Notes under the pieces: generated by a model
Database searches by the model: none
The model's input: only the letters and a program-made list of their open reading frames with translations
Told to the model about the DNA's origin: nothing
Shown here: piece after piece, positions 1 to 64,000 of the stretch
How positions within the stretch are numbered: position 1 is the stretch's first letter
How the letters are laid out: every line of letters begins with the position of its first letter
Assembly: GCF_000379965.1 (NCBI RefSeq)
Contig: NZ_KB904335.1
Coordinates: forward strand, 1 to 64,000
Reading direction: 5' to 3'
DNA from: Hoylesella nanceiensis DSM 19126 = JCM 15639
GTDB taxonomy: Bacteria > Bacteroidota > Bacteroidia > Bacteroidales > Bacteroidaceae
Length of the DNA: 64,000 bases
Translations under genes and position numbers: made by a program

Positions 1-362
1 TCGGTTGCACCAGTAAACAATCGTCTGTCGGTTTTAGTCAAACCAGTTACCACAACGTCTGATAATACTTGTGCATCGCTTTTCAATAGCACTTTCATGT
101 TGGTGGTTCCTTTAAGTGTTTGAGCCACCATTCCAATATAACTAATAGTTACTTTGGGATTACTTTCATTCACCGAAAGCGTAAATTTACCGTCAATGTC
201 GGTCACAGTAGCTATCTTTGTGCCCACAACTGTAACAGTTGCACCAATAACTGGTTCGTTATCAGCGGCACCAATAACCACTCCCGAGACTTTTGTTTGA
301 GCTAAAGCAGTTCCTAAACAAAGGAAAATGCCAGCTAAAAACACAGCTAGTCTTTTCTTCAT
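1..362 (-). CDS. SusC/RagA-like TonB-dependent receptor, N-terminal fragment
   Basis: This is the first 120 or so codons of an outer-membrane receptor that runs off the left edge. The reverse-strand ATG gives MKKRLAVFLAGIFLCLGTAL followed by an AQ cleavage site, which is a clear signal peptide. Next comes a CarboxypepD-regulatory-like (DUF4480-type) domain with the usual NEPVIGATV and TDIDGKFTL motifs. It is followed by a TonB-box-like stretch (LSDVVVTG) leading into the plug (RRLFTGAT). Such proteins form the barrel of SusCD-type importers in the outer membrane and take up glycans or peptides with TonB energy. Its SusD partner would lie outside the window. The family call is secure, the substrate is unknown. 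Confidence 0.9.
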   Translation of the reverse strand, partial: MKKRLAVFLAGIFLCLGTALAQTKVSGVVIGAADNEPVIGATVTVVGTKIATVTDIDGKFTLSVNESNPKVTISYIGMVAQTLKGTTNMKVLLKSDAQVLSDVVVTGLTKTDRRLFTGAT

Positions 363-1517
363 AAATTCTCTCTCTATTATTAATTAATGTGATACAAAAA
401 CTTTTTATCATGAGGTGAAGTCTTCAAGACTTTCCTAACGCCACTCTATTCCGTAGATTTGAATAAAGAGCTACACATAATGTATGTTTTGTTTCGATTT
501 AAAACAAAATGGTGTCAACTACTAAAAAGAATGAAAGAAAAACAATATTTCAGTAGAGTTGTTAGCGAAAATAGGGAAAATGAAAATTTTTTACAAGCAA
601 AAAAGCAAAAGAAATTGTTTCTATAACAAATCTTAACACTAAAATTGCATAAATCTATTAAATCTCGATATTTATGCAATTTACATACAGAAAGAGCCTA
701 CTTGTGTGATGTTTGTAATAAATTGAAAGCTAAGAGTGTGTTTATTTTGATTTTCTTCTATAAAATATTGAAAATAAAATAGTATTCGTTGTGAATTTAA
801 ATTGCATATTTATTCTGTTAAGAGCTTTTGTTGTCGGTTTAAAGGGCTTTTTTATTGCGAATAAAGATAATACTTGTTAAAATCAAGTTAGTTTGTATTC
901 GTTTCTCGATTGTTGACGAAATGCAATGGAAAGGTAGAACTTTGGCATTTATATAGTCGACGTGTTGCAGATTGAAAGCTATTGAGTTAAGGCAGAAAAG
1001 TGACAGAAAACGTAAAACATTCATATTCTTTTGTTTACAATGCTCATTCCTTCGCTTTTCAAAAGCATTGATATTGCACTGCAAAAACATTGATATTGGT
1101 GTGTAATTGCATAGCTTTTATAGTGCAAAAGCATTGAGTTGAGAATCTAATTCAAAAACCTTTCCAACGCAATCGAAAAACAACCCCAAAGAACTAACAA
1201 CGAATGTTGGAATAAACTAATAAGAATAAGCGATAGAAGGGTATTGGGGTAGCGAAGTAAAATAATGATAAAACTATCTATATTTTTATCGATTTTTTGT
1301 GTACTAATCGTATTAAATATGTATATTTGCATGTTGTTTGTTCTTGATGTCGGTAAAAGTGGTAGATAATTATCACTCAACGAAGTAAAGAATGTAATAC
1401 AAAGAGTAGATAAAAAATATGTTTTGTAAGCTCTTTTATATTTCAACTTGAGCAATAAAAACTTGTTGTATACAAGCAGAAAATAACCATTAATTACGCA
1501 AAAGAAAGCACACGAAG
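363..1517. other. Long divergent intergenic region (SusC-like / dsbD)
   Basis: I see no convincing gene in this space. It holds an AT-rich stretch, an inverted repeat (AATTGCATAAAT at 643-654 against its complement at 670-681, 15-nt loop), the first 22-bp-period repeat array (1061-1141) and a -7 box TATATTTG at 1322-1329. That box has TTTG 22 bp upstream and could drive dsbD with a leader of about 180 nt. Two reverse ORFs here (839-1090 and 1147-1455) lack family resemblance and run through the array or the promoter, so I do not call them. Confidence 0.5.
1061..1141. repeat. 22-bp-period palindromic repeat array A (4 units)
   Basis: Four 15-bp units start at 1061, 1083, 1105 and 1127, exactly 22 bp apart: AAAAGCATTGATATT, AAAAACATTGATATT, AATTGCATAGCTTTT and AAAAGCATTGAGTTG. 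The 7-bp spacers are GCACTGC, GGTGTGT and ATAGTGC. The array lies upstream of the putative dsbD promoter and outside any gene. Confidence 0.85.
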
Positions 1518-3569
1518 ATGAAAAAAACTATCTCTATGGCGCTATTATTGCTTATTGCAATATTCGCTAACGCACAGATGGCAACCCCAGTGAAGTCTTC
1601 TTCACAGTTAAAAATGGGTAAAGGCGCAGAAGCAGAAATGCTTTTTACGCTTACAATTGAGCCTAATTGGCACGTTTATTCAACCAATTTGGGTTCTGGA
1701 GGACCAACTGAAGCTGCCTTGAAGTTTGACAAAAAAGACGGAATTGAGCTTGTTGGTGGTTTAAAAGCAGTGGGCAAAGAAATTAGTAACTTTGACCAAA
1801 TGTTCGGAATGAACCTTCGTTATTTCGAAAACCACGTAACATTCGTTCAAAAAATTAAGTTTACTAAGCCCGAATACACCATCGATGCTTTCTTAGAGTA
1901 TGGTGCATGTAGCGACAAAATGTGTCTTCCTCCTTCTGAAGTTGCATTGAAGAAGAACGGAAAAGCACCCGTTACTGCGGCTGCTGACGCTACAAAAGAC
2001 GTAAAAAAAAACGAAAGTGAGATAGAAAAAGACGCTGAAACGCCTGAAACGGTGACTGCATTGCCCGCAGATAGCGTTGTTCCTGCAAAGGTAGACACCT
2101 CTTCGGGCGTTGCAAGTGGAGATCTTTGGACTCCCGTTGTGAAAGAACTTCAGGCAAAAGACGGCGTTAGCGACATCGCACAACAGTCTATTTTTTACAT
2201 CTTTTGCATGGGATTCTTGGGCGGATTGTTGGCACTTTTCACACCATGTGTATGGCCAATTATCCCTATGACCGTTAGTTTCTTCCTCAAAAGAAATAAA
2301 GATAAAAGCAAAGGATTGCGTGATGCAATAACCTATGGTATTTCTATTGTGGTGATTTATGTCGCATTAGGCTTGGTTATTACATCTATATTTGGTGCAA
2401 GTAGACTAAATGATTTGGCTACAAATGCGATATTCAACATCGTGTTCTGTGCGCTTTTAGTTGTATTTGCACTGTCTTTCTTTGGCTGGTTCGAGATAAA
2501 ACTTCCCGAAAAATGGGCTAACTCAGTAGACAATAAAGCCAATAACACAAGTGGATTGATATCTATCTTCCTCATGGCTTTCACCCTTTCGTTGGTAAGT
2601 TTCTCTTGTACAGGTCCAATTATTGGCTTCCTTTTGGTGCAAGTAAGTACAACTAACAGCATAGCAGCACCCGCAATTGGTATGTTTGGCTTTGCTCTTG
2701 CACTTGCATTGCCCTTCACTTTGTTTGCATTGTTCCCATCTTGGCTCAAACAAGCACCCAAATCAGGTAACTGGATGAACACCATTAAAGTTACATTGGG
2801 TTTCATTGAGCTTGCATTCGCATTGAAATTCTTCTCAGTTGCAGACCTTGCTTATGGTTGGCACTTATTAGATCGTGAGGTGTTCCTTGCTATTTGGATC
2901 GTAATATTCGGTATGTTGGGTCTTTATCTCATTGGAAAGCTTAAGTTTCCAAGCGACCTTGTGAATGGAGAAGATAAGGCAATGCCCGTTCCTGCGATAG
3001 CTCTTGGTATGGTATCTCTTGCCTTTACCGTTTATCTTGTACCAGGATTGTGGGGCGCACCCGTTAAAGCTGTAGGTGCTTTTGCGCCTCCTATCAATAC
3101 ACAAGACTTCAACTTAGATACCAAACAGGTACATGCTGCATACAAAGATTATGAAGAAGGAATGGCAGCAGCTAAGCAATTGGGTAAGCCAGTGATGATA
3201 GATTTCACAGGATTTGGCTGTGTTAACTGTCGTAAGATGGAGGCTTCGGTATGGACCGACCCACAAGTTGCAGCTAAGTTAACCAACGATTATGTCCTCA
3301 TCTCTCTCTTTGTAGACGATAAGACACCACTTAAAGAACCTATTGTCGTTACAGAAAACGGACAAGAGCGCAAGCTTCGCACAATAGGAGATAAGTGGAG
3401 CTACCTTCAAAGAGTTAAGTTTGGTTCGAACACTCAACCTCAATATGTTGGACTCGACCACAACGGAAAACCTATTACTGGCTCATATAGCTATAAAGAA
3501 GATATTCCTGCCTACTTAGATTTCCTTGATAAGGGTCTTGAAACCTTTAGAAAAGCGCAACAAAAATAG
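1518..3569 (+). CDS. dsbD: DsbD-like thiol:disulfide interchange protein
   Basis: This is a three-part transmembrane reductase that carries electrons from cytoplasmic thioredoxin across the inner membrane to periplasmic thiol proteins. A signal peptide ends near residue 19. An N-terminal DsbD-alpha-like domain contains C131 and C136 (GACSDKMCLPP). After a low-complexity linker (about 155-205) comes a membrane domain of about eight helices with the paired cysteines C244 (FTPCVWPIIP) and C364 (SFSCTGPIIG). The C-terminal thioredoxin-like domain has C568-V-N-C571 (GFGCVNCRKME). All three cysteine pairs are present, so the relay should work. The 683 residues are longer than the E. coli enzyme but usual for Bacteroidota. 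It is transcribed alone and followed by a strong hairpin. Confidence 0.92.
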   Translation: MKKTISMALLLLIAIFANAQMATPVKSSSQLKMGKGAEAEMLFTLTIEPNWHVYSTNLGSGGPTEAALKFDKKDGIELVGGLKAVGKEISNFDQMFGMNLRYFENHVTFVQKIKFTKPEYTIDAFLEYGACSDKMCLPPSEVALKKNGKAPVTAAADATKDVKKNESEIEKDAETPETVTALPADSVVPAKVDTSSGVASGDLWTPVVKELQAKDGVSDIAQQSIFYIFCMGFLGGLLALFTPCVWPIIPMTVSFFLKRNKDKSKGLRDAITYGISIVVIYVALGLVITSIFGASRLNDLATNAIFNIVFCALLVVFALSFFGWFEIKLPEKWANSVDNKANNTSGLISIFLMAFTLSLVSFSCTGPIIGFLLVQVSTTNSIAAPAIGMFGFALALALPFTLFALFPSWLKQAPKSGNWMNTIKVTLGFIELAFALKFFSVADLAYGWHLLDREVFLAIWIVIFGMLGLYLIGKLKFPSDLVNGEDKAMPVPAIALGMVSLAFTVYLVPGLWGAPVKAVGAFAPPINTQDFNLDTKQVHAAYKDYEEGMAAAKQLGKPVMIDFTGFGCVNCRKMEASVWTDPQVAAKLTNDYVLISLFVDDKTPLKEPIVVTENGQERKLRTIGDKWSYLQRVKFGSNTQPQYVGLDHNGKPITGSYSYKEDIPAYLDFLDKGLETFRKAQQK

Positions 3570-3578
3570 GCTCATTGA

Positions 3579-3655
3579 TTGATGAAACGAATGTATATCC
3601 CGCTCGATTCTTATATAAAGAAGACAGAACCCGCATTCGTTTCATCAATTGTTTT
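3579..3655 (+). terminator. Hairpin terminator after dsbD
   Basis: TTGATGAAACGAATG (3579-3593) pairs perfectly over 15 bp with 3634-3648 and is followed by TTGTTTT. The 40-nt loop is unusually long for an intrinsic terminator. It starts 10 nt after the dsbD stop. Confidence 0.7.
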
Positions 3656-3693
3656 AAATAGACTATCTATAAGAAGTTATTTTATTCGAAAAT

Positions 3694-3774
3694 AAAAGCA
3701 ATGTTTTTGGTGTGTAATAGCAGTTCTTTTAGCATGCAAAAGCAATCCTTTTACAACCTAAAAGCAATTCTTTT
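3694..3774. repeat. 22-bp-period palindromic repeat array B (4 units)
   Basis: Units start at 3694, 3716, 3738 and 3760: AAAAGCAATGTTTTT, AATAGCAGTTCTTTT, AAAAGCAATCCTTTT and AAAAGCAATTCTTTT. The 7-bp spacers are GGTGTGT, AGCATGC and ACAACCT. The array lies between the dsbD terminator hairpin and the next gene, cyuA. Confidence 0.9.
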
Positions 3775-3852
3775 TAATTCGACTATCTTTTCAATTGCCT
3801 TTCGAACCAATTCAGAAACATTATAATCAACACTTTAAATTAGCCTTAAACA

Positions 3853-5145
3853 ATGATTAATGCAGAAACAAGAGCACAGATTATCAACCTTATTAATAAA
3901 GAAGTTGTGCCTGCAGTGGGCTGTACTGAGCCTATGGCAGTGGCATTGTGTGCCGCAAAAGCAGCCGAAGTGTTGGGCTGTAGACCGCAAAAAGTGAGAG
4001 CACAGCTAAGTGCAAACATCCTAAAAAACGCCATGGGAGTGGGTATTCCTGGCACAGGTATGATTGGATTGCCTATCGCAATTGCCTTAGGAACATTGAT
4101 AGGGAAGAGCGAATATCAGTTAGAAGTGATTAAAGATCTCACTCCTGAGACCTTAGAAGAGGGCAAAGCCTTTATCAAAGAGCAACGAATAACGATCTTA
4201 CGAAAGAGCAATATAGAAGAAAAACTATATATAGAGGTAGAGAGCTCTACTGAAACAAGCACGGCAACAGTCATCATTTCTTGCGCACATACTAATATTG
4301 TGTATGTCGAAAAAGATGGAAATGTGTTGTTAGATAATCGCACTACTCGCTCGGAATCATGTGAACAGAAAGATATTTCGCTTGATTTAAAGTTGGTTTA
4401 CGACTTTGCAACCACTGCTCCCGTAGGTGAAATAGACTTCATTCTCAAAGCCAAAGACTATAATTTAAAGGCTGCCGAAGATTCGCTTAAAGGCAATTAC
4501 GGCCATTGTTTAGGTAAAACTATGGACCGTCCGCTATCTCATGGCATCTTTGGAGATAGCATTTATTCGCACATTATCGCCAAAACTGCATCGGCATGTG
4601 ATGCTCGTATGGGGGGAGCAATGATACCAGTGATGAGTAATTCAGGCTCAGGAAACCAAGGAATATGCGCTACTAACCCCGTAGTTGTATTCGCTTTAGA
4701 GAACAAAAACACCGAAGAGGAATTGGTGAGAGCCTTAATTTTAAGTCACTTAACCGCAATTTATATCAAACAAAGTCTTGGAAAGCTTTCCGCTTTGTGT
4801 GGTTGTGTGGTGGCTTCGATAGGCAGTAGCTGTGGAATTACCTACTTGATGGGAGGCGACTATGATAAGATTTGTCACTCAGTGAAGAACATGATAGCTA
4901 ATTTAGCAGGTATGTTGTGCGACGGAGCCAAGCCAGGTTGCTCGCTAAAGATTAGCTCTGGCGTTTCAACCGCATTGCTTTCGGCTGTATTGTCAATGGA
5001 AGGTCGTTTCGTTACCGCTGCAGAAGGCATCGTAGATGATGATGTAGATAAGTCTATTCGCAACCTAACCAGTATTGGAGCCAATGCAATGAACCTCACA
5101 GACGAGATGGTTTTGAACATTATGGTGAACAAAAACGGTTGCTAA
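3853..5145 (+). CDS. cyuA: L-cysteine desulfidase / serine dehydratase-like protein (CyuA/YhaM family)
   Basis: Members of this family (formerly UPF0597, serine dehydratase alpha-chain fold) cleave L-cysteine to pyruvate, ammonia and sulfide with a [4Fe-4S] cluster in the cytoplasm. The 430 residues match the family length. The hallmark VGCTEP is at C24. The probable cluster ligands are C327 (GSSCG), C356 and C363 (CDGAKPGC), and the conserved glycine-rich ends are intact. No dedicated cysteine transporter or regulator lies beside it. It sits after dsbD, a periplasmic thiol reductase, but the two appear to be separate transcription units. The family is secure. Cysteine rather than serine as substrate is inferred from characterised relatives. 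Confidence 0.85.
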   Translation: MINAETRAQIINLINKEVVPAVGCTEPMAVALCAAKAAEVLGCRPQKVRAQLSANILKNAMGVGIPGTGMIGLPIAIALGTLIGKSEYQLEVIKDLTPETLEEGKAFIKEQRITILRKSNIEEKLYIEVESSTETSTATVIISCAHTNIVYVEKDGNVLLDNRTTRSESCEQKDISLDLKLVYDFATTAPVGEIDFILKAKDYNLKAAEDSLKGNYGHCLGKTMDRPLSHGIFGDSIYSHIIAKTASACDARMGGAMIPVMSNSGSGNQGICATNPVVVFALENKNTEEELVRALILSHLTAIYIKQSLGKLSALCGCVVASIGSSCGITYLMGGDYDKICHSVKNMIANLAGMLCDGAKPGCSLKISSGVSTALLSAVLSMEGRFVTAAEGIVDDDVDKSIRNLTSIGANAMNLTDEMVLNIMVNKNGC

Positions 5146-5183
5146 GTAATTATAATTCCTATTTATTGGTAAGCTGATTTTCT

Positions 5184-5340
5184 TATATTTGCCCGCTGTC
5201 TTCGTGCCGATAAGCTTATACTCCTATTAGATTAATAAGGTGTATGCTTAATAATAAGAAGGAGGAATGATGGCGAATGAAAAGAAATAAAGAGATAAAA
5301 CGATTGCGTTGCTAAGAAATTAGTAGCGCAATTTTTATTT
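5184..5340 (+). ncRNA. Candidate small RNA or short leader-type transcript
   Basis: A Bacteroidota -7 box TATATTTG (5184-5191) is followed within 150 nt by a terminator (ATTGCG..TGCTA pairing with TAGTAGCGCAAT, 5304-5333, then a T-rich tract). No long ORF lies between. Very short ORFs follow an unusually good Shine-Dalgarno AAGGAGG at 5259-5265: MMANEKK (5267-5290) and MKRNKEIKRLRC (5277-5315), whose stop lies inside the terminator stem. There is no clear -33 TTTG. It could be an sRNA, a leader peptide or merely an extended 3' end of the preceding gene. Confidence 0.3.
5304..5340 (+). terminator. Intrinsic terminator
   Basis: An imperfect 11-12 bp stem (ATTGCGTTGCTA / TAGTAGCGCAAT) is followed by TTTTTATTTT. 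It lies 160 nt after the cyuA stop, so it may end cyuA or the short transcript proposed above. Confidence 0.65.
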
Positions 5341-5383
5341 TGTGGCAATGCCTTTGAAAGCGGGCGGTGTAGGGTAGGGATGT

Positions 5384-5464
5384 AAAAGCAATGCTTTTGA
5401 TTGGTAATTGCAGTGCTTTTAGAGGGTAATAACATTGCTATTACGAGCCAATATCATTGCTTTT
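5384..5464. repeat. 22-bp-period palindromic repeat array C (4 units)
   Basis: Units start at 5384, 5406, 5428 and 5450: AAAAGCAATGCTTTT (a perfect palindrome), AATTGCAGTGCTTTT, AATAACATTGCTATT and AATATCATTGCTTTT. The 7-bp spacers are GATTGGT, AGAGGGT and ACGAGCC. Its left flank GGTGTAGGGTA (5366-5376) is shared with array I. Confidence 0.9.
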
Positions 5465-6138
5465 GCACTGTCATTGTTTTGTGCTGTTTAATCGTTCTTG
5501 TGTCTTGTTTAATGCAGTGGAAAAGCCTTTGTGGTGCAAGAGTTCTTCCTTTCTTTTTAGTATAGATTGTTTTTGTCTTCTATTAAGGAATTAACTCATT
5601 TGTAAATAGATTTTTAATAAATTTTGTTTCATAATAGTTTGTTTTTTACATTCTACTTTCTTTTAAATAATAAAGATACTATGTTTGAGCTACTTAGCGT
5701 TATTTTGTTCTCTGTTTTATTGTTAATTACTTGCGTATTGATGTAAATCAAGTTTTAAATAATAAGAAATAGCTATCTAATTCTTTTACTTTGAAACTTA
5801 GTTCTCAAATTTATTGCTATTTAATACCTAAAAAGTTGGCTTCATACAGTTTTTATACAAGAAACAGTTAATATATGTTTAAATTGGAATGTAATTGCAA
5901 CTTTCGCTTGCTTTGTTCGTCGCTTTTCCCTATTTTTGTAAAAATCGAAAAGAAGACTGTTTTAAATTTCAATTTCAAAGAATACGTTGTTTATTTATAA
6001 TGAAACGTAAGAAATTGTTTGAGAGAGTATAAACTTGGATGTAAAAACTATTGTAAAGGCTTATTCTGTTTGTGAGTTGTAGCATAAAAAGATAAGTCCC
6101 ACATCATTTATTATTATTTGTTATAAACCAAAAAGATT

Positions 6139-9100
6139 ATGAGAAGAAAACTAACATTGATTTTTTTGAGTCTCTTTGTCGTCGTTTCTGCAGCTATTGC
6201 ACAAACAACCGTAAAGGGATTAGTACTCTCTTCGGAGGGGAATGAACCTGTGATAGGTGCTTCAGTAAAGGTGGTTGGCGCAGATAAAGGCGTCATTACA
6301 GACACTGATGGTAATTTTTCGATAAGCGTAAACAGCTTAGACGAACGCTTGGAAGTATCATATATTGGTATGATTACTAAAATAGTGAAAGCCTCAAACA
6401 ATTTAAAAGTAGTGTTAGATCCCGATCATAAACAGATAGATGAAGTGATTGTGGTGGCTTATGGTAAGCAAAAAAAAGAAGCATTTACGGGTGCAGCAGG
6501 TGTAGTAGGTAGCGAAACACTTAGCAAACGTGTTGTTTCTAATGCCTCAACAGCCCTTGCTGGTAGTGTAGCCGGTGTGCAAATGTATAGCACAAACGGT
6601 GCTCCTGGAGCAGATCCAGTCATTCGTGTTCGTGGTATTGGCTCTATTTCTTCAAGCAATAAACCTCTTATTATATTAGATGGTGTACCTTATGATGGTG
6701 ATATCTCATCAATCAACCCTTCTGATATCGCTTCAATGACCGTATTGAAAGATGCTGCTTCGAACGCTATCTATGGTGCTCGTGGTGCTAATGGTGTTGT
6801 GATGATTACCACAAAGAATGGTAATACAGGCGATGCTAAGATTACTTTCGATGCTAAATGGGGTACAAACAGCCGCTTAATTCCACAATATGACATTATA
6901 AAAGACCCAGGACAGTATGTTCAAACACAGTTCAAGAGCCTTTATAATTCGCAACTTTACGCTGGACAATCAGCGGCAGATGCTTACGCTTACGCAACAG
7001 CTAGTATCTTTGATGCCAACAATGGTGGTTTAGGTTACCCTATTTACACTGTTCCAACAGGTGAAAATCTAATTAAAGAAGATTTCAGTATCAATCCAAA
7101 TGCAAAGCTTGGATATTCTGATGGCACCTATTATTATACTCCAGACGATTGGTATAGCGCAGCTATTAAATCAAGTTTCCGTCAAGAGTACAATGCTTCT
7201 GTGTCTGGAAAGACTCCACGTTTGCAATATTATGCAGGTGTTGGCTACCTTGGAGATACAGGTTTGATTCCTAATTCAGAGTTCAAACGCTACTCAGCAC
7301 GTGTTAATGCAGACTATCAAGCAAAGAAATGGTTGCGTATTGGTACCAATCTTGCTTACGCATATACCAACACTCGTTTGGCAGCTGACCAAGATTCAGA
7401 GACGGGTTACACCTCTGCTGGAAACGTATTCTACATCTCTAATAATATAGGTCCAGTGTATCCTCTTTACGTTCGTAATGCAGATGGCTCAATAAAGATC
7501 AACCCTGCAACAGGAAATCCTGTGTACGACTCAGGTAATAACACTAACTATAGCCGTGGAAACTTCGCTGGTAATGCTGTACGTGATGTGTATTATAACA
7601 AAGGAAACTCTGATCGTGATGTGCTAACAAGCAAGGTTTATGCTCAAATAACACCAATCGAGCATCTTGTTTTAACTGCAAATATAGCAGCAAACCTTGT
7701 TAATCAACGTAAAAACGTGTTGTATAGCATCTTTGCTTCTGAAACAAATGCAGATGGAGTAGCAACAGTTTCTACTAAAAGAGCATTCGGCGTGAACAAC
7801 CAATACTTAGCAGAATATAGCAATACATTCGGCAAACACAGCTTAAGTGCATTACTTGGATATGAAAAGTATCGTTATACTTACAAATATTTAAGTGCAT
7901 CTAACGATCATCTTTACAACCCATTTATTAGCGAATTGAACAATGCTGCGAACGCACCTCAAAGCCGTCCAGAGTCATATGTAGACGAATACATGTCTCA
8001 AGGTATATTCTCTCGTTTGCAATATGATTACGAAGACAAGTATTTCGTTAGTGCTTCGTTCCGTAGAGACGCTTCTTCTGTGTTCCACAAAGATCACCGT
8101 TGGGGTAACTTTGGTAGTGTTGGAGCTGCTTGGTTGATAACAAAAGAACCATTTATGCAATCGCTTACATGGTTGAACTCATTGAAGCTAAAAGCAAGTT
8201 GGGGTAAACAAGGTAACGATGCGTTGTTGAATCCAACTACATCAAAGCGTCAATATTATGCTTATCAAGACTTTTATGCACCTTCATATAGCAACGGAAA
8301 CTATTCATTAGTAATGACTTATAAAGGTAATAAAGATCTAACTTGGGAAACATCTTACAGCTTTAATACTGGACTTGAGTTCAGTGTGTTGAACAATCGC
8401 ATAACAGGTAGTATTGATTTCTTTAGCCGTAAGACCGTAGACCTTATCTATAATAAGCCAGTTCCACCATCTTCTGGTATCGTAACAGGCTCAATTCCAA
8501 CCAACATCGGTAGCGTTTTGAACACAGGTGTAGAGGTTGATTTGAACGGAGTGATATTAAAAGGAAACGATTTGCTATGGACTGCAAATCTAAACCTTAC
8601 TCACTATAAGAATAAGATCTTATCGCTTTCACCTGAGTTAGAGGCTCTTGGAGGCCAAAAGGGTTCTGTATTTATTCGTAAAGTGGGCGGTTCACTTGCA
8701 AATGCTTATCTAAGAGAGTACGCAGGAGTAGATCCTTCAACTGGAGAAGCACGCTATTATAATGATCCCGACAATGGAGATTATAGCTATGCAACATCTT
8801 ATAACGCTGCAACACGTACCGACTTAGGTGACCTTTTACCTAAACTTTACGGCGGATTCGGCACTCGTCTCGAGTTTAAGGGCTTCGATTTCTCTGCAAT
8901 GTTCTCGTATCAGTTGGGCGGAAGAATATATGATGATGGCTATGCAATATTCATGCACACTGGATCTGGATCACGAGTGGGATACAATTGGCATAAAGAT
9001 ATCTTGAATGCATGGACTCCTGAGAATACAAATACAAACATACCACGTCTAAGTGCTGGTGATAATGTAACAAACAGCGCATCAAGTCGCTTCTTAATTA

Positions 9101-9339
9101 GCTCAGATTATTTAAGCATTAACAACTTAACTTTGGGTTATACTCTACCAAAGAACTGGCTAAATAATATTGGTTTACAAGCTGCAAGAGTATATTTGGC
9201 ATGCGATAACCTAGCAGTTTTATCTGCACGTAAGGGTCTTGATCCACGTTATTCTTATGGTGCTTCAGGAAATAATGGTGCTTCTAGTGATTATCCTGCA
9301 ATGCGTACAGTTACTGCAGGCGTACAAGTTACATTCTAA
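6139..9339 (+). CDS. SusC/RagA family TonB-linked outer-membrane receptor
   Basis: This is the barrel and plug of a SusCD-type importer that moves oligomers across the outer membrane using TonB energy. The order is a signal peptide (cleaved after SAAIAQ, about residue 22), a CarboxypepD-regulatory-like domain with NEPVIGASV and TDTDGNFSI (about 25-95), the TonB-box-like DEVIVVAYG, a plug with VRVRGIGSI and LIILDGVPY and the NAIYGARGANGVVMITTKNG motif, then a long beta-barrel ending in QVTF. The 1,066 residues are full length. The SusD partner starts 17 nt downstream. No glycosidase, peptidase, sigma/anti-sigma or hybrid sensor gene adjoins it, so the ligand cannot be read from context. Confidence 0.95.
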   Translation: MRRKLTLIFLSLFVVVSAAIAQTTVKGLVLSSEGNEPVIGASVKVVGADKGVITDTDGNFSISVNSLDERLEVSYIGMITKIVKASNNLKVVLDPDHKQIDEVIVVAYGKQKKEAFTGAAGVVGSETLSKRVVSNASTALAGSVAGVQMYSTNGAPGADPVIRVRGIGSISSSNKPLIILDGVPYDGDISSINPSDIASMTVLKDAASNAIYGARGANGVVMITTKNGNTGDAKITFDAKWGTNSRLIPQYDIIKDPGQYVQTQFKSLYNSQLYAGQSAADAYAYATASIFDANNGGLGYPIYTVPTGENLIKEDFSINPNAKLGYSDGTYYYTPDDWYSAAIKSSFRQEYNASVSGKTPRLQYYAGVGYLGDTGLIPNSEFKRYSARVNADYQAKKWLRIGTNLAYAYTNTRLAADQDSETGYTSAGNVFYISNNIGPVYPLYVRNADGSIKINPATGNPVYDSGNNTNYSRGNFAGNAVRDVYYNKGNSDRDVLTSKVYAQITPIEHLVLTANIAANLVNQRKNVLYSIFASETNADGVATVSTKRAFGVNNQYLAEYSNTFGKHSLSALLGYEKYRYTYKYLSASNDHLYNPFISELNNAANAPQSRPESYVDEYMSQGIFSRLQYDYEDKYFVSASFRRDASSVFHKDHRWGNFGSVGAAWLITKEPFMQSLTWLNSLKLKASWGKQGNDALLNPTTSKRQYYAYQDFYAPSYSNGNYSLVMTYKGNKDLTWETSYSFNTGLEFSVLNNRITGSIDFFSRKTVDLIYNKPVPPSSGIVTGSIPTNIGSVLNTGVEVDLNGVILKGNDLLWTANLNLTHYKNKILSLSPELEALGGQKGSVFIRKVGGSLANAYLREYAGVDPSTGEARYYNDPDNGDYSYATSYNAATRTDLGDLLPKLYGGFGTRLEFKGFDFSAMFSYQLGGRIYDDGYAIFMHTGSGSRVGYNWHKDILNAWTPENTNTNIPRLSAGDNVTNSASSRFLISSDYLSINNLTLGYTLPKNWLNNIGLQAARVYLACDNLAVLSARKGLDPRYSYGASGNNGASSDYPAMRTVTAGVQVTF

Positions 9340-9355
9340 ATAGGGGGAAATTATA

Positions 9356-10999
9356 ATGAGATATACAAAATATTTATATACAGTTCTTGGTGTTGCACTA
9401 CTGGTTAGCTGCTCGGATATCAACGATATCACTACACAAGGACACGATCTTTCTGCTGAACAAGTAGCAGAAACCAATAGAGTTAATCCTGAAAGACTAA
9501 AGGCAAGCGTCACAGGTCTATATCAAATTGCTGCCCTTCCGGGTAAAGTTTCTGACACAGACAATGATGCTGGAATCATGACTTACATGCTTTCGGCAGA
9601 TTGTAACGGTCCTGATATGACCAGTACTGCAGCTGGTTACAACTGGTATTCGCCCTCTTCGAACTACTCAGACCACTTAAGTTCAACAACAATTAATGCA
9701 GTTGGCTACAATACTTGCTACAATCAGATAGAGGCTGCCAATACAATTCTAAGACAAATAGATGAGTCTACAGCCACAGCTACACAAAAACACTATATCG
9801 GTAATGCAAGATTTTGTAGAGCATTTGATTACTTGTTGCTTGCAACTCGTTATCAATTGAACTATCAAGTGGATAAAACTGCACTTTGTGTGCCTCTTGT
9901 TACAGAGAAAACAGACAATGTTTACAATAACAAACGTGCCACAGTTGAAGAAATTTACAATCAAATTATATCAGACTTAACATCTGCAATTGAGCTACTT
10001 CAAGGCTATCAACGTCCTGATAAGAGATATGCTAACGTGGCAGTAGCTAATGGTTTGCTTGCAAGAACATACCTTGCTATGGGCGAATACGCAAAAGCTG
10101 CAGAGTATGCACAAAAGGCTATCGATGCAACCGATGCGCAACCAGCATCAATAAGCGATGTGTCTAAGCCAGCATTCTGCGACGCTTCGAAAGAAAACAA
10201 CTGGATGTGGGGTATTCTTTTAACTGTAGATGATATCTCTTCTCAGTCTATTGCACCCATGAGTTCACAGCTTTCATCATTCCCCGGCTATGGTTATACA
10301 GGCGCAGGAGCATGTTATAAGGACATTAATGTATTGTTATACAACAAGATTCCATCGACAGATGTGCGCAAAGAATGGTGGGTTGGACCTTCAAAAACCA
10401 ACAGTCATTTAAATGGATTGACATGGGAAGAGGCTGGAGTAACATTGAAAGGCAATGAGATTATCACAGGTTCATTAGAATCAAAGCAACCATTTAGAGT
10501 TTATACCAACGTGAAGTTTGGTATGAAAGGAGGGCTTGGTTCACCCAACAACAATAACGACTCGCCTCTAATGCGTGTAGAAGAGATGTATTTAATCAAG
10601 GCAGAAGGACTTGCAATGAGCGGTAATTTAGCTGCAGGAAAGCAAGTGTTAGAAGACTTTGTGAAGACATATAGAGACCCATCATATAGTGTTACAGCTA
10701 CAACAGCAGCGGCTTTCCAAAACGAAGTGTGGTTCCAACGTCGTGTAGAACTATGGGGTGAGGGCTTCTCAATGTACGATTTGTTGCGCTTGCAAAAGCC
10801 ACTTGTACGCTTCCACGCTGGCAAAGAGACCAATGTTGTAACCCGTTACCGCTTCAATATGCCTGCAAACGATCCTTACTATGCATATCGTTTCACTCAA
10901 AAAGAGCGTGACAACAACAAGGGAATAGTAGATAACACCACAGGAAAAGAACCTGTTTCAGGACAAAATGGTGACCTAAGAGATGGTGTTACCGATTAA
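9356..10999 (+). CDS. SusD/RagB family nutrient-binding outer-membrane lipoprotein
   Basis: This is the surface lid partner of the SusC-like receptor directly upstream. A lipoprotein signal with lipobox LLVSC puts the lipidated cysteine at residue 19. The SusD N-terminal segment and the TPR-like helices (NARFCRAFDYLLLATRYQ, YAKAAEYAQKAI) are followed by the SusD C-terminal region with the typical PLMRVEEMYLIKAEGLA and FQRRVELWGEGFSMYDLLRL motifs. The 547 residues are a normal length. A purine-rich AGGGGGAAA precedes the ATG. The family call is secure, the substrate unknown. Confidence 0.95.
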   Translation: MRYTKYLYTVLGVALLVSCSDINDITTQGHDLSAEQVAETNRVNPERLKASVTGLYQIAALPGKVSDTDNDAGIMTYMLSADCNGPDMTSTAAGYNWYSPSSNYSDHLSSTTINAVGYNTCYNQIEAANTILRQIDESTATATQKHYIGNARFCRAFDYLLLATRYQLNYQVDKTALCVPLVTEKTDNVYNNKRATVEEIYNQIISDLTSAIELLQGYQRPDKRYANVAVANGLLARTYLAMGEYAKAAEYAQKAIDATDAQPASISDVSKPAFCDASKENNWMWGILLTVDDISSQSIAPMSSQLSSFPGYGYTGAGACYKDINVLLYNKIPSTDVRKEWWVGPSKTNSHLNGLTWEEAGVTLKGNEIITGSLESKQPFRVYTNVKFGMKGGLGSPNNNNDSPLMRVEEMYLIKAEGLAMSGNLAAGKQVLEDFVKTYRDPSYSVTATTAAAFQNEVWFQRRVELWGEGFSMYDLLRLQKPLVRFHAGKETNVVTRYRFNMPANDPYYAYRFTQKERDNNKGIVDNTTGKEPVSGQNGDLRDGVTD

Positions 11000-11030
11000 A
11001 TAGATATTTATTTGGTTTATATATAAAGTA

Positions 11031-11073
11031 GAGTTACTTGCTAATCGCATAGATTTAGCAGGTAACTCTTTTT
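11031..11073 (+). terminator. Intrinsic terminator of the susCD operon
   Basis: GAGTTACTTGCTAA (11031-11044) pairs with TTAGCAGGTAACTC (11055-11068), with one mismatch, and is followed by a run of T. It begins 32 nt after the SusD stop. Confidence 0.85.
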
Positions 11074-11180
11074 CGTTTCAAGTGCTCAAAGAGCCTCATT
11101 TGTGGCAACTTATATCGAAAAAGTGGTATATTTGCAAATAAAACGCATTTTAAGTACAAGATAAAAGCATAACAATAGAT

Positions 11181-12521
11181 ATGATGAAGTGGTTAGATCT
11201 CATAACAAACAAACGCTTAGGAGAAGAAAATAAGCACTATTCTCGAATGGACGATAGGTCAGAATTCAAGCGAGACTACGACCGTTTGATCTTTTCGGCA
11301 CCCTTTCGACGTCTTCAAAACAAAACACAAGTGTTCCCATTGCCAGGTAGTGTGTTCGTACATAACCGCTTAACGCACAGCTTAGAGGTAGCTTCTGTGG
11401 GCATGTCGTTGGGCAATGACGTGGCAAAAAAATTATGTTTGAAACACCCTTCATTGCAAAACACCTTGTTTGAAGAGATTGGAACCATTGTTAGTGCGGC
11501 CTGCTTGGCTCACGATTTGGGCAATCCTCCCTTTGGACATAGTGGAGAAAGCGCCATACAATCTTATTTTTTAGAGGGTGAAGGGGCGCAACTTCAACCG
11601 CTATTAAAACCCGAAGTGTGGAGCGATATCACCCATTTCGAAGGCAATGCCAATACCTTCCGCTTGCTCACCCATAGATTTAAGGGGCGACGAGAAGGCG
11701 GATTTGCGATGACCTACACCACTCTTGCATCGATAGTGAAATATCCTTCGTCGTCGAACGCATCTCAAAAGAAAGGTAAGTTTGGCTTCTTTACCGAAGA
11801 AAAAGACGTGTTTCAGCGTGTGGCTAACGAACTAACCATTCCTTGTTTGCACGAGAATGGTTCAGAATTGCGCTATGCTCGTCACCCACTTGTGTATCTT
11901 GTTGAGGCTGCCGACGATATTTGTTACGAGGTGATGGACATCGAAGACAGTCATAAACTCAAGATCTTGTCGTTCGACGAAACCCAAAATCTCTTGCTTT
12001 CGTTCTTTACTTCAGAGCGAAGAACACAGATATTGCAACGCATAGAAGAGGAAGAGCTTACAGATAAAAATGAAATTATAGCTTATTATCGTGCTAATGT
12101 GATTGGAGCATTGATTCGTTCGTGTGTGAAAGTGTTTGTGGATAACGAAGAAAAGATATTGAGTGGTACTTTCGAAGGGGCGTTGATGAAACACATCGAC
12201 AAGCATCTTTATGAGGCATATCAGCATTGTGTGCGTTTATCTATCAAGCAAATATACAACAGTGCGCCCGTTCTAAATGTGGAGTTGAGCGGTTATAAGA
12301 TCATTCAAACCTTGCTTCATTCTTTTGTTAACGCTGCTCTCGAGCCTCACAAGTTCTATTCTCAGCAGATTTTGAAGCAGTTTAGCGAGCAATACGACAT
12401 CACTAACGAAGACTTGAATGTGCGAATTATGGCTGTGTTAGACTATATTAGCGGTATGACAGACTTATATGCGCTCAATATTTATCAGCGAATTAGCGGT
12501 ATTTCGCTACCACTTGCATAG
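11181..12521 (+). CDS. dgt: dGTP triphosphohydrolase
   Basis: A cytoplasmic HD-superfamily enzyme that hydrolyses dGTP (or other dNTPs) to the nucleoside and triphosphate. The metal-binding HD signature is visible: THSLEVA with its histidine, then CLAHDLGNPPFGHSGE. The N-terminal FKRDYDRLIFSAPFRRLQNKTQVF is the classic Dgt start. The 446 residues match the Bacteroidota type. Two Met codons are adjacent (11181 and 11184) and either may be used. A -7 box TATATTTG lies at 11127-11134. It looks monocistronic. Substrate preference among dNTPs cannot be judged from sequence. Confidence 0.93.
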   Translation: MMKWLDLITNKRLGEENKHYSRMDDRSEFKRDYDRLIFSAPFRRLQNKTQVFPLPGSVFVHNRLTHSLEVASVGMSLGNDVAKKLCLKHPSLQNTLFEEIGTIVSAACLAHDLGNPPFGHSGESAIQSYFLEGEGAQLQPLLKPEVWSDITHFEGNANTFRLLTHRFKGRREGGFAMTYTTLASIVKYPSSSNASQKKGKFGFFTEEKDVFQRVANELTIPCLHENGSELRYARHPLVYLVEAADDICYEVMDIEDSHKLKILSFDETQNLLLSFFTSERRTQILQRIEEEELTDKNEIIAYYRANVIGALIRSCVKVFVDNEEKILSGTFEGALMKHIDKHLYEAYQHCVRLSIKQIYNSAPVLNVELSGYKIIQTLLHSFVNAALEPHKFYSQQILKQFSEQYDITNEDLNVRIMAVLDYISGMTDLYALNIYQRISGISLPLA

Positions 12522-12655
12522 CTCATTTGTACCAATTAAGGACACTTATCCTTTCCTTTAGAATGGGGAGGACGATGATATAAGAATTGATTTTCTTTTT
12601 AATGCAGAACCCTTCTCGATGAGATACTAAAGTGAGGACAATTCTGTTCTCAACT

Positions 12656-12736
12656 AAAAGCATTGTTTTTGTAGAACGAAAGCAATGCTTTTATCATGTA
12701 AGCTCAATGCTTTTACGGCACAAAGTCTATGTAATT
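12656..12736. repeat. 22-bp-period palindromic repeat array D (3 good units plus 1 decayed)
   Basis: Units start at 12656, 12678, 12700 and 12722: AAAAGCATTGTTTTT, GAAAGCAATGCTTTT, AAGCTCAATGCTTTT and the decayed AAAGTCTATGTAATT. The 7-bp spacers are GTAGAAC, ATCATGT and ACGGCAC. It lies between convergent dgt and the DUF2795 gene. The rest of this gap (12522-12976) holds only the structured 3' region of the DUF2795 transcript. Confidence 0.85.
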
Positions 12737-12823
12737 GCCAGATGCTTGCAAAGTGCCTGAAGAATAAAGGGATAGCAAAGGGTGGGAGAGAAGCAAGGAA
12801 ATGCGCTTGAGCAAAGGTGCAAT

Positions 12824-12878
12824 AAAACAAAAAGAGCTTAGTTACTCACCTATAAAAGCGGTGGCATCTAAACTCTTT
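12824..12878 (-). terminator. Intrinsic terminator of the DUF2795 transcript
   Basis: Read on the reverse strand, CTAAACTCTTT/AAAGAGCTTAG arms (12868-12878 and 12831-12841, one mismatch) are followed by TTTTTGTTTT. A second hairpin (CTTTGTTG at 12900-12907 with CAACAAAG at 12936-12943) lies between it and the stop codon, so the 3' UTR is structured. Confidence 0.65.
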
Positions 12879-12976
12879 CGTTGTTTCTTGTGGTAGAATC
12901 TTTGTTGCTTTGCGGTTCAGTTAATAACTAATCGCCAACAAAGAGTGGGTCGTCAGTTTTTGAATAAGTGTGAAAC

Positions 12977-13198
12977 TTAATATTCGTCCTCGTTGAATAA
13001 GAAGTCTTCTTTAGAAGGATAATCAGGCCAAATGTCTTCAATACTCTCGTAAACATCGCCTTCGTCTTCTATTTCTTCAAGGTTTTCAATAACTTCAAGA
13101 GGTGCTCCCGAACGTGAAGCATAATCTAATAACTCTTCTTTTGTTGCGGGCCAAGGTGCATCTTCCAATTTAGATGCAAGTTCAAGTGTCCAATACAT
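12977..13198 (-). CDS. DUF2795 family small protein
   Basis: A 73-residue acidic protein that begins MYWTLELASKLEDAPWPATK, the characteristic opening of DUF2795 proteins in Bacteroidota. The body is rich in Asp and Glu and ends FLFNEDEY. The function is not established. No signal peptide or membrane segment is visible, so it should be cytoplasmic. It is preceded by a promoter with exact consensus (TTTG-N19-TATTTTTG) about 165 nt upstream and therefore has a long leader. It is transcribed alone. Confidence 0.85.
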   Translation of the reverse strand: MYWTLELASKLEDAPWPATKEELLDYASRSGAPLEVIENLEEIEDEGDVYESIEDIWPDYPSKEDFLFNEDEY

Positions 13199-13238
13199 AG
13201 TTGTTATATTTTTTGTTTTTTGTTTAAATCAGTATTGA

Positions 13239-13295
13239 ATAAAGAGCAGGTTTTGCGTTGAGTGTCTTTTAGTCTCAATTCGATTCACTCTTTAT
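13239..13295 (-). other. Structured leader hairpin upstream of the DUF2795 gene
   Basis: An 8-bp perfect helix (ATAAAGAG with CTCTTTAT) encloses a smaller stem (TTGAG at 13258-13262 with CTCAA at 13274-13278). It lies wholly within the predicted 5' leader. I do not recognise it as a known riboswitch. Confidence 0.4.
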
Positions 13296-13362
13296 AGTTT
13301 TAATATTGCACTATAGCTGTTTTGTTCTTGTGGTGCAATTAGGCTTTTTCTTCTTACTGACT

Positions 13363-13394
13363 ACAAAAATAACGATTTTTGTTTAATATGCAAA
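13363..13394 (-). promoter_or_regulatory. Bacteroidota promoter of the DUF2795 gene
   Basis: On the reverse strand TTTG (13391-13394) and TATTTTTG (13364-13371) are separated by exactly 19 bp, the primary sigma (SigABfr) consensus. Transcription should start near 13356, leaving a leader of about 155 nt with a closing helix ATAAAGAG/CTCTTTAT (13239-13246 with 13288-13295) and an inner TTGAG/CTCAA stem. Confidence 0.75.
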
Positions 13395-13446
13395 AGTTCT
13401 CTTATTTTTTTACTATTAAAGTGTAAATTTTTGTTTATTGCGTTCT

Positions 13447-13510
13447 ATCTCTCCACTACTTGCCTTATAAACACGAGGTTGTGACGATGCAAGTGCAAAT
13501 GTGGAGAGAT
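13447..13510. other. Long inverted repeat after the HD-7TM gene
   Basis: ATCTCTCCAC (13447-13456) pairs perfectly with GTGGAGAGAT (13501-13510). A second arm pair ACTTGC/GCAAGT lies just inside. It starts 18 nt beyond the stop of the reverse-strand gene, but no U-tract follows, so it could be a processed 3' structure rather than an intrinsic terminator. Confidence 0.5.
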
Positions 13511-13528
13511 CGAAAACTATTGCTTTTA

Positions 13529-15577
13529 TTAATTATTGGGCTTGGGATAAGACACACGAGTGTGGTAAATCGACTTCAAACGCTCTATCAATACCTGCTT
13601 AGCAATGGCGATATCTTTAAACGTAATAGGGCAGTTGGTGAAGTAACCGCTATTCACTTGGTCGTCGATAAGTGTGTTTACCAAGTTCGAAATGCTTTCT
13701 TCTGTGTACTCAGGAAGCGATCTTGAGGCCGCTTCTACAGTGTCGGTCATCATCAATATGGCTTGTTCTCGAGTGAAAGGGTTAGGTCCTGGATATTGGA
13801 AAGGAGCCTTATCCACCTCTTCATCGGGGTGTTCATTTTGGTATTTAATATAGAAATACTTGGTAAGTCCTTCGCCATGGTGTGTCAAGATGAAGTCTTT
13901 TATGAACTGAGGAAGATTGTGTTTCTCTGCCATTCGTACGCCTTCGGTGACGTGACTGATGATGATTCGTGCACTTTCTTTATATGGAAGGTTGTTGTGA
14001 GGATTGTTTCCTGCTTGGTTTTCGGTGAAGAAAGCGGGCGAAATCATCTTTCCGATGTCGTGATAAAGAGCTCCTGTACGAAGCAATAAACTATTGGCTC
14101 CAATCTTATTAGCTATCGCTGCCGCCAAGTTTGCAACGGTAATAGAGTGTTGGAAGGTTCCAGGTGCAATCTCACTCATCTCTCTTATCAAGCTTTTATT
14201 GGTGTCTGATAACTCAAACAGCGTAACATCAGATATAAATCCAAATGTTTTCTCGATAAGATACATCAGCGGATAAGCCAATAAAAGTAGCACTCCGTTG
14301 GCAATGAAGTGATAATACATCTCGTGATCGAGTGCAACTCCACTATCGTCTTGCATAAATTGTAATGCAAAGTAAATGGCTGCCGAGGATAAAGTGACGA
14401 AAAGAGCAGCTTTAAGAATCTGTGATCGTTGTGAAAGTTCACGCAAAGAGTAGAGTCCAGCCATTCCAGATACCAGTTGAACAATGATGAATTCGAACTG
14501 ATATTTAACGGCTGCGGCACATAAAAGCGTGGTAATAGTGTGCGTTAAGAATGCTGTTCGGGTGTCCATAAACACACGGGTGAAAATGGGAACCATAGCA
14601 AACGGAATGATATAAACGCTGAAAAAGTTCTTACTTACAATGATAGACACCAGTATGGGGAACAGGGTTATCATGGTGTAGAGCATCGCAATGTTTCGAG
14701 TGTTATTGAAATAGTCTCTTCTAAACATTGCCAAATAGCATGTAAAGAGTCCAACTATGATAAAAACAAATATCAATTGCCCTATAAGTGTGCGTGTAAT
14801 CTCGTTCGAAGACGAGTTTCTGCGGTGCATTTCACGCTCAAATGAATTGAGAACTCTATAAGTATAGTCGTCAACAATCTCGCCTCGGTCTATAATTTTC
14901 TGTCCACTTACCACAATTCCGCTTGCAACTGCAATGCTACTAAGCATGTCTGCCTTTTCAGTCTCAGTTCTTTTGCGGTCGTAAATGAGGTTGGGTTCGA
15001 GGAAATCGTTAAGGTCTGCCCTTTGAAGAATAGCCTTTTGAGCTACCAAACTCTCATCGTTTAGAAGCTGTTCGTATGCCGACAAGGTAGAATAAATGCA
15101 GTTTAAAGCTATGCTTTGCGCCTCTTTTCCTGCCACAACACGTATTGCAGCCGATGAATCTTTGGCCATTTCGTTATACTCTTTCGTATAAATAATGCCC
15201 GTTTGGTATAGTCTATGCAATCTGTTTAGAATGATATTCTTATACTCCTTTGGTAAATTTGGAATACCATCTTTAAACTTCTCGTTGAAACGAGCTATGT
15301 TGGTGGCTTCTACCGAGGGCGAATAATTATAGTAAGGCATAAACATTTGCAAAAGAGAGTCTTGCTCTTTCTTTATCGTTTCGTCAGTCTTATAAACAGG
15401 AAAGTCGAACTTTGCAATGAAAGGACCATACACCCAAGGACGTCCAATGTCGTATCTAAACTGCTGTTCTTTATTTCTTGGCAAGAACCAAACAATGAGT
15501 ACGACACTTAAAAGAATAAGAGTTGCTATTGATAAGAAACCCTTTAAAAGATTATTTTTTATTGGATTGATTTGCAT
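13529..15577 (-). CDS. 7TM-HD family phosphohydrolase (PgpH/YqfF-like, HDIG)
   Basis: An inner-membrane protein with a 7TMR-HDED extracytoplasmic domain, about seven membrane helices and a cytoplasmic HD domain. Relatives (PgpH) hydrolyse the second messenger cyclic di-AMP. The metal-binding HDIG is at residues 506-509 (GALYHDIGKM), with downstream HHGEG and the SLPEYTEE region typical of the C-terminal HD. One N-terminal helix (about 9-30) precedes the extracytoplasmic domain. I choose ATG at 15577 (682 residues) over a TTG 14 codons upstream because the upstream stretch is AT-rich promoter-like DNA. It is divergent from gltX. Cyclic di-AMP as substrate is inferred from the family. Confidence 0.88.
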   Translation of the reverse strand: MQINPIKNNLLKGFLSIATLILLSVVLIVWFLPRNKEQQFRYDIGRPWVYGPFIAKFDFPVYKTDETIKKEQDSLLQMFMPYYNYSPSVEATNIARFNEKFKDGIPNLPKEYKNIILNRLHRLYQTGIIYTKEYNEMAKDSSAAIRVVAGKEAQSIALNCIYSTLSAYEQLLNDESLVAQKAILQRADLNDFLEPNLIYDRKRTETEKADMLSSIAVASGIVVSGQKIIDRGEIVDDYTYRVLNSFEREMHRRNSSSNEITRTLIGQLIFVFIIVGLFTCYLAMFRRDYFNNTRNIAMLYTMITLFPILVSIIVSKNFFSVYIIPFAMVPIFTRVFMDTRTAFLTHTITTLLCAAAVKYQFEFIIVQLVSGMAGLYSLRELSQRSQILKAALFVTLSSAAIYFALQFMQDDSGVALDHEMYYHFIANGVLLLLAYPLMYLIEKTFGFISDVTLFELSDTNKSLIREMSEIAPGTFQHSITVANLAAAIANKIGANSLLLRTGALYHDIGKMISPAFFTENQAGNNPHNNLPYKESARIIISHVTEGVRMAEKHNLPQFIKDFILTHHGEGLTKYFYIKYQNEHPDEEVDKAPFQYPGPNPFTREQAILMMTDTVEAASRSLPEYTEESISNLVNTLIDDQVNSGYFTNCPITFKDIAIAKQVLIERLKSIYHTRVSYPKPNN

Positions 15578-15649
15578 GTATCGAAAAAACTTTACTAAAT
15601 TTACAGTGCGAAAATACAAAAAAAATACGCTAAAATAGAGAAAAAGATG

Positions 15650-15658
15650 TAATTTTGC
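15650..15658 (+). promoter_or_regulatory. -7 promoter box for gltX
   Basis: TAATTTTGC fits the Bacteroidota -7 consensus TAnnTTTG and lies 34 nt before the gltX start. No clear -33 TTTG is seen at the usual distance. Confidence 0.5.
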
Positions 15659-15691
15659 ACGAAATTTAATATCTTATATAATAGTAAGACT

Positions 15692-17209
15692 ATGACAGAT
15701 AGAAAAGTAAGAGTACGTTTTGCGCCCAGTCCTACAGGTGCTTTACATATCGGAGGCGTAAGAACTGCCCTTTATAATTACCTCTTTGCACGTCAGCATG
15801 GAGGCGACTTTGTGTTTAGAATCGAAGATACTGACTCGAATAGATTTGTTCCTGGTGCTGAAGAATACATCATAGAATCATTCCGTTGGTTAGGTCTTAC
15901 ATTTGATGAAGGCGTTGGTTTGGGCGGAGAATATGGTCCTTATCGTCAAAGTGAACGTCGACATATCTATAAAAAATATGTAGATGAGCTTTTAGAAAAC
16001 GACAAAGCATACATCGCTTTCGATACTCCTGAAGAGTTAGAAGCTAAACGTAACGAGATAACTAACTTCCAATACGACGCAAGTACACGTCAATTGATGC
16101 GTAACTCTTTAACAATGAGTAAAGAAGAGTGCGAAAAACGCATCGCAGATGGTGAACAATATGTTGTTCGTTTCAAAGTAGAACCAGGCATAGACGTACA
16201 CGTTCACGACCTTATTCGTGGCGAAGTGGTTATCAAGAGCGATATCATCGACGATAAAGTGCTTTACAAAAGTGCCGATGAATTGCCCACTTATCACTTA
16301 GCAAACATTGTAGACGACCACTTAATGCTTATCTCTCACGTCATAAGAGGTGAAGAATGGCTACCAAGTGCGCCTTTACATGTATTGTTATACGAAGCCT
16401 TTGGCTGGCAAGATACAATGCCTCAGTTTGCTCATTTACCACTACTTCTTAAACCAGAAGGCAAAGGTAAGCTTAGTAAACGTGACGGAGATAGACTTGG
16501 TTTCCCTGTTTTTCCATTAGAATGGAAGGATCCTAAGACTGGAGAAGTATCGTCTGGATTTAGAGAATGTGGCTATTTCCCCGAAGCAGTAATCAACTTC
16601 TTGGCTCTATTAGGATGGAATCCAGGAACCGAACAAGAGCTATTTACATTAGAAGAGCTTGTTAATGCGTTCGATATTACAAAGTGTAGCAAGTCTGGAG
16701 CACGCTTTGATTATCAAAAAGGAATATGGTTTAACCACGAATATATTTTGCACAAGAGCAACGAAGAGATAGCAAAACTCTTCGCATGTGTGGTTGCAAA
16801 CAATGGAGTCGACGAGACATTAGAGCGCATTACGCTTGTTGTTTCGATGATGAAAGACCGAGTTAACTTTGTACATGAATTGTGGCCATTGTGCTCTTTC
16901 TTCTTCCTTCCACCATTAGAGTACGACGAAAAGACTGTAAAGAAGCGTTGGAAAGAGAATTCTGCACAAGTAATGACCGAGCTTGCAGGCGTTCTTGAGT
17001 CGTTAGACGACTTTAGTATTGAGCATCAAGAGCAGGTTGTGATGGCTTGGGTCGAAGAAAAAGGCTACAAATTAGGCGATGTTATGAATGCCTTCCGATT
17101 AGTATTGGTTGGTATTGGCAAAGGACCTGGAATGTTCGACATCTCTGCTTTCCTTGGAAAAGAAGAGACCTTGCGCCGTATTCGCCGTGCAGTTGAAGTA
17201 TTAAAGTAA
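15692..17209 (+). CDS. gltX: Glutamyl-tRNA synthetase
   Basis: A class I aminoacyl-tRNA synthetase that charges tRNA-Glu. The ATP-binding HIGH-type motif is HIGG at residues 19-22 ([19 protein letters not shown]). The KMSKS-type motif is KLSKR at 260-264. The GluRS catalytic region includes RIEDTD and the anticodon-binding C-terminus is complete. The 505 residues are a normal length. It begins divergently from the HD-7TM gene and ends in its own terminator. Whether it discriminates tRNA-Gln was not assessed. Confidence 0.97.
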
Positions 17210-17224
17210 AAGAATTAGACAATA

Positions 17225-17260
17225 AAAGTGCTATGAGAGCAACCCTCTCTATAGCACTTT
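17225..17260 (+). terminator. Intrinsic terminator of gltX
   Basis: AAAGTGCTAT (17225-17234) pairs perfectly with ATAGCACTTT (17251-17260), with inner GAGAG/CTCTC pairing, followed by TATCTTTGTTTT. Confidence 0.8.
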
Positions 17261-17267
17261 ATCTTTG

Positions 17268-17348
17268 TTTTGCAATGCTTTTGAATAACAAAAGAAGCCA
17301 TATTACATCGTAAAAGAAGCCCAATTGCGCAGCAAAAGCATTTCAATT
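17268..17348. repeat. 22-bp-period palindromic repeat array E (4 units)
   Basis: Units start at 17268, 17290, 17312 and 17334: TTTTGCAATGCTTTT, AAAAGAAGCCATATT, AAAAGAAGCCCAATT and AAAAGCATTTCAATT. The 7-bp spacers are GAATAAC, ACATCGT and GCGCAGC. It lies between the gltX terminator and waaA. Two units have the centre GAAGCC and pair less well than those of other arrays. Confidence 0.8.
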
Positions 17349-17386
17349 AACAAATATATTTCGTTGAATTAAAAAATAAGAACGTT

Positions 17387-18604
17387 TTGTATCACATAGC
17401 AATATACCTCTATTTAATAGGAGTCGCTATTCTCTCACTCTTTAATCGCAAAGTAAAGAAGATGTGGAAGGGCGAACGTGAAGCCGTGAAAACGCTGAGG
17501 GAGAAAGTAGATCCCAATGCAAAATACATTTGGTTTCACGCTGCTTCGCTTGGAGAATTTGAACAAGGACGTCCTCTTATTGAGTATATTCGCAAACATT
17601 ATCCAAGTTATAAGATTCTACTTACCTTCTTTTCGCCTTCAGGATACGAAGTTCGTAAAGACTATGAGCATGCTGATATAGTGTGTTATTTGCCTTTAGA
17701 CACCGTATTTAATGCACGAAGATTCTTAAATGCCATACGTCCCAGCATGGTGTTCTTCATTAAATACGAGTTTTGGTATAACTACTTGCACATCTTAAAG
17801 AAAAGAAATATACCCGTATATAGCGTTAGTAGCATCTTCAGACCCAATCAAATCTTCTTCCGTTGGTATGCTTACGAATATCGAAAGGTATTGAAGTGCT
17901 TCACACATTTCTTTGTTCAGAATGAGAAAAGCAAAGAATTACTTTCCACAATAGGTATTTATAATGTAGATGTAGTGGGCGATACACGTTTCGATAGAGT
18001 GTTAGATATAAAGGAACAAGCTAAAGATTTGCCCCTTGTTCAAGCCTTTATCGCCAATAAACCCACCTTTGTTGCAGGTTCAAGTTGGGCTCCCGACGAG
18101 CAAATCTTTATTAAATACTTCAACGAACACCCCAATTGGAAACTCATTATCGCTCCTCATGTGGTGAATAAAGAGCACATCGACAGCATCAAAGCACAGA
18201 TTTCAGGTCGTGTAGTGCTGTATAGTCAGGCGTCAAAAGCCGATGTTGAGACCGCAGATTGCATGATAATCGATTGCTATGGCTTGCTTTCGAGCATCTA
18301 TCGATATGGAAATATCGCTTATGTTGGAGGCGGATTTGGAGTAGGAATACACAATGTTCTCGAGGCAGCAGTGTGGAATATTCCCGTAATCTTTGGTCCA
18401 AATAATCGTAATTTCATGGAAGCTCGCAATCTAATTGCCGCTTCTGGAGGCTTTGAAATCAGCTCTTACGCTAACTTTGAGGCGTTAATGCAACGTTTTT
18501 CACAATCTCCAGCCTTCTTAGAGCAAAGCGGAAACAATGCAGGACAATTCGTAAAAGACTTTACAGGAGCCACCACTCGAGTGCTAAGTCATATCGAATT
18601 GTAA
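17387..18604 (+). CDS. waaA: 3-deoxy-D-manno-octulosonic acid (Kdo) transferase
   Basis: An inner-membrane-bound GT30 enzyme that adds Kdo to lipid IVA during lipid A-core assembly. The N-terminus has a membrane anchor (IAIYLYLIGVAILSLF) followed by WFHAASLGEFEQGRPLIEYI, the conserved GT30 signature with its catalytic Glu. The C-terminal half has the donor-binding GGGFGVGIHNVLEAAVW motif. The 405 residues are normal. The start appears to be TTG: no in-frame ATG precedes it and the encoded MYHIAIYLYLIG resembles the family start. Whether one or two Kdo residues are added cannot be judged. Confidence 0.93.
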   Translation: MYHIAIYLYLIGVAILSLFNRKVKKMWKGEREAVKTLREKVDPNAKYIWFHAASLGEFEQGRPLIEYIRKHYPSYKILLTFFSPSGYEVRKDYEHADIVCYLPLDTVFNARRFLNAIRPSMVFFIKYEFWYNYLHILKKRNIPVYSVSSIFRPNQIFFRWYAYEYRKVLKCFTHFFVQNEKSKELLSTIGIYNVDVVGDTRFDRVLDIKEQAKDLPLVQAFIANKPTFVAGSSWAPDEQIFIKYFNEHPNWKLIIAPHVVNKEHIDSIKAQISGRVVLYSQASKADVETADCMIIDCYGLLSSIYRYGNIAYVGGGFGVGIHNVLEAAVWNIPVIFGPNNRNFMEARNLIAASGGFEISSYANFEALMQRFSQSPAFLEQSGNNAGQFVKDFTGATTRVLSHIEL

Positions 18605-18677
18605 ACAAAGGGGCATCTTTCATTAAACGATTGTCGATATTTAGGAAGGCGATTATATCCACGTTGATAGATATAAG

Positions 18678-19493
18678 TTGCTTTTATTCAGTTTATTATT
18701 CAATAAGTTTAACGCAAAAAGAATTGTTTTAGCTATGAATTCGATGAGAGATAAGAATACCGTTCGAGAGCTATTACAATCTTTCGAGCAAGATGTTTCG
18801 AGCGAATATCTATTTCGAAACATTCCCAAAGCGCAATTTTTACGAGATTTACAACACGACATTGCTCACCCCAACACCATCTTTCAAGGCGAAAATGGAA
18901 CCTGTGGGGCTGCCGTTTTGTGCAAGTATTTAGTAGAAGAGCACGTTGTTGTGTATGTAGAAATGGCGTTATCGTTGTATAAAAACGGCACATTCACCCG
19001 AAATAAGCTACACCTTTCTATTCCCAAATCCATGCTTAAAGAGATCAATGAACGACTCCAACGCATGACAATCAATAGCGTTTCGGCCATTATGCAAGGT
19101 GCATTAACGCATCATCAGAACCTCCTTTTGTCGTATAATGCCTTGAAGCACGGCTCAGGTTGTCGTTCCTTTATGTGGCAATGGTATCCTCCTAAATTCA
19201 TCAAACAGCTTTTAGACATACCCGTAAAGATGCTTTTGCTACCCCCAATGCGCACCCTTCAATCCATAAATTTTAGCGAATTCTTTGTCATTGGCTTAGT
19301 GCATCACAACAAAAAACAATTAAGTTGTGGCTTTCCAAACCATTATATCGAGTTGAAAAGCTGTGGAGAAGAGAGAGGATATTATTGGACTTGGGGCGAA
19401 AACACCTTGCGCACCTTTGCCAATAAACGCCTGCCTTTGAAGTTCTTCATTGCCTATTTGGTGCCACGAACAAAGCAAAAAGAAGAGGATTGA
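18678..19493 (+). CDS. Uncharacterised protein with a possible papain-like Cys/His pair
   Basis: I do not recognise this protein by name. It is about 271 residues from the first ATG, or 252 from the internal Met at 18735, which I consider equally likely. Visible features are an NGTCGAAVLCKYL segment (C76 in the long numbering) at the start of a helix and FPNHYIEL (H222) in a strand, followed by an aromatic YYWTWGE. A Cys at a helix start and a later His in a strand is the layout of papain-like and C39-like peptidases or transglutaminases, but this is pattern inference only. There is no clear export signal. It follows waaA by 73 nt on the same strand and may be cotranscribed. Composition is like its neighbours. 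Confidence 0.6.
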   Translation: MLLFSLLFNKFNAKRIVLAMNSMRDKNTVRELLQSFEQDVSSEYLFRNIPKAQFLRDLQHDIAHPNTIFQGENGTCGAAVLCKYLVEEHVVVYVEMALSLYKNGTFTRNKLHLSIPKSMLKEINERLQRMTINSVSAIMQGALTHHQNLLLSYNALKHGSGCRSFMWQWYPPKFIKQLLDIPVKMLLLPPMRTLQSINFSEFFVIGLVHHNKKQLSCGFPNHYIELKSCGEERGYYWTWGENTLRTFANKRLPLKFFIAYLVPRTKQKEED

Positions 19494-19495
19494 GA

Positions 19496-19526
19496 TAAAA
19501 AAGGACACCAAGAACATGGTGTTCTT
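19496..19526 (-). terminator. Intrinsic terminator of tRNA-Pro
   Basis: GGACACCA (19503-19510) pairs with TGGTGTTC (19517-19524) with one wobble. On the reverse strand the hairpin is followed by TTTTTT. It lies just beyond the tRNA 3' end. Confidence 0.7.
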
Positions 19527-19536
19527 AGTGAATTTG

Positions 19537-19609
19537 TCGGGATGAGGCGACTCGAACGCCCGACTCCTACGTCCCGAACGTAGTGCGCTACCAACTGCGC
19601 TACATCCCG
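19537..19609 (-). tRNA. tRNA-Pro (CGG)
   Basis: The acceptor stem CGGGATG/CATCCCG with discriminator A, the D-arm GCGCAGTTGGTAGCGC, the anticodon loop TTCGGGA in a CTACG/CGTAG stem, and the T-arm GGGCGTTCGAGTCGCC are all visible. The anticodon CGG reads CCG. CCA is not encoded. Confidence 0.95.
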
Positions 19610-19707
19610 ATTAGGGAGGAAAAGAACAAAATTTGATTCATAAAACCCTAATTATACCCCAAAGATACACTTTTTTTTAACACGTTAAATAAATTGTTTG
19701 CAAAAAG

Positions 19708-19739
19708 TTTGGCAGATAAATAAAAAAGCATTACCTTTG
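19708..19739 (+). promoter_or_regulatory. Promoter of tRNA-Phe
   Basis: TTTG (19708-19711), a 20-bp spacer and TACCTTTG (19732-19739) match the Bacteroidota primary promoter. The tRNA begins 22 nt after the box. Confidence 0.75.
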
Positions 19740-19760
19740 CAAACGCAATTAAGAAACAAT

Positions 19761-19833
19761 GGTACCATAGCTCAGTTGGTAGAGCAAAGGACTGAAAATC
19801 CTTGTGTCCCCGGTTCGATTCCTGGTGGTACCA
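19761..19833 (+). tRNA. tRNA-Phe (GAA)
   Basis: Acceptor GGTACCA/TGGTACC with discriminator A, D-arm AGCTCAGTTGGTAGAGC, and anticodon stem AAGGA/TCCTT around loop CTGAAAA (anticodon GAA) are clear, as is the T-arm CCCGGTTCGATTCCTGG. CCA is not encoded. Confidence 0.96.
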
Positions 19834-19845
19834 CACTTCAAAAAG

Positions 19846-19880
19846 AGGTTTATTACTTTCAAAGTAGTAAACCTTTTTTT
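19846..19880 (+). terminator. Intrinsic terminator of tRNA-Phe
   Basis: The stem AGGTTTA..TACTTT pairs with AAAGTAGTAAACC and is followed by TTTTTTT. Confidence 0.85.
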
Positions 19881-19927
19881 CGTATATACCCTTTAAGTCG
19901 TTTGCAAAGGGTTTGCAATTCCCTTCA

Positions 19928-20008
19928 AAAAGCATAGCTTTTACAGCGCAAAAGGATTGCTTTTACAACCTAAAAGCATTGATATTAGAGTGTAAAAGTA
20001 GGGCTTTT
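19928..20008. repeat. 22-bp-period palindromic repeat array F (4 units)
   Basis: Units start at 19928, 19950, 19972 and 19994: AAAAGCATAGCTTTT, AAAAGGATTGCTTTT, AAAAGCATTGATATT and AAAAGTAGGGCTTTT. The 7-bp spacers are ACAGCGC, ACAACCT (identical to one in array B) and AGAGTGT. It lies after the tRNA-Phe terminator, in the convergent gap before radC. Apart from this array I see nothing functional in 19881-20226. Confidence 0.9.
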
Positions 20009-20226
20009 ATTTTTCAATTGAAAAGTATTTGAAAATCAAGAAGATAGATAGTGAGGCATAAAAGCTTATTTCTTCTCACTTTTTTGGTGTTCATCTTTCG
20101 ACATTTTAGCAAGAGTTTTTCTCATTCTTCGGGCTATATTCTCCCTTACTTAAAAGGAAAAAGACTCTATCTTGCAATAAAAAAGAGCAAGAAAGGGGGA
20201 GGGATGGACGATAAAAAACGAGAGTA

Positions 20227-20916
20227 TTAGAGTCTGCCTTCTTCTCTATAAGAAAAGAATTTGCCGTCTCCAATGATGATGTGGTCGAGGAAAAAGAGGC
20301 GAAGAAAGTCGCATCCTTCTTTCAATTGTTGGGTGAGTTGGTCGTCAGCTCTGCTTGGTTGAATGTTATTACTGGGGTGATTGTGGCAGAACACCACTAC
20401 AGTGGCGTTGCACAAAAGGGCTTCTTTCACCACAATACGCACGTCGACAGCCGTTTCTGTTATGCCTCCTTTCGACAATTGCACCGCTTTGATGAGCTTG
20501 TAGCCTTGATTAAGGTATAAAACCAAGCCGTGTTCAACGCTCTGTTCGCCAATAATGCAATGCGCATAGCGATATATTGCCTCGGCACTGCTAAGCGTTT
20601 CTTGCTCTATAACGTCCGATTGTGCACGTCGTTTGCCCAATTCACATGCCGCAAGAATCGTTACTGCCTTGGCTTCTCCAATGCCTTTAAACGACATAAG
20701 TTCGCTTGCGGTCATCTTTCCCAATGCATTTAAATTGTTATTGCATTGCGAAAGCACCTGTTTCATCACCATCACGGCATCTGTTTCGGCATATCCTGTG
20801 CCTATAAGAATGGCTAATAGCTCGGCATTCGACAAACTTTGAGCACCTTGTTTCAATAGTTTCTCTCGTGGTCTGTCGTCTTCGGGCCAGCTTGTAATAC
20901 TGAGTTTCTTGTCCAT
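20227..20916 (-). CDS. radC: RadC family JAMM/MPN domain protein
   Basis: Members were named DNA repair proteins, but their cellular role is unsettled. The N-terminal part has a helix-hairpin-helix region (ELMSFKGIGEAKAVTILAACELGKR). The C-terminal JAB/MPN domain has the complete zinc-metalloprotease motif HNHPSNNIQPSRADD (H-x-H-x7-S-x2-D) with an upstream Glu in EHGLVLYLN. The 229 residues are full length. The MPN domain looks catalytically competent. It is followed, 49 nt away on the same strand as transcription would arrive, by the glycosyltransferase gene upstream of it. Confidence 0.92.
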   Translation of the reverse strand: MDKKLSITSWPEDDRPREKLLKQGAQSLSNAELLAILIGTGYAETDAVMVMKQVLSQCNNNLNALGKMTASELMSFKGIGEAKAVTILAACELGKRRAQSDVIEQETLSSAEAIYRYAHCIIGEQSVEHGLVLYLNQGYKLIKAVQLSKGGITETAVDVRIVVKEALLCNATVVVFCHNHPSNNIQPSRADDQLTQQLKEGCDFLRLFFLDHIIIGDGKFFSYREEGRL

Positions 20917-20965
20917 TGGTTAGTAAGTAGTAGTTGGTTTGTAGGTTGGGTGGGATAGAAAAGCC

Positions 20966-21970
20966 TTATTTATAGAAGTTCTTTTCAAAGGCTTGAAACT
21001 CGTCTAAGCCTCTAACACATCGCTTCCACCATGCTTCAATAAAGCCAAGTCCATAGCCCATCAACTGCGTAAAGGCTGCACCTACCGACAAAAAGCCAAT
21101 TTTTATGCTCTTATAGTGCGTTGCCGAGTCGATGAAAATAAGTATACTATAAAGCAAAAGGAGTGAAAGTGGAACGAAACTGCACAAAAGAAGGGCAGAA
21201 AGGCATAGCAAGAATACCCCAACGGTGAACACTGCGGGCAAGAGATGCACCAGTTTGAGCGACGAAGGGTATTTCTTGTATAAGTTAATTCGTGCTATTC
21301 CGCTGTTGTAAACCTGCTTAAAGAACTTACGAAAATCGGTTCTTCGTTTGTGATAAACCCATGCTTCTGGAAACAAACGACATCTATATCCATTGTCGAA
21401 GATGCGTATTGAAAAGTCGATATCTTCGCCAAAGCGCATCTTTGAGAATCCATTCAAAGCCTTATAGACATCGCTTTTGATGCCCATGTTGTATGAACGG
21501 GGATAGAACTTGTCGAGTTTTTTCTTGCCACCTCTTATTCCTCCAGTGGTAAAAAACGAGGTCATAGAGTAAGAAATGGCTTTTTGTATGGGCGAAAAGT
21601 CGTGATGTGCCCTGTCGGGACCACCAAAAGCGTCGCATGGTTCTCGCTTAATTTCGTCGAGAACATGTTGCATATAGGTCTCAGGAAGCACCACATCGCT
21701 ATCTAAAACGATGTAATATTCACCGCAAGACTTATCTGCTCCGTAGTTTCTTGATTGTCCTGGACCGCTATTTTCTTTGTAATAATAATGTAAGTTCAAT
21801 TGTTCAGAAAAGCGTTCGCACACCTCTTTACATGTAATTTGCGAACCATCTTCCACCACAATCACCTCGAACATACTGCTATCTACAGTTTGTTGGGTTA
21901 AGCTTTGCAAGAGTTCTTCCACCTCATTGGGTCGGTTGAACACAGGAATGATGAATGAAAATAACGGCAT
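20966..21970 (-). CDS. Family 2 glycosyltransferase, membrane-associated
   Basis: A GT-A fold glycosyltransferase that probably transfers a nucleotide-sugar-derived residue to an envelope glycan at the cytoplasmic face of the inner membrane. The N-terminus FSFIIPVFNRPNEVEELLQSL and the VVEDGS motif mark the nucleotide site. VLDSDVVLP supplies the DxD-like metal site. Two or three hydrophobic helices lie in the C-terminal third (about 245-310), where a KSIKIGF-type cytoplasmic loop also occurs. The 334 residues are typical. Acceptor and donor cannot be predicted. It lies upstream of radC on the same strand with a 49-nt gap, a loose operon at most. Confidence 0.88.
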   Translation of the reverse strand: MPLFSFIIPVFNRPNEVEELLQSLTQQTVDSSMFEVIVVEDGSQITCKEVCERFSEQLNLHYYYKENSGPGQSRNYGADKSCGEYYIVLDSDVVLPETYMQHVLDEIKREPCDAFGGPDRAHHDFSPIQKAISYSMTSFFTTGGIRGGKKKLDKFYPRSYNMGIKSDVYKALNGFSKMRFGEDIDFSIRIFDNGYRCRLFPEAWVYHKRRTDFRKFFKQVYNSGIARINLYKKYPSSLKLVHLLPAVFTVGVFLLCLSALLLCSFVPLSLLLLYSILIFIDSATHYKSIKIGFLSVGAAFTQLMGYGLGFIEAWWKRCVRGLDEFQAFEKNFYK

Positions 21971-22004
21971 AGACGGCTAAATGGTTTAGAAAAGTAATGA
22001 AACA

Positions 22005-22043
22005 AAACGGCAACCCTTTATCACTTGGTTCTAAAGGGTTGCC
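22005..22043 (-). terminator. Intrinsic terminator of efp
   Basis: GGCAACCCTTTA (22009-22020) pairs perfectly with TAAAGGGTTGCC (22032-22043). On the reverse strand it is followed by GTTTTGTTT. Confidence 0.85.
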
Positions 22044-22058
22044 ATCTCGATATGTAAA

Positions 22059-22625
22059 TTATTCTTTTACACGTTGAATATAAGAACCATCTCGTGTGTC
22101 AACTTGAATTAAGTCGCCTTCATTGATGAACAAAGGAACACGGATTTCTACACCTGTTTCAAGTGTTGCAGGCTTAGTTGCGTTAGTTGCAGTGTCGCCT
22201 TTGATACCTGGTTCGCTGTGAGTAATGCGCAAGTTAGTCTTCACTGGCATCTCAGCAAACAACACTGTACCGTCTGTTGTGTCTGTAACTACTTCAACAA
22301 TATCGCTCTCTTTCATGAAAGCAACACCAGAAATAGCTTCACGAGGGATTGGAGATTGCTCGAAAGTTTCTTGGTTCATGAAGATATAATCTTCACCATC
22401 TTGATATAAGTATTGGTAAGGACGACGTTCGATGCGTACATCTTCAAGCTTGAAACCAATTTGGAATGTACGTTCAAGTACACGACCTGTGGTTACGTTC
22501 TTTAGCTTTGTACGCATAATTGTATTACCTTTACCTGGTTTTACATGTTGGAAATCGATGCAAAGCCATATACCATTGTCCATACGGATGCAAGTTCCGA
22601 TCTTAATTTCTTGTGAGTTGATCAT
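22059..22625 (-). CDS. efp: Translation elongation factor P
   Basis: EF-P binds ribosomes between the P and E sites and relieves stalling at polyproline. The 188 residues carry the three-beta-barrel layout: a KOW-like N-terminal domain, then the OB-fold S1-like domains. The modification loop is HVKPGKGNT with K32 at its tip. The C-terminal signature TGVEIRVPLFINEGDLIQVDT is intact. The K32 loop is the lysine type, but I cannot tell which modification is made. It is divergent from rpmH across a repeat array and has its own terminator. Confidence 0.96.
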   Translation of the reverse strand: MINSQEIKIGTCIRMDNGIWLCIDFQHVKPGKGNTIMRTKLKNVTTGRVLERTFQIGFKLEDVRIERRPYQYLYQDGEDYIFMNQETFEQSPIPREAISGVAFMKESDIVEVVTDTTDGTVLFAEMPVKTNLRITHSEPGIKGDTATNATKPATLETGVEIRVPLFINEGDLIQVDTRDGSYIQRVKE

Positions 22626-22692
22626 TTTTGTTTATCTATTTTTGATATTAACTTTTTATTCCAGTAAATATACTCTTTTGTAATTGCTTTTC

Positions 22693-22773
22693 AATAGCAT
22701 TGCTTTTGAGTTGTAAATGTAATGCTTTTGCACTTAAAAAGCGTTGCTTTTACATTCTAATTTGCATGCTTTT
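22693..22773. repeat. 22-bp-period palindromic repeat array G (4 units)
   Basis: Units start at 22693, 22715, 22737 and 22759: AATAGCATTGCTTTT, AAATGTAATGCTTTT, AAAAGCGTTGCTTTT and AATTTGCATGCTTTT. The 7-bp spacers are GAGTTGT, GCACTTA and ACATTCT. It lies in the divergent efp/rpmH space (22626-22991), 67 nt from the efp start. A reverse -7 box TAACTTTG for efp is at 22859-22866, so here the array would lie in the efp leader if that box is used. Confidence 0.85.
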
Positions 22774-22917
22774 CAAAATCATTTCGTATGTTGTTGATTA
22801 TTAGTAAGTATGCATTCAAACAACAACAGCATTGCTACTTTTATTGTAAGTTATGGCGCAAAGTTACAAAGAAAATATAAAAAAGAATGAGAGAACGCAC
22901 TAAAAATCAAATAATTC

Positions 22918-22949
22918 TTTGTTATTTAAAAAGAAATAAGTAATTTTGC
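22918..22949 (+). promoter_or_regulatory. Promoter of rpmH
   Basis: TTTG (22918-22921), 19 bp, then TAATTTTGC (22941-22949): an exact match to the Bacteroidota primary promoter, 43 nt before the rpmH start. Confidence 0.85.
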
Positions 22950-22991
22950 AACCCGAGTTCGAATAATAATAACAATAAATAAATAAATAAA

Positions 22992-23147
22992 ATGAAAAGA
23001 ACATTTCAGCCTCATAACAGACGAAGAGTTAATAAACACGGCTTTAGAGAAAGAATGTCTACTAAAAATGGACGTCGTGTATTGGCTGCACGTCGTGCTC
23101 GTGGCCGTAAGAAACTTACTGTTTCTGACGAACATCATGGTAAATAA
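22992..23147 (+). CDS. rpmH: 50S ribosomal protein L34
   Basis: A 51-residue, very basic ribosomal protein of the large subunit. The sequence opens [20 protein letters not shown] and contains [20 protein letters not shown], the L34 hallmark. It ends SDEHHGK, a slightly extended tail. In Bacteroidota rpmH is commonly found beside efp rather than in the dnaA-rnpA cluster, as here. It has its own promoter and terminator. Confidence 0.98.
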
Positions 23148-23180
23148 TCAACTATTTATCATCGAGAATGATGGTGAAAG

Positions 23181-23218
23181 GCAGTAAAAAGATTGATAAG
23201 TCTTTTTACTGTCTTTTG
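23181..23218 (+). terminator. Intrinsic terminator of rpmH
   Basis: GCAGTAAAAAGA (23181-23192) pairs with TCTTTTTACTGT (23201-23212) and is followed by CTTTTG. Confidence 0.8.
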
Positions 23219-23393
23219 TTGTTTATAGTGAACTAAGCTACCTTGGCAACCTAATTAGAAGGAAAAAGCAACGCTTTGAAAAACCATTTTGTATAGAGGT
23301 GCTATATATAATAAGGTGAACTATAATTCAAAACAACTCTTTTGATAGGATTTCTGTAGATTAAAATGTATTTATTAGACCCCTTTTAAGAAA

Positions 23394-24470
23394 ATGAAAA
23401 AGAAGATATTGTCGCTTGTAACCATGCTTGTTGCAGTGTTATTGGCGAGCTGTGGCAATTTAAGCACAGACGAAATAAACGAGAAATGCGCTTCGGGTGT
23501 AGTGCTGATACGCAACCAAAGCTACTTTGAATTGCGCCTAAATAATGGTGAATCTTTTTATTTTACAGACTTTAATAAGGAAGAAGACACCTTTGAAGGA
23601 TGGACTTCTGAACGCAGTGAGATAGAGAAAAACGAGAGTTATGGCACTGGTTTCTTTATATCTGATAAAGGATTGATTGCCACCAATAATCATGTTGTGG
23701 CGTCAAAGATCGATGAAGACGAGACAAAGAGATCGTTATCGGAAATGTTTAATAACTATAAAGAGGCTTGTTATGGCGAATATTATAGCTATAATGAGGA
23801 AATAGAAGGACTCGAAGATACTAAACAAGAGAAGTTTAATGCAGGTGAAGACTACTCAAAAGAAGACTCTATACTTGCTGAAATTCGTCAAGAAAGAGCC
23901 GAAATAGAAACAAGATATCGTGAATTAGAAAGGATAAACATTCATAAGAGTAAGCTTATTTACCACCGAGAGATTGGTATTTCGTATAATAACTCATGGG
24001 TAAAGAAAGAATCTGACATTATTCCTTGCACCGTGTTAAAGACTGATGCGCAACACGACTTAGCGATTATTCAGCTTGATAGCAAGGTAACTCCAAGCGA
24101 AAACTATATCTTTAACGTGCCAGCAGTAGATCCATTGAACTCTTATAGCTTTAAAGATAATATGAAAAAGAAGGCAGGAGAAGATAAAAACTCAAGTGTT
24201 TACATGATTAGTTTCAATCTTGGTCCACAGCTTGCGCTTACCACTGAGGGTATAAAATCACAGATAAACTTAGGTAATATCTCGCAAAAAACCGATGAGC
24301 AACTACTCTATTCAATTCCAAGTTTACCAGGTTCGAGCGGTTCTCCCGTTGTAAATGAACAAGGAGAGTTGGTTGCTGTGAACTTTGCAGGACTCAGTAC
24401 GACTCAAAGTTTCAACTATGGTATCCGTGTAAAATTCCTTTATAGCTTGCTACAAAGCCTACCAAAGTAA
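23394..24470 (+). CDS. Trypsin-like serine protease, lipoprotein with a helical insertion
   Basis: A membrane-anchored trypsin-like (chymotrypsin-fold, S1/S6/Deg-like) peptidase. The signal peptide ends in the lipobox LLASC (lipidated C20). The catalytic triad is readable: H100 (IATNNHVV), D222 (AQHDLAII) and S317 (PGSSGSPVV), with a GTGFFIS strand before the His. Between His and Asp lies a charged, probably coiled-coil insertion of about 80 residues (105-185) that is not part of the standard fold. No PDZ domain follows, so it is not a full HtrA. The 358 residues end soon after the catalytic domain. Substrate and role (envelope quality control or processing) are unknown. It ends against lpxH at a shared terminator. 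Confidence 0.85.
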   Translation: MKKKILSLVTMLVAVLLASCGNLSTDEINEKCASGVVLIRNQSYFELRLNNGESFYFTDFNKEEDTFEGWTSERSEIEKNESYGTGFFISDKGLIATNNHVVASKIDEDETKRSLSEMFNNYKEACYGEYYSYNEEIEGLEDTKQEKFNAGEDYSKEDSILAEIRQERAEIETRYRELERINIHKSKLIYHREIGISYNNSWVKKESDIIPCTVLKTDAQHDLAIIQLDSKVTPSENYIFNVPAVDPLNSYSFKDNMKKKAGEDKNSSVYMISFNLGPQLALTTEGIKSQINLGNISQKTDEQLLYSIPSLPGSSGSPVVNEQGELVAVNFAGLSTTQSFNYGIRVKFLYSLLQSLPK

Positions 24471-24496
24471 GCCAAAATAAAGAATATAGAATACAA

Positions 24497-24533
24497 AATA
24501 AGGCTCTTTTCGATCGTGAAAAGAGCCTTATTG
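24497..24533. terminator. Bidirectional terminator between the protease gene and lpxH
   Basis: A perfect 15-bp stem AATAAGGCTCTTTTC (24497-24511) with 24518-24532 has a 6-nt loop. It lies in the convergent gap, with T-rich sequence on the forward side. Confidence 0.85.
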
Positions 24534-24564
24534 CTTTTTATAACATTGCTGTTGTGTCGTCATT

Positions 24565-25329
24565 TTATGGAATACTCTCACCTTCGATATATTGTTCGAG
24601 GAACAAATGCTCGCCATCGAACACCGCATAGGTGAATTGTGTGATCCAATCTCCAAGTATAATCATACGTGCTTTGCGTGATAATACAAGGTCGAGTTCG
24701 ATGTGTCGGTGTCCATAAATAAAGTAGTCGACATCAGAATGAGTCTTTAAATAGTCCTTAGTGAATAGCACCAAGTGTTCTTTATCTTCGCCCATGTAGC
24801 GTGGTTCTTGTCCTGCCATGTGCTTTAAACGGCTCCTTTTTGCCCAATTTAAGCCCAAAGCAAGTCCCCAACGTGGGTGAATGGCATTCAAAAGACGCTG
24901 ACAAGTTTTGTTATGGAACAGCTTTCGAAGTAGTTTAAACTTCTTATCAGGGTCGCCAAGGCCGTCTCCGTGTGCCAAAAAGAACACCTTATCGTATAAT
25001 TCAACGGTCTCTGGCTCTTTATGAATAATCATTCCGCATTCCTTTTCAAAGTATCCATAACTCCATAGGTCGTGATTTCCCACAAAGAAATGCACCTCGA
25101 CACCCATGTCAGTCAATTCAGATATCTTGCCAAAGAAGCGAGTATAGCCTTTAGGAACGCATAGTTTGTATTCGTTCCAAAAGTCGAATATATCTCCAAG
25201 GAGGTATATTGCCTGTGCTTTATGCTTGATAGAATCGAGGAAACGCACAATTCTTCGTTCTTGAGTGCGTCCGTGTTCTATTGCAAGCGAGCCAAGATGG
25301 GCATCAGAAAGGAAATAAATGTTCTTCAT
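24565..25329 (-). CDS. lpxH: UDP-2,3-diacylglucosamine diphosphatase (LpxH-type)
   Basis: A calcineurin-like metallophosphoesterase that cleaves UDP-2,3-diacylglucosamine to lipid X and UMP, the fourth step of lipid A synthesis, at the inner membrane's cytoplasmic face. All metal-binding motifs are present: SDAHLGS, GDIFDFW, FVGNHDLW, LAHGDGLGDPD and YGHRH. The 254 residues match LpxH rather than LpxI or LpxG. It follows the SufT-like gene by 16 nt and is probably cotranscribed with it. The function is well supported by motif set and length. With waaA at 17.4 kb, two lipid A-Kdo genes lie in this window. Confidence 0.9.
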   Translation of the reverse strand: MKNIYFLSDAHLGSLAIEHGRTQERRIVRFLDSIKHKAQAIYLLGDIFDFWNEYKLCVPKGYTRFFGKISELTDMGVEVHFFVGNHDLWSYGYFEKECGMIIHKEPETVELYDKVFFLAHGDGLGDPDKKFKLLRKLFHNKTCQRLLNAIHPRWGLALGLNWAKRSRLKHMAGQEPRYMGEDKEHLVLFTKDYLKTHSDVDYFIYGHRHIELDLVLSRKARMIILGDWITQFTYAVFDGEHLFLEQYIEGESIP

Positions 25330-25345
25330 ATTATTGAATCATTGG

Positions 25346-25666
25346 TTATTCAAAACCTAACTCAACACGTGCTTCTTCGCTCATCATGCTTTGATCCCAT
25401 GCAGGTTCAAACACAAGATTTACCTTTGTTGAGGTGACACCTGTTAAGCTTTCCACTTTTGATTGTACGTCGGCAAGAATGAAATCTGCCGCAGGACACG
25501 CTGGAGCTGTAAAGGTCATATCCAGTTCAACGCCTCCTTCTTCGTTTACATCGATACTATAAATTAAGCCAAGATCGTAGATGTTTACGGGTATTTCAGG
25601 GTCGTAAACGGTTCTAAGAACATCTACTATGCTTGCTTCTATCTTGAGTTTTTCTTCTTGTGTCAT
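25346..25666 (-). CDS. MIP18/DUF59 family protein (SufT/PaaD-like Fe-S assembly factor)
   Basis: A 106-residue cytoplasmic protein with the DUF59 core: YDPEIPVNIYDLGLIY near the N-terminus, the conserved cysteine in TAPACPAAD, and a C-terminal FEPAWDQSMMSEEARVELG. Family members help to load or mature iron-sulfur proteins (SufT in bacteria, MIP18 in eukaryotes). No suf or isc gene is nearby, so assignment to a particular pathway is inference. It precedes lpxH with a 16-nt gap. Confidence 0.85.
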   Translation of the reverse strand: MTQEEKLKIEASIVDVLRTVYDPEIPVNIYDLGLIYSIDVNEEGGVELDMTFTAPACPAADFILADVQSKVESLTGVTSTKVNLVFEPAWDQSMMSEEARVELGFE

Positions 25667-25812
25667 ATTCTTTATTTTTAATTATGTATTCTACAAAGAT
25701 AAATAAAATACTCCAATTGTGCATAAGTTTTGCGATAATCATTGCTTTTTCTTTAGAAAGTGCAAATCGCTTCTTTTCTTTTGAATGAACAAGATAGAAG
25801 CGAGTGCGAACT

Positions 25813-25893
25813 AAAAGCATAGCTTTTGATGGCTCATAGCAATGCTTTTGCAGCCTAAACTCAATGCTTTTACAGTCTAAAAACATAGCTTTT
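25813..25893. repeat. 22-bp-period palindromic repeat array H (4 units)
   Basis: Units start at 25813, 25835, 25857 and 25879: AAAAGCATAGCTTTT, CATAGCAATGCTTTT, AAACTCAATGCTTTT and AAAAACATAGCTTTT. The 7-bp spacers are GATGGCT, GCAGCCT and ACAGTCT. Decayed units seem to continue on the left (for example CATTGCTTTTTC near 25740). It occupies the gap between the SufT-like gene and the ComEA-like gene, both on the reverse strand. Confidence 0.88.
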
Positions 25894-25978
25894 AGAGTGC
25901 GAAGGCAAAGTGATGTGTTTTGGAATGGGTTGAGATGAAGCTAAAAAGCCTTTGAATAAAGAGATATAGAGGGTTTTA

Positions 25979-26875
25979 TTAGAAGGCGATATAGGGTTTT
26001 AATCGCTCAATATCTTGTTGCGAAAATTCTTTTAATTGTTGCAATTCGTCGATGCTTTTTATGGCTCCTTTAATCCTTCTATAATCGATAATGGCTCGGG
26101 CTTTATAGAAATTGAAATAAGGGTGACGCTTTAATTGATTTAAAGAGAGTTGGTTGATGTGCAAAGGTTGAATGTCGTTGGGGTTGGTTTGGAAGTAGGG
26201 AAGTGCCTCAGAGGGGAAGTTTTCGATTTCGTTGAGCTGTTTTTCGGAATAGAATCCGCCTAAGCGTGAGCGGTAACGAACAATCTCTCGGGCAAAGAAA
26301 GAGCCAATTCCTGGTACCTTTTTCAGTTCGTTGGTGTCTGCAACATTCAATAAAATTTGCTCGTTGGCACGTAATTTATGGGCAAAATGGGTGGAGTCGT
26401 TTCGTTTGGGCTTGTCGGAATGAATAAAGTTGGCAGCTTCTTGATAGTCGGAAGATATCGAGATATAAGGCTCGAGTGTGCGATATTGCTTTAAGGTGAG
26501 TCCATAGAGCTTGGCAAAATCACTGGCTTGACGATATATTCCACCCTTAGCTCGATAGCGATAAATGCTCTTCACTTGCCAAGGTTGCAAGCCTAAGGAA
26601 AGTAATAGGGTGCTGTCGGCAGTGTTGGGGTCGAACTTTTGCAGGTGAATGGCAATGCCGTCTTCCTCTTTATAATAAGTTTTTGGGGTGCCGTTGAGGC
26701 TGCTTTTATCTGTGATTAGCTTTGCGGTGGTGTTGCTAATGTTGCTGTTGGGGTGGGAAAGTAGGTGCCTTTTGCCCACAAGAAAAATAGTGGCAACAAC
26801 GCAAATGCCGATGAATAGAATGGAAAGGGCACGCCTATCCGATCGCTGAAGATAAAAGAAATATTTCAGTTTCAT
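25979..26875 (-). CDS. Helix-hairpin-helix protein, ComEA-like, membrane-anchored
   Basis: A single N-terminal membrane helix (RALSILFIGICVVATIFLVG) anchors three helix-hairpin-helix repeats that resemble the ComEA DNA-binding module: TADSTLLLSLGLQPWQVKSI, ADTNELKKVPGIGSFFAREI and LSLNQLKRHPYFNFYKARAI. HhH modules usually bind DNA non-specifically. ComEA takes up DNA during transformation, but many Bacteroidota proteins of this type are uncharacterised. I choose ATG at 26875 (298 residues) over an upstream start at 26974, which would overlap the next gene and adds a stretch without similarity. No other competence gene is nearby. Confidence 0.75.
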   Translation of the reverse strand: MKLKYFFYLQRSDRRALSILFIGICVVATIFLVGKRHLLSHPNSNISNTTAKLITDKSSLNGTPKTYYKEEDGIAIHLQKFDPNTADSTLLLSLGLQPWQVKSIYRYRAKGGIYRQASDFAKLYGLTLKQYRTLEPYISISSDYQEAANFIHSDKPKRNDSTHFAHKLRANEQILLNVADTNELKKVPGIGSFFAREIVRYRSRLGGFYSEKQLNEIENFPSEALPYFQTNPNDIQPLHINQLSLNQLKRHPYFNFYKARAIIDYRRIKGAIKSIDELQQLKEFSQQDIERLKPYIAF

Positions 26876-26937
26876 GGTGGTTGTGGTTAGTAATAAAGGG
26901 TTCTTGGTGGCGATTAAAGGTATGTGTGGGGGCGAGG

Positions 26938-27453
26938 TTATGGTTCTTTGCTTTGCAATTGCTCTTCTGCCCACTTATCTTTCCATAGTTTATAGGGGAA
27001 GTGTAGCAAGAAAGAGTTATAGAATCGCTTGTCGCCTGTAACCTCTTTTTCGATAAAATCGGGCTTAATAAAAGGCTCGTCAATGCTCGAAAGCTCTACT
27101 TCTGCCATGATTAAACCTTCGTTGTCGCCATAAAATTCGTCTACTTCAAAGGTATGCTCACCGCTTTTGATAAAGAATCGCTCTTTCTCTATCATTCCGC
27201 CTTTGCATAATTTGAATAGATTTTCTGCCTCTTCGTGGGTGATTTCTTTCTCAAATTCATAGCGAGAGAGTCCTCCATCGACCGAACGAGACTTGATGGT
27301 GAGGAACGATTTGTCGCCTTTTGTTCTAATTCTAACGGTTGCATCTTGGCAAGGAATATAGCCTTGCTTAATGGTTTGATGAGCAAAGGCAAGGCTTTTA
27401 AATGCTTTTGCCTTGCTCACAATAAACTTTCTTTCTATTTCTAAGCCACTCAT
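26938..27453 (-). CDS. CYTH domain protein (probable inorganic triphosphatase)
   Basis: The CYTH/triphosphate tunnel metalloenzyme fold is recognised from the N-terminal ExExK motif in MSGLEIERKFIV, from basic strands (TVRIRTKGDKSFLTIKS) and from the acidic EVDEFYGDNEGLIMAEVEL. Bacterial members hydrolyse tripolyphosphate or other triphosphates. The 171 residues are normal for a single CYTH domain without a CHAD domain. It begins directly at the stop of the small membrane gene upstream (TAA immediately before ATG), which suggests translational coupling. The exact substrate is not known. Confidence 0.85.
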   Translation of the reverse strand: MSGLEIERKFIVSKAKAFKSLAFAHQTIKQGYIPCQDATVRIRTKGDKSFLTIKSRSVDGGLSRYEFEKEITHEEAENLFKLCKGGMIEKERFFIKSGEHTFEVDEFYGDNEGLIMAEVELSSIDEPFIKPDFIEKEVTGDKRFYNSFLLHFPYKLWKDKWAEEQLQSKEP

Positions 27454-27591
27454 TTATACAAAAAAGAATGAAGCCATACTTAATAAACCAAGAATAATAA
27501 GGGCAATGAAAATGTACTTGATAACGTTCTTTGCCTCTTTTTCTTCGTGTTCTCTACGTTTCTTACGGTTAATCTTACTTTTTTCGCTCAT
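27454..27591 (-). CDS. Small single-pass membrane protein (45 residues)
   Basis: This short ORF begins MSEKSKINRKKRREHEEKEA and continues into one hydrophobic helix (YIFIALIILGLLSMASFFFV) at the C-terminus. The basic and acidic N-terminal helix should face the cytoplasm. Its TAA is followed at once by the ATG of the CYTH gene. I know no function. Coding status is supported by the sharp charge/hydrophobic pattern and the exact junction with its neighbour. Below a typical length cut-off, it is easily missed. Confidence 0.75.
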   Translation of the reverse strand: MSEKSKINRKKRREHEEKEAKNVIKYIFIALIILGLLSMASFFFV

Positions 27592-27693
27592 AGTTGTATA
27601 GAATTTAATTGTTAATGGTTTATTGATTGTTATTTAATTTGATATCTTTTGCTTGAAAAGGGCTTTGAAAGTATGGTGCGATGGCAAACTAAT

Positions 27694-28815
27694 TTATTGC
27701 TCATCGTTCACTGGAAACTCCATTAAGTAAGCCTTAATGAACTCGTCTATCTTACCATTCATCACGCCATCTACATCAGTTGTTTGATAATTGGTGCGGT
27801 GATCTTTCACTCTTCTGTCGTCAAATACATAACTTCTAATTTGACTTCCCCATTCAATCTTTTTCTTTCCTGCTTCTATTTTCGCTTGAGCTTCGAGTCG
27901 TTTCTTCATTGCTCGGTCGTAAAGTTGCGACTTTAGCAAGCGCATAGCATTGTTTCTGTTTTCTAACTGCTTTCTACTTTCAGTGTTTTCAATCAAGATT
28001 TCCTCTTCAACTCCAGTGTCGGGGTCGGTATATTGGTAGCGCAATCGTACTCCAGTTTCAACCTTATTGACGTTCTGTCCACCTGCTCCTCCACTTCGAA
28101 AGAGGTCCCAACTCACCTTAGAAGGGTCTACATACACCTCAATAGTATCGTCAACGAGGGGCGAAACGAATACACTTGCAAACGAAGTCATTCTTTTTCC
28201 TTGCGCATTGAATGGAGATACTCGCACAAGTCGATGCACTCCGTTCTCACTTTTCAAGTAACCGTAAGCAAATTCGCCTCCTTCTATCTCCATAGTAACG
28301 CTCTTTATGCCCGCTTCGTCGCCTTCTTGGAGGTTACTTATGGTGACTTTATGTCCGTGAGACTCTGCCCATCGCATGTAAAGTCGCATCAACATTGATG
28401 CCCAGTCTTGACTTTCGGTACCTCCAGCGCCTGAGTTGATCTTAAGAACACAATCCATTGGATCTTCTTTTTGGCGCAACATGTTCATCAACTCCAATGC
28501 TTCTACAGCTTGAAGAGCCTTTTTATAGGTTTCATCTACTTCGCTTTCAGAAACCATTTCGTCGTGAAAAAAGTCGAAAGAGAGCTGCAACTCGTCTGCC
28601 AAAAGGCGCACTTCTTTGTAGCCAACGAGCCACTTTTCGATGCCTTTTACCTTCTTCATTTGCTCTTGTGCACGCTCAACATCGTCCCAAAAGTCGGGTG
28701 CTTGCGTTCTAAGTTGCTCTTCTTCGAATTCAACTTTCTTCTCTTCTATATTTAAATAGGAGTAGAGTGCGTCTGCTCTTTCTTGTATATCTTTGAGTTG
28801 TTCTGCCGTAATCAT
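27694..28815 (-). CDS. prfB: Peptide chain release factor 2 (no programmed frameshift)
   Basis: RF2 recognises UGA and UAA and triggers peptide release. The GGQ motif (FRSGGAGGQNVNK) and the RF2 codon-reading SPF in RVSPFNAQGKR are both present. The 373 residues are one continuous frame. Where most bacteria have the in-frame UGA frameshift site after about codon 25 (the E. coli GYL-stop-DYD region), this gene reads YLNIEEKK straight through. Autoregulation by frameshifting is therefore absent, as reported for some Bacteroidota. It lies downstream of the AMP-binding synthetase on the same strand. Confidence 0.95.
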   Translation of the reverse strand: MITAEQLKDIQERADALYSYLNIEEKKVEFEEEQLRTQAPDFWDDVERAQEQMKKVKGIEKWLVGYKEVRLLADELQLSFDFFHDEMVSESEVDETYKKALQAVEALELMNMLRQKEDPMDCVLKINSGAGGTESQDWASMLMRLYMRWAESHGHKVTISNLQEGDEAGIKSVTMEIEGGEFAYGYLKSENGVHRLVRVSPFNAQGKRMTSFASVFVSPLVDDTIEVYVDPSKVSWDLFRSGGAGGQNVNKVETGVRLRYQYTDPDTGVEEEILIENTESRKQLENRNNAMRLLKSQLYDRAMKKRLEAQAKIEAGKKKIEWGSQIRSYVFDDRRVKDHRTNYQTTDVDGVMNGKIDEFIKAYLMEFPVNDEQ

Positions 28816-28881
28816 TCACTGAAAGTGTTTTAGTTGTTTATTAAGAAACAACGACCTATATCCTTTTTGAGGGGTTATTGA

Positions 28882-30690
28882 TTATTCGACGTACATCTTT
28901 TCGATGACATCTTTATAGTTTTCGTAGATAACTCTACGTTTTAATTTGAGCGTGTTAGTTAGCTCTCCAGCCTCAATACTAAAGTTTCTGGGTAGGAGAG
29001 TGATGCGTTTCACCTGTTCATAGCTTGCCAATTGCTGTTGAATGGTGCTAATTCTGTCCATCACCAGCTTGTTTATTTTCGAGTTACTGCAAAGCTCTTC
29101 TTTTGAATTGAACGGGATATTGTGCGACAAAGCATATTCTTCTAGCAACTGATAGTTAGGCACAACGAGTGCAGAAACAAACTTTCTTTCGTCGGCAATG
29201 ATTGTTACTTCGTCGATATATCTATCTACTAATAATAAAGTTTCAATTTGTTGAGGAGCGATGTACTTTCCATTTGAAGTCTTAAAGAGATCCTTTATTC
29301 TCTCAGTTAAGAAGAGCTCGCCATCTTTAATGTATCCAGAATCACCTGTATGGAAGAACCCATCGCTGTCGAAAGCAGCCTTGTTGATTTCGTCTCTCTT
29401 ATAATATCCCTTTGTAATGGTAGGACCTTTGAGTAGAACCTCATTGTTTTCGCCTATTTTTATCTCAAGACCTTCGATTGGAATACCCACAGATCCAAGA
29501 GTAAAAGGTTTGCCTCTATGGTCGCACGACACTGTTGCTAAGCTCTCAGTAAGTCCATATCCAGCCAACATATCAATGCCAATAGCATGTACAAAGGTCT
29601 CTATTTCGGGCGAAATGCGAGCTCCTGCGGTTGGAAAGATATTTGGTTCGGTGAAGCCTAGTTGCTTTCTAACCTTGCTAAGTATTGTTTTATTGAGTAA
29701 ATTGTATTCCAATCGCAATGCAAGAGGAGGTGTTTTGCCCTTACTTAGATAGTCTATATTGTGCTTTTTGCCCACAGATAGGGCGTGTTTGAATATCTTT
29801 TGCTGAATAGCACTTGCGCTTTCAATCTTCTCATTCACTCCACTATAAACCTTTTCCCAGAACCTTGGCACTGAAGACATGCAGGTTGGGTGAGTCTCTT
29901 TCAATGAGATCAAGATGTCTTTAGGATTGGTATTGATGATGATTTGTGCGCCCTTGCTTAGTGAAAGATATGCCCATGCACGCTCAAAGATATGTGTAAA
30001 GGGCAAGAAGCTCATCACTCGGTCGGTATCTGTAACGGGAACGCATTTCGTATTGGCTTCAAGTGCAGCCTCATATTGGCCGTATGTAAGCATAACACCT
30101 TTGCTATCGCCCGTCGTTCCGCTTGTATATAAGATATTACACAAGTCGTCATTGCTTGCAGTGCGATACAATTCCTCAACCTTTTCTTGATGTTGTAGCC
30201 CTTTACCAAGTTGAATAAAGTCCTTAAAATATAAGGTAGTGTTATCTTCTTTGGTAAGAGTTACACTCTCATCGAATACAATAATCTGTGTAAGAGAAGG
30301 GCAATGCGAAAGCACTCTGCGTGCTTTGTCGTATTGATCTTGCTCTCCAACGAACACCATTCGTATCTCTGCATCATTGATAATGAATTGAATTTGTTGT
30401 TCACTACTTGTTGCATAGAATGGAATAGTGATGGCTTTAACTCCATAAGCGCCAAAGTCTGTGTACAAATACGATAGGCAGTTCTGCGAAAACACAGCAA
30501 TCTTATCGTGTGGTTGTATTCCTAATTCGAGAAAAGCGTTGCTCACTTCTTTCACATGTTGTGAAAATTCGTTCCATGAAACGCTGTTCCACGAATCGCA
30601 ACCAAAATCTTTATACGTTAAAGCTGGCTTTTCTTTATATTGCGAAGCCATTGTATGTATAAGAACAGAGAGGTGACGTTGGTTTTGCAT
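28882..30690 (-). CDS. Long-chain fatty acyl-CoA synthetase-like AMP-binding protein
   Basis: An ANL-superfamily enzyme that adenylates a fatty acid and transfers it to CoA, probably at the inner membrane. Motifs in order: LYTSGTTGDSKGVMLT (P-loop-like), FPTAGARISPE, GYGLTESLA and HTGDSGYIKDGELFLTER with SNGKYIAPQQIE for the catalytic lysine region. The 602 residues match the FadD15/long-chain acyl-CoA ligase branch. A -7 box TATCTTTG on the reverse strand at 30719-30726 could drive it. Chain-length preference is not predictable. No beta-oxidation genes are nearby, so it may feed lipid synthesis. Confidence 0.9.
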   Translation of the reverse strand: MQNQRHLSVLIHTMASQYKEKPALTYKDFGCDSWNSVSWNEFSQHVKEVSNAFLELGIQPHDKIAVFSQNCLSYLYTDFGAYGVKAITIPFYATSSEQQIQFIINDAEIRMVFVGEQDQYDKARRVLSHCPSLTQIIVFDESVTLTKEDNTTLYFKDFIQLGKGLQHQEKVEELYRTASNDDLCNILYTSGTTGDSKGVMLTYGQYEAALEANTKCVPVTDTDRVMSFLPFTHIFERAWAYLSLSKGAQIIINTNPKDILISLKETHPTCMSSVPRFWEKVYSGVNEKIESASAIQQKIFKHALSVGKKHNIDYLSKGKTPPLALRLEYNLLNKTILSKVRKQLGFTEPNIFPTAGARISPEIETFVHAIGIDMLAGYGLTESLATVSCDHRGKPFTLGSVGIPIEGLEIKIGENNEVLLKGPTITKGYYKRDEINKAAFDSDGFFHTGDSGYIKDGELFLTERIKDLFKTSNGKYIAPQQIETLLLVDRYIDEVTIIADERKFVSALVVPNYQLLEEYALSHNIPFNSKEELCSNSKINKLVMDRISTIQQQLASYEQVKRITLLPRNFSIEAGELTNTLKLKRRVIYENYKDVIEKMYVE

Positions 30691-31162
30691 ATTGTGTCGA
30701 TTATTGATTTACTATTTGCAAAGATAATGTAAAAATATTGATTTGAAGACAGTTATTTTTGATTTTATTCTACCCAACGGCAGAGGTGCTACTATATAAT
30801 AAGGTGTAAATAGACGAGCAGAGAGCCTTTCTTTAAAAGAGAAAATACATTTTTTTAGAACCTAATAGCAGGTGTATATTATTTTGTTTAATATATTTTA
30901 CGAAAATAATGAGTCGAAAATTACTTTTTGAAGGTTTTTTATTAAATAACTAAGAAAATAATGCTTTTAAATTAATTTATATCAAATAAAAGCATTAACT
31001 TTGCATCGAAATCATAAAACCTGTGTGTTTTTATGCTATAACATCTTAAAAAATGAAAGCCCAGAGGGCGTAATAATTACCTTAGACTTCAACAATAACA
31101 CGCTAAAGAGCGTATTGTTAAACAGCTTGATTACATTAATTAATAACTTAAAACAATAGATT
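30691..31162. other. Divergent intergenic region with a structured leader
   Basis: It holds a reverse -7 box TATCTTTG at 30719-30726, a forward TAACTTTGC at 30996-31004, and, in the predicted leader of the downstream gene, a hairpin AACAATAACACGCT-AAAG-AGCGTATTGTT (31091-31119, one internal bulge). There is no repeat array. Otherwise I see only AT-rich DNA. Confidence 0.45.
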
Positions 31163-32251
31163 ATGATGAAAACATCTACTACTAAACGAATTGGTATGGC
31201 ACTTGTCATGCTATTTGTATGTGCTTTTGCATTTGCAGAAGATTTGCGTCTTGATTTTAAGAAGAATCCTATGGAATGGCCTAATGGTCGTGATAAGATG
31301 GCGCTTAACACCGAATACACTTATAAAGATATTGTCTTTACAGTGACAAAGTTCGATGGACGCTTTAAAACTTATATGGATAGAAATTATTTAACCATTA
31401 ATCCTTACAATGTTTTTAAATTAAAAGCAATTAATGGAAAGCGCATAAAGAAAGTTGCTTTTCAAATAAGAATGGACGAAGATTACACATTAGAGACTGA
31501 TGATAAACGCTTTGCAGTGAGAGAAAACTCTAAATATTTCTACCATGAGTGGGACGAAGCAAAGGAAGAAATTGTGTTTACTAATGCAAGTCGCTTAACA
31601 GAAGTGATCGTATCAGATATGTTTATCACCTTAGAAGGTGAAGAAACACCTGTAGCTCCAGAACCAGAGGTGCCAACAACAACTGCAACTTACGACTTTA
31701 GAAGCTTAAATCCAGCTTGGAATGTTGAGAGTGTAGAATACGATCCTTTCAATAAAACAAATGGAAAGATTGAAGATGACCATACACTTGTGCAAGATGG
31801 AGTAGTGCTTACACCATCAAATGTGGCTCGAAACGAATATATTCGTGTATTAGAACATATTCTAACAATACCTGCAACCAGTGGTTTCTCACTCGAAGCA
31901 CCAGCAGGAAAGACCATTGCTAAAGTAGAATTCCAATTCGGTAGCACAAGAAGTTATCTTAAAGCAAAAGGTTCTAACGACGAAATTGCAGTAGTTAGCA
32001 AGATGGGTACATACGAAGTGAATGCTCAAAAGGTATCTTTCGAAGCTATAGAACGCAAGTCTCAAATAGTTAAAATCAATGTTGTTTTGAAAGATGCTAC
32101 AACAACTGGCATCACAACAGTGCGTGAAACAAAACAAAACGACAATCGTGTTTACAACCTAAATGGTGTTGTTGTGGGCACAACAGAGCAATTAAACACT
32201 CTACCAAAGGGCGTTTATATTGTAAACGGAACTAAGATTTTAGTTCATTAA
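31163..32251 (+). CDS. Secreted protein with type IX secretion-like C-terminal sorting domain
   Basis: A probable outer-membrane-exported protein of unknown function. A signal peptide ends AFAFA-ED near residue 25. Two similar beta-rich domains follow, one opening LRLDFKKNPMEWP and the other TYDFRSLNPAWNVESVEY after a Pro-rich linker (about residues 160-175). The C-terminus NRVYNLNGVVVGTTEQLNTL followed by PKGVYIVNG resembles the Prevotella T9SS sorting signal. The T9SS genes gldKLMN lie 4 kb downstream. The cargo role is inferred from this tail; what it binds or does is unknown. A terminator follows. The first two codons are both Met, so the start may be 31163 or 31166. Confidence 0.75.
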   Translation: MMKTSTTKRIGMALVMLFVCAFAFAEDLRLDFKKNPMEWPNGRDKMALNTEYTYKDIVFTVTKFDGRFKTYMDRNYLTINPYNVFKLKAINGKRIKKVAFQIRMDEDYTLETDDKRFAVRENSKYFYHEWDEAKEEIVFTNASRLTEVIVSDMFITLEGEETPVAPEPEVPTTTATYDFRSLNPAWNVESVEYDPFNKTNGKIEDDHTLVQDGVVLTPSNVARNEYIRVLEHILTIPATSGFSLEAPAGKTIAKVEFQFGSTRSYLKAKGSNDEIAVVSKMGTYEVNAQKVSFEAIERKSQIVKINVVLKDATTTGITTVRETKQNDNRVYNLNGVVVGTTEQLNTLPKGVYIVNGTKILVH

Positions 32252-32294
32252 GATGTAAAAATTAATTGTATTAATGATAATGTTTTTAGATGGT

Positions 32295-32330
32295 AGCCTC
32301 GTTGTTCGTGATGAATGACGAGGCTTTTTT
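32295..32330 (+). terminator. Intrinsic terminator
   Basis: AGCCTCGT (32295-32302) pairs perfectly with ACGAGGCT (32318-32325) and is followed by TTTTT. Confidence 0.85.
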
Positions 32331-32401
32331 GTGCCATCTCCTTTCTTACTTCATCATCGTTCAAAAGCCTTTGCTGTTCAAAGGTGTAGGGTATGTTTCT
32401 T

Positions 32402-32482
32402 AAACTCATTGCTTTTGGCAGGTAATAGCATAGCTTTTGGGGTGCAATAACATTGCTATTATCTTGTAAAAGCACCGCTTTT
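32402..32482. repeat. 22-bp-period palindromic repeat array I (4 units)
   Basis: Units start at 32402, 32424, 32446 and 32468: AAACTCATTGCTTTT, AATAGCATAGCTTTT, AATAACATTGCTATT and AAAAGCACCGCTTTT. The 7-bp spacers are GGCAGGT, GGGGTGC and ATCTTGT. The left flank GGTGTAGGGTA (32383-32393) is shared with array C. It lies between the preceding terminator and the mutY promoter. Confidence 0.9.
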
Positions 32483-32647
32483 ATTGATGTTATCAAAATC
32501 TGTTTCATTAAAATAACCGAATGATTATTCCCTAAAATTCTACTTTTCCAAACGAAAAAGCAAGAATCAAAAAGTGCGTTTTACCACAATCGAAAGCCCG
32601 CTTTGCTCATCACTTCTAAAGAAAAAACATTATCTTTGCGGTTAAAT

Positions 32648-33709
32648 ATGAGTAAAGAACAACAGTTTGCACCCACACTTTTAGCGTGGTATGGCATCAA
32701 CGGGCGTGAACTTCCATGGCGCAAAACAACCAATCCCTATTTTATTTGGTTGAGTGAGATCATTCTTCAACAGACAAGAGTTGAACAAGGAATGAGCTAT
32801 TGGCATAAGTTTGTAGATCACTATGGCACCGTTGAACAGCTTGCTGCAGCCAGTGAAGATGCAGTTCTGTTGCTTTGGCAAGGATTAGGCTATTATTCTC
32901 GGGCACGAAACATGCGAGTTGCGGCTCAACAAGTAGTAGAAATGGGCGGTTTTCCCACCACTTCAAAAGAGTTACAGCAGCTAAAAGGTGTGGGCGTTTA
33001 CACCGCATCTGCCATTGCTTCGTTTGCTTTTAACGAGCAAGTTGCCGTTGTTGATGGTAATGTTTATAGGGTGTTGGCACGCTATTTTGGTATAGATGCA
33101 CCCATAGACGACCGAAAAGGAAAAGAACTTTTTGAGCAGTTGGCTCAGCGTTTGTTGCCTCATAAAGACAGTGCGCAATATAATCAGGCGATAATGGATT
33201 TCGGTGCGCTTCAATGTGTGCCTGCTTCTCCCAATTGTATGCAATGTCCTTTGGTGGAAACTTGCGATGCTTTTAGAAATAATAAGGTTGCAACCCTGCC
33301 TGTAAAGCAAAAGAAGGTGAAAAAGCAAAATGTGCTTTTAAATTATGTTTACTTGCAATACAAAGGAAAAACGGCCTTGATGCGTCGAGGAAAGGGTGAT
33401 ATTTGGAACGGATTGTGGCAACCTTTGTTGTTAGAAGACCTGCTTCTACAACCCATTGAACCATCAACCGAGTGCAAAACATTGCAAAAGCACTATCCAC
33501 AAGCCGTTCAGGTGGTGAAAGATCTCAAACATCTGCTTACCCATCGAACCATCTTTGCCAATATGTTTTTTATCCGATTAGAACAAGAAATTACCCTTCC
33601 CGAACCCTATCAGTGGGTGAAAGAAGATGAAATAGAGCAGTATGCACATTCTCGTTTAGTTGAGTTGTTGCTCGAAAAAGTGAGAGATTATTTGGGAGCG
33701 AACCACTAA
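32648..33709 (+). CDS. mutY: A/G-specific adenine DNA glycosylase
   Basis: MutY removes adenine mispaired with 8-oxoguanine. The HhH-GPD domain has LKGVGVYTASAIASFAF and the catalytic VVDGNVYRVLAR region. The [4Fe-4S] cluster ligands are C190, C197, C200 and C206 (C-x6-C-x2-C-x5-C). A C-terminal NUDIX-like domain for 8-oxoG recognition follows (LMRRGKGDIWNGLWQ). I choose ATG at 32648 (353 residues), not a TTG at 32603. A -7 box TATCTTTG (32631-32638) ends only 9 nt before this ATG, which suggests a very short leader if it is used. Confidence 0.93.
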   Translation: MSKEQQFAPTLLAWYGINGRELPWRKTTNPYFIWLSEIILQQTRVEQGMSYWHKFVDHYGTVEQLAAASEDAVLLLWQGLGYYSRARNMRVAAQQVVEMGGFPTTSKELQQLKGVGVYTASAIASFAFNEQVAVVDGNVYRVLARYFGIDAPIDDRKGKELFEQLAQRLLPHKDSAQYNQAIMDFGALQCVPASPNCMQCPLVETCDAFRNNKVATLPVKQKKVKKQNVLLNYVYLQYKGKTALMRRGKGDIWNGLWQPLLLEDLLLQPIEPSTECKTLQKHYPQAVQVVKDLKHLLTHRTIFANMFFIRLEQEITLPEPYQWVKEDEIEQYAHSRLVELLLEKVRDYLGANH

Positions 33710-33787
33710 AAAGAGGCTCATCTTATTGCTCTTTTAAAGCATCGAACCACTAAAAAGAAAGCAAAAGAAATAGAAGAACAGCATTAT

Positions 33788-34417
33788 ATGAAAAGAAAGA
33801 ATCCATTGTTTGCCAACATTCAATATTCGATAGGTTATGTTTATCGTTGGATAGTGCGTGCAACCAAGTGTCAAGGTTTCGGCATTCAGTCGCCTTGGGC
33901 ATTTCGTTTTGCTCGCAATGTCATCAACGAGCATGCTCCATATTATGCTTATAGCGAATTAAAAAAAGCTTTTCCTTATGCCACTAAGCTCGAGCATAAA
34001 TTAGGAAAACTCTATTTTCGTGTTGCCAACTTTATGCAACCCACTTGCTGGTGCATTGTGGGTGAGGCCGAAGAGTGGATAGAACCCTATGTAAAGGCAG
34101 GCAGTAAAACCACTCGAGTGATTGTAGCTAAAACAGAAAAAGAATTGTTTTGTAGCGAATTGGCTAACGAAGAGAGTGTTGTTTTGCTGGTGCAAGACTT
34201 TAATGTGGATAACACATTGCTTCAAAATGCAATCTCTCTGCTTTCAGAAAAGAGCGTTGTGGTGATGCCACACATCTATAAAAACAGCGTAAACAAAAGG
34301 CTTTGGCGTTTTATTGTGAACGATACTAAGGGGCAAGAGTGTTTCGATTTATACTATTGTGGACTGGCTTTCCTCGACCAAAAACGACATCCTCATTATT
34401 ATAAAATAAACTTTTAA
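33788..34417 (+). CDS. Methyltransferase-like protein without a SAM-binding motif
   Basis: About 209 residues that resemble a Bacteroidota family of class I SAM-dependent methyltransferase-like proteins. The N-terminus GFGIQSPWAFRFARNVI recalls that family's HGVHSPF-like opening, and the C-terminus CFDLYYCGLAFLDQ followed by HYYKINF matches its closing strand. Where the family has its E-x-G-x-G SAM loop, this protein reads PTCWCIVGEAEEW, which lacks the glycine pattern. It may be a degenerate, non-catalytic relative. It lies between mutY and porP on the same strand. The family link is from memory of conserved ends, so confidence is moderate. Confidence 0.6.
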   Translation: MKRKNPLFANIQYSIGYVYRWIVRATKCQGFGIQSPWAFRFARNVINEHAPYYAYSELKKAFPYATKLEHKLGKLYFRVANFMQPTCWCIVGEAEEWIEPYVKAGSKTTRVIVAKTEKELFCSELANEESVVLLVQDFNVDNTLLQNAISLLSEKSVVVMPHIYKNSVNKRLWRFIVNDTKGQECFDLYYCGLAFLDQKRHPHYYKINF

Positions 34418-34520
34418 ATAGGTGCAAAATAGCCCTTTGTATCTAAAGAATAATGAGTTAATAGTATAAATAATATAATAAAAAGTACAATAAAGTAGCA
34501 ATCAAAGCGTTATTAATAAC

Positions 34521-35462
34521 GTGTTGAGAAGATTAATCATAATGGTGGGAGCATTGTTTGCATGCGTTTTGGGTGTAAAAGCGCAATACGATGCTAATTT
34601 TAGTCATTATTTCGACATGCCCACATCATTCAATCCTGCCGCAGTAGGAAATCAATCTAAATTGAATGTCACTGCGGCTTATGCTCATAACTTTGCTGGT
34701 TTCGAGCATAATCCACGCACAATGTACCTTTCGGGCGACCTTCCTGTTCGCTTTCTGAATAGCTTTCACGGAGTGGGAGGCTATTTTATGAACGATCAAA
34801 TAGGTTTGTTTACCCATCAAAGCATCAACGCTCAATATGCACTTCAACGCAAATTGTTTGGCGGAGTGCTTGCTATCGGACTTCAAGTGGGTATGCTTAC
34901 CGAGCAATTTGATGGCACAAAGCTCGATCCAAACGAAGCAAACGACCCTGCATTGCCCACAACTAAGGAGTCTGGAAATGCGGTAGATATGGGCGTTGGC
35001 GTCTTCTTTAATAATAAAGACCAATGGTATGTAGGTGCATCGGCAAAACATCTCAATGCTCCAAAGGTGAAACTTGGAGAGCGAAACACACTTCCTGTAG
35101 ACCCAATGTATTATCTAACGGCAGGCTATCGAATTAAGTTCAGAAACCCATTCGTAACCCTTCAGCCCTCTATCTTGGCACGAACAGATTTAAGTGGCTA
35201 TCGTGTAGATGTTACAAGTCGTGTGGTTTACAACAACGAAAACCGCTTGTTATATGGCGGTGTGAGCTATAGTCCAACCAATTCGGTGACCTTCTTGATA
35301 GGAGGAAGCGTGAAAGGATTTGTGTTAGGCTATAGTTATGAGCTTTATACATCGGCTATTAGTGTTGGGAATGGTAGTCACGAACTCTTCATTGGCTATC
35401 AAACCGAAATCAACTTCGCTAAGAAAGGCAGAAATAAACATCAGTCTGTGCGCATCTTGTAA
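34521..35462 (+). CDS. PorP/SprF family type IX secretion outer-membrane protein
   Basis: A 313-residue outer-membrane beta-barrel of the PorP/SprF family, which works with the GldKLMN complex in type IX secretion. A signal peptide ends near AFACVLGVKAQ. The following YDANFSHYFDMPTSFNPAAVG is the family's hallmark start, and VGGYFMNDQIGLF repeats the conserved core. It directly precedes gldK with a 119-nt gap, the order known in T9SS loci. Typical T9SS roles include attaching PorE-like peptidoglycan anchors and specific cargo handling. The substrate specificity here is unknown. Confidence 0.92.
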   Translation: MLRRLIIMVGALFACVLGVKAQYDANFSHYFDMPTSFNPAAVGNQSKLNVTAAYAHNFAGFEHNPRTMYLSGDLPVRFLNSFHGVGGYFMNDQIGLFTHQSINAQYALQRKLFGGVLAIGLQVGMLTEQFDGTKLDPNEANDPALPTTKESGNAVDMGVGVFFNNKDQWYVGASAKHLNAPKVKLGERNTLPVDPMYYLTAGYRIKFRNPFVTLQPSILARTDLSGYRVDVTSRVVYNNENRLLYGGVSYSPTNSVTFLIGGSVKGFVLGYSYELYTSAISVGNGSHELFIGYQTEINFAKKGRNKHQSVRIL

Positions 35463-35581
35463 ATAGATATTCTTCCTTTATAAAACAGCCATTATCAGCT
35501 CATTGATGTGCCAAAAGCGCATCGAAGCAAAACAATAGACAAACAACAAAACGAACAATATAAAGAGATTAAATAATATAA

Positions 35582-37033
35582 ATGAGAAAACAAGTAACAT
35601 TCCTTTGGACATTTATTGCAGCCATAGCTCTTAGTAGCTGCTTTGGTAGTAAGAATGCCACCACAAATTCGAAGCGAGGTGGTGAGGTTGTTGGAGTGAG
35701 TGGTCGCCCTTTTAGCGAGCCAACGCCTTATGGTATGACTAAAATATCACGTGGCTACCTTCACATGGGTATTGATAAACAAGACTCATTGTGGGGCATG
35801 AAAACTCCAGTTAAAGACATATCAGTAGATGGTTTCTGGATGGATGAAACAGAAGTGAGCAACTCTAAATATAAACAATTTGTGATGTGGGTTCGTGATA
35901 GTATTCTAAGAACTCGCCTTGCAGATCCTGCTTATGGTGGAGATGAAACCTATTTGATTACAGAAGACAAAGAAGGTAACCCCATTTCGCCACGTATTAA
36001 CTGGAAAAAGCCACTTCCTCGTAAGCCAAACGAAGACGAAAAGCGTGCTTTTGAAAGTCTTTATAAAACCAATCCCGTTACAGGTGAGAAGCTTTTAGAT
36101 TATCGTCAGTTGAATTATAGATATCAAATATACGATTACACCACAGCTGCTTTGCGTCGTAACCGATTCAATCCAAGTGAAAGAGATTTGAATACCGACA
36201 ACGAAGGTGCTCCTGTTGAAACCGTAATGATATCTAAAGATACTGCTTATGTTGATGACGAAGGTCGTATTATCAGTGAAACCATCAACCGAGAGCTAAC
36301 AAGTGAGTGGGACTTCTTAAACACTTACATTGTGAATGTTTATCCCGATACAACCTGTTGGGTAAACGATTTCCGCAATTCAGACAACGAAGTGTACCTC
36401 AGAAACTATTTCAGTAACCCCGCATATAACGACTATCCAGTGGTAGGAGTTACATGGGAACAGGCTAATGCCTATTGTGCTTGGCGCACAGATTACCTCT
36501 TAAAGGGGTTAGGAGCAGAGGCAAGATATGTTCAACGCTATCGACTTCCAACCGAAGCAGAATGGGAATATGCTGCAAGAGGAAAGAGTGGAGGTGAATT
36601 TCCATGGGAAAACGAGAACGTAAAGAGTGGAAATGGCTGCTTCTATGCTAACTTTAAGCCCGATAGAGGTAACTATACGAAAGACGGAAACTTGATAACA
36701 AGTCGCACGGGCATATATTCTGCGAACTCAAATGGGCTCTATGACATGGCAGGTAACGTGGCCGAATGGACTGGAACCATCTATACTGAGGCGGGAGTAG
36801 ATGCTATGAACGATCTAAATCCACAGCTATCGTATAACGCAGCCAAAGAAGATCCATACAAACTAAAGAAGAAAAGCGTTAGAGGAGGATCGTGGAAAGA
36901 TCCCGAATCGTATATAAGAAGCGCATGGAGAACATGGGAATACCAAAATCAACCACGCTCTTACATTGGCTTTAGATGTGTAAGAAGCTTAGCAAATACC
37001 ACAAGTGTGAAACAAAAAAAGAATAAAAAGTAA
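35582..37033 (+). CDS. gldK: Type IX secretion lipoprotein GldK/PorK
   Basis: An outer-membrane lipoprotein that forms a periplasmic ring with GldN in the type IX secretion machine. The lipobox is ALSSC with the lipidated C20. The rest is a formylglycine-generating-enzyme-like (SUMF/FGE) fold without catalytic use: RLPTEAEWEYAARG, GLYDMAGNVAEWTG, SVRGGSWKDPESYIRSAWR and IGFRCVR. The 483 residues are typical. One nucleotide separates its stop from gldL, so the two are translationally linked. Confidence 0.95.
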   Translation: MRKQVTFLWTFIAAIALSSCFGSKNATTNSKRGGEVVGVSGRPFSEPTPYGMTKISRGYLHMGIDKQDSLWGMKTPVKDISVDGFWMDETEVSNSKYKQFVMWVRDSILRTRLADPAYGGDETYLITEDKEGNPISPRINWKKPLPRKPNEDEKRAFESLYKTNPVTGEKLLDYRQLNYRYQIYDYTTAALRRNRFNPSERDLNTDNEGAPVETVMISKDTAYVDDEGRIISETINRELTSEWDFLNTYIVNVYPDTTCWVNDFRNSDNEVYLRNYFSNPAYNDYPVVGVTWEQANAYCAWRTDYLLKGLGAEARYVQRYRLPTEAEWEYAARGKSGGEFPWENENVKSGNGCFYANFKPDRGNYTKDGNLITSRTGIYSANSNGLYDMAGNVAEWTGTIYTEAGVDAMNDLNPQLSYNAAKEDPYKLKKKSVRGGSWKDPESYIRSAWRTWEYQNQPRSYIGFRCVRSLANTTSVKQKKNKK

Positions 37034-37034
37034 T

Positions 37035-37799
37035 ATGACTGAATATAGTAAATACAACATTGTTTATCGTTTGCAAAAGTGGATAGATAGCGTTCCAGGC
37101 CAAACTTTCTTGAACTATGCTTATAGTTGGGGTGCTGCTATCGTTATCTTAGGTACTCTTTTCAAGCTAACTCACTTGCCAGGAGCTAACATTATGCTCT
37201 TTATTGGTATGGGAACAGAGGTTTGTGTGTTCTTTATTTCAGCGTTCGACCGTCCTTTCGACAAAACAGCTGATGGCTTAGAACTACCTACTCACCCTGA
37301 TTTAGATGAGGAAGTGCCAGCAGAACAAAATGCAAGTAAACCTGTAAATACAACAGTTCACACTGCAAATGCAGGCTTTGCATCTCAAAATGTAGCTTTT
37401 GTGGCTCCTCAAAGCGTTGCTCCTGCAGTGTCAGAGCAAACCATCTCTTGGACAGAACAACAGCAAACACAAACTCCAGAGCTATTAGATGCACAACAAA
37501 GATATGTTACTGAGTTGAATAACTTAAGTGAAATACTATCTAAAGTATCTGCTCAAAGCGAGAGATTGGCACGAGATAGTGAAGAAATAGATAATCTAAA
37601 TCGCACTATTACGGGTATTACTAAGGTGTATGAGATGCAATTAAAGAGTGCAAGTAAGCAGATGTCGACAATCGATGACATCAATGAACAAAGCGCAAAG
37701 ATGGCAAGTCAGATAGAACAACTCAACAAAATATATACAAGAATGATTGAGGCCATGACTGTTAATATGCGTGCTTCTGGCGCACCTACAATTGAATAA
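37035..37799 (+). CDS. gldL: Type IX secretion motor protein GldL/PorL
   Basis: The inner-membrane motor stator of the T9SS. Two N-terminal membrane helices are seen (about 22-40 WGAAIVILGTLFKLTHLPG and 43-65 LFIGMGTEVCVFFISAF), with the acidic residue between them (E in GTEVCVF) likely to take part in proton use. A Pro/Ala/Gln-rich linker leads to a long coiled coil in the cytoplasm (LNNLSEILSKVSAQSERLAR and onward). The 254 residues are normal. It pairs with GldM, which starts 35 nt downstream. Confidence 0.93.
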   Translation: MTEYSKYNIVYRLQKWIDSVPGQTFLNYAYSWGAAIVILGTLFKLTHLPGANIMLFIGMGTEVCVFFISAFDRPFDKTADGLELPTHPDLDEEVPAEQNASKPVNTTVHTANAGFASQNVAFVAPQSVAPAVSEQTISWTEQQQTQTPELLDAQQRYVTELNNLSEILSKVSAQSERLARDSEEIDNLNRTITGITKVYEMQLKSASKQMSTIDDINEQSAKMASQIEQLNKIYTRMIEAMTVNMRASGAPTIE

Positions 37800-37834
37800 C
37801 ATCGCAATACATAAACACTATTTATATAATAGGT

Positions 37835-39385
37835 ATGGCAATAAAGAAAAGACCAGTATCTCCTCGCCAGAAGATGATCAATCTTTTGTATGTCGTTTTA
37901 ATGGCAATGCTAGCCCTCAACGTATCAACTGAGGTGTTAGAGGGCTTTTCTGTGGTAGAAGAAAGCTTGAATAGAACCACAGAGAACGCAACAAAAGAGA
38001 ACAGTTCGATATACGATAGTTTCGCAAAACAATTGCAATCGAACCCCGAAAAGGTGAAGGCATGGTTTGATAAGGCTACAAGTGTAAAGCAGATGAGCGA
38101 TTCATTGTATAATTTTGCACAAGAATTGAAAGTCGCTATCGTGAAAGAAGCCGACGGAAAAGACGGCTCTTTAGATGCAATAAAGAATAAAGAAGACCTT
38201 GAATCGGCTGCTCATGTAATGCTTGCACCAGGCTCTGGCAAGGGAAAAGCATTGTTCAACGCCATTAATAGCTATCGAACCCGAATCGTATCGATGGTGA
38301 ATAATGCCGATGAAAAGGCGATAATAGAAAGCAACCTCTCTACCATTGTACCAAAGAATGCCCGCTCTCTGGGTAAAAACTGGCAAGAATATATGTTCGA
38401 AGGCATGCCCGTTGCGGCTGCAGTCACCCTTTTATCGAAGCTACAAAGCGATGTTCGCCATGCAGAAGGAACCGTATTACATTCTTTAGTGGCAAATGTT
38501 GATGTCAAAGATATCAGAGTGAACAAGCTAACTGCATTCGTTATTCCCGAGAGTAGAACCGTTATGACAGGTGATAGATTTGTTTCTCGCATCGTAATGG
38601 CGGCAGTTGACACCACACAACAGCCCGAAATATATATCGGAGGCAGAAAAGTTGCATTGAAAAACAATATCTATGAGTTCGCAGCAGGAGGTGTTGGAGA
38701 ACACTCTTTCAGTGGTTATATCACCATGAAAGATGGTAATGGCAGTATTATTCGTCGTGACTTTACACAGAAATACAATGTTGTTGCGCCCTCAGCTACC
38801 GTTTCTGCAGACTTAATGAACGTGCTTTACGCAGGATTTGATAATCCAATAAGCATCAGTATACCTGGAGTTTCACTCCAAGCCGTTACTGCTTCGATGA
38901 CAGGAGGAGCTTTTCGCTCTGTAGGTATGGGCAAGTTCATAGCTAAACCCGCCGCTGTTGGTAGCAATGTAACCATCAATGTGGCTGCAAAAGGAGAGAA
39001 CGGAGTGCGCCAAGTGGGTAAATATACCTTCCAAGTGCGTAAGCTTCCCGATCCAATTGCCTACATCTCGCTTGGAACCGACCGCTTTAAAGGAGGCGCA
39101 ATCGCTAAAGGTGCATTGTTAGGAGTGAACAATTTGAGTGCAGCAATAGACGATGGACTATTAGATATCAAGTTTAATGTCACCTCATTCGAAACCGTTT
39201 TCTTTGATAATATGGGTAATGCGGTGCCTATGACCTCTGATGGTGGCCACTTTTCAGCACGCCAACGAGACGAGTTTAGAAAGCTATCACGCAACAAACG
39301 CTTTTATATTTCTCGCATAACAGCCGTTGGTCCTGACGGAATAAGCCGCAAACTACCTGCATCAATGGAGGTAATTGTAAGATAA
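37835..39385 (+). CDS. gldM: Type IX secretion motor protein GldM/PorM
   Basis: GldM is anchored by one N-terminal inner-membrane helix (MINLLYVVLMAMLALNVSTE) and extends four periplasmic domains to the GldKN ring, transmitting the motor's energy. The opening KKRPVSPRQKMINLLYVVLM is the family signature. The 516 residues match. The body is beta-rich with an immunoglobulin-like D4 domain at the C-terminus that ends EVIVR. It is followed 32 nt later by gldN. Confidence 0.95.
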   Translation: MAIKKRPVSPRQKMINLLYVVLMAMLALNVSTEVLEGFSVVEESLNRTTENATKENSSIYDSFAKQLQSNPEKVKAWFDKATSVKQMSDSLYNFAQELKVAIVKEADGKDGSLDAIKNKEDLESAAHVMLAPGSGKGKALFNAINSYRTRIVSMVNNADEKAIIESNLSTIVPKNARSLGKNWQEYMFEGMPVAAAVTLLSKLQSDVRHAEGTVLHSLVANVDVKDIRVNKLTAFVIPESRTVMTGDRFVSRIVMAAVDTTQQPEIYIGGRKVALKNNIYEFAAGGVGEHSFSGYITMKDGNGSIIRRDFTQKYNVVAPSATVSADLMNVLYAGFDNPISISIPGVSLQAVTASMTGGAFRSVGMGKFIAKPAAVGSNVTINVAAKGENGVRQVGKYTFQVRKLPDPIAYISLGTDRFKGGAIAKGALLGVNNLSAAIDDGLLDIKFNVTSFETVFFDNMGNAVPMTSDGGHFSARQRDEFRKLSRNKRFYISRITAVGPDGISRKLPASMEVIVR

Positions 39386-39417
39386 TAATATATAGTTGTA
39401 GACTAGAAAAAATAAAT

Positions 39418-40476
39418 ATGATGAAGAAAGTGTTTCTATTTCTCTTTGCAATTGTTTTCACCTCATCGGCATTTGCGCAAGCTCCTGCACGACGAGCACA
39501 GCAAGAACAATCTAAAAGAGCTAATGCAAATAACATTACAACACGTGCTCGTTTGTCCTTTCCAGTGACAGAAAGCCTGCCCGAAGATGTGGTTTGGCGT
39601 CGTGATATCTATCGAGAGTTGAACTTGATGGACGATGCTAATGCTGGATTATACTATCCAACAGAGCCCATTGGCACCCAAATGAACCTCTTTACATATA
39701 TCTTTAAGTTGATGATGACAGGCAACGTAAAGGCTTATGAATATCGTTTAGATGGCAACGAGCATTTCACTGATAGCGCAAGAATAAAGCCTTTGGCTTT
39801 TCTTGATAACTATCACATCTATTATGAGCGTACAGGTAAGGGCATAAGAATAGACGATAGCGATATTCCTTCAAAGGAAGTAAAAGGCTATTACATCAAA
39901 GAAAGCTCTTATTATGATCAGTCTACTGCCACATTCCACACCAAAGTGTTGGCTTTATGTCCTATTATGAAACGTGAAGACGACTTCGGTGATGCTGCAA
40001 CTCCTTATCCTTTGTTCTGGGTTAAGTATGATGATTTGGCGCCATTCCTATCGAAACAGACCATTATGACAAGCAACTTGAACAATGCTGCAGTGATGTC
40101 GGTAGACGATTACTTTACAAAGAATATGTATAAGGGCAAGATTTACAAAACAAACAACATGCAAGGACTCACCATTGCACAATATTGTCCAAACGATTCG
40201 GCTGTTGCTAAAGAGCAAAAACGTATTGAAAGAGAGATTGCAGCATTCGAAAAGAATATGTGGGGTGATGCAGCTAAGAAAGATTCGCTCGATAGTATTG
40301 CTAAAATTGCAAAAGATCAGCCTAAGATAAAGAAGAGAACCAACCGCAGAAGTGGTGAAGTGACAGAGCAAACAGAGGTAAAGAAAAACCGAAGAGCAAC
40401 CATGTCAACTCCTCGTAGCAGTGGTTCTGCAAGAGTAAGTGTGCGCCGTGAACGCCATCTTGTAGACCCTTCATAA
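39418..40476 (+). CDS. gldN: Type IX secretion protein GldN/PorN
   Basis: A periplasmic component that binds GldK and GldM in the outer-membrane ring. A signal peptide ends AFAQ. The body shows the GldN-specific VVWRRDIYRELNLMDDANAG and NAGLYYPTEPIGTQMNLFTY segments. The C-terminus is a basic, low-complexity tail (RSGEVTEQTEVKKNRRATMS). The first two codons are both Met, so the start may be 39418 or 39421. It ends the gldKLMN operon, although a beta-barrel gene follows after 48 nt. Confidence 0.93.
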   Translation: MMKKVFLFLFAIVFTSSAFAQAPARRAQQEQSKRANANNITTRARLSFPVTESLPEDVVWRRDIYRELNLMDDANAGLYYPTEPIGTQMNLFTYIFKLMMTGNVKAYEYRLDGNEHFTDSARIKPLAFLDNYHIYYERTGKGIRIDDSDIPSKEVKGYYIKESSYYDQSTATFHTKVLALCPIMKREDDFGDAATPYPLFWVKYDDLAPFLSKQTIMTSNLNNAAVMSVDDYFTKNMYKGKIYKTNNMQGLTIAQYCPNDSAVAKEQKRIEREIAAFEKNMWGDAAKKDSLDSIAKIAKDQPKIKKRTNRRSGEVTEQTEVKKNRRATMSTPRSSGSARVSVRRERHLVDPS

Positions 40477-40524
40477 AGTGATATTCCTATATAACTCTTT
40501 GTATAACTTATAAATTAAACAACT

Positions 40525-41139
40525 ATGAAAAAGATTTTGTTATTAGGATTAGTAGCTTTTATGGCACTATTCTCTACAAATGCTAATGCACAAGTTACCT
40601 TTGGTGTTAAAGGAGGCTTGAATGTTAGTAGCATGAAACTAAATAGTGAATTATTTTCTGCATCTAATAAAACAGGATTCTTCATTGGTCCTACTGCTAA
40701 ATTCACTCTTCCAATCGTTGGAGTAGGTATGGACGCATCTCTACTTTACGACCAAAGAGAAGTTAAAATAATAGGTAATCGCTTCGACGGAACAACCAAA
40801 TTGGTTCAAAGTCAAATTGTGTTGCCAATCAACTTTCGTTATAGTGCAGGTCTAGGAAGCTTTGCAAACGTTTTTGGTTTTGCTGGTCCGCAGTTCGGTT
40901 TCAACGTAGGTGATAAGTCAAAGACCATCATTCAAGATGTAGCAGACTGGAAATTCAGCAACTCAAACTTTAGTATTAACTTAGGAGTAGGTGCAACTCT
41001 TTTTGAACATCTACAAGTAACAGCTAGCTATAACGTTGCTTGTGGCAAGACTGGAGAGCTTACTCTCGAGCAAGGAGTACAGAGTGTTGTGAAAGGTCGC
41101 AACAGTTCTTGGCAAGTAGGTGCTACTTATTTCTTCTAA
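40525..41139 (+). CDS. Small outer-membrane beta-barrel protein (porin-family type)
   Basis: A 204-residue protein with a signal peptide (cleaved after TNANAQ) and an OmpA/Opa-like barrel: VTFGVKGGLNVSSM at the start and WQVGATYFF at the end, with alternating hydrophobic strands. It belongs to the outer-membrane beta-barrel family (OMP_b-brl_2) often annotated as a porin. It follows gldN at 48 nt and may be read through from the T9SS operon. PorT is a T9SS protein of a similar class, but I see no feature that proves that identity. A terminator follows. Confidence 0.8.
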   Translation: MKKILLLGLVAFMALFSTNANAQVTFGVKGGLNVSSMKLNSELFSASNKTGFFIGPTAKFTLPIVGVGMDASLLYDQREVKIIGNRFDGTTKLVQSQIVLPINFRYSAGLGSFANVFGFAGPQFGFNVGDKSKTIIQDVADWKFSNSNFSINLGVGATLFEHLQVTASYNVACGKTGELTLEQGVQSVVKGRNSSWQVGATYFF

Positions 41140-41205
41140 AGAAGAGGCATAGCACAACTTTAAAGCATATAACAAAGAGCACAAAGTTGGCTCTTTAAAA
41201 CCATA

Positions 41206-41242
41206 AAGGCAATAATCTTATTGAGGTTATTGCCTTTCTTTT
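41206..41242 (+). terminator. Intrinsic terminator after the beta-barrel gene
   Basis: AAGGCAATAA (41206-41215) pairs perfectly with TTATTGCCTT (41227-41236) and is followed by TCTTTT. A second hairpin (AAAGAGC/GCTCTTT) lies just upstream. Confidence 0.8.
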
Positions 41243-41291
41243 GTACAATGTTCAAACGCCTTGTCCGTCTATCATCACGACATAACGTAGT

Positions 41292-41372
41292 AAAAGCACT
41301 GCTATTGCGCCCTAATCTCAATGCTATTACACCTTAAAAGCAATGTTATTGCAATGTAAACTCATTGCTTTT
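41292..41372. repeat. 22-bp-period palindromic repeat array J (4 units)
   Basis: Units start at 41292, 41314, 41336 and 41358: AAAAGCACTGCTATT, AATCTCAATGCTATT, AAAAGCAATGTTATT and AAACTCATTGCTTTT. The 7-bp spacers are GCGCCCT, ACACCTT and GCAATGT. It lies between the terminator at 41206 and the -7 box TACCTTTG at 41487-41494. Confidence 0.88.
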
Positions 41373-41521
41373 ATTTTAGAATGAAATACTACCTTATTTC
41401 TTATCTCTACCTACTTCATTTATGCTTTAACTGTTAATAAATATCAAACAACAATGTAGAAATACGGAAAAATAAAACAATTAAATTACCTTTGCAAAGA
41501 ATTTAATTACATTATTTTAAG

Positions 41522-43063
41522 ATGATAAGAACTAAATTGACCATGTTGGCAGTTGCAACAACTGTTTCAACAAGTGCGTTAGCTGGTGGATTGCTCACCA
41601 ATACCAATCAAAACATTGCTTTTAATCGAAACTTTGCACGTGAGGCAACTATCGGAATTGATGGTGTTTACTCAAACCCTGCAGGTGTAATGTTTTTAAA
41701 TAAGGGATTCCACTTATCGCTTAACTTCCAAAACGTGTATCAAACACGTAGTATTTTGAGTGGAATGACTGTAAAACAACTCGGAGCATTGAACGAGGCT
41801 GCATTGCAACAAACACCTTTTTATCAACCTTTCAAACTCAATGGAGGTGATGCACAAGGTAGAAAAGAATATGTAGGAAAGGCTTCAGTGCCCATTCTTC
41901 CTTCATTCCAAGCAGCATATAACACCGATAAATGGAGCTTCCAAGCAGGCTTTGGTCTTGTTGGTGGTGGCGGTAAAGCCAGCTTTAATGATGGATTAGG
42001 TTCTTTCGAACGTCCTATCTCAATGATTCCTGCATTGCTTTATAGCAAGAACTTAGGTTCAACAACACCAGGATATAGCTTTGATAGCTATTTAAGTGGT
42101 CGTCAATATATCTTCGGTATGCAACTCGGAGCTGCTTATAAGATCAACGAAAATGTAGCAGTTTATGGTGGTGTGCGTGTGAACTATGTATGGAATAAAT
42201 ACGAAGGTAGCATCACTAACATCTCTGCTAACATCAATGGCACTAATTATCCACTCCATGAGTATTTCGGTACCACAGCAAATGCTTTGGAAACACAAGC
42301 AAAAGCATTGCGTGCTCAAGCACAAACCATTACCGATCCTACAACAATTGCAAAGCTAACAGCAGGCGCAGCCCAAGCAGAAGCAGGTGCAAATGCAATG
42401 AGAAAGCAACAAGGTGAAGTGCAAGATAAGCATTTGGAATCAACACAAACAGGTTGGGGAGTGACTCCTATTATTGGTGTTGATGTGAAATTGGGCAAGT
42501 GGAACTTAGCTTCTAAATTAGAATTCAATACACATCTCAACATACAAAACGACACCAAACGAGATGATACAGGTATGTTCAAGCACGGAGTGAATACCCC
42601 TAACGATATTCCTGCATTGCTAACACTTGGTGCTCAATATGAAATTACACCAGAGGTGCGTGTTATGACTGGTTGGCATCACTACTTTGACAAGAGCGCA
42701 AAGATGGCTAATGACAAACAAAAGCTATTGAAGAGCGATACCAACGAGTTCCTTTTTGGTGCAGAGTGGGACGTAACCGACAAGATTTTGGTTAGTGCTG
42801 GAACTCAATTAACACGCTATGGTCTTGGAAATGGTGCTTACTTGAACGATATGAGCTTTGTAACAAGTAGCTATTCTATTGGCTTTGGTGCTAAATTCCA
42901 AGTGGCAAAGAATATGCATGTCAATGTAGCTTATTTCTGGACAAACTACGAAAAGTTCAATAAAACAACAGAAGCAACTCTTGGAGCTGCACAAGTTGTG
43001 AACACAGATGAGTTTACTCGTACCAATAAAGCATTTGGTGTGGGACTCGATATCACATTCTAA
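41522..43063 (+). CDS. OmpP1/FadL/TodX family outer-membrane protein
   Basis: A hydrophobic-compound (fatty-acid-like) transporter of the FadL/OmpP1 family, an outer-membrane barrel with a plug. A signal peptide is followed by GGLLTNTNQNIAFNRNFARE and the conserved VYSNPAGVMFLNKG. The family's barrel ends KAFGVGLDITF. An inserted Ala/Gln-rich helical loop (ETQAKALRAQAQTITDPTTI and onward, about residues 255-300) is unusual for a barrel and is probably surface-exposed or periplasmic. The 513 residues are longer than E. coli FadL. The -7 box TACCTTTG lies 28 nt upstream. The ligand is not established. Confidence 0.88.
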   Translation: MIRTKLTMLAVATTVSTSALAGGLLTNTNQNIAFNRNFAREATIGIDGVYSNPAGVMFLNKGFHLSLNFQNVYQTRSILSGMTVKQLGALNEAALQQTPFYQPFKLNGGDAQGRKEYVGKASVPILPSFQAAYNTDKWSFQAGFGLVGGGGKASFNDGLGSFERPISMIPALLYSKNLGSTTPGYSFDSYLSGRQYIFGMQLGAAYKINENVAVYGGVRVNYVWNKYEGSITNISANINGTNYPLHEYFGTTANALETQAKALRAQAQTITDPTTIAKLTAGAAQAEAGANAMRKQQGEVQDKHLESTQTGWGVTPIIGVDVKLGKWNLASKLEFNTHLNIQNDTKRDDTGMFKHGVNTPNDIPALLTLGAQYEITPEVRVMTGWHHYFDKSAKMANDKQKLLKSDTNEFLFGAEWDVTDKILVSAGTQLTRYGLGNGAYLNDMSFVTSSYSIGFGAKFQVAKNMHVNVAYFWTNYEKFNKTTEATLGAAQVVNTDEFTRTNKAFGVGLDITF

Positions 43064-43239
43064 GCTATAGAATAAGAAAATAATATAACAATAGACTTTG
43101 AATAAATGTGTAAAAACAATTAATCCTAAGTAAATAGTTTTTGCTTTTATTACCTAGTGATTACTTCATTTAGTCTATTAGAAACATACATTATTAAGAA
43201 AGAGCTGTTTTAAATAATCAATAGTAATATAAAGATTGT

Positions 43240-43276
43240 AAGGTCGGAAGCTTGTGAAAGTATCCGACCTTTTTTA
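43240..43276 (+). terminator. Intrinsic terminator
   Basis: AAGGTCGGA (43240-43248) pairs perfectly with TCCGACCTT (43263-43271) and is followed by TTTTTT. It lies in the convergent gap before priA. Confidence 0.85.
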
Positions 43277-43315
43277 TTGTTTTATTTTGTTGTTGTTCAT
43301 TTGTTGGGGGAGAAA

Positions 43316-45592
43316 CTACATCGGGTCGATGTCGTAATAGATTTGAATTGCCGCATAAGGTTTATTGTTTAGCAATTCAGCTTGTGCCATTCTGAGGTAT
43401 TGTCGCACGTCGTTTCCATTTAAACCCAGTTCAAGTTTAAGCATCAACTTGCGTATATGCAAGTCTTTTACTCGTGCAACCGAAGGGCGGTCGGGACCTA
43501 ATAAACGATCTCCAAACCAACTTCTAAGTCGTCCTGCCAACACATTTGCAGCCCCTTCAGCCACCTTTTCGTGCTTGTGTTTAATGTATATGTAAATAAG
43601 TCGATAGAAAGGAGGATATTTAAACATCATTCTTTCTTCCAACGTATCGTTATAAAAGGTTTTAAAGTCGTTGTTAGCGATTTGCGAGATGATGGGCATA
43701 TCGGCATTTTTTGTTTGCAAAATCACCCTTCCTTGTTCGCCTTTGCGTCCTGCTCTGCCTGCTACTTGCCCCATCATCATAAACGCATATTCGTAAGAAC
43801 GAAAGTCGGGATAGTTCAATATGCTATCAGCATCGATGATACCCACCACCTTCACCTTGTCGAAGTCTAATCCCTTAGTAACCATTTGCGTACCTATAAG
43901 GATATTGGTGCGTCCTTGAGAGAAATCGTTAATGATGCGTTCGTAGGCGTTTTTGGTGCGAGTAGTGTCTAAGTCCATACGAGAAATGCGGGCACCTTGA
44001 AAGGTTTCGCTCACCAGTTCTTCAATCTTTTCGGTGCCATAGCCCTTACTTCGCAACTCAGTGCAGCCGCATTTAGGGCAAGAAGAGGGTATGAGATAAG
44101 TGAATCCACAATAATGACAACTCAAATGGTTCATGTTTTTGTGGATAGTGAGCGACACATCGCAGTTTTGACACTTAGGAACCCAGCCACATTCCTTACA
44201 CTCGAGCATTGGAGCAAATCCCCTTCTGTTTTGGAAAAGGATAGCCTGCTTGCCCTCGTCGATGGCTTCTTGCACCGCATCTACGAGTTGTTGAGAGAAG
44301 ATACCTTTCATAATTTTTCGTCTTCTCAAGTCCTTCACATCGATAATCTCGATCTTGGGTAAGGCAATGTCTTTGAATCGGGTAGTTAATTCCACCAAAC
44401 CATATTTGCCTTGGCTGGCATTATAGTAACTTTCCATTGAAGGAGTGGCAGTTCCGAGTAAAGTTTTTGCATTGTACATCTTTGCTAACATCACTGCAAC
44501 AGAGCGGGCGTGATAGCGTGGAGCAGGGTCTTGTTGCTTGAAAGAGGTTTCGTGTTCCTCGTCGATAATAATCAAACCAAGGTTTTGAAAGGGTAGGAAT
44601 ACCGAGCTTCGAACGCCCAATATCACCTTATAAGGATTGTCAGAGAGTTGCTTTTTCCATATCTCTACACGCTCTGCATCGTTGTATTTAGAGTGGTAAA
44701 TGCCCAGTTGATTGCCAAAAATGCGTTGTAAGCGTTGTGTTATCTGCACCGTTAGCGCAATTTCGGGTAGGATATAAAGCACCTGTTGATGCTTTTCGAG
44801 TGCATTTTGAATGAGATGGATATACACTTCGGTCTTTCCGCTCGATGTAACACCATGCAATAGCACGATGTCTCGCTTCATCCATTGCATTAAAATACTG
44901 TTATAAGCATCTTGTTGAGCTGCAGAAAGCACCTTTGTTCTAATAGTTTGCTCGTTGTTGGCCGTGTTTAGACGGGTAACTTCTTGCTCATAGGTTGTTA
45001 AAATGCCCTTACCCGTGAGTCCTTGTAATGCTGCAGCGTTGCCATTGCTTACGTTCATCAATTCAACTCGAGTGATGTCGCATAGTTCTTGTTGGCTATC
45101 TCCCTGCAAAACATCGTCCCAATGCGAAATAGCAAGATAACATTCTAACATTTGTAGTTGTTTGTTAGCTCGCTTAACCAATGATAGAGCACGAGCTAAT
45201 CCATCTTTCGACTGATAAGAAGGGTGGAGTTGAACGTATGTTTCGGTGCGAGGTCGGTAGCCTTCTTCGGCTTTTAACCCTGCAGGAACAGCCGCTTTGT
45301 AAACATCTCCTAATGGAGTCATATAATAATGTGCAATCCATTTCCACAAATCCAACTGCTTTTCGAGTACCACAGGCAGTGCATCGGGGAAGTCGATAGC
45401 ATCTTTAGTCTCGAAAGAAGGCTTCGTGCTGTGCACTCGTTCGATAATTCCGGTGTAGGTTTTCGAGCGTCCTAAGGGCACAACAACACGCTTGCCCACA
45501 ACAGCTTTGCGTGCATCATTAGCGTGAACAGAATAGGTAAACAAACCTTCGAGGGGTAAGGGAAGGATTACATCTATATAAATCATTACCAC
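43316..45592 (-). CDS. priA: Primosomal replication protein N' (PriA helicase)
   Basis: A superfamily 2 DNA helicase that restarts stalled replication forks. In order: the N-terminal DNA-binding domain, the Walker A segment HGVTSSGKTEVY, the DEEH Walker B box (IIIDEEHETSF), an eight-cysteine zinc region (ECKECGWVPKCQNC, CHYCGFTY, CPKCGC), and the helicase motif QMVTKGLDFD with a final RAGR. The 758 residues are full length. The ORF opens MVMIYI, so the start may be the first or the third codon. It is transcribed from the reverse strand with the aminopeptidase gene upstream. Confidence 0.96.
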   Translation of the reverse strand: MVMIYIDVILPLPLEGLFTYSVHANDARKAVVGKRVVVPLGRSKTYTGIIERVHSTKPSFETKDAIDFPDALPVVLEKQLDLWKWIAHYYMTPLGDVYKAAVPAGLKAEEGYRPRTETYVQLHPSYQSKDGLARALSLVKRANKQLQMLECYLAISHWDDVLQGDSQQELCDITRVELMNVSNGNAAALQGLTGKGILTTYEQEVTRLNTANNEQTIRTKVLSAAQQDAYNSILMQWMKRDIVLLHGVTSSGKTEVYIHLIQNALEKHQQVLYILPEIALTVQITQRLQRIFGNQLGIYHSKYNDAERVEIWKKQLSDNPYKVILGVRSSVFLPFQNLGLIIIDEEHETSFKQQDPAPRYHARSVAVMLAKMYNAKTLLGTATPSMESYYNASQGKYGLVELTTRFKDIALPKIEIIDVKDLRRRKIMKGIFSQQLVDAVQEAIDEGKQAILFQNRRGFAPMLECKECGWVPKCQNCDVSLTIHKNMNHLSCHYCGFTYLIPSSCPKCGCTELRSKGYGTEKIEELVSETFQGARISRMDLDTTRTKNAYERIINDFSQGRTNILIGTQMVTKGLDFDKVKVVGIIDADSILNYPDFRSYEYAFMMMGQVAGRAGRKGEQGRVILQTKNADMPIISQIANNDFKTFYNDTLEERMMFKYPPFYRLIYIYIKHKHEKVAEGAANVLAGRLRSWFGDRLLGPDRPSVARVKDLHIRKLMLKLELGLNGNDVRQYLRMAQAELLNNKPYAAIQIYYDIDPM

Positions 45593-45679
45593 AAAGATAA
45601 TTCAATTGCATGAAATAGTAAAGCTTTTGCAATGGAACTATCAAAAAAATAGTTTGCAAAAGCTTTATATACTATCGAT

Positions 45680-47476
45680 TTAAGAACGTGTGAGTGGAGC
45701 TGTTTTTTCTTTCAACCATTCAACCTCTTGAGGCTCTAATAGGGGAGAAAGAAGTTGGAACACTTTCTTGTGATAATTGTTCAACCACTCTAATTCTTCG
45801 TTCGTTAGAAGTTGAATCTTGATGGGCTCTGTTTGAATGGGGCACAATGTGAGTGATTCGAATTGTAAGAATCTGCCAAAGTCGGAATGCATATAGAGCG
45901 TTGCCAACATGATGTTTTCGATGCGAACACCAAATTTATCTTGAAGATAGATGCCAGGTTCGTTGGTGATGGTGGTGTTTTCGAAGAAAGGAGCAGGGCG
46001 ATATTGCATGCGAATTTGCTGTGGTCCTTCGTGAACATTTAAGAAAGAGCCCACCCCATGACCTGTTCCATGTCCAAAGTTAAGGCCTTCTTTCCACAAA
46101 GGTTCACGAGCCATGATATCCAACTGCGTTCCATTTGTTCCCTCAGGGAATATCGTTTGCGCCAAACTGATGTGGGCTTTCAATACCAATGTATAGACGT
46201 GTTTCTGCTCGTTGGTGAGCTCTCCGAGAGGAATGGTGCGGGTGATGTCTGTCGTTCCGTCGAGATATTGAGCACCACTGTCTAGCAACAAGAAACCTTC
46301 GGGCTTGAGTTCTACATTTGTTTCTTCTGTAGGTTCATAGTGAACGATGGCTCCATGTGCTTGATAAGCTGCGATGGTGTCGAATGAAATGCCCTTGTAT
46401 AAAGGCTGTTCGCTTCGGAATTGTTCTAATTTGTGTGCAATAGAAAGCTCAGTTTCGCCTCCTTTGGGTACGGCTTTTTCTAACCAAATAAGGAATTTAA
46501 CCAATGCAACTCCATCTCGTTTTAAAGCATTTCTGAAGCCGTTTACCTCGGTTTCGTTCTTGATAGCCTTCATACTTTGAATGGGAGAAGGCTGGTTGAC
46601 AACCTTTGTTTTTGATGCAGCGTGATACAAAGTGTAGCTAATTTCGTTGCCATCGAGTTGCAAGTTGTATTCAGAGTAGTTTGAAAGATCGGGTAAAATA
46701 TCATTATACTCTTTTGTTTCGATATGCTTTTCGTTGAGATATGCCAATACTTCGTTATTGAGTTTACACCTATTTATATATAGGGTGGTGCGGTTTTGTG
46801 TTACCAACAGATAGGCAACGAAAACGGGATTGCATGGAATGTCGTTGCCACGAAGGTTTAACAGCCACGCAATAGAATCGAGTTGCGATACCAATATGCC
46901 GTCTCGTCCGTTATCTTTAAGATATTGTTGAAGATGATTGATTTTTGTTTTGCAATCAATTCCTGCATATTTGAGCGAATGAATAAAGATCTCTTCGGTG
47001 GGGAGAGAAGGACGATCGGTCCATATGATGTTGAAAGGATCGAAGTTGGTGCGCAAGGTAATGCCGCCTTTTTGCTGTAAGCTGCGTTTCAATTCTTCTA
47101 CCTCATTGTTGCAAGAGGTGGTGCCGTTGATGCCTACTTCGGGGCTATGAACATTAGAAAGAACGTCTCCAAGCCATTCACTTATCGATGGAGTAGACGC
47201 CAATCCGTCTTTCATTAAAACAATATTGGTGCCCTTTAGCTGTTCTTCTGCTGCGATGAAATAGCGTGAGTCGGTCCATAATGCTGCCTCGTTTAGGGTA
47301 ATTACTACAGTACCTGCCGAGCCATCGAAGCCCGAAATCCATTCTCTGCACTTCCAAAAGTTGGGGATATACTCGCTGTTATGGGCGTCGCTACTGGGTA
47401 TGATGAATGCCGAAAGATGCTCTTTTTGCATCACTTGGCGGAGATTTTCAATTCGATTCAATATCGTTTCGTTCAT
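45680..47476 (-). CDS. Xaa-Pro aminopeptidase-like M24 family metallopeptidase
   Basis: An aminopeptidase P-type enzyme that removes N-terminal residues before proline. Two creatinase-like N-terminal domains precede the M24 catalytic domain. Its metal ligands are visible: two Asp (LLLDSGAQYLDGTTDITR), the His in FGHGTGHGVGSFL and two Glu (NEPGIY and FGVRIENI). I choose ATG at 47476 (598 residues): the longer reading from 47560 adds 28 residues with no similarity, and MNETILNRIENLRQVMQKE is the family start. It lies just upstream of priA on the same strand. A cytoplasmic location is expected as no signal peptide is present. Confidence 0.9.
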   Translation of the reverse strand: MNETILNRIENLRQVMQKEHLSAFIIPSSDAHNSEYIPNFWKCREWISGFDGSAGTVVITLNEAALWTDSRYFIAAEEQLKGTNIVLMKDGLASTPSISEWLGDVLSNVHSPEVGINGTTSCNNEVEELKRSLQQKGGITLRTNFDPFNIIWTDRPSLPTEEIFIHSLKYAGIDCKTKINHLQQYLKDNGRDGILVSQLDSIAWLLNLRGNDIPCNPVFVAYLLVTQNRTTLYINRCKLNNEVLAYLNEKHIETKEYNDILPDLSNYSEYNLQLDGNEISYTLYHAASKTKVVNQPSPIQSMKAIKNETEVNGFRNALKRDGVALVKFLIWLEKAVPKGGETELSIAHKLEQFRSEQPLYKGISFDTIAAYQAHGAIVHYEPTEETNVELKPEGFLLLDSGAQYLDGTTDITRTIPLGELTNEQKHVYTLVLKAHISLAQTIFPEGTNGTQLDIMAREPLWKEGLNFGHGTGHGVGSFLNVHEGPQQIRMQYRPAPFFENTTITNEPGIYLQDKFGVRIENIMLATLYMHSDFGRFLQFESLTLCPIQTEPIKIQLLTNEELEWLNNYHKKVFQLLSPLLEPQEVEWLKEKTAPLTRS

Positions 47477-47750
47477 ATCTATATCAATTATAAAAGGTAA
47501 AATGATTCTATTTATTACGACCTGGCTCTTGGTTTGGGTGCAGAAGAAACACAAAAGCAAACAAAGAGGAGGTTGTTCAATATTTCATACTAAGGTATAT
47601 AATTAAGAGAAGAGAAACGAAAAGTTTATATGTTTTTAAGAAATCAAGCGATAATAATGCTCAAATAAATGCTGAGAGTAAGCGATTTTTTACTAACTTT
47701 GCCACAGAAAAGGTGAATTTAAAATTCAAATAAACATAAATTATAAAGCT

Positions 47751-48743
47751 ATGAGTTTTTTAACAAACGAAAAATTAGTCATTGTTGGCGCAGCTGGCAT
47801 GATCGGTTCAAACATGGTTCAAACTGCATTAACAATGCGTTTGACAAGCGAAATCTGTCTTTATGATGTATTCTCACCAGAAGGTGTAGCAGAAGAAATG
47901 CGTCAAAGTGGTTTCGATGACGTAAAGATCACTGCAACAACTGATGTAAAAGAAGCATTCACTAATGCTAAATACATCATTTCTTCAGGTGGTGCTCCAC
48001 GTAAAGCAGGTATGACTCGTGAGGACCTTTTGAAAGGAAACTGCGAAATTGCAGAAGGATTAGGTAAGAATATTAAAGAATATTGTCCTGATGTTAAGCA
48101 CGTAGTTATTATCTTTAACCCTGCAGACTTAACAGGTTTGGTAACTCTTCTTTATTCAGGTTTGAAACCATCTCAAGTAACTACACTTGCTGCTCTTGAT
48201 ACAACACGTCTTCAAAGCGCTCTTGCTAAGAAGTTTAACGTGATGCAAACAGAGATTAAAGACTGTGCAACATACGGTGGTCACGGTGAACAAATGGCAG
48301 TGTTCGGTTCTAAAGTAACTGTTGCAGGTAAGAAACTAACTGACATTATCGGTACTCCTGAATTCCCAACAGAAGAATGGGAAGCAATGAAGACTGCTGT
48401 TACACAAGGTGGTGCTAAGATTATTGAATTGCGTGGACGCTCTTCTTTCCAAAGCCCTGCTTACCTTTCAGTAGAAATGATTCGCTCGGTTATGGGTGGT
48501 GAAGCATTCCGTTTCCCTGTTGGAACATACGTTTCTACAGACAAATACAACCACATCATGATGGCTATGGATACAACTCTTGACACAACTGGTGCTCACT
48601 ACACAATGCCACAAGGTACAGAAGAAGAGCTTGCTAAGCTTGATGCTAGCTACGAACACTTGTGCAAGATGCGTGATGAGTTGGTAACATTGAACATTGT
48701 TCCAGCTATCTCTGAGTGGAATAAAATCAATCCAAACCTATAA
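47751..48743 (+). CDS. mdh: Malate dehydrogenase
   Basis: An NAD-dependent malate/lactate dehydrogenase-family enzyme that interconverts malate and oxaloacetate in the branched TCA/fumarate pathway. The NAD fold has VGAAGMIGSN near residue 12. Substrate Arg motifs (GGAPRKAGMTREDLLKGN) and the catalytic His in ATYGGHGEQM are present. The 330 residues match the Bacteroides/Prevotella form. A -7 box TAACTTTG (47694-47701) lies 49 nt before the start. It is transcribed alone and is followed by a terminator. Confidence 0.92.
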   Translation: MSFLTNEKLVIVGAAGMIGSNMVQTALTMRLTSEICLYDVFSPEGVAEEMRQSGFDDVKITATTDVKEAFTNAKYIISSGGAPRKAGMTREDLLKGNCEIAEGLGKNIKEYCPDVKHVVIIFNPADLTGLVTLLYSGLKPSQVTTLAALDTTRLQSALAKKFNVMQTEIKDCATYGGHGEQMAVFGSKVTVAGKKLTDIIGTPEFPTEEWEAMKTAVTQGGAKIIELRGRSSFQSPAYLSVEMIRSVMGGEAFRFPVGTYVSTDKYNHIMMAMDTTLDTTGAHYTMPQGTEEELAKLDASYEHLCKMRDELVTLNIVPAISEWNKINPNL

Positions 48744-48841
48744 TATAAATAGGTGAGCGATTAGAGGCCTGTTGTTTTGCAAGGAAAACTTGTGAGAGGG
48801 GTCTCGAGAAAAATGTAAAATCATCGATTTTTCAATAATAG

Positions 48842-48875
48842 AAGGTGTATCTCCAATGGGAGATGCACCTTTTTG
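48842..48875 (+). terminator. Intrinsic terminator of mdh
   Basis: AGGTGTATCTCC (48843-48854) pairs with GGAGATGCACCT (48859-48870) with one wobble, then TTTTTG. Confidence 0.85.
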
Positions 48876-49020
48876 TGTTCTTTTGTGAGGGAAAGGCGTT
48901 GCTAAAACGAAAGAACTATTGTCTTTGAGCGATAGGCATGGGGTAGAAAATGTTGACAGCTGATGCGTTTGTAAGTAGAAGATTGATGTTGGTTGGGCTT
49001 AAAAGGAATCCTTCCTTTTG

Positions 49021-49103
49021 AAAAGTAAGATATTTTTGTAGGTAATTCCTTTTGCTTTGATCATCCAAAAGATCTGTTTTCGTTCTCTAAAAGCATCATT
49101 TTA
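49021..49103. repeat. 22-bp-period repeat array K (decayed)
   Basis: Recognisable units start at about 49021, 49044, 49067 and 49089: AAAAGTAAGATATTT, AATTCCTTTTGCTTT, AAAAGATCTGTTTTC and AAAAGCATCATTTTA. The spacing (23, 23, 22 bp) is roughly kept but the palindromes have largely been lost. It lies between the mdh terminator and the rpsU -7 box, the same context as the intact arrays. I see nothing else in 48876-49258. Confidence 0.5.
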
Positions 49104-49258
49104 GTCTTTAAAGAAGGGAGAAAGAAGGGATTATGCAAATGATTAAAAGAACATTTTGAAAGGTTTAAAACAATACAGCCAAAATGAATAAAATCCTAAA
49201 AATAAGCCCTTTATGAGAAAAAATCACATGAAAAGTTGTGGGAATAATAAATATAATG

Positions 49259-49267
49259 TAATTTTGC
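49259..49267 (+). promoter_or_regulatory. -7 promoter box for rpsU
   Basis: TAATTTTGC matches the TAnnTTTG consensus 70 nt before rpsU. The -33 element is weak (GTTG at 49235-49238). Confidence 0.5.
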
Positions 49268-49336
49268 AGACGCATAATGGGGAAACTATGTCCTTATGTG
49301 TATAAGTTTAACTATTTAAAAATTTAAAACTAAAAC

Positions 49337-49528
49337 ATGATTATTGTACCAGTTAAAGATGGCGAGAACATCGAAAGAGCTTTGAAGAAGTTCAAGAGAA
49401 AATTTGAAAAAACCGGAGTTGTTAAAGAGTTGCGCATGCGTCAACAATATAACAAGCCTTCTGTTTTGAAGCGTCTTAGAATGGAACACGCTGTCTATGT
49501 ACAAAAACTACGTGCAAACGAAGAATAA
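49337..49528 (+). CDS. rpsU: 30S ribosomal protein S21
   Basis: A 63-residue basic ribosomal protein of the small subunit near the mRNA exit. The sequence opens MIIVPVKDGENIERALKKFK and has the S21 signature KTGVVKELRMRQQYNKPSVL. It is in the same direction as a Xer recombinase and hpf, a neighbourhood common in Bacteroidota. A -7 box lies 70 nt upstream. Confidence 0.97.
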   Translation: MIIVPVKDGENIERALKKFKRKFEKTGVVKELRMRQQYNKPSVLKRLRMEHAVYVQKLRANEE

Positions 49529-49609
49529 AAACGTAGTACATTTTTGGTAGTTTCAATAAAATTCCGTATATTCGCAAGTGAAACATCAGAATGATGCGTG
49601 GTGGAATAT

Positions 49610-50503
49610 ATGATAATTGACGAATTCTTGAACTATCTTAAATACGAGAAACGGAGATCTTTACTTACAGTAGAGAGCTATTCGGAAGACTTAAAAGCTT
49701 TTCAATCGTATTTTACAAATTTAGATAGTCAGCTCTCTTGGGAGACGATAACAGCTAATGATATTCGTTCTTGGATGGAGAGTATGATGGATAAAGGAAA
49801 CACTGCCACTACAATCAATCGACGGTTGAGTGCATTGCGTTCCTTTTATCGTTTTGCAAGATTACGTCTTGCATTCGAGAAAGATCCAGCAAAGAATATC
49901 ACAGGACCAAAGAAGCAAAAACTATTGCCGCAGTTTCTGAAAGAAGTTGAAATGGAACGACTTTTAGATGATGTGCTGCAAGGAGATGACTTCGAAAGCA
50001 TTCGTGATAGAGCAATTATCGCACTCTTTTATGAAACAGGCGTACGTTTGTCGGAATTAACTGCACTGAATTGTAGTGATATCGACTTTGTACAGCGTCA
50101 GATTAAGGTAACGGGAAAGCGTAATAAACAACGAATTATTCCCTTTGGTGAAAAACTTGACTTGGAACTGCGTGCCTATATAATAATAAGAGGTGAAAGA
50201 GAAAATATAGTAGATGACGCCTTGTTTGTGTCAAATAAAGGTTATCGAATGCTATCAACGACTATTCGTCGAAGGGTAGAATATTATCTCTCTCAGGTTT
50301 CAACCTTAAAAAAACGTTCTCCACATGTCCTTCGCCACACTTTTGCAACCGCAATGCTTAATAATGACGCCGATATTGAAAGCGTAAGGCATTTGTTAGG
50401 TCATGAAAGTTTAAAGGCAACTGAAGTTTACACTCATACAACTTTCGAGCATTTGAAAAGAGTTTATAGTAAGGCTCACCCTAGAGCCGGCCTTAAAAAA
50501 TAA
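49610..50503 (+). CDS. Tyrosine recombinase XerC/XerD-type
   Basis: A site-specific tyrosine recombinase that probably resolves chromosome dimers at dif. The N-terminal SAM-like domain (FLNYLKYEKRRSLLTVESYS) is followed by the catalytic domain with GVRLSELTALNCSDID (first Arg), the lysine-bearing VTGKRNKQRIIPFG, HVLRHTFATAMLNND (His-x-x-Arg), HLLGHESLKATEVYTH (His and the nucleophile Tyr). All catalytic residues are present. I choose ATG at 49610 (297 residues) over a GTG 12 nt upstream. Its housekeeping neighbours (rpsU and hpf) argue against a mobile element. XerC versus XerD cannot be decided here. Confidence 0.9.
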   Translation: MIIDEFLNYLKYEKRRSLLTVESYSEDLKAFQSYFTNLDSQLSWETITANDIRSWMESMMDKGNTATTINRRLSALRSFYRFARLRLAFEKDPAKNITGPKKQKLLPQFLKEVEMERLLDDVLQGDDFESIRDRAIIALFYETGVRLSELTALNCSDIDFVQRQIKVTGKRNKQRIIPFGEKLDLELRAYIIIRGERENIVDDALFVSNKGYRMLSTTIRRRVEYYLSQVSTLKKRSPHVLRHTFATAMLNNDADIESVRHLLGHESLKATEVYTHTTFEHLKRVYSKAHPRAGLKK

Positions 50504-50519
50504 AAGAAAGGAACGAATT

Positions 50520-50819
50520 ATGGAAATTAGAATTAAATCAATTCATTTTGATGCTACTGAAAAATTGGAAGCTTTCATTGAAAAGAAAGTGTCAAAATTA
50601 GAAAAATCTTTTGAAGATATAACGAAAGTAGAGGTGCAATTAAAGGTTGTAAAGCCTGCAACAGCATTAAATAAAGAAACAAGTCTTAGTGTAAATGTGC
50701 CCGGGGAGGCTATTTATGTGGCAAAAACTTGCGACACATTTGAGGAAGGAATTGATCAATGTGTAGATGCTTTGAAGGTGAAGTTGACCAAATACAAGGA
50801 AAAAACAAGAAATAAATAA
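50520..50819 (+). CDS. hpf: Ribosome hibernation-promoting factor
   Basis: A 99-residue short HPF/RaiA-type protein that binds the 30S decoding region and helps to inactivate or dimerise ribosomes in stationary phase. The opening MEIRIKSIHFDATEKLEAFI is family-typical, with conserved basic residues and the DTFEEGIDQCVDALKVKL helix. It lacks the long C-terminal domain. It follows the recombinase by 16 nt and should be cotranscribed. The next promoter begins 17 nt past its stop. Confidence 0.93.
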   Translation: MEIRIKSIHFDATEKLEAFIEKKVSKLEKSFEDITKVEVQLKVVKPATALNKETSLSVNVPGEAIYVAKTCDTFEEGIDQCVDALKVKLTKYKEKTRNK

Positions 50820-50836
50820 AAAAAAACTCCGAAAAG

Positions 50837-50867
50837 TTTTGGAGATTAAAAATAAAGTTATACCTTT
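50837..50867 (+). promoter_or_regulatory. Promoter of the tRNA-tuf cluster
   Basis: TTTG (50837-50840), exactly 19 bp, then TACCTTTG (50860-50867): a full consensus Bacteroidota promoter 53 nt before the first tRNA. It probably drives the four tRNAs and, by readthrough, tuf and beyond. Confidence 0.85.
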
Positions 50868-50920
50868 GCAGACGTTTTACAGTGAGTAGTAAATAAGCTG
50901 CCTAGCGGCTGCAAAGATTT

Positions 50921-50994
50921 GCCTCTTTAGCTCAGTTGGCCAGAGCACGTGATTTGTAATCTCGGGGTCGTTGGTTCGAATCCGACAAGAGGCT
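50921..50994 (+). tRNA. tRNA-Thr (TGT)
   Basis: The acceptor GCCTCTT/AAGAGGC, D-arm AGCTCAGTTGGCCAGAGC, anticodon loop TTTGTAA (anticodon TGT, reading ACA) and T-arm GTTGGTTCGAATCCGAC are all seen. The anticodon stem has one T-T mismatch. CCA is not encoded. Confidence 0.93.
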
Positions 50995-51025
50995 CAAAAT
51001 TTACTAAACGCAAAGTAAACGAATA

Positions 51026-51108
51026 GGGTAGTTACCAGAGTGGCCAAATGGGGCAGACTGTAAATCTGCTGTCTTTCGACTTCGGTGGTTCGAATCCATC
51101 ACTACCCA
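51026..51108 (+). tRNA. tRNA-Tyr (GTA)
   Basis: A class II tRNA of 83 nt with acceptor GGGTAGT/ACTACCC, anticodon stem GCAGA/TCTGC around CTGTAAA (anticodon GTA), a long variable arm, and T-arm GGTGGTTCGAATCCATC. CCA is not encoded. Confidence 0.96.
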
Positions 51109-51125
51109 CTTCAGTATAATTAATT

Positions 51126-51198
51126 GCGGAAATAGCTCAGTTGATAGAGCACTAGCCTTCCAAGCTGGGGGTCGCGGGTTTGAGCCCCGTTTTCCGCT
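51126..51198 (+). tRNA. tRNA-Gly (TCC)
   Basis: Acceptor GCGGAAA/TTTCCGC, D-arm AGCTCAGTTGATAGAGC, anticodon loop CTTCCAA (anticodon TCC, reading GGA) and T-arm GCGGGTTTGAGCCCCGT. CCA is not encoded. Confidence 0.95.
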
Positions 51199-51203
51199 CT
51201 TAT

Positions 51204-51275
<72 letters not shown>

Positions 51276-51361
51276 CTACTTCTTAACTTCTTTTGTGGAG
51301 AGACAGAAGAAAAACAATAATAATAGATTATTCAATTACATAATAAAAAGAAAATTAAGCT

Positions 51362-52552
51362 ATGGCTAAAGAGAAATTCGAGCGTACCAAACCGCACGTT
51401 AACGTTGGTACAATTGGTCACGTAGACCACGGTAAAACTACTTTGACTGCAGCCATCTCTAAGGTGTTGCACGAAAAAGGTTTCGGTTCTGAAGAAGCTA
51501 GATCATTTGATCAAATTGACAATGCTCCAGAAGAAAAAGAACGTGGTATTACTATTAACTCTGCTCACATTGAGTATGAAACAGCTAATCGTCACTATGC
51601 ACACGTTGACTGTCCTGGACACGCTGACTATGTGAAAAACATGGTAACTGGTGCTGCTCAGATGGATGGTGCTATTCTTGTTGTAGCTGCAACTGATGGT
51701 CCTATGCCTCAAACTCGTGAGCACGTTCTTCTTGCTCGTCAGGTAAACGTTCCTCGTTTGGTTGTTTTCTTGAACAAGTGCGACATGGTTGATGATGCAG
51801 AAATGCTAGACCTAGTTGAAATGGAAGTTCATGAAATTCTTGAACAATACGAATATGAAGAAGATACTCCTATCGTTCGTGGTTCTGCTCTAGGTGGTTT
51901 GAACGGTGTTGATAAGTGGGTTGAGAAGATCATGGAGTTGATGGATACTGTTGATACATGGATCCAAGAACCTCCACGTGATATGGATAAACCATTCTTG
52001 ATGCCTATCGAAGATGTGTTCTCAATCACAGGTCGTGGTACTGTTGCTACTGGTCGTATTGAAACTGGTCGTGTTAAAGTAGGTGATGAAGTTGAGCTTC
52101 TAGGTCTTGGTGAAGATAAGAAATGCGTTGTAACAGGCGTTGAAATGTTCCGCAAGCTTCTTGATGAAGGTGTTGCTGGTGATAACGTAGGTTTGTTGCT
52201 TCGTGGTATCGATAAGAACGAAATCAAACGTGGTATGGTTCTTTGTCACCCAGGTCAGATTAAACCTCACAAGAAATTTAAGGCTTCAGTTTACGTATTG
52301 AAGAAAGAAGAAGGTGGACGTCACACTCCATTCGGTAACAAATACCGTCCTCAATTCTACTTACGTACTATGGACTGTACAGGTGAAATCACATTGCCAG
52401 AAGGCGTAGAAATGGTTATGCCTGGTGATAACGTCGAAATCACTGTAGAACTTATCTATGCTGTAGCATTGAACGTAGGTCTTCGTTTCGCTATCCGTGA
52501 AGGTGGACGTACAGTAGGTTCTGGTCAGATTACACAAATCCTTGAAGACTAA
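51362..52552 (+). CDS. tuf: Elongation factor Tu
   Basis: EF-Tu delivers aminoacyl-tRNA to the ribosome as a GTPase. The G-domain motifs are [10 protein letters not shown] near residue 20, the effector [13 protein letters not shown], and NKCD for guanine. The C-terminal beta-barrels are complete and end [12 protein letters not shown]. The 396 residues are usual. It follows the tRNA cluster and is separated from secE by a hairpin and tRNA-Trp. Codon use is strongly biased, as expected for a highly expressed gene. Confidence 0.98.
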
Positions 52553-52573
52553 TACTAGAGGATTATAGATATT

Positions 52574-52618
52574 AAGATTCCTGTCTTGCACAGTTTATGC
52601 TGGCAGGAATCTTATTTT
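52574..52618 (+). terminator. Terminator-like hairpin between tuf and tRNA-Trp
   Basis: AAGATTCCTG (52574-52583) pairs perfectly with CAGGAATCTT (52604-52613) and is followed by a T-rich tract that ends on the base before tRNA-Trp. It is probably a partial terminator or processing signal that sets the ratio of tuf to the downstream operon. Confidence 0.6.
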
Positions 52619-52691
52619 ACGGGTTTAGCTCAGTTGGTAGAGCACTGGTCTCCAAAACCAGGTGTCGAGAGTTCGAGTCTTTCAACCCGTG
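52619..52691 (+). tRNA. tRNA-Trp (CCA)
   Basis: Acceptor ACGGGTT/AACCCGT, D-arm AGCTCAGTTGGTAGAGC, anticodon stem CTGGT/ACCAG around CTCCAAA (anticodon CCA), and T-arm GAGAGTTCGAGTCTTTC. It sits between tuf and secE, 17 nt before the secE start. The 3' CCA is not encoded. Confidence 0.96.
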
Positions 52692-52708
52692 CAAAAAAAG
52701 AAGATAAT

Positions 52709-52900
52709 ATGTTCAATAAGATAGTAAATTATTGCAAGACAAGTTATGACGAACTTGCGCATAAAACTACTTGGCCTACACGTGCCGAATTAACACATAG
52801 TGCAATGGTTGTATTATCTGCTTCCCTTATCATTGCATTGATGGTTTTTTGTATGGATAGCGTGTTTAAGTTTGTAATGGGTACTATCTATCCCAATTAA
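52709..52900 (+). CDS. secE: Preprotein translocase subunit SecE
   Basis: A 63-residue single-pass inner-membrane subunit of the SecYEG channel. The amphipathic [20 protein letters not shown] and the conserved TWPTRAEL precede one membrane helix ([19 protein letters not shown]). The start is the ATG at 52709: a longer reading through the tRNA-Trp gene is not credible. nusG starts 14 nt downstream, the usual order. Confidence 0.95.
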
Positions 52901-52914
52901 TACGTTCAAATCAA

Positions 52915-53460
52915 ATGGCTGAAATTGGAAAGAATTGGTATGTGCTTCGTGCTGTAAGTGGTAAGGAAGCTAAGGTAAAAGAATATATCGAAGCTGAGAT
53001 TAAACACAACACGTTGCTATCGTCGTATGTTTCTCAGGTTTTAATACCTCTAGAGAAGCATGCTTCTTTGCGTAATGGCAAAAGAGTAATTACAGAGAAG
53101 ATCAGTCTTCCTGGTTACGTTTTTGTTGAAGCTGTTTTGAAAGGTGACGTAGCCCACACATTGAGATTTATTCCTAATGTATTAGGGTTTTTAGGCGGTT
53201 TAGATAATCCTTCACCCGTTCCACAGGCTGAGATAAATCGAATGCTTGGTACAGCGGAAGAAACCGAAGTAGCGGATGAAATCAATATCCCTTACGAGGT
53301 GAATGAAACTGTGAAAGTTACCGATGGACCTTTTAGTGGGTTCAGTGGCGTTATTGAAGAGGTTAACTCTGAAAAACACAAGCTGAAGGTTATGGTTAAG
53401 ATATTTGGCCGTAAGACACCATTAGAACTAAGTTTTATGCAAGTCGAGAAAGAGGGATAG
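52915..53460 (+). CDS. nusG: Transcription termination/antitermination factor NusG
   Basis: NusG binds RNA polymerase and links it to ribosomes, Rho or pausing signals. The NGN domain opens [20 protein letters not shown] and includes [14 protein letters not shown] domain ([20 protein letters not shown]) ends the protein. The 181 residues are normal. It is in the secE-nusG-rplK order and is a standard part of this operon. Confidence 0.96.
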
Positions 53461-53521
53461 AACGTTGTTACGGATGTAATATCTCTTGAATAAATTAAAT
53501 TTTAATATTAACAAAAAAGAA

Positions 53522-53962
53522 ATGGCTAAAGAAGTTGCTGGATTAATCAAATTACAGATTAAAGGTGGCGCTGCGAATCCTTCACCACCAGTAGGACCTG
53601 CTCTAGGTTCTAAGGGTATCAACATTATGGGATTCTGCAAAGAGTTCAATGCCCGCACCCAGGATAAAGCAGGTAAAGTAATTCCTGTTGTTATCACTTA
53701 CTATACTGATAAGTCATTCAGTTTTGAGCTTAAGACTCCTCCTGCAGCAGTTCAATTAAAAGAAATTGCTAAGGTAAAGAGTGGCTCTGCACAACCTAAT
53801 CGCCAAAAAGTTGCTTCGGTAACATGGGAGCAGGTGAAAGTAATTGCTGAAGATAAAATGAAAGACTTAAACTGTTTTACAGTAGAGTCTGCAATGAAAC
53901 TTATAGCAGGTACAGCAAGAAGTATGGGTATCACTGTAAACGGGGACTTCCCTGGTAAATAA
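53522..53962 (+). CDS. rplK: 50S ribosomal protein L11
   Basis: L11 forms the GTPase-associated centre of the large subunit. It begins [20 protein letters not shown] and shows the [21 protein letters not shown] signature region. I choose ATG at 53522 (146 residues); the longer reading from 53486 adds an AT-rich stretch only. rplA follows 22 nt later. Confidence 0.97.
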
Positions 53963-53984
53963 TTTATAACTTCAATTTAAGAAA

Positions 53985-54677
53985 ATGAGTAAACTGACAA
54001 AAAATCAAAAATCAGTAGCTGATAAAGTTGAAGCAGGGAAAGTATACACTCTAAAAGAAGCATCAGAGTTAGTAAAGGAAATTACTACTACTAAGTTTGA
54101 AGCATCTTTGGATATCGACGTACGTTTAGGAGTAGATCCACGTAAGGCGAATCAAATGGTTCGTGGCGTTGTTACTCTTCCTAATGGTACTGGTAAAACA
54201 ACACGTGTATTGGTTCTCTGTACTCCAGATCAAGAATCTGCAGCTAAAGAAGCTGGAGCTGATTATGTTGGTCTTGATGAATATATCGCAAAGATCAATG
54301 GAGGCTGGACAGATGTTGATGTAATTATTACAATGCCATCATGCATGGGTAAGGTTGGTCCTTTAGGTCGTGTTTTAGGTCCTCGTGGATTGATGCCAAA
54401 CCCAAAGAGTGGTACTGTTACAATGGATGTAGCTAAGGCTGTAAAAGATGTAAAGTCTGGTAAGATTGATTTTAAAGTTGATAAGGCTGGAATTATCCAT
54501 ACTTCAATTGGTAAGGTTAATTTCACACCTGAGCAAATTTATCAGAATGCAAAAGAATTTATTGCTACTGTTATCAAACTTAAGCCTGCTGCTGCTAAAG
54601 GTACATATATCAAGAGTATCTTTATTTCAAGCACAATGAGTAAGGGTATCAAGATTGATCCTAAATCAGTTGAATAA
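53985..54677 (+). CDS. rplA: 50S ribosomal protein L1
   Basis: L1 forms the mobile L1 stalk and, in many bacteria, represses its own operon. The signature [20 protein letters not shown] is present along with [20 protein letters not shown]. The 230 residues are normal. It lies in the L11-L1-L10-L7/L12 order with short gaps. Confidence 0.97.
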
Positions 54678-54695
54678 CTCTAAAAGTTTTGTACA

Positions 54696-55214
54696 ATGAA
54701 GAAAGAAGTAAAAGATACTATAATCGTTGAGTTAGGCGAGAAGCTTAAGTCTTATCCACATTTTTATCTTGTAGATGTTACAGGTTTAAATGCTGAGACA
54801 ACAAGTGAATTGCGTCGTAAGTGCTTCAAGAATGAAATTAAGATGCTTGTTATAAAGAATACTCTTTTACACAAAGCATTTGAAGCATCTGAGATTGATT
54901 TTGAACCTTTGTATGATTGTTTAACAGGTAACACTGCTGTTTTGTTCACAAATACAGCGAACAGTCCTGCAAAATTATTGAAAGAGTACATAAAGCAAGG
55001 TGTTCCTTCTCTTAAAGCTGCATACGCAGAAGAGAGCTTATATGTAGGAGCAGACAAGCTAGAAGAACTTGTTTCAATTAAGAGCAAGAATGAAGTTATT
55101 GCTGAGATCGTTGCTTTGTTGCAATCTCCTGCAAAGAACGTCATTTCAGCTTTACAATCAGGTGGCAACACAATCCATGGAGTTCTAAAAACTTTAGGAG
55201 AGCGTCCTGAATAA
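54696..55214 (+). CDS. rplJ: 50S ribosomal protein L10
   Basis: L10 is the base of the L7/L12 stalk. The 172 residues have the usual LVDVTGLNAETTSELRRKC and LLKEYIKQGVPSLKAAYAEE regions, with a C-terminal helix (SALQSGGNTIHGVLKTLGER) that binds L7/L12 dimers. It follows rplA by 18 nt and precedes rplL. An antisense 300-codon ORF across this gene and rplL is a shadow. Confidence 0.96.
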   Translation: MKKEVKDTIIVELGEKLKSYPHFYLVDVTGLNAETTSELRRKCFKNEIKMLVIKNTLLHKAFEASEIDFEPLYDCLTGNTAVLFTNTANSPAKLLKEYIKQGVPSLKAAYAEESLYVGADKLEELVSIKSKNEVIAEIVALLQSPAKNVISALQSGGNTIHGVLKTLGERPE

Positions 55215-55265
55215 GATAATAAATTAATACAATAACGAATAATTAAAAAAATAAAATAAAATAAG

Positions 55266-55643
55266 ATGGCAGATATTAAAGCTATTGCTGAAGAATTAGT
55301 AAATTTGACAGTTAAAGAAGTAAATGAGTTAGCAACTGTTCTTAAAGAAGAATACGGTATCGAACCTGCTGCAGCTGCTGTAGCTGTAGCTGCTGGTCCT
55401 GCTGCTGGTGGTGCAGCTGCTGGTGAAGAAAAAACATCTTTCGATGTAGTTCTTACTGATGCTGGTGCTGCAAAACTACAAGTTGTTAAGGCAGTTAAAG
55501 AAGCTTGTGGCTTAGGTTTGAAAGAAGCTAAAGATCTAGTTGATGGTGCTCCTGCAACAATCAAAGAAGGTCTTTCTAAAGACGAAGCTGAGAACTTGAA
55601 GAAAGCAATCGAAGAAGCTGGTGCTAAAGTAGAATTAAAGTAA
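55266..55643 (+). CDS. rplL: 50S ribosomal protein L7/L12
   Basis: L7/L12 recruits translation factors to the ribosome. It has an N-terminal dimerisation helix, an Ala/Gly-rich hinge (residues about 35-55) and the C-terminal domain with [20 protein letters not shown]. The 125 residues are normal. The hinge is rich in Ala, as in other Bacteroidota. Confidence 0.97.
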
Positions 55644-55699
55644 TTTAATTCCCATCTAATTTGCAAAGACTTTGATGTCTTTTGCTAGATAAAACAATT

Positions 55700-55740
55700 A
55701 TGGTTAGAATTTACTAAGTAGGTGAATTCTAACCATTTTG
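55700..55740 (+). terminator. Perfect hairpin between rplL and rpoB
   Basis: ATGGTTAGAATT (55700-55711) pairs perfectly over 12 bp with AATTCTAACCAT (55725-55736), with a 13-nt loop and then TTTTG. Its position matches the partial attenuator or RNase site known between these genes in other bacteria, which lowers rpoB relative to rplL. Confidence 0.65.
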
Positions 55741-55785
55741 TGTCTTTAATGAAATTATTTTGTAGATAAATACATACAAATATTG

Positions 55786-58700
55786 ATGGCTTCAAAAATT
55801 GTTGATAATAGAATAAACTTTGCAAGCGTGCATAATCCGATGCCATATCCGGATTTTCTCGACGTGCAATTAAAGTCCTTTAGAGACTTCCTACAGTTAG
55901 ATACTCCACCAGAGGAGCGTAAGAACGACGGTTTATATAAGGTGTTTGCAGAAAACTTCCCTATAACCGACACACGTAATAATTTCGTTCTTGAGTTTTT
56001 AGATTATTATATCGATCCTCCTCGTTATTCAATTGACGAGTGTCTAGAGCGTGGACTAACTTATAGTGTTCCTTTAAAGGCAAAGATGAAATTATATTGT
56101 ACCGACCCAGATCATGAAGATTTCGGTACATTTATCCAAGACGTTTTCTTGGGTACCATTCCTTATATGACTCATAATGGAACTTTTGTGATTAATGGAG
56201 CTGAGCGTGTTGTTGTTGCTCAGTTGCATCGTTCACCAGGTGTCTTCTTCGGACAAGGTGTTCATGCAAATGGAACAATGCTTTATTCTGCTCGTATCAT
56301 TCCATTTAAAGGTTCTTGGATTGAGTTTGCGACCGATATTAACAATGTAATGTACGCTTATATCGATCGTAAGAAGAAATTACCTGTTACAACTCTTTTG
56401 AGAGCTATCGGTTACGAAACTGATAATGATATTCTTCAAATCTTTGATTTAGCCGAAGAAGTTAAGGTTAATAAGAAAGTTTTGAAGGCATCTATTGGTA
56501 GAAAGTTAGCTGCTCGTGTATTGAAGACTTGGAATGAGGACTTTGTTGACGAAGATACAGGCGAAGTAGTTTCTATCGAGCGTAATGAGATGATCATGGA
56601 TCGTGAGACAGAGATTACAGAAGAGAATATGGAAGACATCCTAGATAGTGGCTGTTCAACCATATTGTTGCACAAAGACTCTGAAATGGCCAATAAGTAT
56701 TCTTTGATTTTTAACACACTTGCTAAAGACCCAAGTAATACAGAGAAAGAAGCCGTTAACTATATCTATCGTCAATTGCGTAATGCAGATCCTGCAGACG
56801 ATACAAGTGCACGTGAAGTATTCCAAAACCTATTCTTCTCAGACAAGCGTTACGACTTAGGAGAAGTAGGACGTTACCGTATCAATCGTAAGTTAGGACT
56901 TGAGATTGACATGGATACACGTGTTCTTACCAAAGATGACATCATCGCAATTATACGATACTTGATTCAGCTTATCAATTCGAATGCAACAGTCGATGAT
57001 ATCGACCACCTTTCAAACAGAAGAGTGCGCAATGTAGGCGAACAATTAGCTAATCAATTCTCTATAGGATTGGCTCGTATGAGCAGAACAATCCGTGAAC
57101 GTATGAACGTACGTGACAATGAAGTGTTTACACCAACAGATCTTATCAATGCTAAGACCATCTCAAGTGTAATCAACTCATTCTTCGGAACCAACCCATT
57201 GTCTCAGTTCATGGACCAAACCAACCCACTTGCCGAAGTAACTCACAAACGTCGTTTGTCAGCTTTAGGTCCTGGTGGTTTGTCTCGTGAGCGTGCAGGC
57301 TTCGAGGTTCGTGACGTTCACTACACACACTATGGTCGTTTGTGTCCAATTGAGAGTCCTGAAGGTCCAAACATTGGTCTTATCTCATCTCTCTGCGTAT
57401 ATGCAAATATCAACGATCTAGGATTTATTGTAACTCCTTATCGTACAGTTAAGGATTCAAAAGTAGAGATGGACAACAAGAATGTTGTTTATCTTACAGC
57501 TGAAGAAGAAGAAAATAAGATTATTGGTCAGGGAAATGCTCCACTAACAGTAGATGGTTCATTTATCCGTTCAACCGTAAAATGTCGTCAAGATGCCGAC
57601 TATCCAGTTGTAGCACCAGAGCATGTTGATCTTGTAGACGTATCACCTCAACAGATTGCGTCTGTTTCTGCCAGCTTGATTCCATTCTTAGAACACGATG
57701 ACGGTCACCGTGCTTTGATGGGATGTAACATGATGCGCCAGGCAGTTCCACTTCTTCATAACGATGCTCCTATCGTAGGAACAGGTTTAGAGAAGAAAGT
57801 TTGTGAAGATTCACGAACCATGATTACAGCAGAGGGCAATGGTGTTATCGACTATGTAGACGCAACAACCATCCGTATTCTTTACGATCGTACAGAAGAC
57901 GAAGATTTCGTAAGCTTCGAACCTGCGTTGAAAGAATATAGAATTCCTAAGTTCCGTCGTACCAATCAGAATATGACCATCGACTTACGTCCTATCTGTA
58001 CAAAGGGACAAAGAGTGAAACAAGGTGATATTCTAACAGAAGGATACGCTACAGAAAATGGAGAATTGGCTCTAGGACGTAACCTTCTCGTTGCATATAT
58101 GCCTTGGAAGGGTTACAACTATGAGGACGCTATCGTACTAAGTGAGCGTATTGTTCGTGACGATATTCTTACATCTGTTCACGTAGATGAGTATTCATTA
58201 GACGTGAGAGAAACAAAACGTGGTGTTGAAGAGTTCACAAGCGATATTCCAAACGTAAGTGAAGAAGCAACAAAAGACCTCGACGATAATGGTATTGTTC
58301 GTGTAGGTGCTCGCATTGAACCAGGCGATATCCTTATTGGAAAGATCTCTCCAAAGGGAGAAAGCGATCCTTCACCAGAAGAAAAGCTTCTTCGTGCTAT
58401 CTTCGGAGATAAAGCAGGTGATGTTAAAGACTCTTCTTTGAAAGCTAACCCATCACTAAGTGGTGTTGTTATCGATAAGAAACTATTCTCAAGAGCAATT
58501 AAGACTCGTGAGACAAAGAAACAAGATAAAGTTCTTTTAGCTAGTCTTGAAGAAGAATACGAAGCAAAGAATAACGACTTAAAAGATATTCTTGTAGACA
58601 AACTTCTTATTCTTACAGAAGATAAAGTATCTGAAGGAGTTAAAGATTACACAGGAGCTGAAATCGTAACTAAGGGTAGCAAGTTCACAACAACTATTCT

Positions 58701-59598
58701 TAAGAACCTTGAGTACGATGGTATTCAAGCAGGAGGTTGGACAAGTGACGAGCACACAAATGGTCTTATCAAGCAATTGATAATGAACTATATCCACAAA
58801 TACAAACTCTTAGATGCAGAATTAAAACGTCGCAAGTTTGCTATTTCTATTGGAGATGAACTTCCATCAGGAATCCTTCAAATGGCAAAAGTTTACATTG
58901 CTAAGAAGCGTAAGATTGGTGTAGGTGATAAACTTGCAGGTCGTCACGGTAATAAGGGTATTGTATCTAAGGTTGTTAGAATGGAAGATATGCCATTCCT
59001 AGAGGACGGTCGTCCTGTAGACTTGGTGCTTAACCCACTTGGTGTGCCTTCTCGTATGAACCTTGGACAGATCTTTGAAGCGATTTTAGGTGCTGCAGGT
59101 AAGAAGTTAGGCGTTAAGTTTGCAACTCCAATCTTCGACGGTGCTAAGCTTGAAGACCTATCAGAGTGGACAGAAAAGGCTGGATTGCCTCACCTATGTT
59201 CAACACATCTTTACGATGGAGAAACAGGAGAACAATTCGACCAGCCTGCAACAGTAGGTGTAACTTACTTCTTGAAACTCGGACACATGGTGGAAGACAA
59301 GATGCACGCACGTAGCATTGGTCCATACTCTCTCATCACACAACAGCCACTTGGTGGTAAAGCACAATTCGGTGGACAACGTTTTGGAGAGATGGAAGTT
59401 TGGGCTCTTGAAGCATTTGGTGCAAGTCACGTGTTACAAGAGATTCTAACTGTTAAGTCAGACGATACCGTTGGACGTAGTAAAGCTTATGAAGCAATTG
59501 TTAAAGGTGATCCAATGCCAACACCAGGTATCCCAGAATCACTCAATGTGTTATTGCACGAGCTTCGAGGCTTAGGCTTAAGTATCAAGTTGGATTAA
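55786..59598 (+). CDS. rpoB: DNA-directed RNA polymerase subunit beta
   Basis: The beta subunit forms one pincer of RNA polymerase. Rifampicin-region and active-site landmarks are present: [20 protein letters not shown], the [20 protein letters not shown] stretch and the C-terminal [20 protein letters not shown]. The protein is complete at 1,270 residues from the ATG at 55786. I do not use the TTG one codon upstream. In the rif region I see the wild-type-like residues D, H and S at the usual points and no obvious resistance change. rpoC follows 37 nt later. Confidence 0.98.
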
Positions 59599-59635
59599 TT
59601 CTTATTCATTATAAGAACCCTAATTATAAGTAAAC

Positions 59636-62600
59636 ATGGCTTTTAAGAAAGATACAAAAATAAAAAATAATTTCACGAAGATTACCATTAGTCTTGCTTC
59701 TCCTGAAGAGATTTTGGAAAATTCGTTTGGTGAGGTTACAAAGCCTGAGACCATTAACTATCGTACATATAAACCAGAACGTGACGGTTTATTCTGCGAA
59801 CGCATCTTCGGTCCTACAAAAGATTACGAGTGTGCTTGCGGTAAATATAAACGTATTCGTTACAAAGGTATCGTGTGCGACCGATGCGGTGTCGAGGTAA
59901 CAGAAAAGAAAGTGCGTCGTGAACGTTCAGGACACATCGACCTAGTTGTGCCTGTTGCTCACATTTGGTATTTCCGTTCGTTACCTAACAAGATGGGTTA
60001 TTTGTTGGGAATGCCAACAAAGAAGCTCGATGCTGTAATTTATTACGAGCGTTATGTTGTTATTCAACCAGGTGTATTTGCTGGTAGAACAAATAGCGAA
60101 GGAGAGGAAGTGAACGGTTCACACAAGATGGACTTGTTGACCGAAGATGAATATTTGAACATCATCGATACACAGATCGATCCTAATAACGCTCTACTCG
60201 ACGATAAAGACCCAAACAAGTTTATTGCAAAGATGGGTGCAGAAGCAATCTATGATCTTCTTGCTCGTCTTGATCTCGATTCACTTTCTTATGAATTACG
60301 TGATCGTGCAAACAACGACTCAAGTCAACAACGTAAGGCAGATGCGCTAAAACGTCTTCAAGTAGTTGAAGCATTCCGTGGAAGTGCAAACATCAACCGC
60401 CCAGAGTGGATGATTCTAAAGATCATTCCAATCATTCCACCAGAGCTTCGTCCATTGGTTCCACTAGATGGTGGACGCTTTGCGACATCAGACTTGAACG
60501 ACCTTTATCGCCGTGTTATCATACGTAACAATCGTTTGAAGAGACTTATCGAGATCAAAGCTCCTGAAGTTATTCTTCGTAATGAAAAGCGTATGTTGCA
60601 AGAAGCTGTTGATAGCTTGTTCGATAACTCACGCAAGAGCTCAGCAGTTCGTAGCGAAAGCAACCGCCCATTGAAGTCTTTATCAGACTCACTAAAAGGA
60701 AAACAAGGACGTTTCCGTCAAAACCTTTTGGGTAAGCGTGTTGACTATTCTGCACGTTCTGTAATTGTTGTCGGTCCAGAACTACAAATGGGAGAGTGCG
60801 GTTTGCCAAAACTTATGGCTGCCGAGCTATACAAACCATTTATTATTCGTAAGTTGATCGAGCGTGGAATCGTTAAGACCGTTAAGAGTGCGAAGAAGAT
60901 TGTAGACCGCAGAGAGCCAGTTATCTGGGATATTCTCGAGAACGTTATGAAGGGACACCCTGTTCTTCTTAACCGTGCTCCTACACTTCACCGTCTTGGT
61001 ATACAAGCATTCCAGCCAAAACTTATCGAAGGTAAAGCTATTCAGTTGCACCCATTGGCATGTACAGCGTTCAATGCTGACTTCGATGGAGACCAAATGG
61101 CGGTTCACCTTCCATTGAGTAATGAAGCAATTCTTGAAACACAAGTGTTGATGCTTCAAAGCCATAACATTCTAAACCCAGCCAACGGAGCACCTATCAC
61201 CGTTCCTTCTCAGGACATGGTACTTGGTCTTTACTATATCACAAAGATCCGTCCAGGTGCTAAGGGACAAGGTTTAACATTCTATGGACCTGAAGAAGCA
61301 ATCATCGCTCACAACGAAGGTAAGTGCGACTTGCACGCTCCTATCAAGGTAATTGTAAACGACTTAGTTGATGGTCGCTTACAAAAACGCATGGTAGAGA
61401 CTTCTGTTGGACGTGTAATTGTTAACGGAATTATTCCTGAAGAAGTAGGTTATTTCAACGATATTATTTCTAAGAAGACTCTACGTGATATCATCTCTGA
61501 TGTTATCAAGGCAGTAGGTATGGCACGTGCAAGCGAGTTCCTTGATGGAATTAAGAACTTAGGTTATCGCATGGCTTATGTTGCTGGACTTTCATTTAAC
61601 CTTGATGATATCATCATTCCTGTAGAAAAAGAAGGTATTGTTGAGAAAGGTCACGAAGAAGTACGTCAAATTACCGAGAACTATAACATGGGTTTCATCA
61701 CCGATACCGAACGTTATAATCAGGTAATTGATACTTGGACTCACGTAAACAACCAACTTGCAAGCATCTTGATGAAAGAGATGACCGAAGCAGACCAAGG
61801 CTTTAACGCTGTTTATATGATGCTTGACTCTGGAGCCCGTGGTTCTAAAGATCAGATTAAGCAGCTTTCTGGTATGCGTGGTTTGATGGCTAAGCCTCAA
61901 AAGGCAGGTGCAGAAGGACAACAAATTATCGAGAACCCAATTCTTTCTAACTTCAAGGAAGGTATGAGTGTGCTTGAGTACTTTATCTCATCTCACGGTG
62001 CTCGTAAAGGTTTGGCGGATACTGCGATGAAGACTGCCGATGCTGGTTACTTAACAAGACGTTTGGTTGACGTTTCACATGACGTGATTATCAACGAAGA
62101 AGACTGTGGAACACTACGTGGATTGGTATGTACCGCACTAAAGAATGGCGACGAAGTTATCTCTACTCTTTATGAAAGAATTCTCGGACGTGTGTCTGTT
62201 CACGATATCATTCACCCAACAACAGGTGCTCTCATCGTTGCTGCTGGTGACGAAATCACTGAAGATAAAGCTCAAATCATTGAAGCATCTCCAATCGAAA
62301 GCGTTGAAATACGTTCAGTACTAACTTGCGAAAGCAAGCACGGAGTATGTATGAAGTGTTACGGACGTAACCTTGCTACAAGCCGAATGGTACAAAAGGG
62401 AGAAGCAGTTGGTGTCATTGCAGCGCAAGCTATTGGTGAGCCAGGTACACAGTTGACACTTCGTACCTTCCACGCCGGTGGTGTTGCTGGTAACGCAGCC
62501 GCTAATGCTTCAATCGTTGCGAAGAATGATTCACGCCTCGAGTTCGACGAACTACGTACCGTTCCTTATGTAGAAACAGATGGAGACAAAGAAGTAAACT

Positions 62601-63973
62601 GCCAAATGGTAGTGAGCCGTCTTGCTGAAGTACGTTTCGTTGACGTCAATACAAATATTGTTCTTTCTACAATGAACGTGCCTTATGGTTCTTCACTCTA
62701 CTTTAAACATGGTGATAAAGTGAGCAAGGGCGATCTTGTTGCTAAGTGGGACCCATTCAACGCCGTAATCGTTTCAGAATACGCAGGTAAGGTTCGCTTC
62801 AACGATGTTGTAGAAGGTAAGACCTATCACGCTGAAACCGACGAAACAACAGGTTTGACAGAGAAGATTATTACCGATTCGAAAGATAAGACAATGATCC
62901 CAACCTGTGATATCCTTGATGCTAAGGGACACGTAATAGGAACCTATAACTTCCCAGTAGGTGGACACGTTGTTATCGAAGATGGCGCAATGATTAAGAC
63001 AGGTCAACGTCTTGTGAAGATCCCACGTGCTCTTGGTGGAGCTGGTGACATCACTGGTGGTCTTCCACGTGTAACCGAGTTGTTCGAAGCTCGTAACCCA
63101 TCTAACCCCGCAGTTGTATCTGAAATCGATGGAGAGGTAACCATGGGTAAGGTAAAACGTGGTAATCGTGAAATCATTGTAACATCTAAAACAGGCGAAC
63201 AGCGCAAGTACTTGGTAAGCTTGTCTAAGCAAATCTTGGTTCAAGAACACGATGCTGTACGTGCAGGAACACCACTTTCAGACGGTGTTATCACTCCTGG
63301 TGACATCCTTGCTATTAAGGGTCCTACTGCCGTTCAAGAATATATCGTAAATGAAGTACAAGACGTTTACCGCCTACAAGGTGTGAAGATTAACGATAAG
63401 CACTTCGAAATCATCGTTCGTCAGATGATGCGTAAAGTTCAAATCAACGATCCAGGTGACACTACATTCCTTGAACAAGAAATGGTAGATAAACTTGATT
63501 TCGCTGCAGAAAACGATCGTATCTGGGGTAAGAAGGTTGTTGTTGACGCTGGAGACTCAGAAACTCTACGTCCAGGACAAATCATCTCTGTTCGTCGTTT
63601 ACGTGATGAGAACTCTAATCTCAAACGTCGTGACCTTCGTTTGGTTCAAGTTCGTGATGCAGTTGCTGCAACATCAACTCAGATCCTACAAGGTATCACC
63701 CGTGCTGCATTGCAAACTAAGAGCTTCATGAGCTCTGCTTCGTTCCAAGAAACAACTAAGGTACTTAATGAAGCTGCAATTCGTGGTAAGGTAGACTACC
63801 TAGAAGGTATGAAAGAAAACGTAATTTGCGGTCACTTAATACCTGCAGGTACAGGTCTTCGCAAGTGGGATAAGATCATCGTTGGTTCGAAAGAAGTGTA
63901 CGATAGAATGCAAGCTAATAAGAAAAACGTGCTCGATTTCGCTGAAAAAGAAGTAGCAGAAAACGAACAATAA
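59636..63973 (+). CDS. rpoC: DNA-directed RNA polymerase subunit beta'
   Basis: The catalytic beta' subunit holds the active-site magnesium with NADFDGDQ (residues 480-487). The N-terminal zinc-binding cysteines are C66, C68, C81 and C84. The second zinc site is seen further on (CGTLRGLVC, then [16 protein letters not shown]). The 1,445 residues are complete and the stop falls 27 nt before the window's end. The start ATG follows rpoB by 37 nt. Confidence 0.98.
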
Positions 63974-64000
63974 CGTTCTTCTATCATTCATAAGAAGAGG

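Follow-up and report, generated by a model that had tools for sequence, protein, structure and literature searches.

Plasmid iterons recur with a period of about 22 bp, which is also that of the arrays described here; these arrays differ in being scattered over the chromosome, palindromic and mostly made of four units. In Porphyromonas gingivalis, a member of the same order, the BrickBuilt element reportedly consists of short tandem units in intergenic DNA, as the arrays do. Unlike the arrays, this minisatellite is placed inside a transposable element by its description (PMC4596501). REP/BIME sequences with their RAYT partners are, like the arrays, numerous intergenic palindromes that are species-specific and regularly grouped, with REP elements carrying a GTAG-type end (PMC2817692), and A-tract phasing, which the A/T tracts of the arrays recall by their spacing near the helical repeat, has been linked to nucleoid organisation (PMC3940949). 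Lrp-type proteins are described as dimers on regularly placed sites, at intervals of two or three turns of the helix, that form octamers of four dimers and wrap DNA (PMC2995911, PMC3584215, PMC8481266), all of which would suit the arrays, and for the octameric ring of RemA the sites are described as repetitive, poorly conserved DNA, presumably wrapped by the octamer (PMC8481266).

The window analysed here is a 64-kb stretch of the Hoylesella nanceiensis chromosome, for which a preliminary description had listed ten four-unit arrays with a 22-bp period. All ten were read. In eight of them four units follow one another clearly at 22-bp intervals, with 49 to 54 of 60 consensus matches; the remaining two, D with its weak fourth unit and E with its low score, proved weak (Table 1). 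At the gathering score, Rfam returned only two tRNAs from positions 1-45000 of the window and left the arrays unmatched, and a plasmid search with positions 1000-5600 gave just weakly similar genes. As stated earlier for this DNA, no named family matches so far as our searches of open papers show.

Table 1. Arrays in the 64-kb window, with their matches to the consensus and neighbouring genes
Array	Class	Positions	Matches (of 60)	Remarks
A	clear, four-unit	1061..1141	49	dsbD-like gene (1518) starts 376 bp further on
B	clear, four-unit	3694..3774	54	flanked by the dsbD-like gene and a serine-dehydratase-like gene (3853-5145)
C	clear, four-unit	5384..5464	52	beyond the serine-dehydratase-like gene
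D	three strong units, fourth weak	12656..12736	49	equal score one unit earlier (12634)
E	weak	17268..17348	41	per-unit matches 11, 9, 9 and 12 of 15
F	clear, four-unit	19928..20008	53	neighbour genes convergent
G	clear, four-unit	22693..22773	51	elongation factor P gene 67 bp downstream
H	clear, four-unit	25813..25893	53	
I	clear, four-unit	32402..32482	51	precedes mutY-like gene
J	clear, four-unit	41292..41372	50	

A sample of 464 kb consisted of the window and twenty stretches, 20 kb each, from elsewhere in the H. nanceiensis genome. At a score of at least 40 of 60 this sample held 56 non-overlapping four-unit arrays, as compared with none in one dinucleotide-preserving shuffle, and the same scan at periods of 18-21 and 23-26 bp gave two arrays in total, both at period 19. 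Array density was about one per 8-9 kb (~120 per Mb), and scaling up from the sample gives an extrapolated ~310-320 arrays for the whole genome; array counts depend on threshold and method (52, 54, 55 or 56). The 13-base core occurred 38 times with at most two mismatches, vs. 5.3 expected and a maximum of 11 in 100 shuffles. Units with at least 12 of 15 matches were spaced at 22 bp in 99 pairs, at 44 bp in 65, at 66 bp in 35 and at 88 bp in two, and every other distance up to 120 bp occurred at most three times. When the count was not forced, exactly four units were present in 38 of 49 runs and none had more than five at that threshold. Across the units of 48 arrays selected as four-unit the mean score was flat (12.2-12.7), and outside it was about 6. 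A detector of the frame only, with no wording, found 54 arrays at period 22 in this genome, 23 and 16 in the genomes G016 and G010, and 39 in the named loci; for each of the other periods between 17 and 27 its count was four or less, and in dinucleotide shuffles it found none. Unit numbers or distances that vary at random, or arrays no more frequent than in shuffled sequence, had been named in advance as outcomes that would speak against the family; they were looked for and were absent in this genome, while elsewhere the number is less strict.

The pyrimidine and purine edges proposed for the unit were borne out in 44 arrays (a purine at position 16 and a pyrimidine at position 22, each in 96%). 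The palindrome stood only in part: the consensus is symmetric, but individual units avoid symmetry, and both six-base halves were consensus in 10 of 208 units vs. 29 expected, so that the halves are anti-correlated. Halves with an identical variant (3 vs. 4.0 expected) were too few to judge. The recurrence of spacer cores turned out to be slight, with 117 distinct ones among 132 spacers. In the profile of this genome, A-rich and T-rich ends are centred at 11-bp steps, and a faint AA/TT preference of the same phase, judged by eye, continues for about two units beyond the arrays. Predicted folding energy was -17.9 kcal/mol for arrays vs. -10.3 kcal/mol for composition shuffles, with no gain over column-permuted arrays (z 0.25); since arrays fold no better than their base composition column by column predicts, the symmetry is not maintained for base pairing. 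A structured RNA element was rejected on the basis of folding, half-site pairing and Rfam. Hairpin avoidance as the source of the half-site anti-correlation found no support in the folding energies, and directionality of the arrays was dismissed as marginal (p 0.028).

By the gene calls of our home-made codon-usage caller, 54 of 55 arrays of this genome are intergenic, and they occur in all gene orientations: 13 in 28 convergent gaps, 29 in 111 tandem gaps and 12 in 34 divergent gaps. Median distances were 151 bp to stop codons and 170 bp to start codons. Scattered in this way, at the density given above and beside ordinary genes, the arrays lend no support to the likeness suggested earlier, to iterons or centromere-like sites as these are usually understood. 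The flanking genes scanned in this genome are mutually unrelated; among those screened for a binder (30 of 88 promoter-side entries, plus seven others), two HU-HIG genes were the sole architectural DNA-binding candidates. Arrays in C1 stretches of this genome (GC skew plus to minus) had a mean score of 48.2 vs. ~49.8 (p 0.025), which is probably a base-composition effect. An origin/terminus trend in the arrays of G016 was not evident by eye.

In a motif-free test, 22 bp was the top intergenic repeat lag in H. nanceiensis, G016, G010 and other named Prevotellaceae; the first count for G010 included N runs, which were filtered in a later one. In other Prevotellaceae the frame recurs, and its letters differ by species; Hoylesella buccalis, for one, has arrays at L075. 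Four units are commonest, less strictly than in H. nanceiensis: at one threshold, four-unit spans accounted for 13 of 23 arrays in G016, 8 of 16 in G010 and 18 of 39 in the named loci, and spans of five or six units for 6, 5 and 10, respectively. The detector threshold of 26 was chosen after seeing the data (5th percentile of H. nanceiensis arrays 28.4, maximum of its shuffled intergenic DNA 25.45), and because this detector seeks four units its counts are biased towards four. G001, G006, G010, G014, G071 and G119 also have longer runs. Some near-threshold hits among the 39 in the named loci show the frame poorly (e.g. L130, L136, L097:9315 and L092:7197). Arrays of model R1 were found in at least 47 of 100 genomes, H. 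nanceiensis included, these counts being lower bounds since 45 candidates were scored per genome; when 35 loci were checked with the detector, two (G008 L058 and G026 L071) held no array at threshold. No arrays were found in 278 kb of other families, nor in G024 (100 kb) and G069 (80 kb), and some genomes may do without them; the motif-free and other-family scans omit G069 L168 (G+C 25%) and two of 20 other-family stretches, shorter than 3 kb.

Where related species have an array at the same place, 12% of unit positions and 33% of spacer-core positions have changed, in a comparison in which some pairs share arrays and flanks were aligned without gaps (29% different, an inflated value). Together with the same frame in other letters elsewhere, this supports the earlier proposal of selection on geometry. 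In the pair L146/L147 the spacers are unchanged, and the few differences, 4 among 88 inner positions, belong to the units. Orthologous loci of six window genes carried an array in 8 of 30 cases (five genomes), at the same place only for elongation factor P in G012, where the array lies directly upstream of the gene. The 80 named loci held 57 dsbD orthologs, 49 of them with a sufficiently long upstream gap; four of these gaps scored at least 26 and five at least 24, in two wordings, and H. nanceiensis has one too. Positional conservation across species at dsbD and elongation factor P is suggestive, but ortholog tables, with 3 to 10 pairs each, gave no significant association.

We propose, with a probability of about one half, that the array is a composite site for a sequence-specific, oligomeric architectural protein that organises the chromosome. 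The analysis shows the geometry, the modal count, the intergenic placement, units that are better conserved than spacers and a species wording in a constant frame; the protein, its oligomeric state and the wrapping are inferred. Each 15-bp unit would be occupied by one dimer, and four units would present eight half-sites, 11 bp apart, on one face of ~81 bp of DNA; binding to one face, put forward in the preliminary description, is in our analysis a plausible reading. The assembly of four dimers would bend or wrap the DNA about once, and its size would fix both the usual count of four and the period of 22 bp. That ~300 sites adjoin genes of unrelated function, whatever the gene orientation, suggests a role in chromosome architecture. 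Against the oligomeric binder, a protein that has hundreds of sites on the chromosome seldom changes its words between species, array positions are mostly unconserved and four is no more than the commonest span elsewhere. No binder was found among Lrp/AsnC, RemA, RAYT, HU-HIG or the scanned flanking genes. Only tentatively do we extend the proposal to a nucleosome-like code, in which Prevotellaceae chromosomes would carry hundreds of dedicated sites, each for a single turn of wrapping by a fast-evolving architectural protein whose assembly would set the frame (four dimers, 22 bp), the words being rewritten genome-wide between species.

Among candidate proteins, a conserved member of the Lrp/AsnC family, the most familiar for such a geometry, fits it, with palindromic dimer sites about two helical turns apart and four dimers per octamer. 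The single Lrp/AsnC gene of H. nanceiensis is followed after 105 bp by an array and then by a glutamate-dehydrogenase-type gene, and, of seven array-bearing genomes at least 97% complete, six each have one such gene or more. Yet VSGAAIHQR, which we take to be the recognition helix, is identical in eight orthologs of the H. nanceiensis type (64-73% overall identity; H. nanceiensis, G010 and G016 included) while the wordings differ, and a second type is equally constant, with VSRAAIHQR in G010, G016, G070, G100 and G108 and also in G024 and G069. H. nanceiensis has the first type only and G100 (99% complete, with R1 arrays) the second only, and the argument from distribution leans mainly on G100; no Lrp/AsnC gene was found in G005 (86% complete), and G063 (81%) has the first type only, its protein being of that type by sequence though the profile score pointed to the other. 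G024 and G069, in which no arrays were detected, carry two and three copies. With helices invariant while array words change, we consider an Lrp/AsnC binder highly improbable. RemA was rejected (no RemA-like match in 11 genomes; controls matched in 3), as was HU-HIG, whose gene number does not track arrays: array-bearing genomes gave 4 (H. nanceiensis), 6 (G010), 4 (G012), 7 (G016), 5 (G063), 7 (G070) and 13 (G006) matches, and G024 and G069, where no arrays were found, 11 and 22.

The scattered, intergenic distribution in all orientations, the species wording and the low positional conservation would also fit a REP- or MITE-like repeat, inserted and tolerated between genes, with a different mobile element in every lineage to account for the species wording. 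Arrays in G093 L070 look young, with near-identical 22-mers, and the array-bearing G010 (2), G016 (3) and G006 (1) have matches to Y1_Tnp, the REP-transposase domain. This domain has no match, however, in the equally array-bearing H. nanceiensis (99.93% complete), G012, G063 and G070; moreover, the spacers are distinct in nearly each unit, so a single sequence has not been copied to make the arrays, the period is fixed and units outlast spacers between species. The array consensus lacks a GTAG-type end, and viral contigs gave no match to a strict two-unit pattern, an insensitive search in the H. nanceiensis wording only. We regard a self-spreading repeat as unlikely. The median distances to stop and start codons and the somewhat richer convergent gaps would suit operators that serve a single regulator of genes, or transcription terminators acting in both directions, but tandem, convergent and divergent gaps are all occupied, so that the arrays are neither promoter-only nor terminator-only, their neighbours are unrelated and base pairing is not selected; this explanation, too, seems improbable to us. 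Protein-free curved DNA, in which phased A-tracts alone matter, agrees with the A/T-rich ends at 11-bp steps in H. nanceiensis, where they are in phase with the helix, and in most other wordings. It is very unlikely, since the inner 7-11 bases are well conserved within a genome and differ between species, and curvature would need none of them; conserved inner words and a usual count of four set the arrays apart from phased A-tract DNA. A constant frame with species wording could finally be a signal of self-recognition or DNA exchange in species dialects, comparable to uptake sequences; short uptake words are unlike 81-bp composite sites at the density found here, and we give this reading hardly any weight.

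To our knowledge, little is known about chromosome organisation in Bacteroidota, a phylum dominant in the human and ruminant gut. The arrays are dense, regular and easy to test, and as a set they imply that a protein assembly is dedicated to them. A ruler that is kept while the words differ in relatives points to a candidate chromosome-shaping protein, and hundreds of sites rewritten with their geometry retained raise the question of how one protein can change its whole site vocabulary.

The preliminary description had claimed ten arrays in the window, each consisting of four 15-bp palindromic units with a 22-bp period and 7-bp spacers. Direct reading and scoring of the sites confirmed eight as four-unit arrays in exact 22-bp register; the remaining two fell short (see table). 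The core word occurred 38 times in the window vs. 5.3 expected (up to two mismatches). With up to three mismatches, a strict two-unit pattern matched 133 times in the 2.65-Mb H. nanceiensis genome and 0 times when read backwards. In a 464-kb sample (the window plus twenty stretches of 20 kb each, sampled every 60 kb along contigs C1 and C2), good units lay 22 bp apart in 99 pairs, 44 bp in 65 and 66 bp in 35, with 2 pairs at 88 bp and at most 3 at every other distance up to 120 bp. The proposed period held against shuffled DNA: 56 four-unit arrays scored at least 40/60 vs. 0 in the shuffle, and periods 18 to 26 other than 22 gave 2 altogether. By extrapolation from this sample, the genome would carry approximately 310 to 320 arrays. 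In the own-genome sample 54 of 55 arrays were intergenic, lying in tandem (29), convergent (13) and divergent (12) gaps, two of which held two arrays each; gaps of at least 100 bp numbered 111, 28 and 34, respectively. The neighbours are unrelated genes (dsbD-like, serine-dehydratase-like, EF-P, mutY-like, kdo transferase, RecR, SufE, ribosomal protein S2 and others).

Arrays and related stretches referred to in the text
Location	Source	Observation
12656	window	array; three units strong, the fourth weak
17268	window	array; weak
41400-64000	window, last 22 kb	no array of the scored kind; genes for EF-Tu, L11, L1, L10, L7/L12, RNA polymerase beta and beta-prime
L015:10587-10800	own genome, C2	one convergent gap with two arrays that share a 22-bp phase and are separated by 132 bp; weaker units lie in between
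L036:10089-10149	own genome, C8	array flanked by the sole Lrp/AsnC gene and a gene of glutamate-dehydrogenase type
L070:1501	G093	four 22-mers that hardly differ from one another and share one spacer
L091:5597, L119:2813, L150:10043, L161:947, L092:7200	several Prevotellaceae	22-bp-period palindromes without the AA/TT frame

Unit number is also non-random in the own genome, as had been proposed. When runs were counted over 484 kb without forcing four (seed of two adjacent units scoring at least 12, extension at 10/15 or more), 2, 7, 38 and 2 of 49 had 2, 3, 4 and 5 units. Looser extension gave five-unit runs in 8/49 at threshold 9 and 16/48 at threshold 8 (passed by 5.7% of random positions), along with a few runs of six to ten units. 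In 48 arrays selected as four-unit, mean unit scores were 12.7, 12.5, 12.3 and 12.2 inside, 6.0, 5.5 and 6.3 before and 6.5, 6.2, 6.4 and 5.7 after the array. At one threshold, four was the commonest span in the genomes G016 (13/23) and G010 (8/16) and in loci from named Prevotellaceae (18/39), and five- or six-unit spans made up 6/23, 5/16 and 10/39; at a stricter threshold G016 spans spread over one to five units. Runs of at least five units in L025 (G006), L056 (G119), L062 (G071), L024 (G014), L061 (G010) and L050 (G001) are exceptions to four.

The unit letters (wording) of the own genome were matched in 4 of 35 same-genus relatives and in 0 of 24 genomes of other families, and R1, a search model leaning to this wording, matched at least 47 of 100 same-genus genomes, the own included. 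In a motif-free test of which distance repeats best in intergenic DNA, lag 22 came out on top in the own genome (46 windows), G016 and G010; across 78 other named loci it also led, with 39 windows, and no other lag exceeded 10. It led weakly in G024 (3 windows), but sites there read without the array frame, and scored 0 in G069. A frame-only detector found 54, 23, 16 and 39 arrays of period 22 in the own genome, G016, G010 and the named loci; no other period from 17 to 27 yielded more than 4, and dinucleotide shuffles yielded 0. At least one array, some doubtful, occurred in 25 of 80 named loci; none was found in G024 (100 kb), G069 (80 kb) or 278 kb of other families (18 stretches, 16 genomes). 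Different wordings occupy the same frame: AAAAGATGACCTTTT in G010, AACTTGCGTCAGATT in G016, AAAAGGGCACCTTTT in Prevotella histicola, AAAAGCGCCTGTTTT in P. aurantiaca, AAGAGACGCCCTCTT in P. veroralis and AAAACGTGCCGTTTT in a GC-rich uncultured species. Further ones come from G005, G006, G017, G030, G068, G070, G089, G093, G102 and G108, at loci obtained with R1 and so biased to four units and the own wording. Palindromes of the same period without the AA/TT frame, which include some of the lag-22 sites (L091, L119, L150 and L161 among them), are possibly separate families or chance.

The suggested selection on geometry is supported between related species: in nine comparisons, some sharing arrays, unit positions differed at 66/540 (12%) and spacer cores at 45/135 (33%). 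Ungapped flanks differed at 311/1080 (29%, inflated by shifts), L080/L102 and L085/L102 being hardly alignable outside arrays; the L146/L147 pair differed in units only. Folding of the arrays was stronger than that of composition shuffles, as expected of palindromes, and equalled that of column-permuted arrays (RNA z 0.25, DNA z 1.06). For six array-adjoining window genes, 8 of 30 orthologous loci in five genomes had an array (7 places), the own position being kept only for EF-P in G012. An array lies upstream of dsbD in the own genome and in 4/49 named loci, or 5/49 when the threshold is relaxed; two wordings are represented. The G093 array is apparently young and already at four units; its near-identical 22-mers and the repeated identical spacers of the G016 array L195 suggest that arrays arise by tandem duplication.

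The frame built from 44 own arrays, Y-AA-nnn-CA-n-TG-nnn-TT-R, contains the Y...R edges described earlier, with AA and TT at 95-99%, A- and T-tract centres 11 bp apart and no base preference in the spacer middle. By eye, a faint in-phase AA/TT preference reaches about two units beyond arrays. The consensus inner triplet stands at three to five of eight half-sites in 43/52 arrays. Two adjacent half-sites, at 11-bp distance, seldom both carry the consensus triplet (z -6.4 vs. within-array shuffles), within units (both halves in 10/208 vs. 29 expected) and also across spacers, a pattern that may reflect selection for sufficient but not excessive binding.

Lrp/AsnC octamers wrap DNA and use sites set at regular intervals of two or three turns (PMC2995911, PMC3584215, PMC8481266); by analogy the array geometry suggests, and would fit, four dimers. 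The own genome has one such gene, itself beside an array; in seven other 16-20-kb loci a skeleton of the own wording, insensitive to other wordings, found none beside the ortholog. VSGAAIHQR, which we take to be the recognition helix, does not vary among eight own-type orthologs whose species differ in wording, and a second type is equally constant (VSRAAIHQR). Only this second type occurs in G100 (99% complete, with R1 arrays); G063 (81% complete) and the own genome have the first alone; none was found in G005 (86% complete), and G024 and G069, where arrays went undetected, have two and three copies. With a motif constant across wordings and gene types that do not follow arrays, Lrp/AsnC is unlikely to be the binder. 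RemA-like proteins were absent from all 11 genomes searched. The number of HU-HIG genes does not track arrays either; the 30 and 22 matches in G003 and G069 vs. 4 in the own genome are a lineage-specific expansion. The REP-type transposase domain is absent in the own genome, G012, G063 and G070 and present in array-bearing G010, G016 and G006.

The arrays are a real, widespread class of chromosomal sites. No matching named family was found, as the preliminary description had stated, and the class is undescribed as far as open papers show. As every known kind tested was missing one or more defining features, we call the sites categorically new; sites for a DNA-wrapping protein are, as a general concept, already known. 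Best supported is a nucleoprotein reading, with each array as a composite site for an oligomeric architectural protein placing four dimers on eight half-sites, and we infer that the arrays act in DNA wrapping and chromosome architecture.
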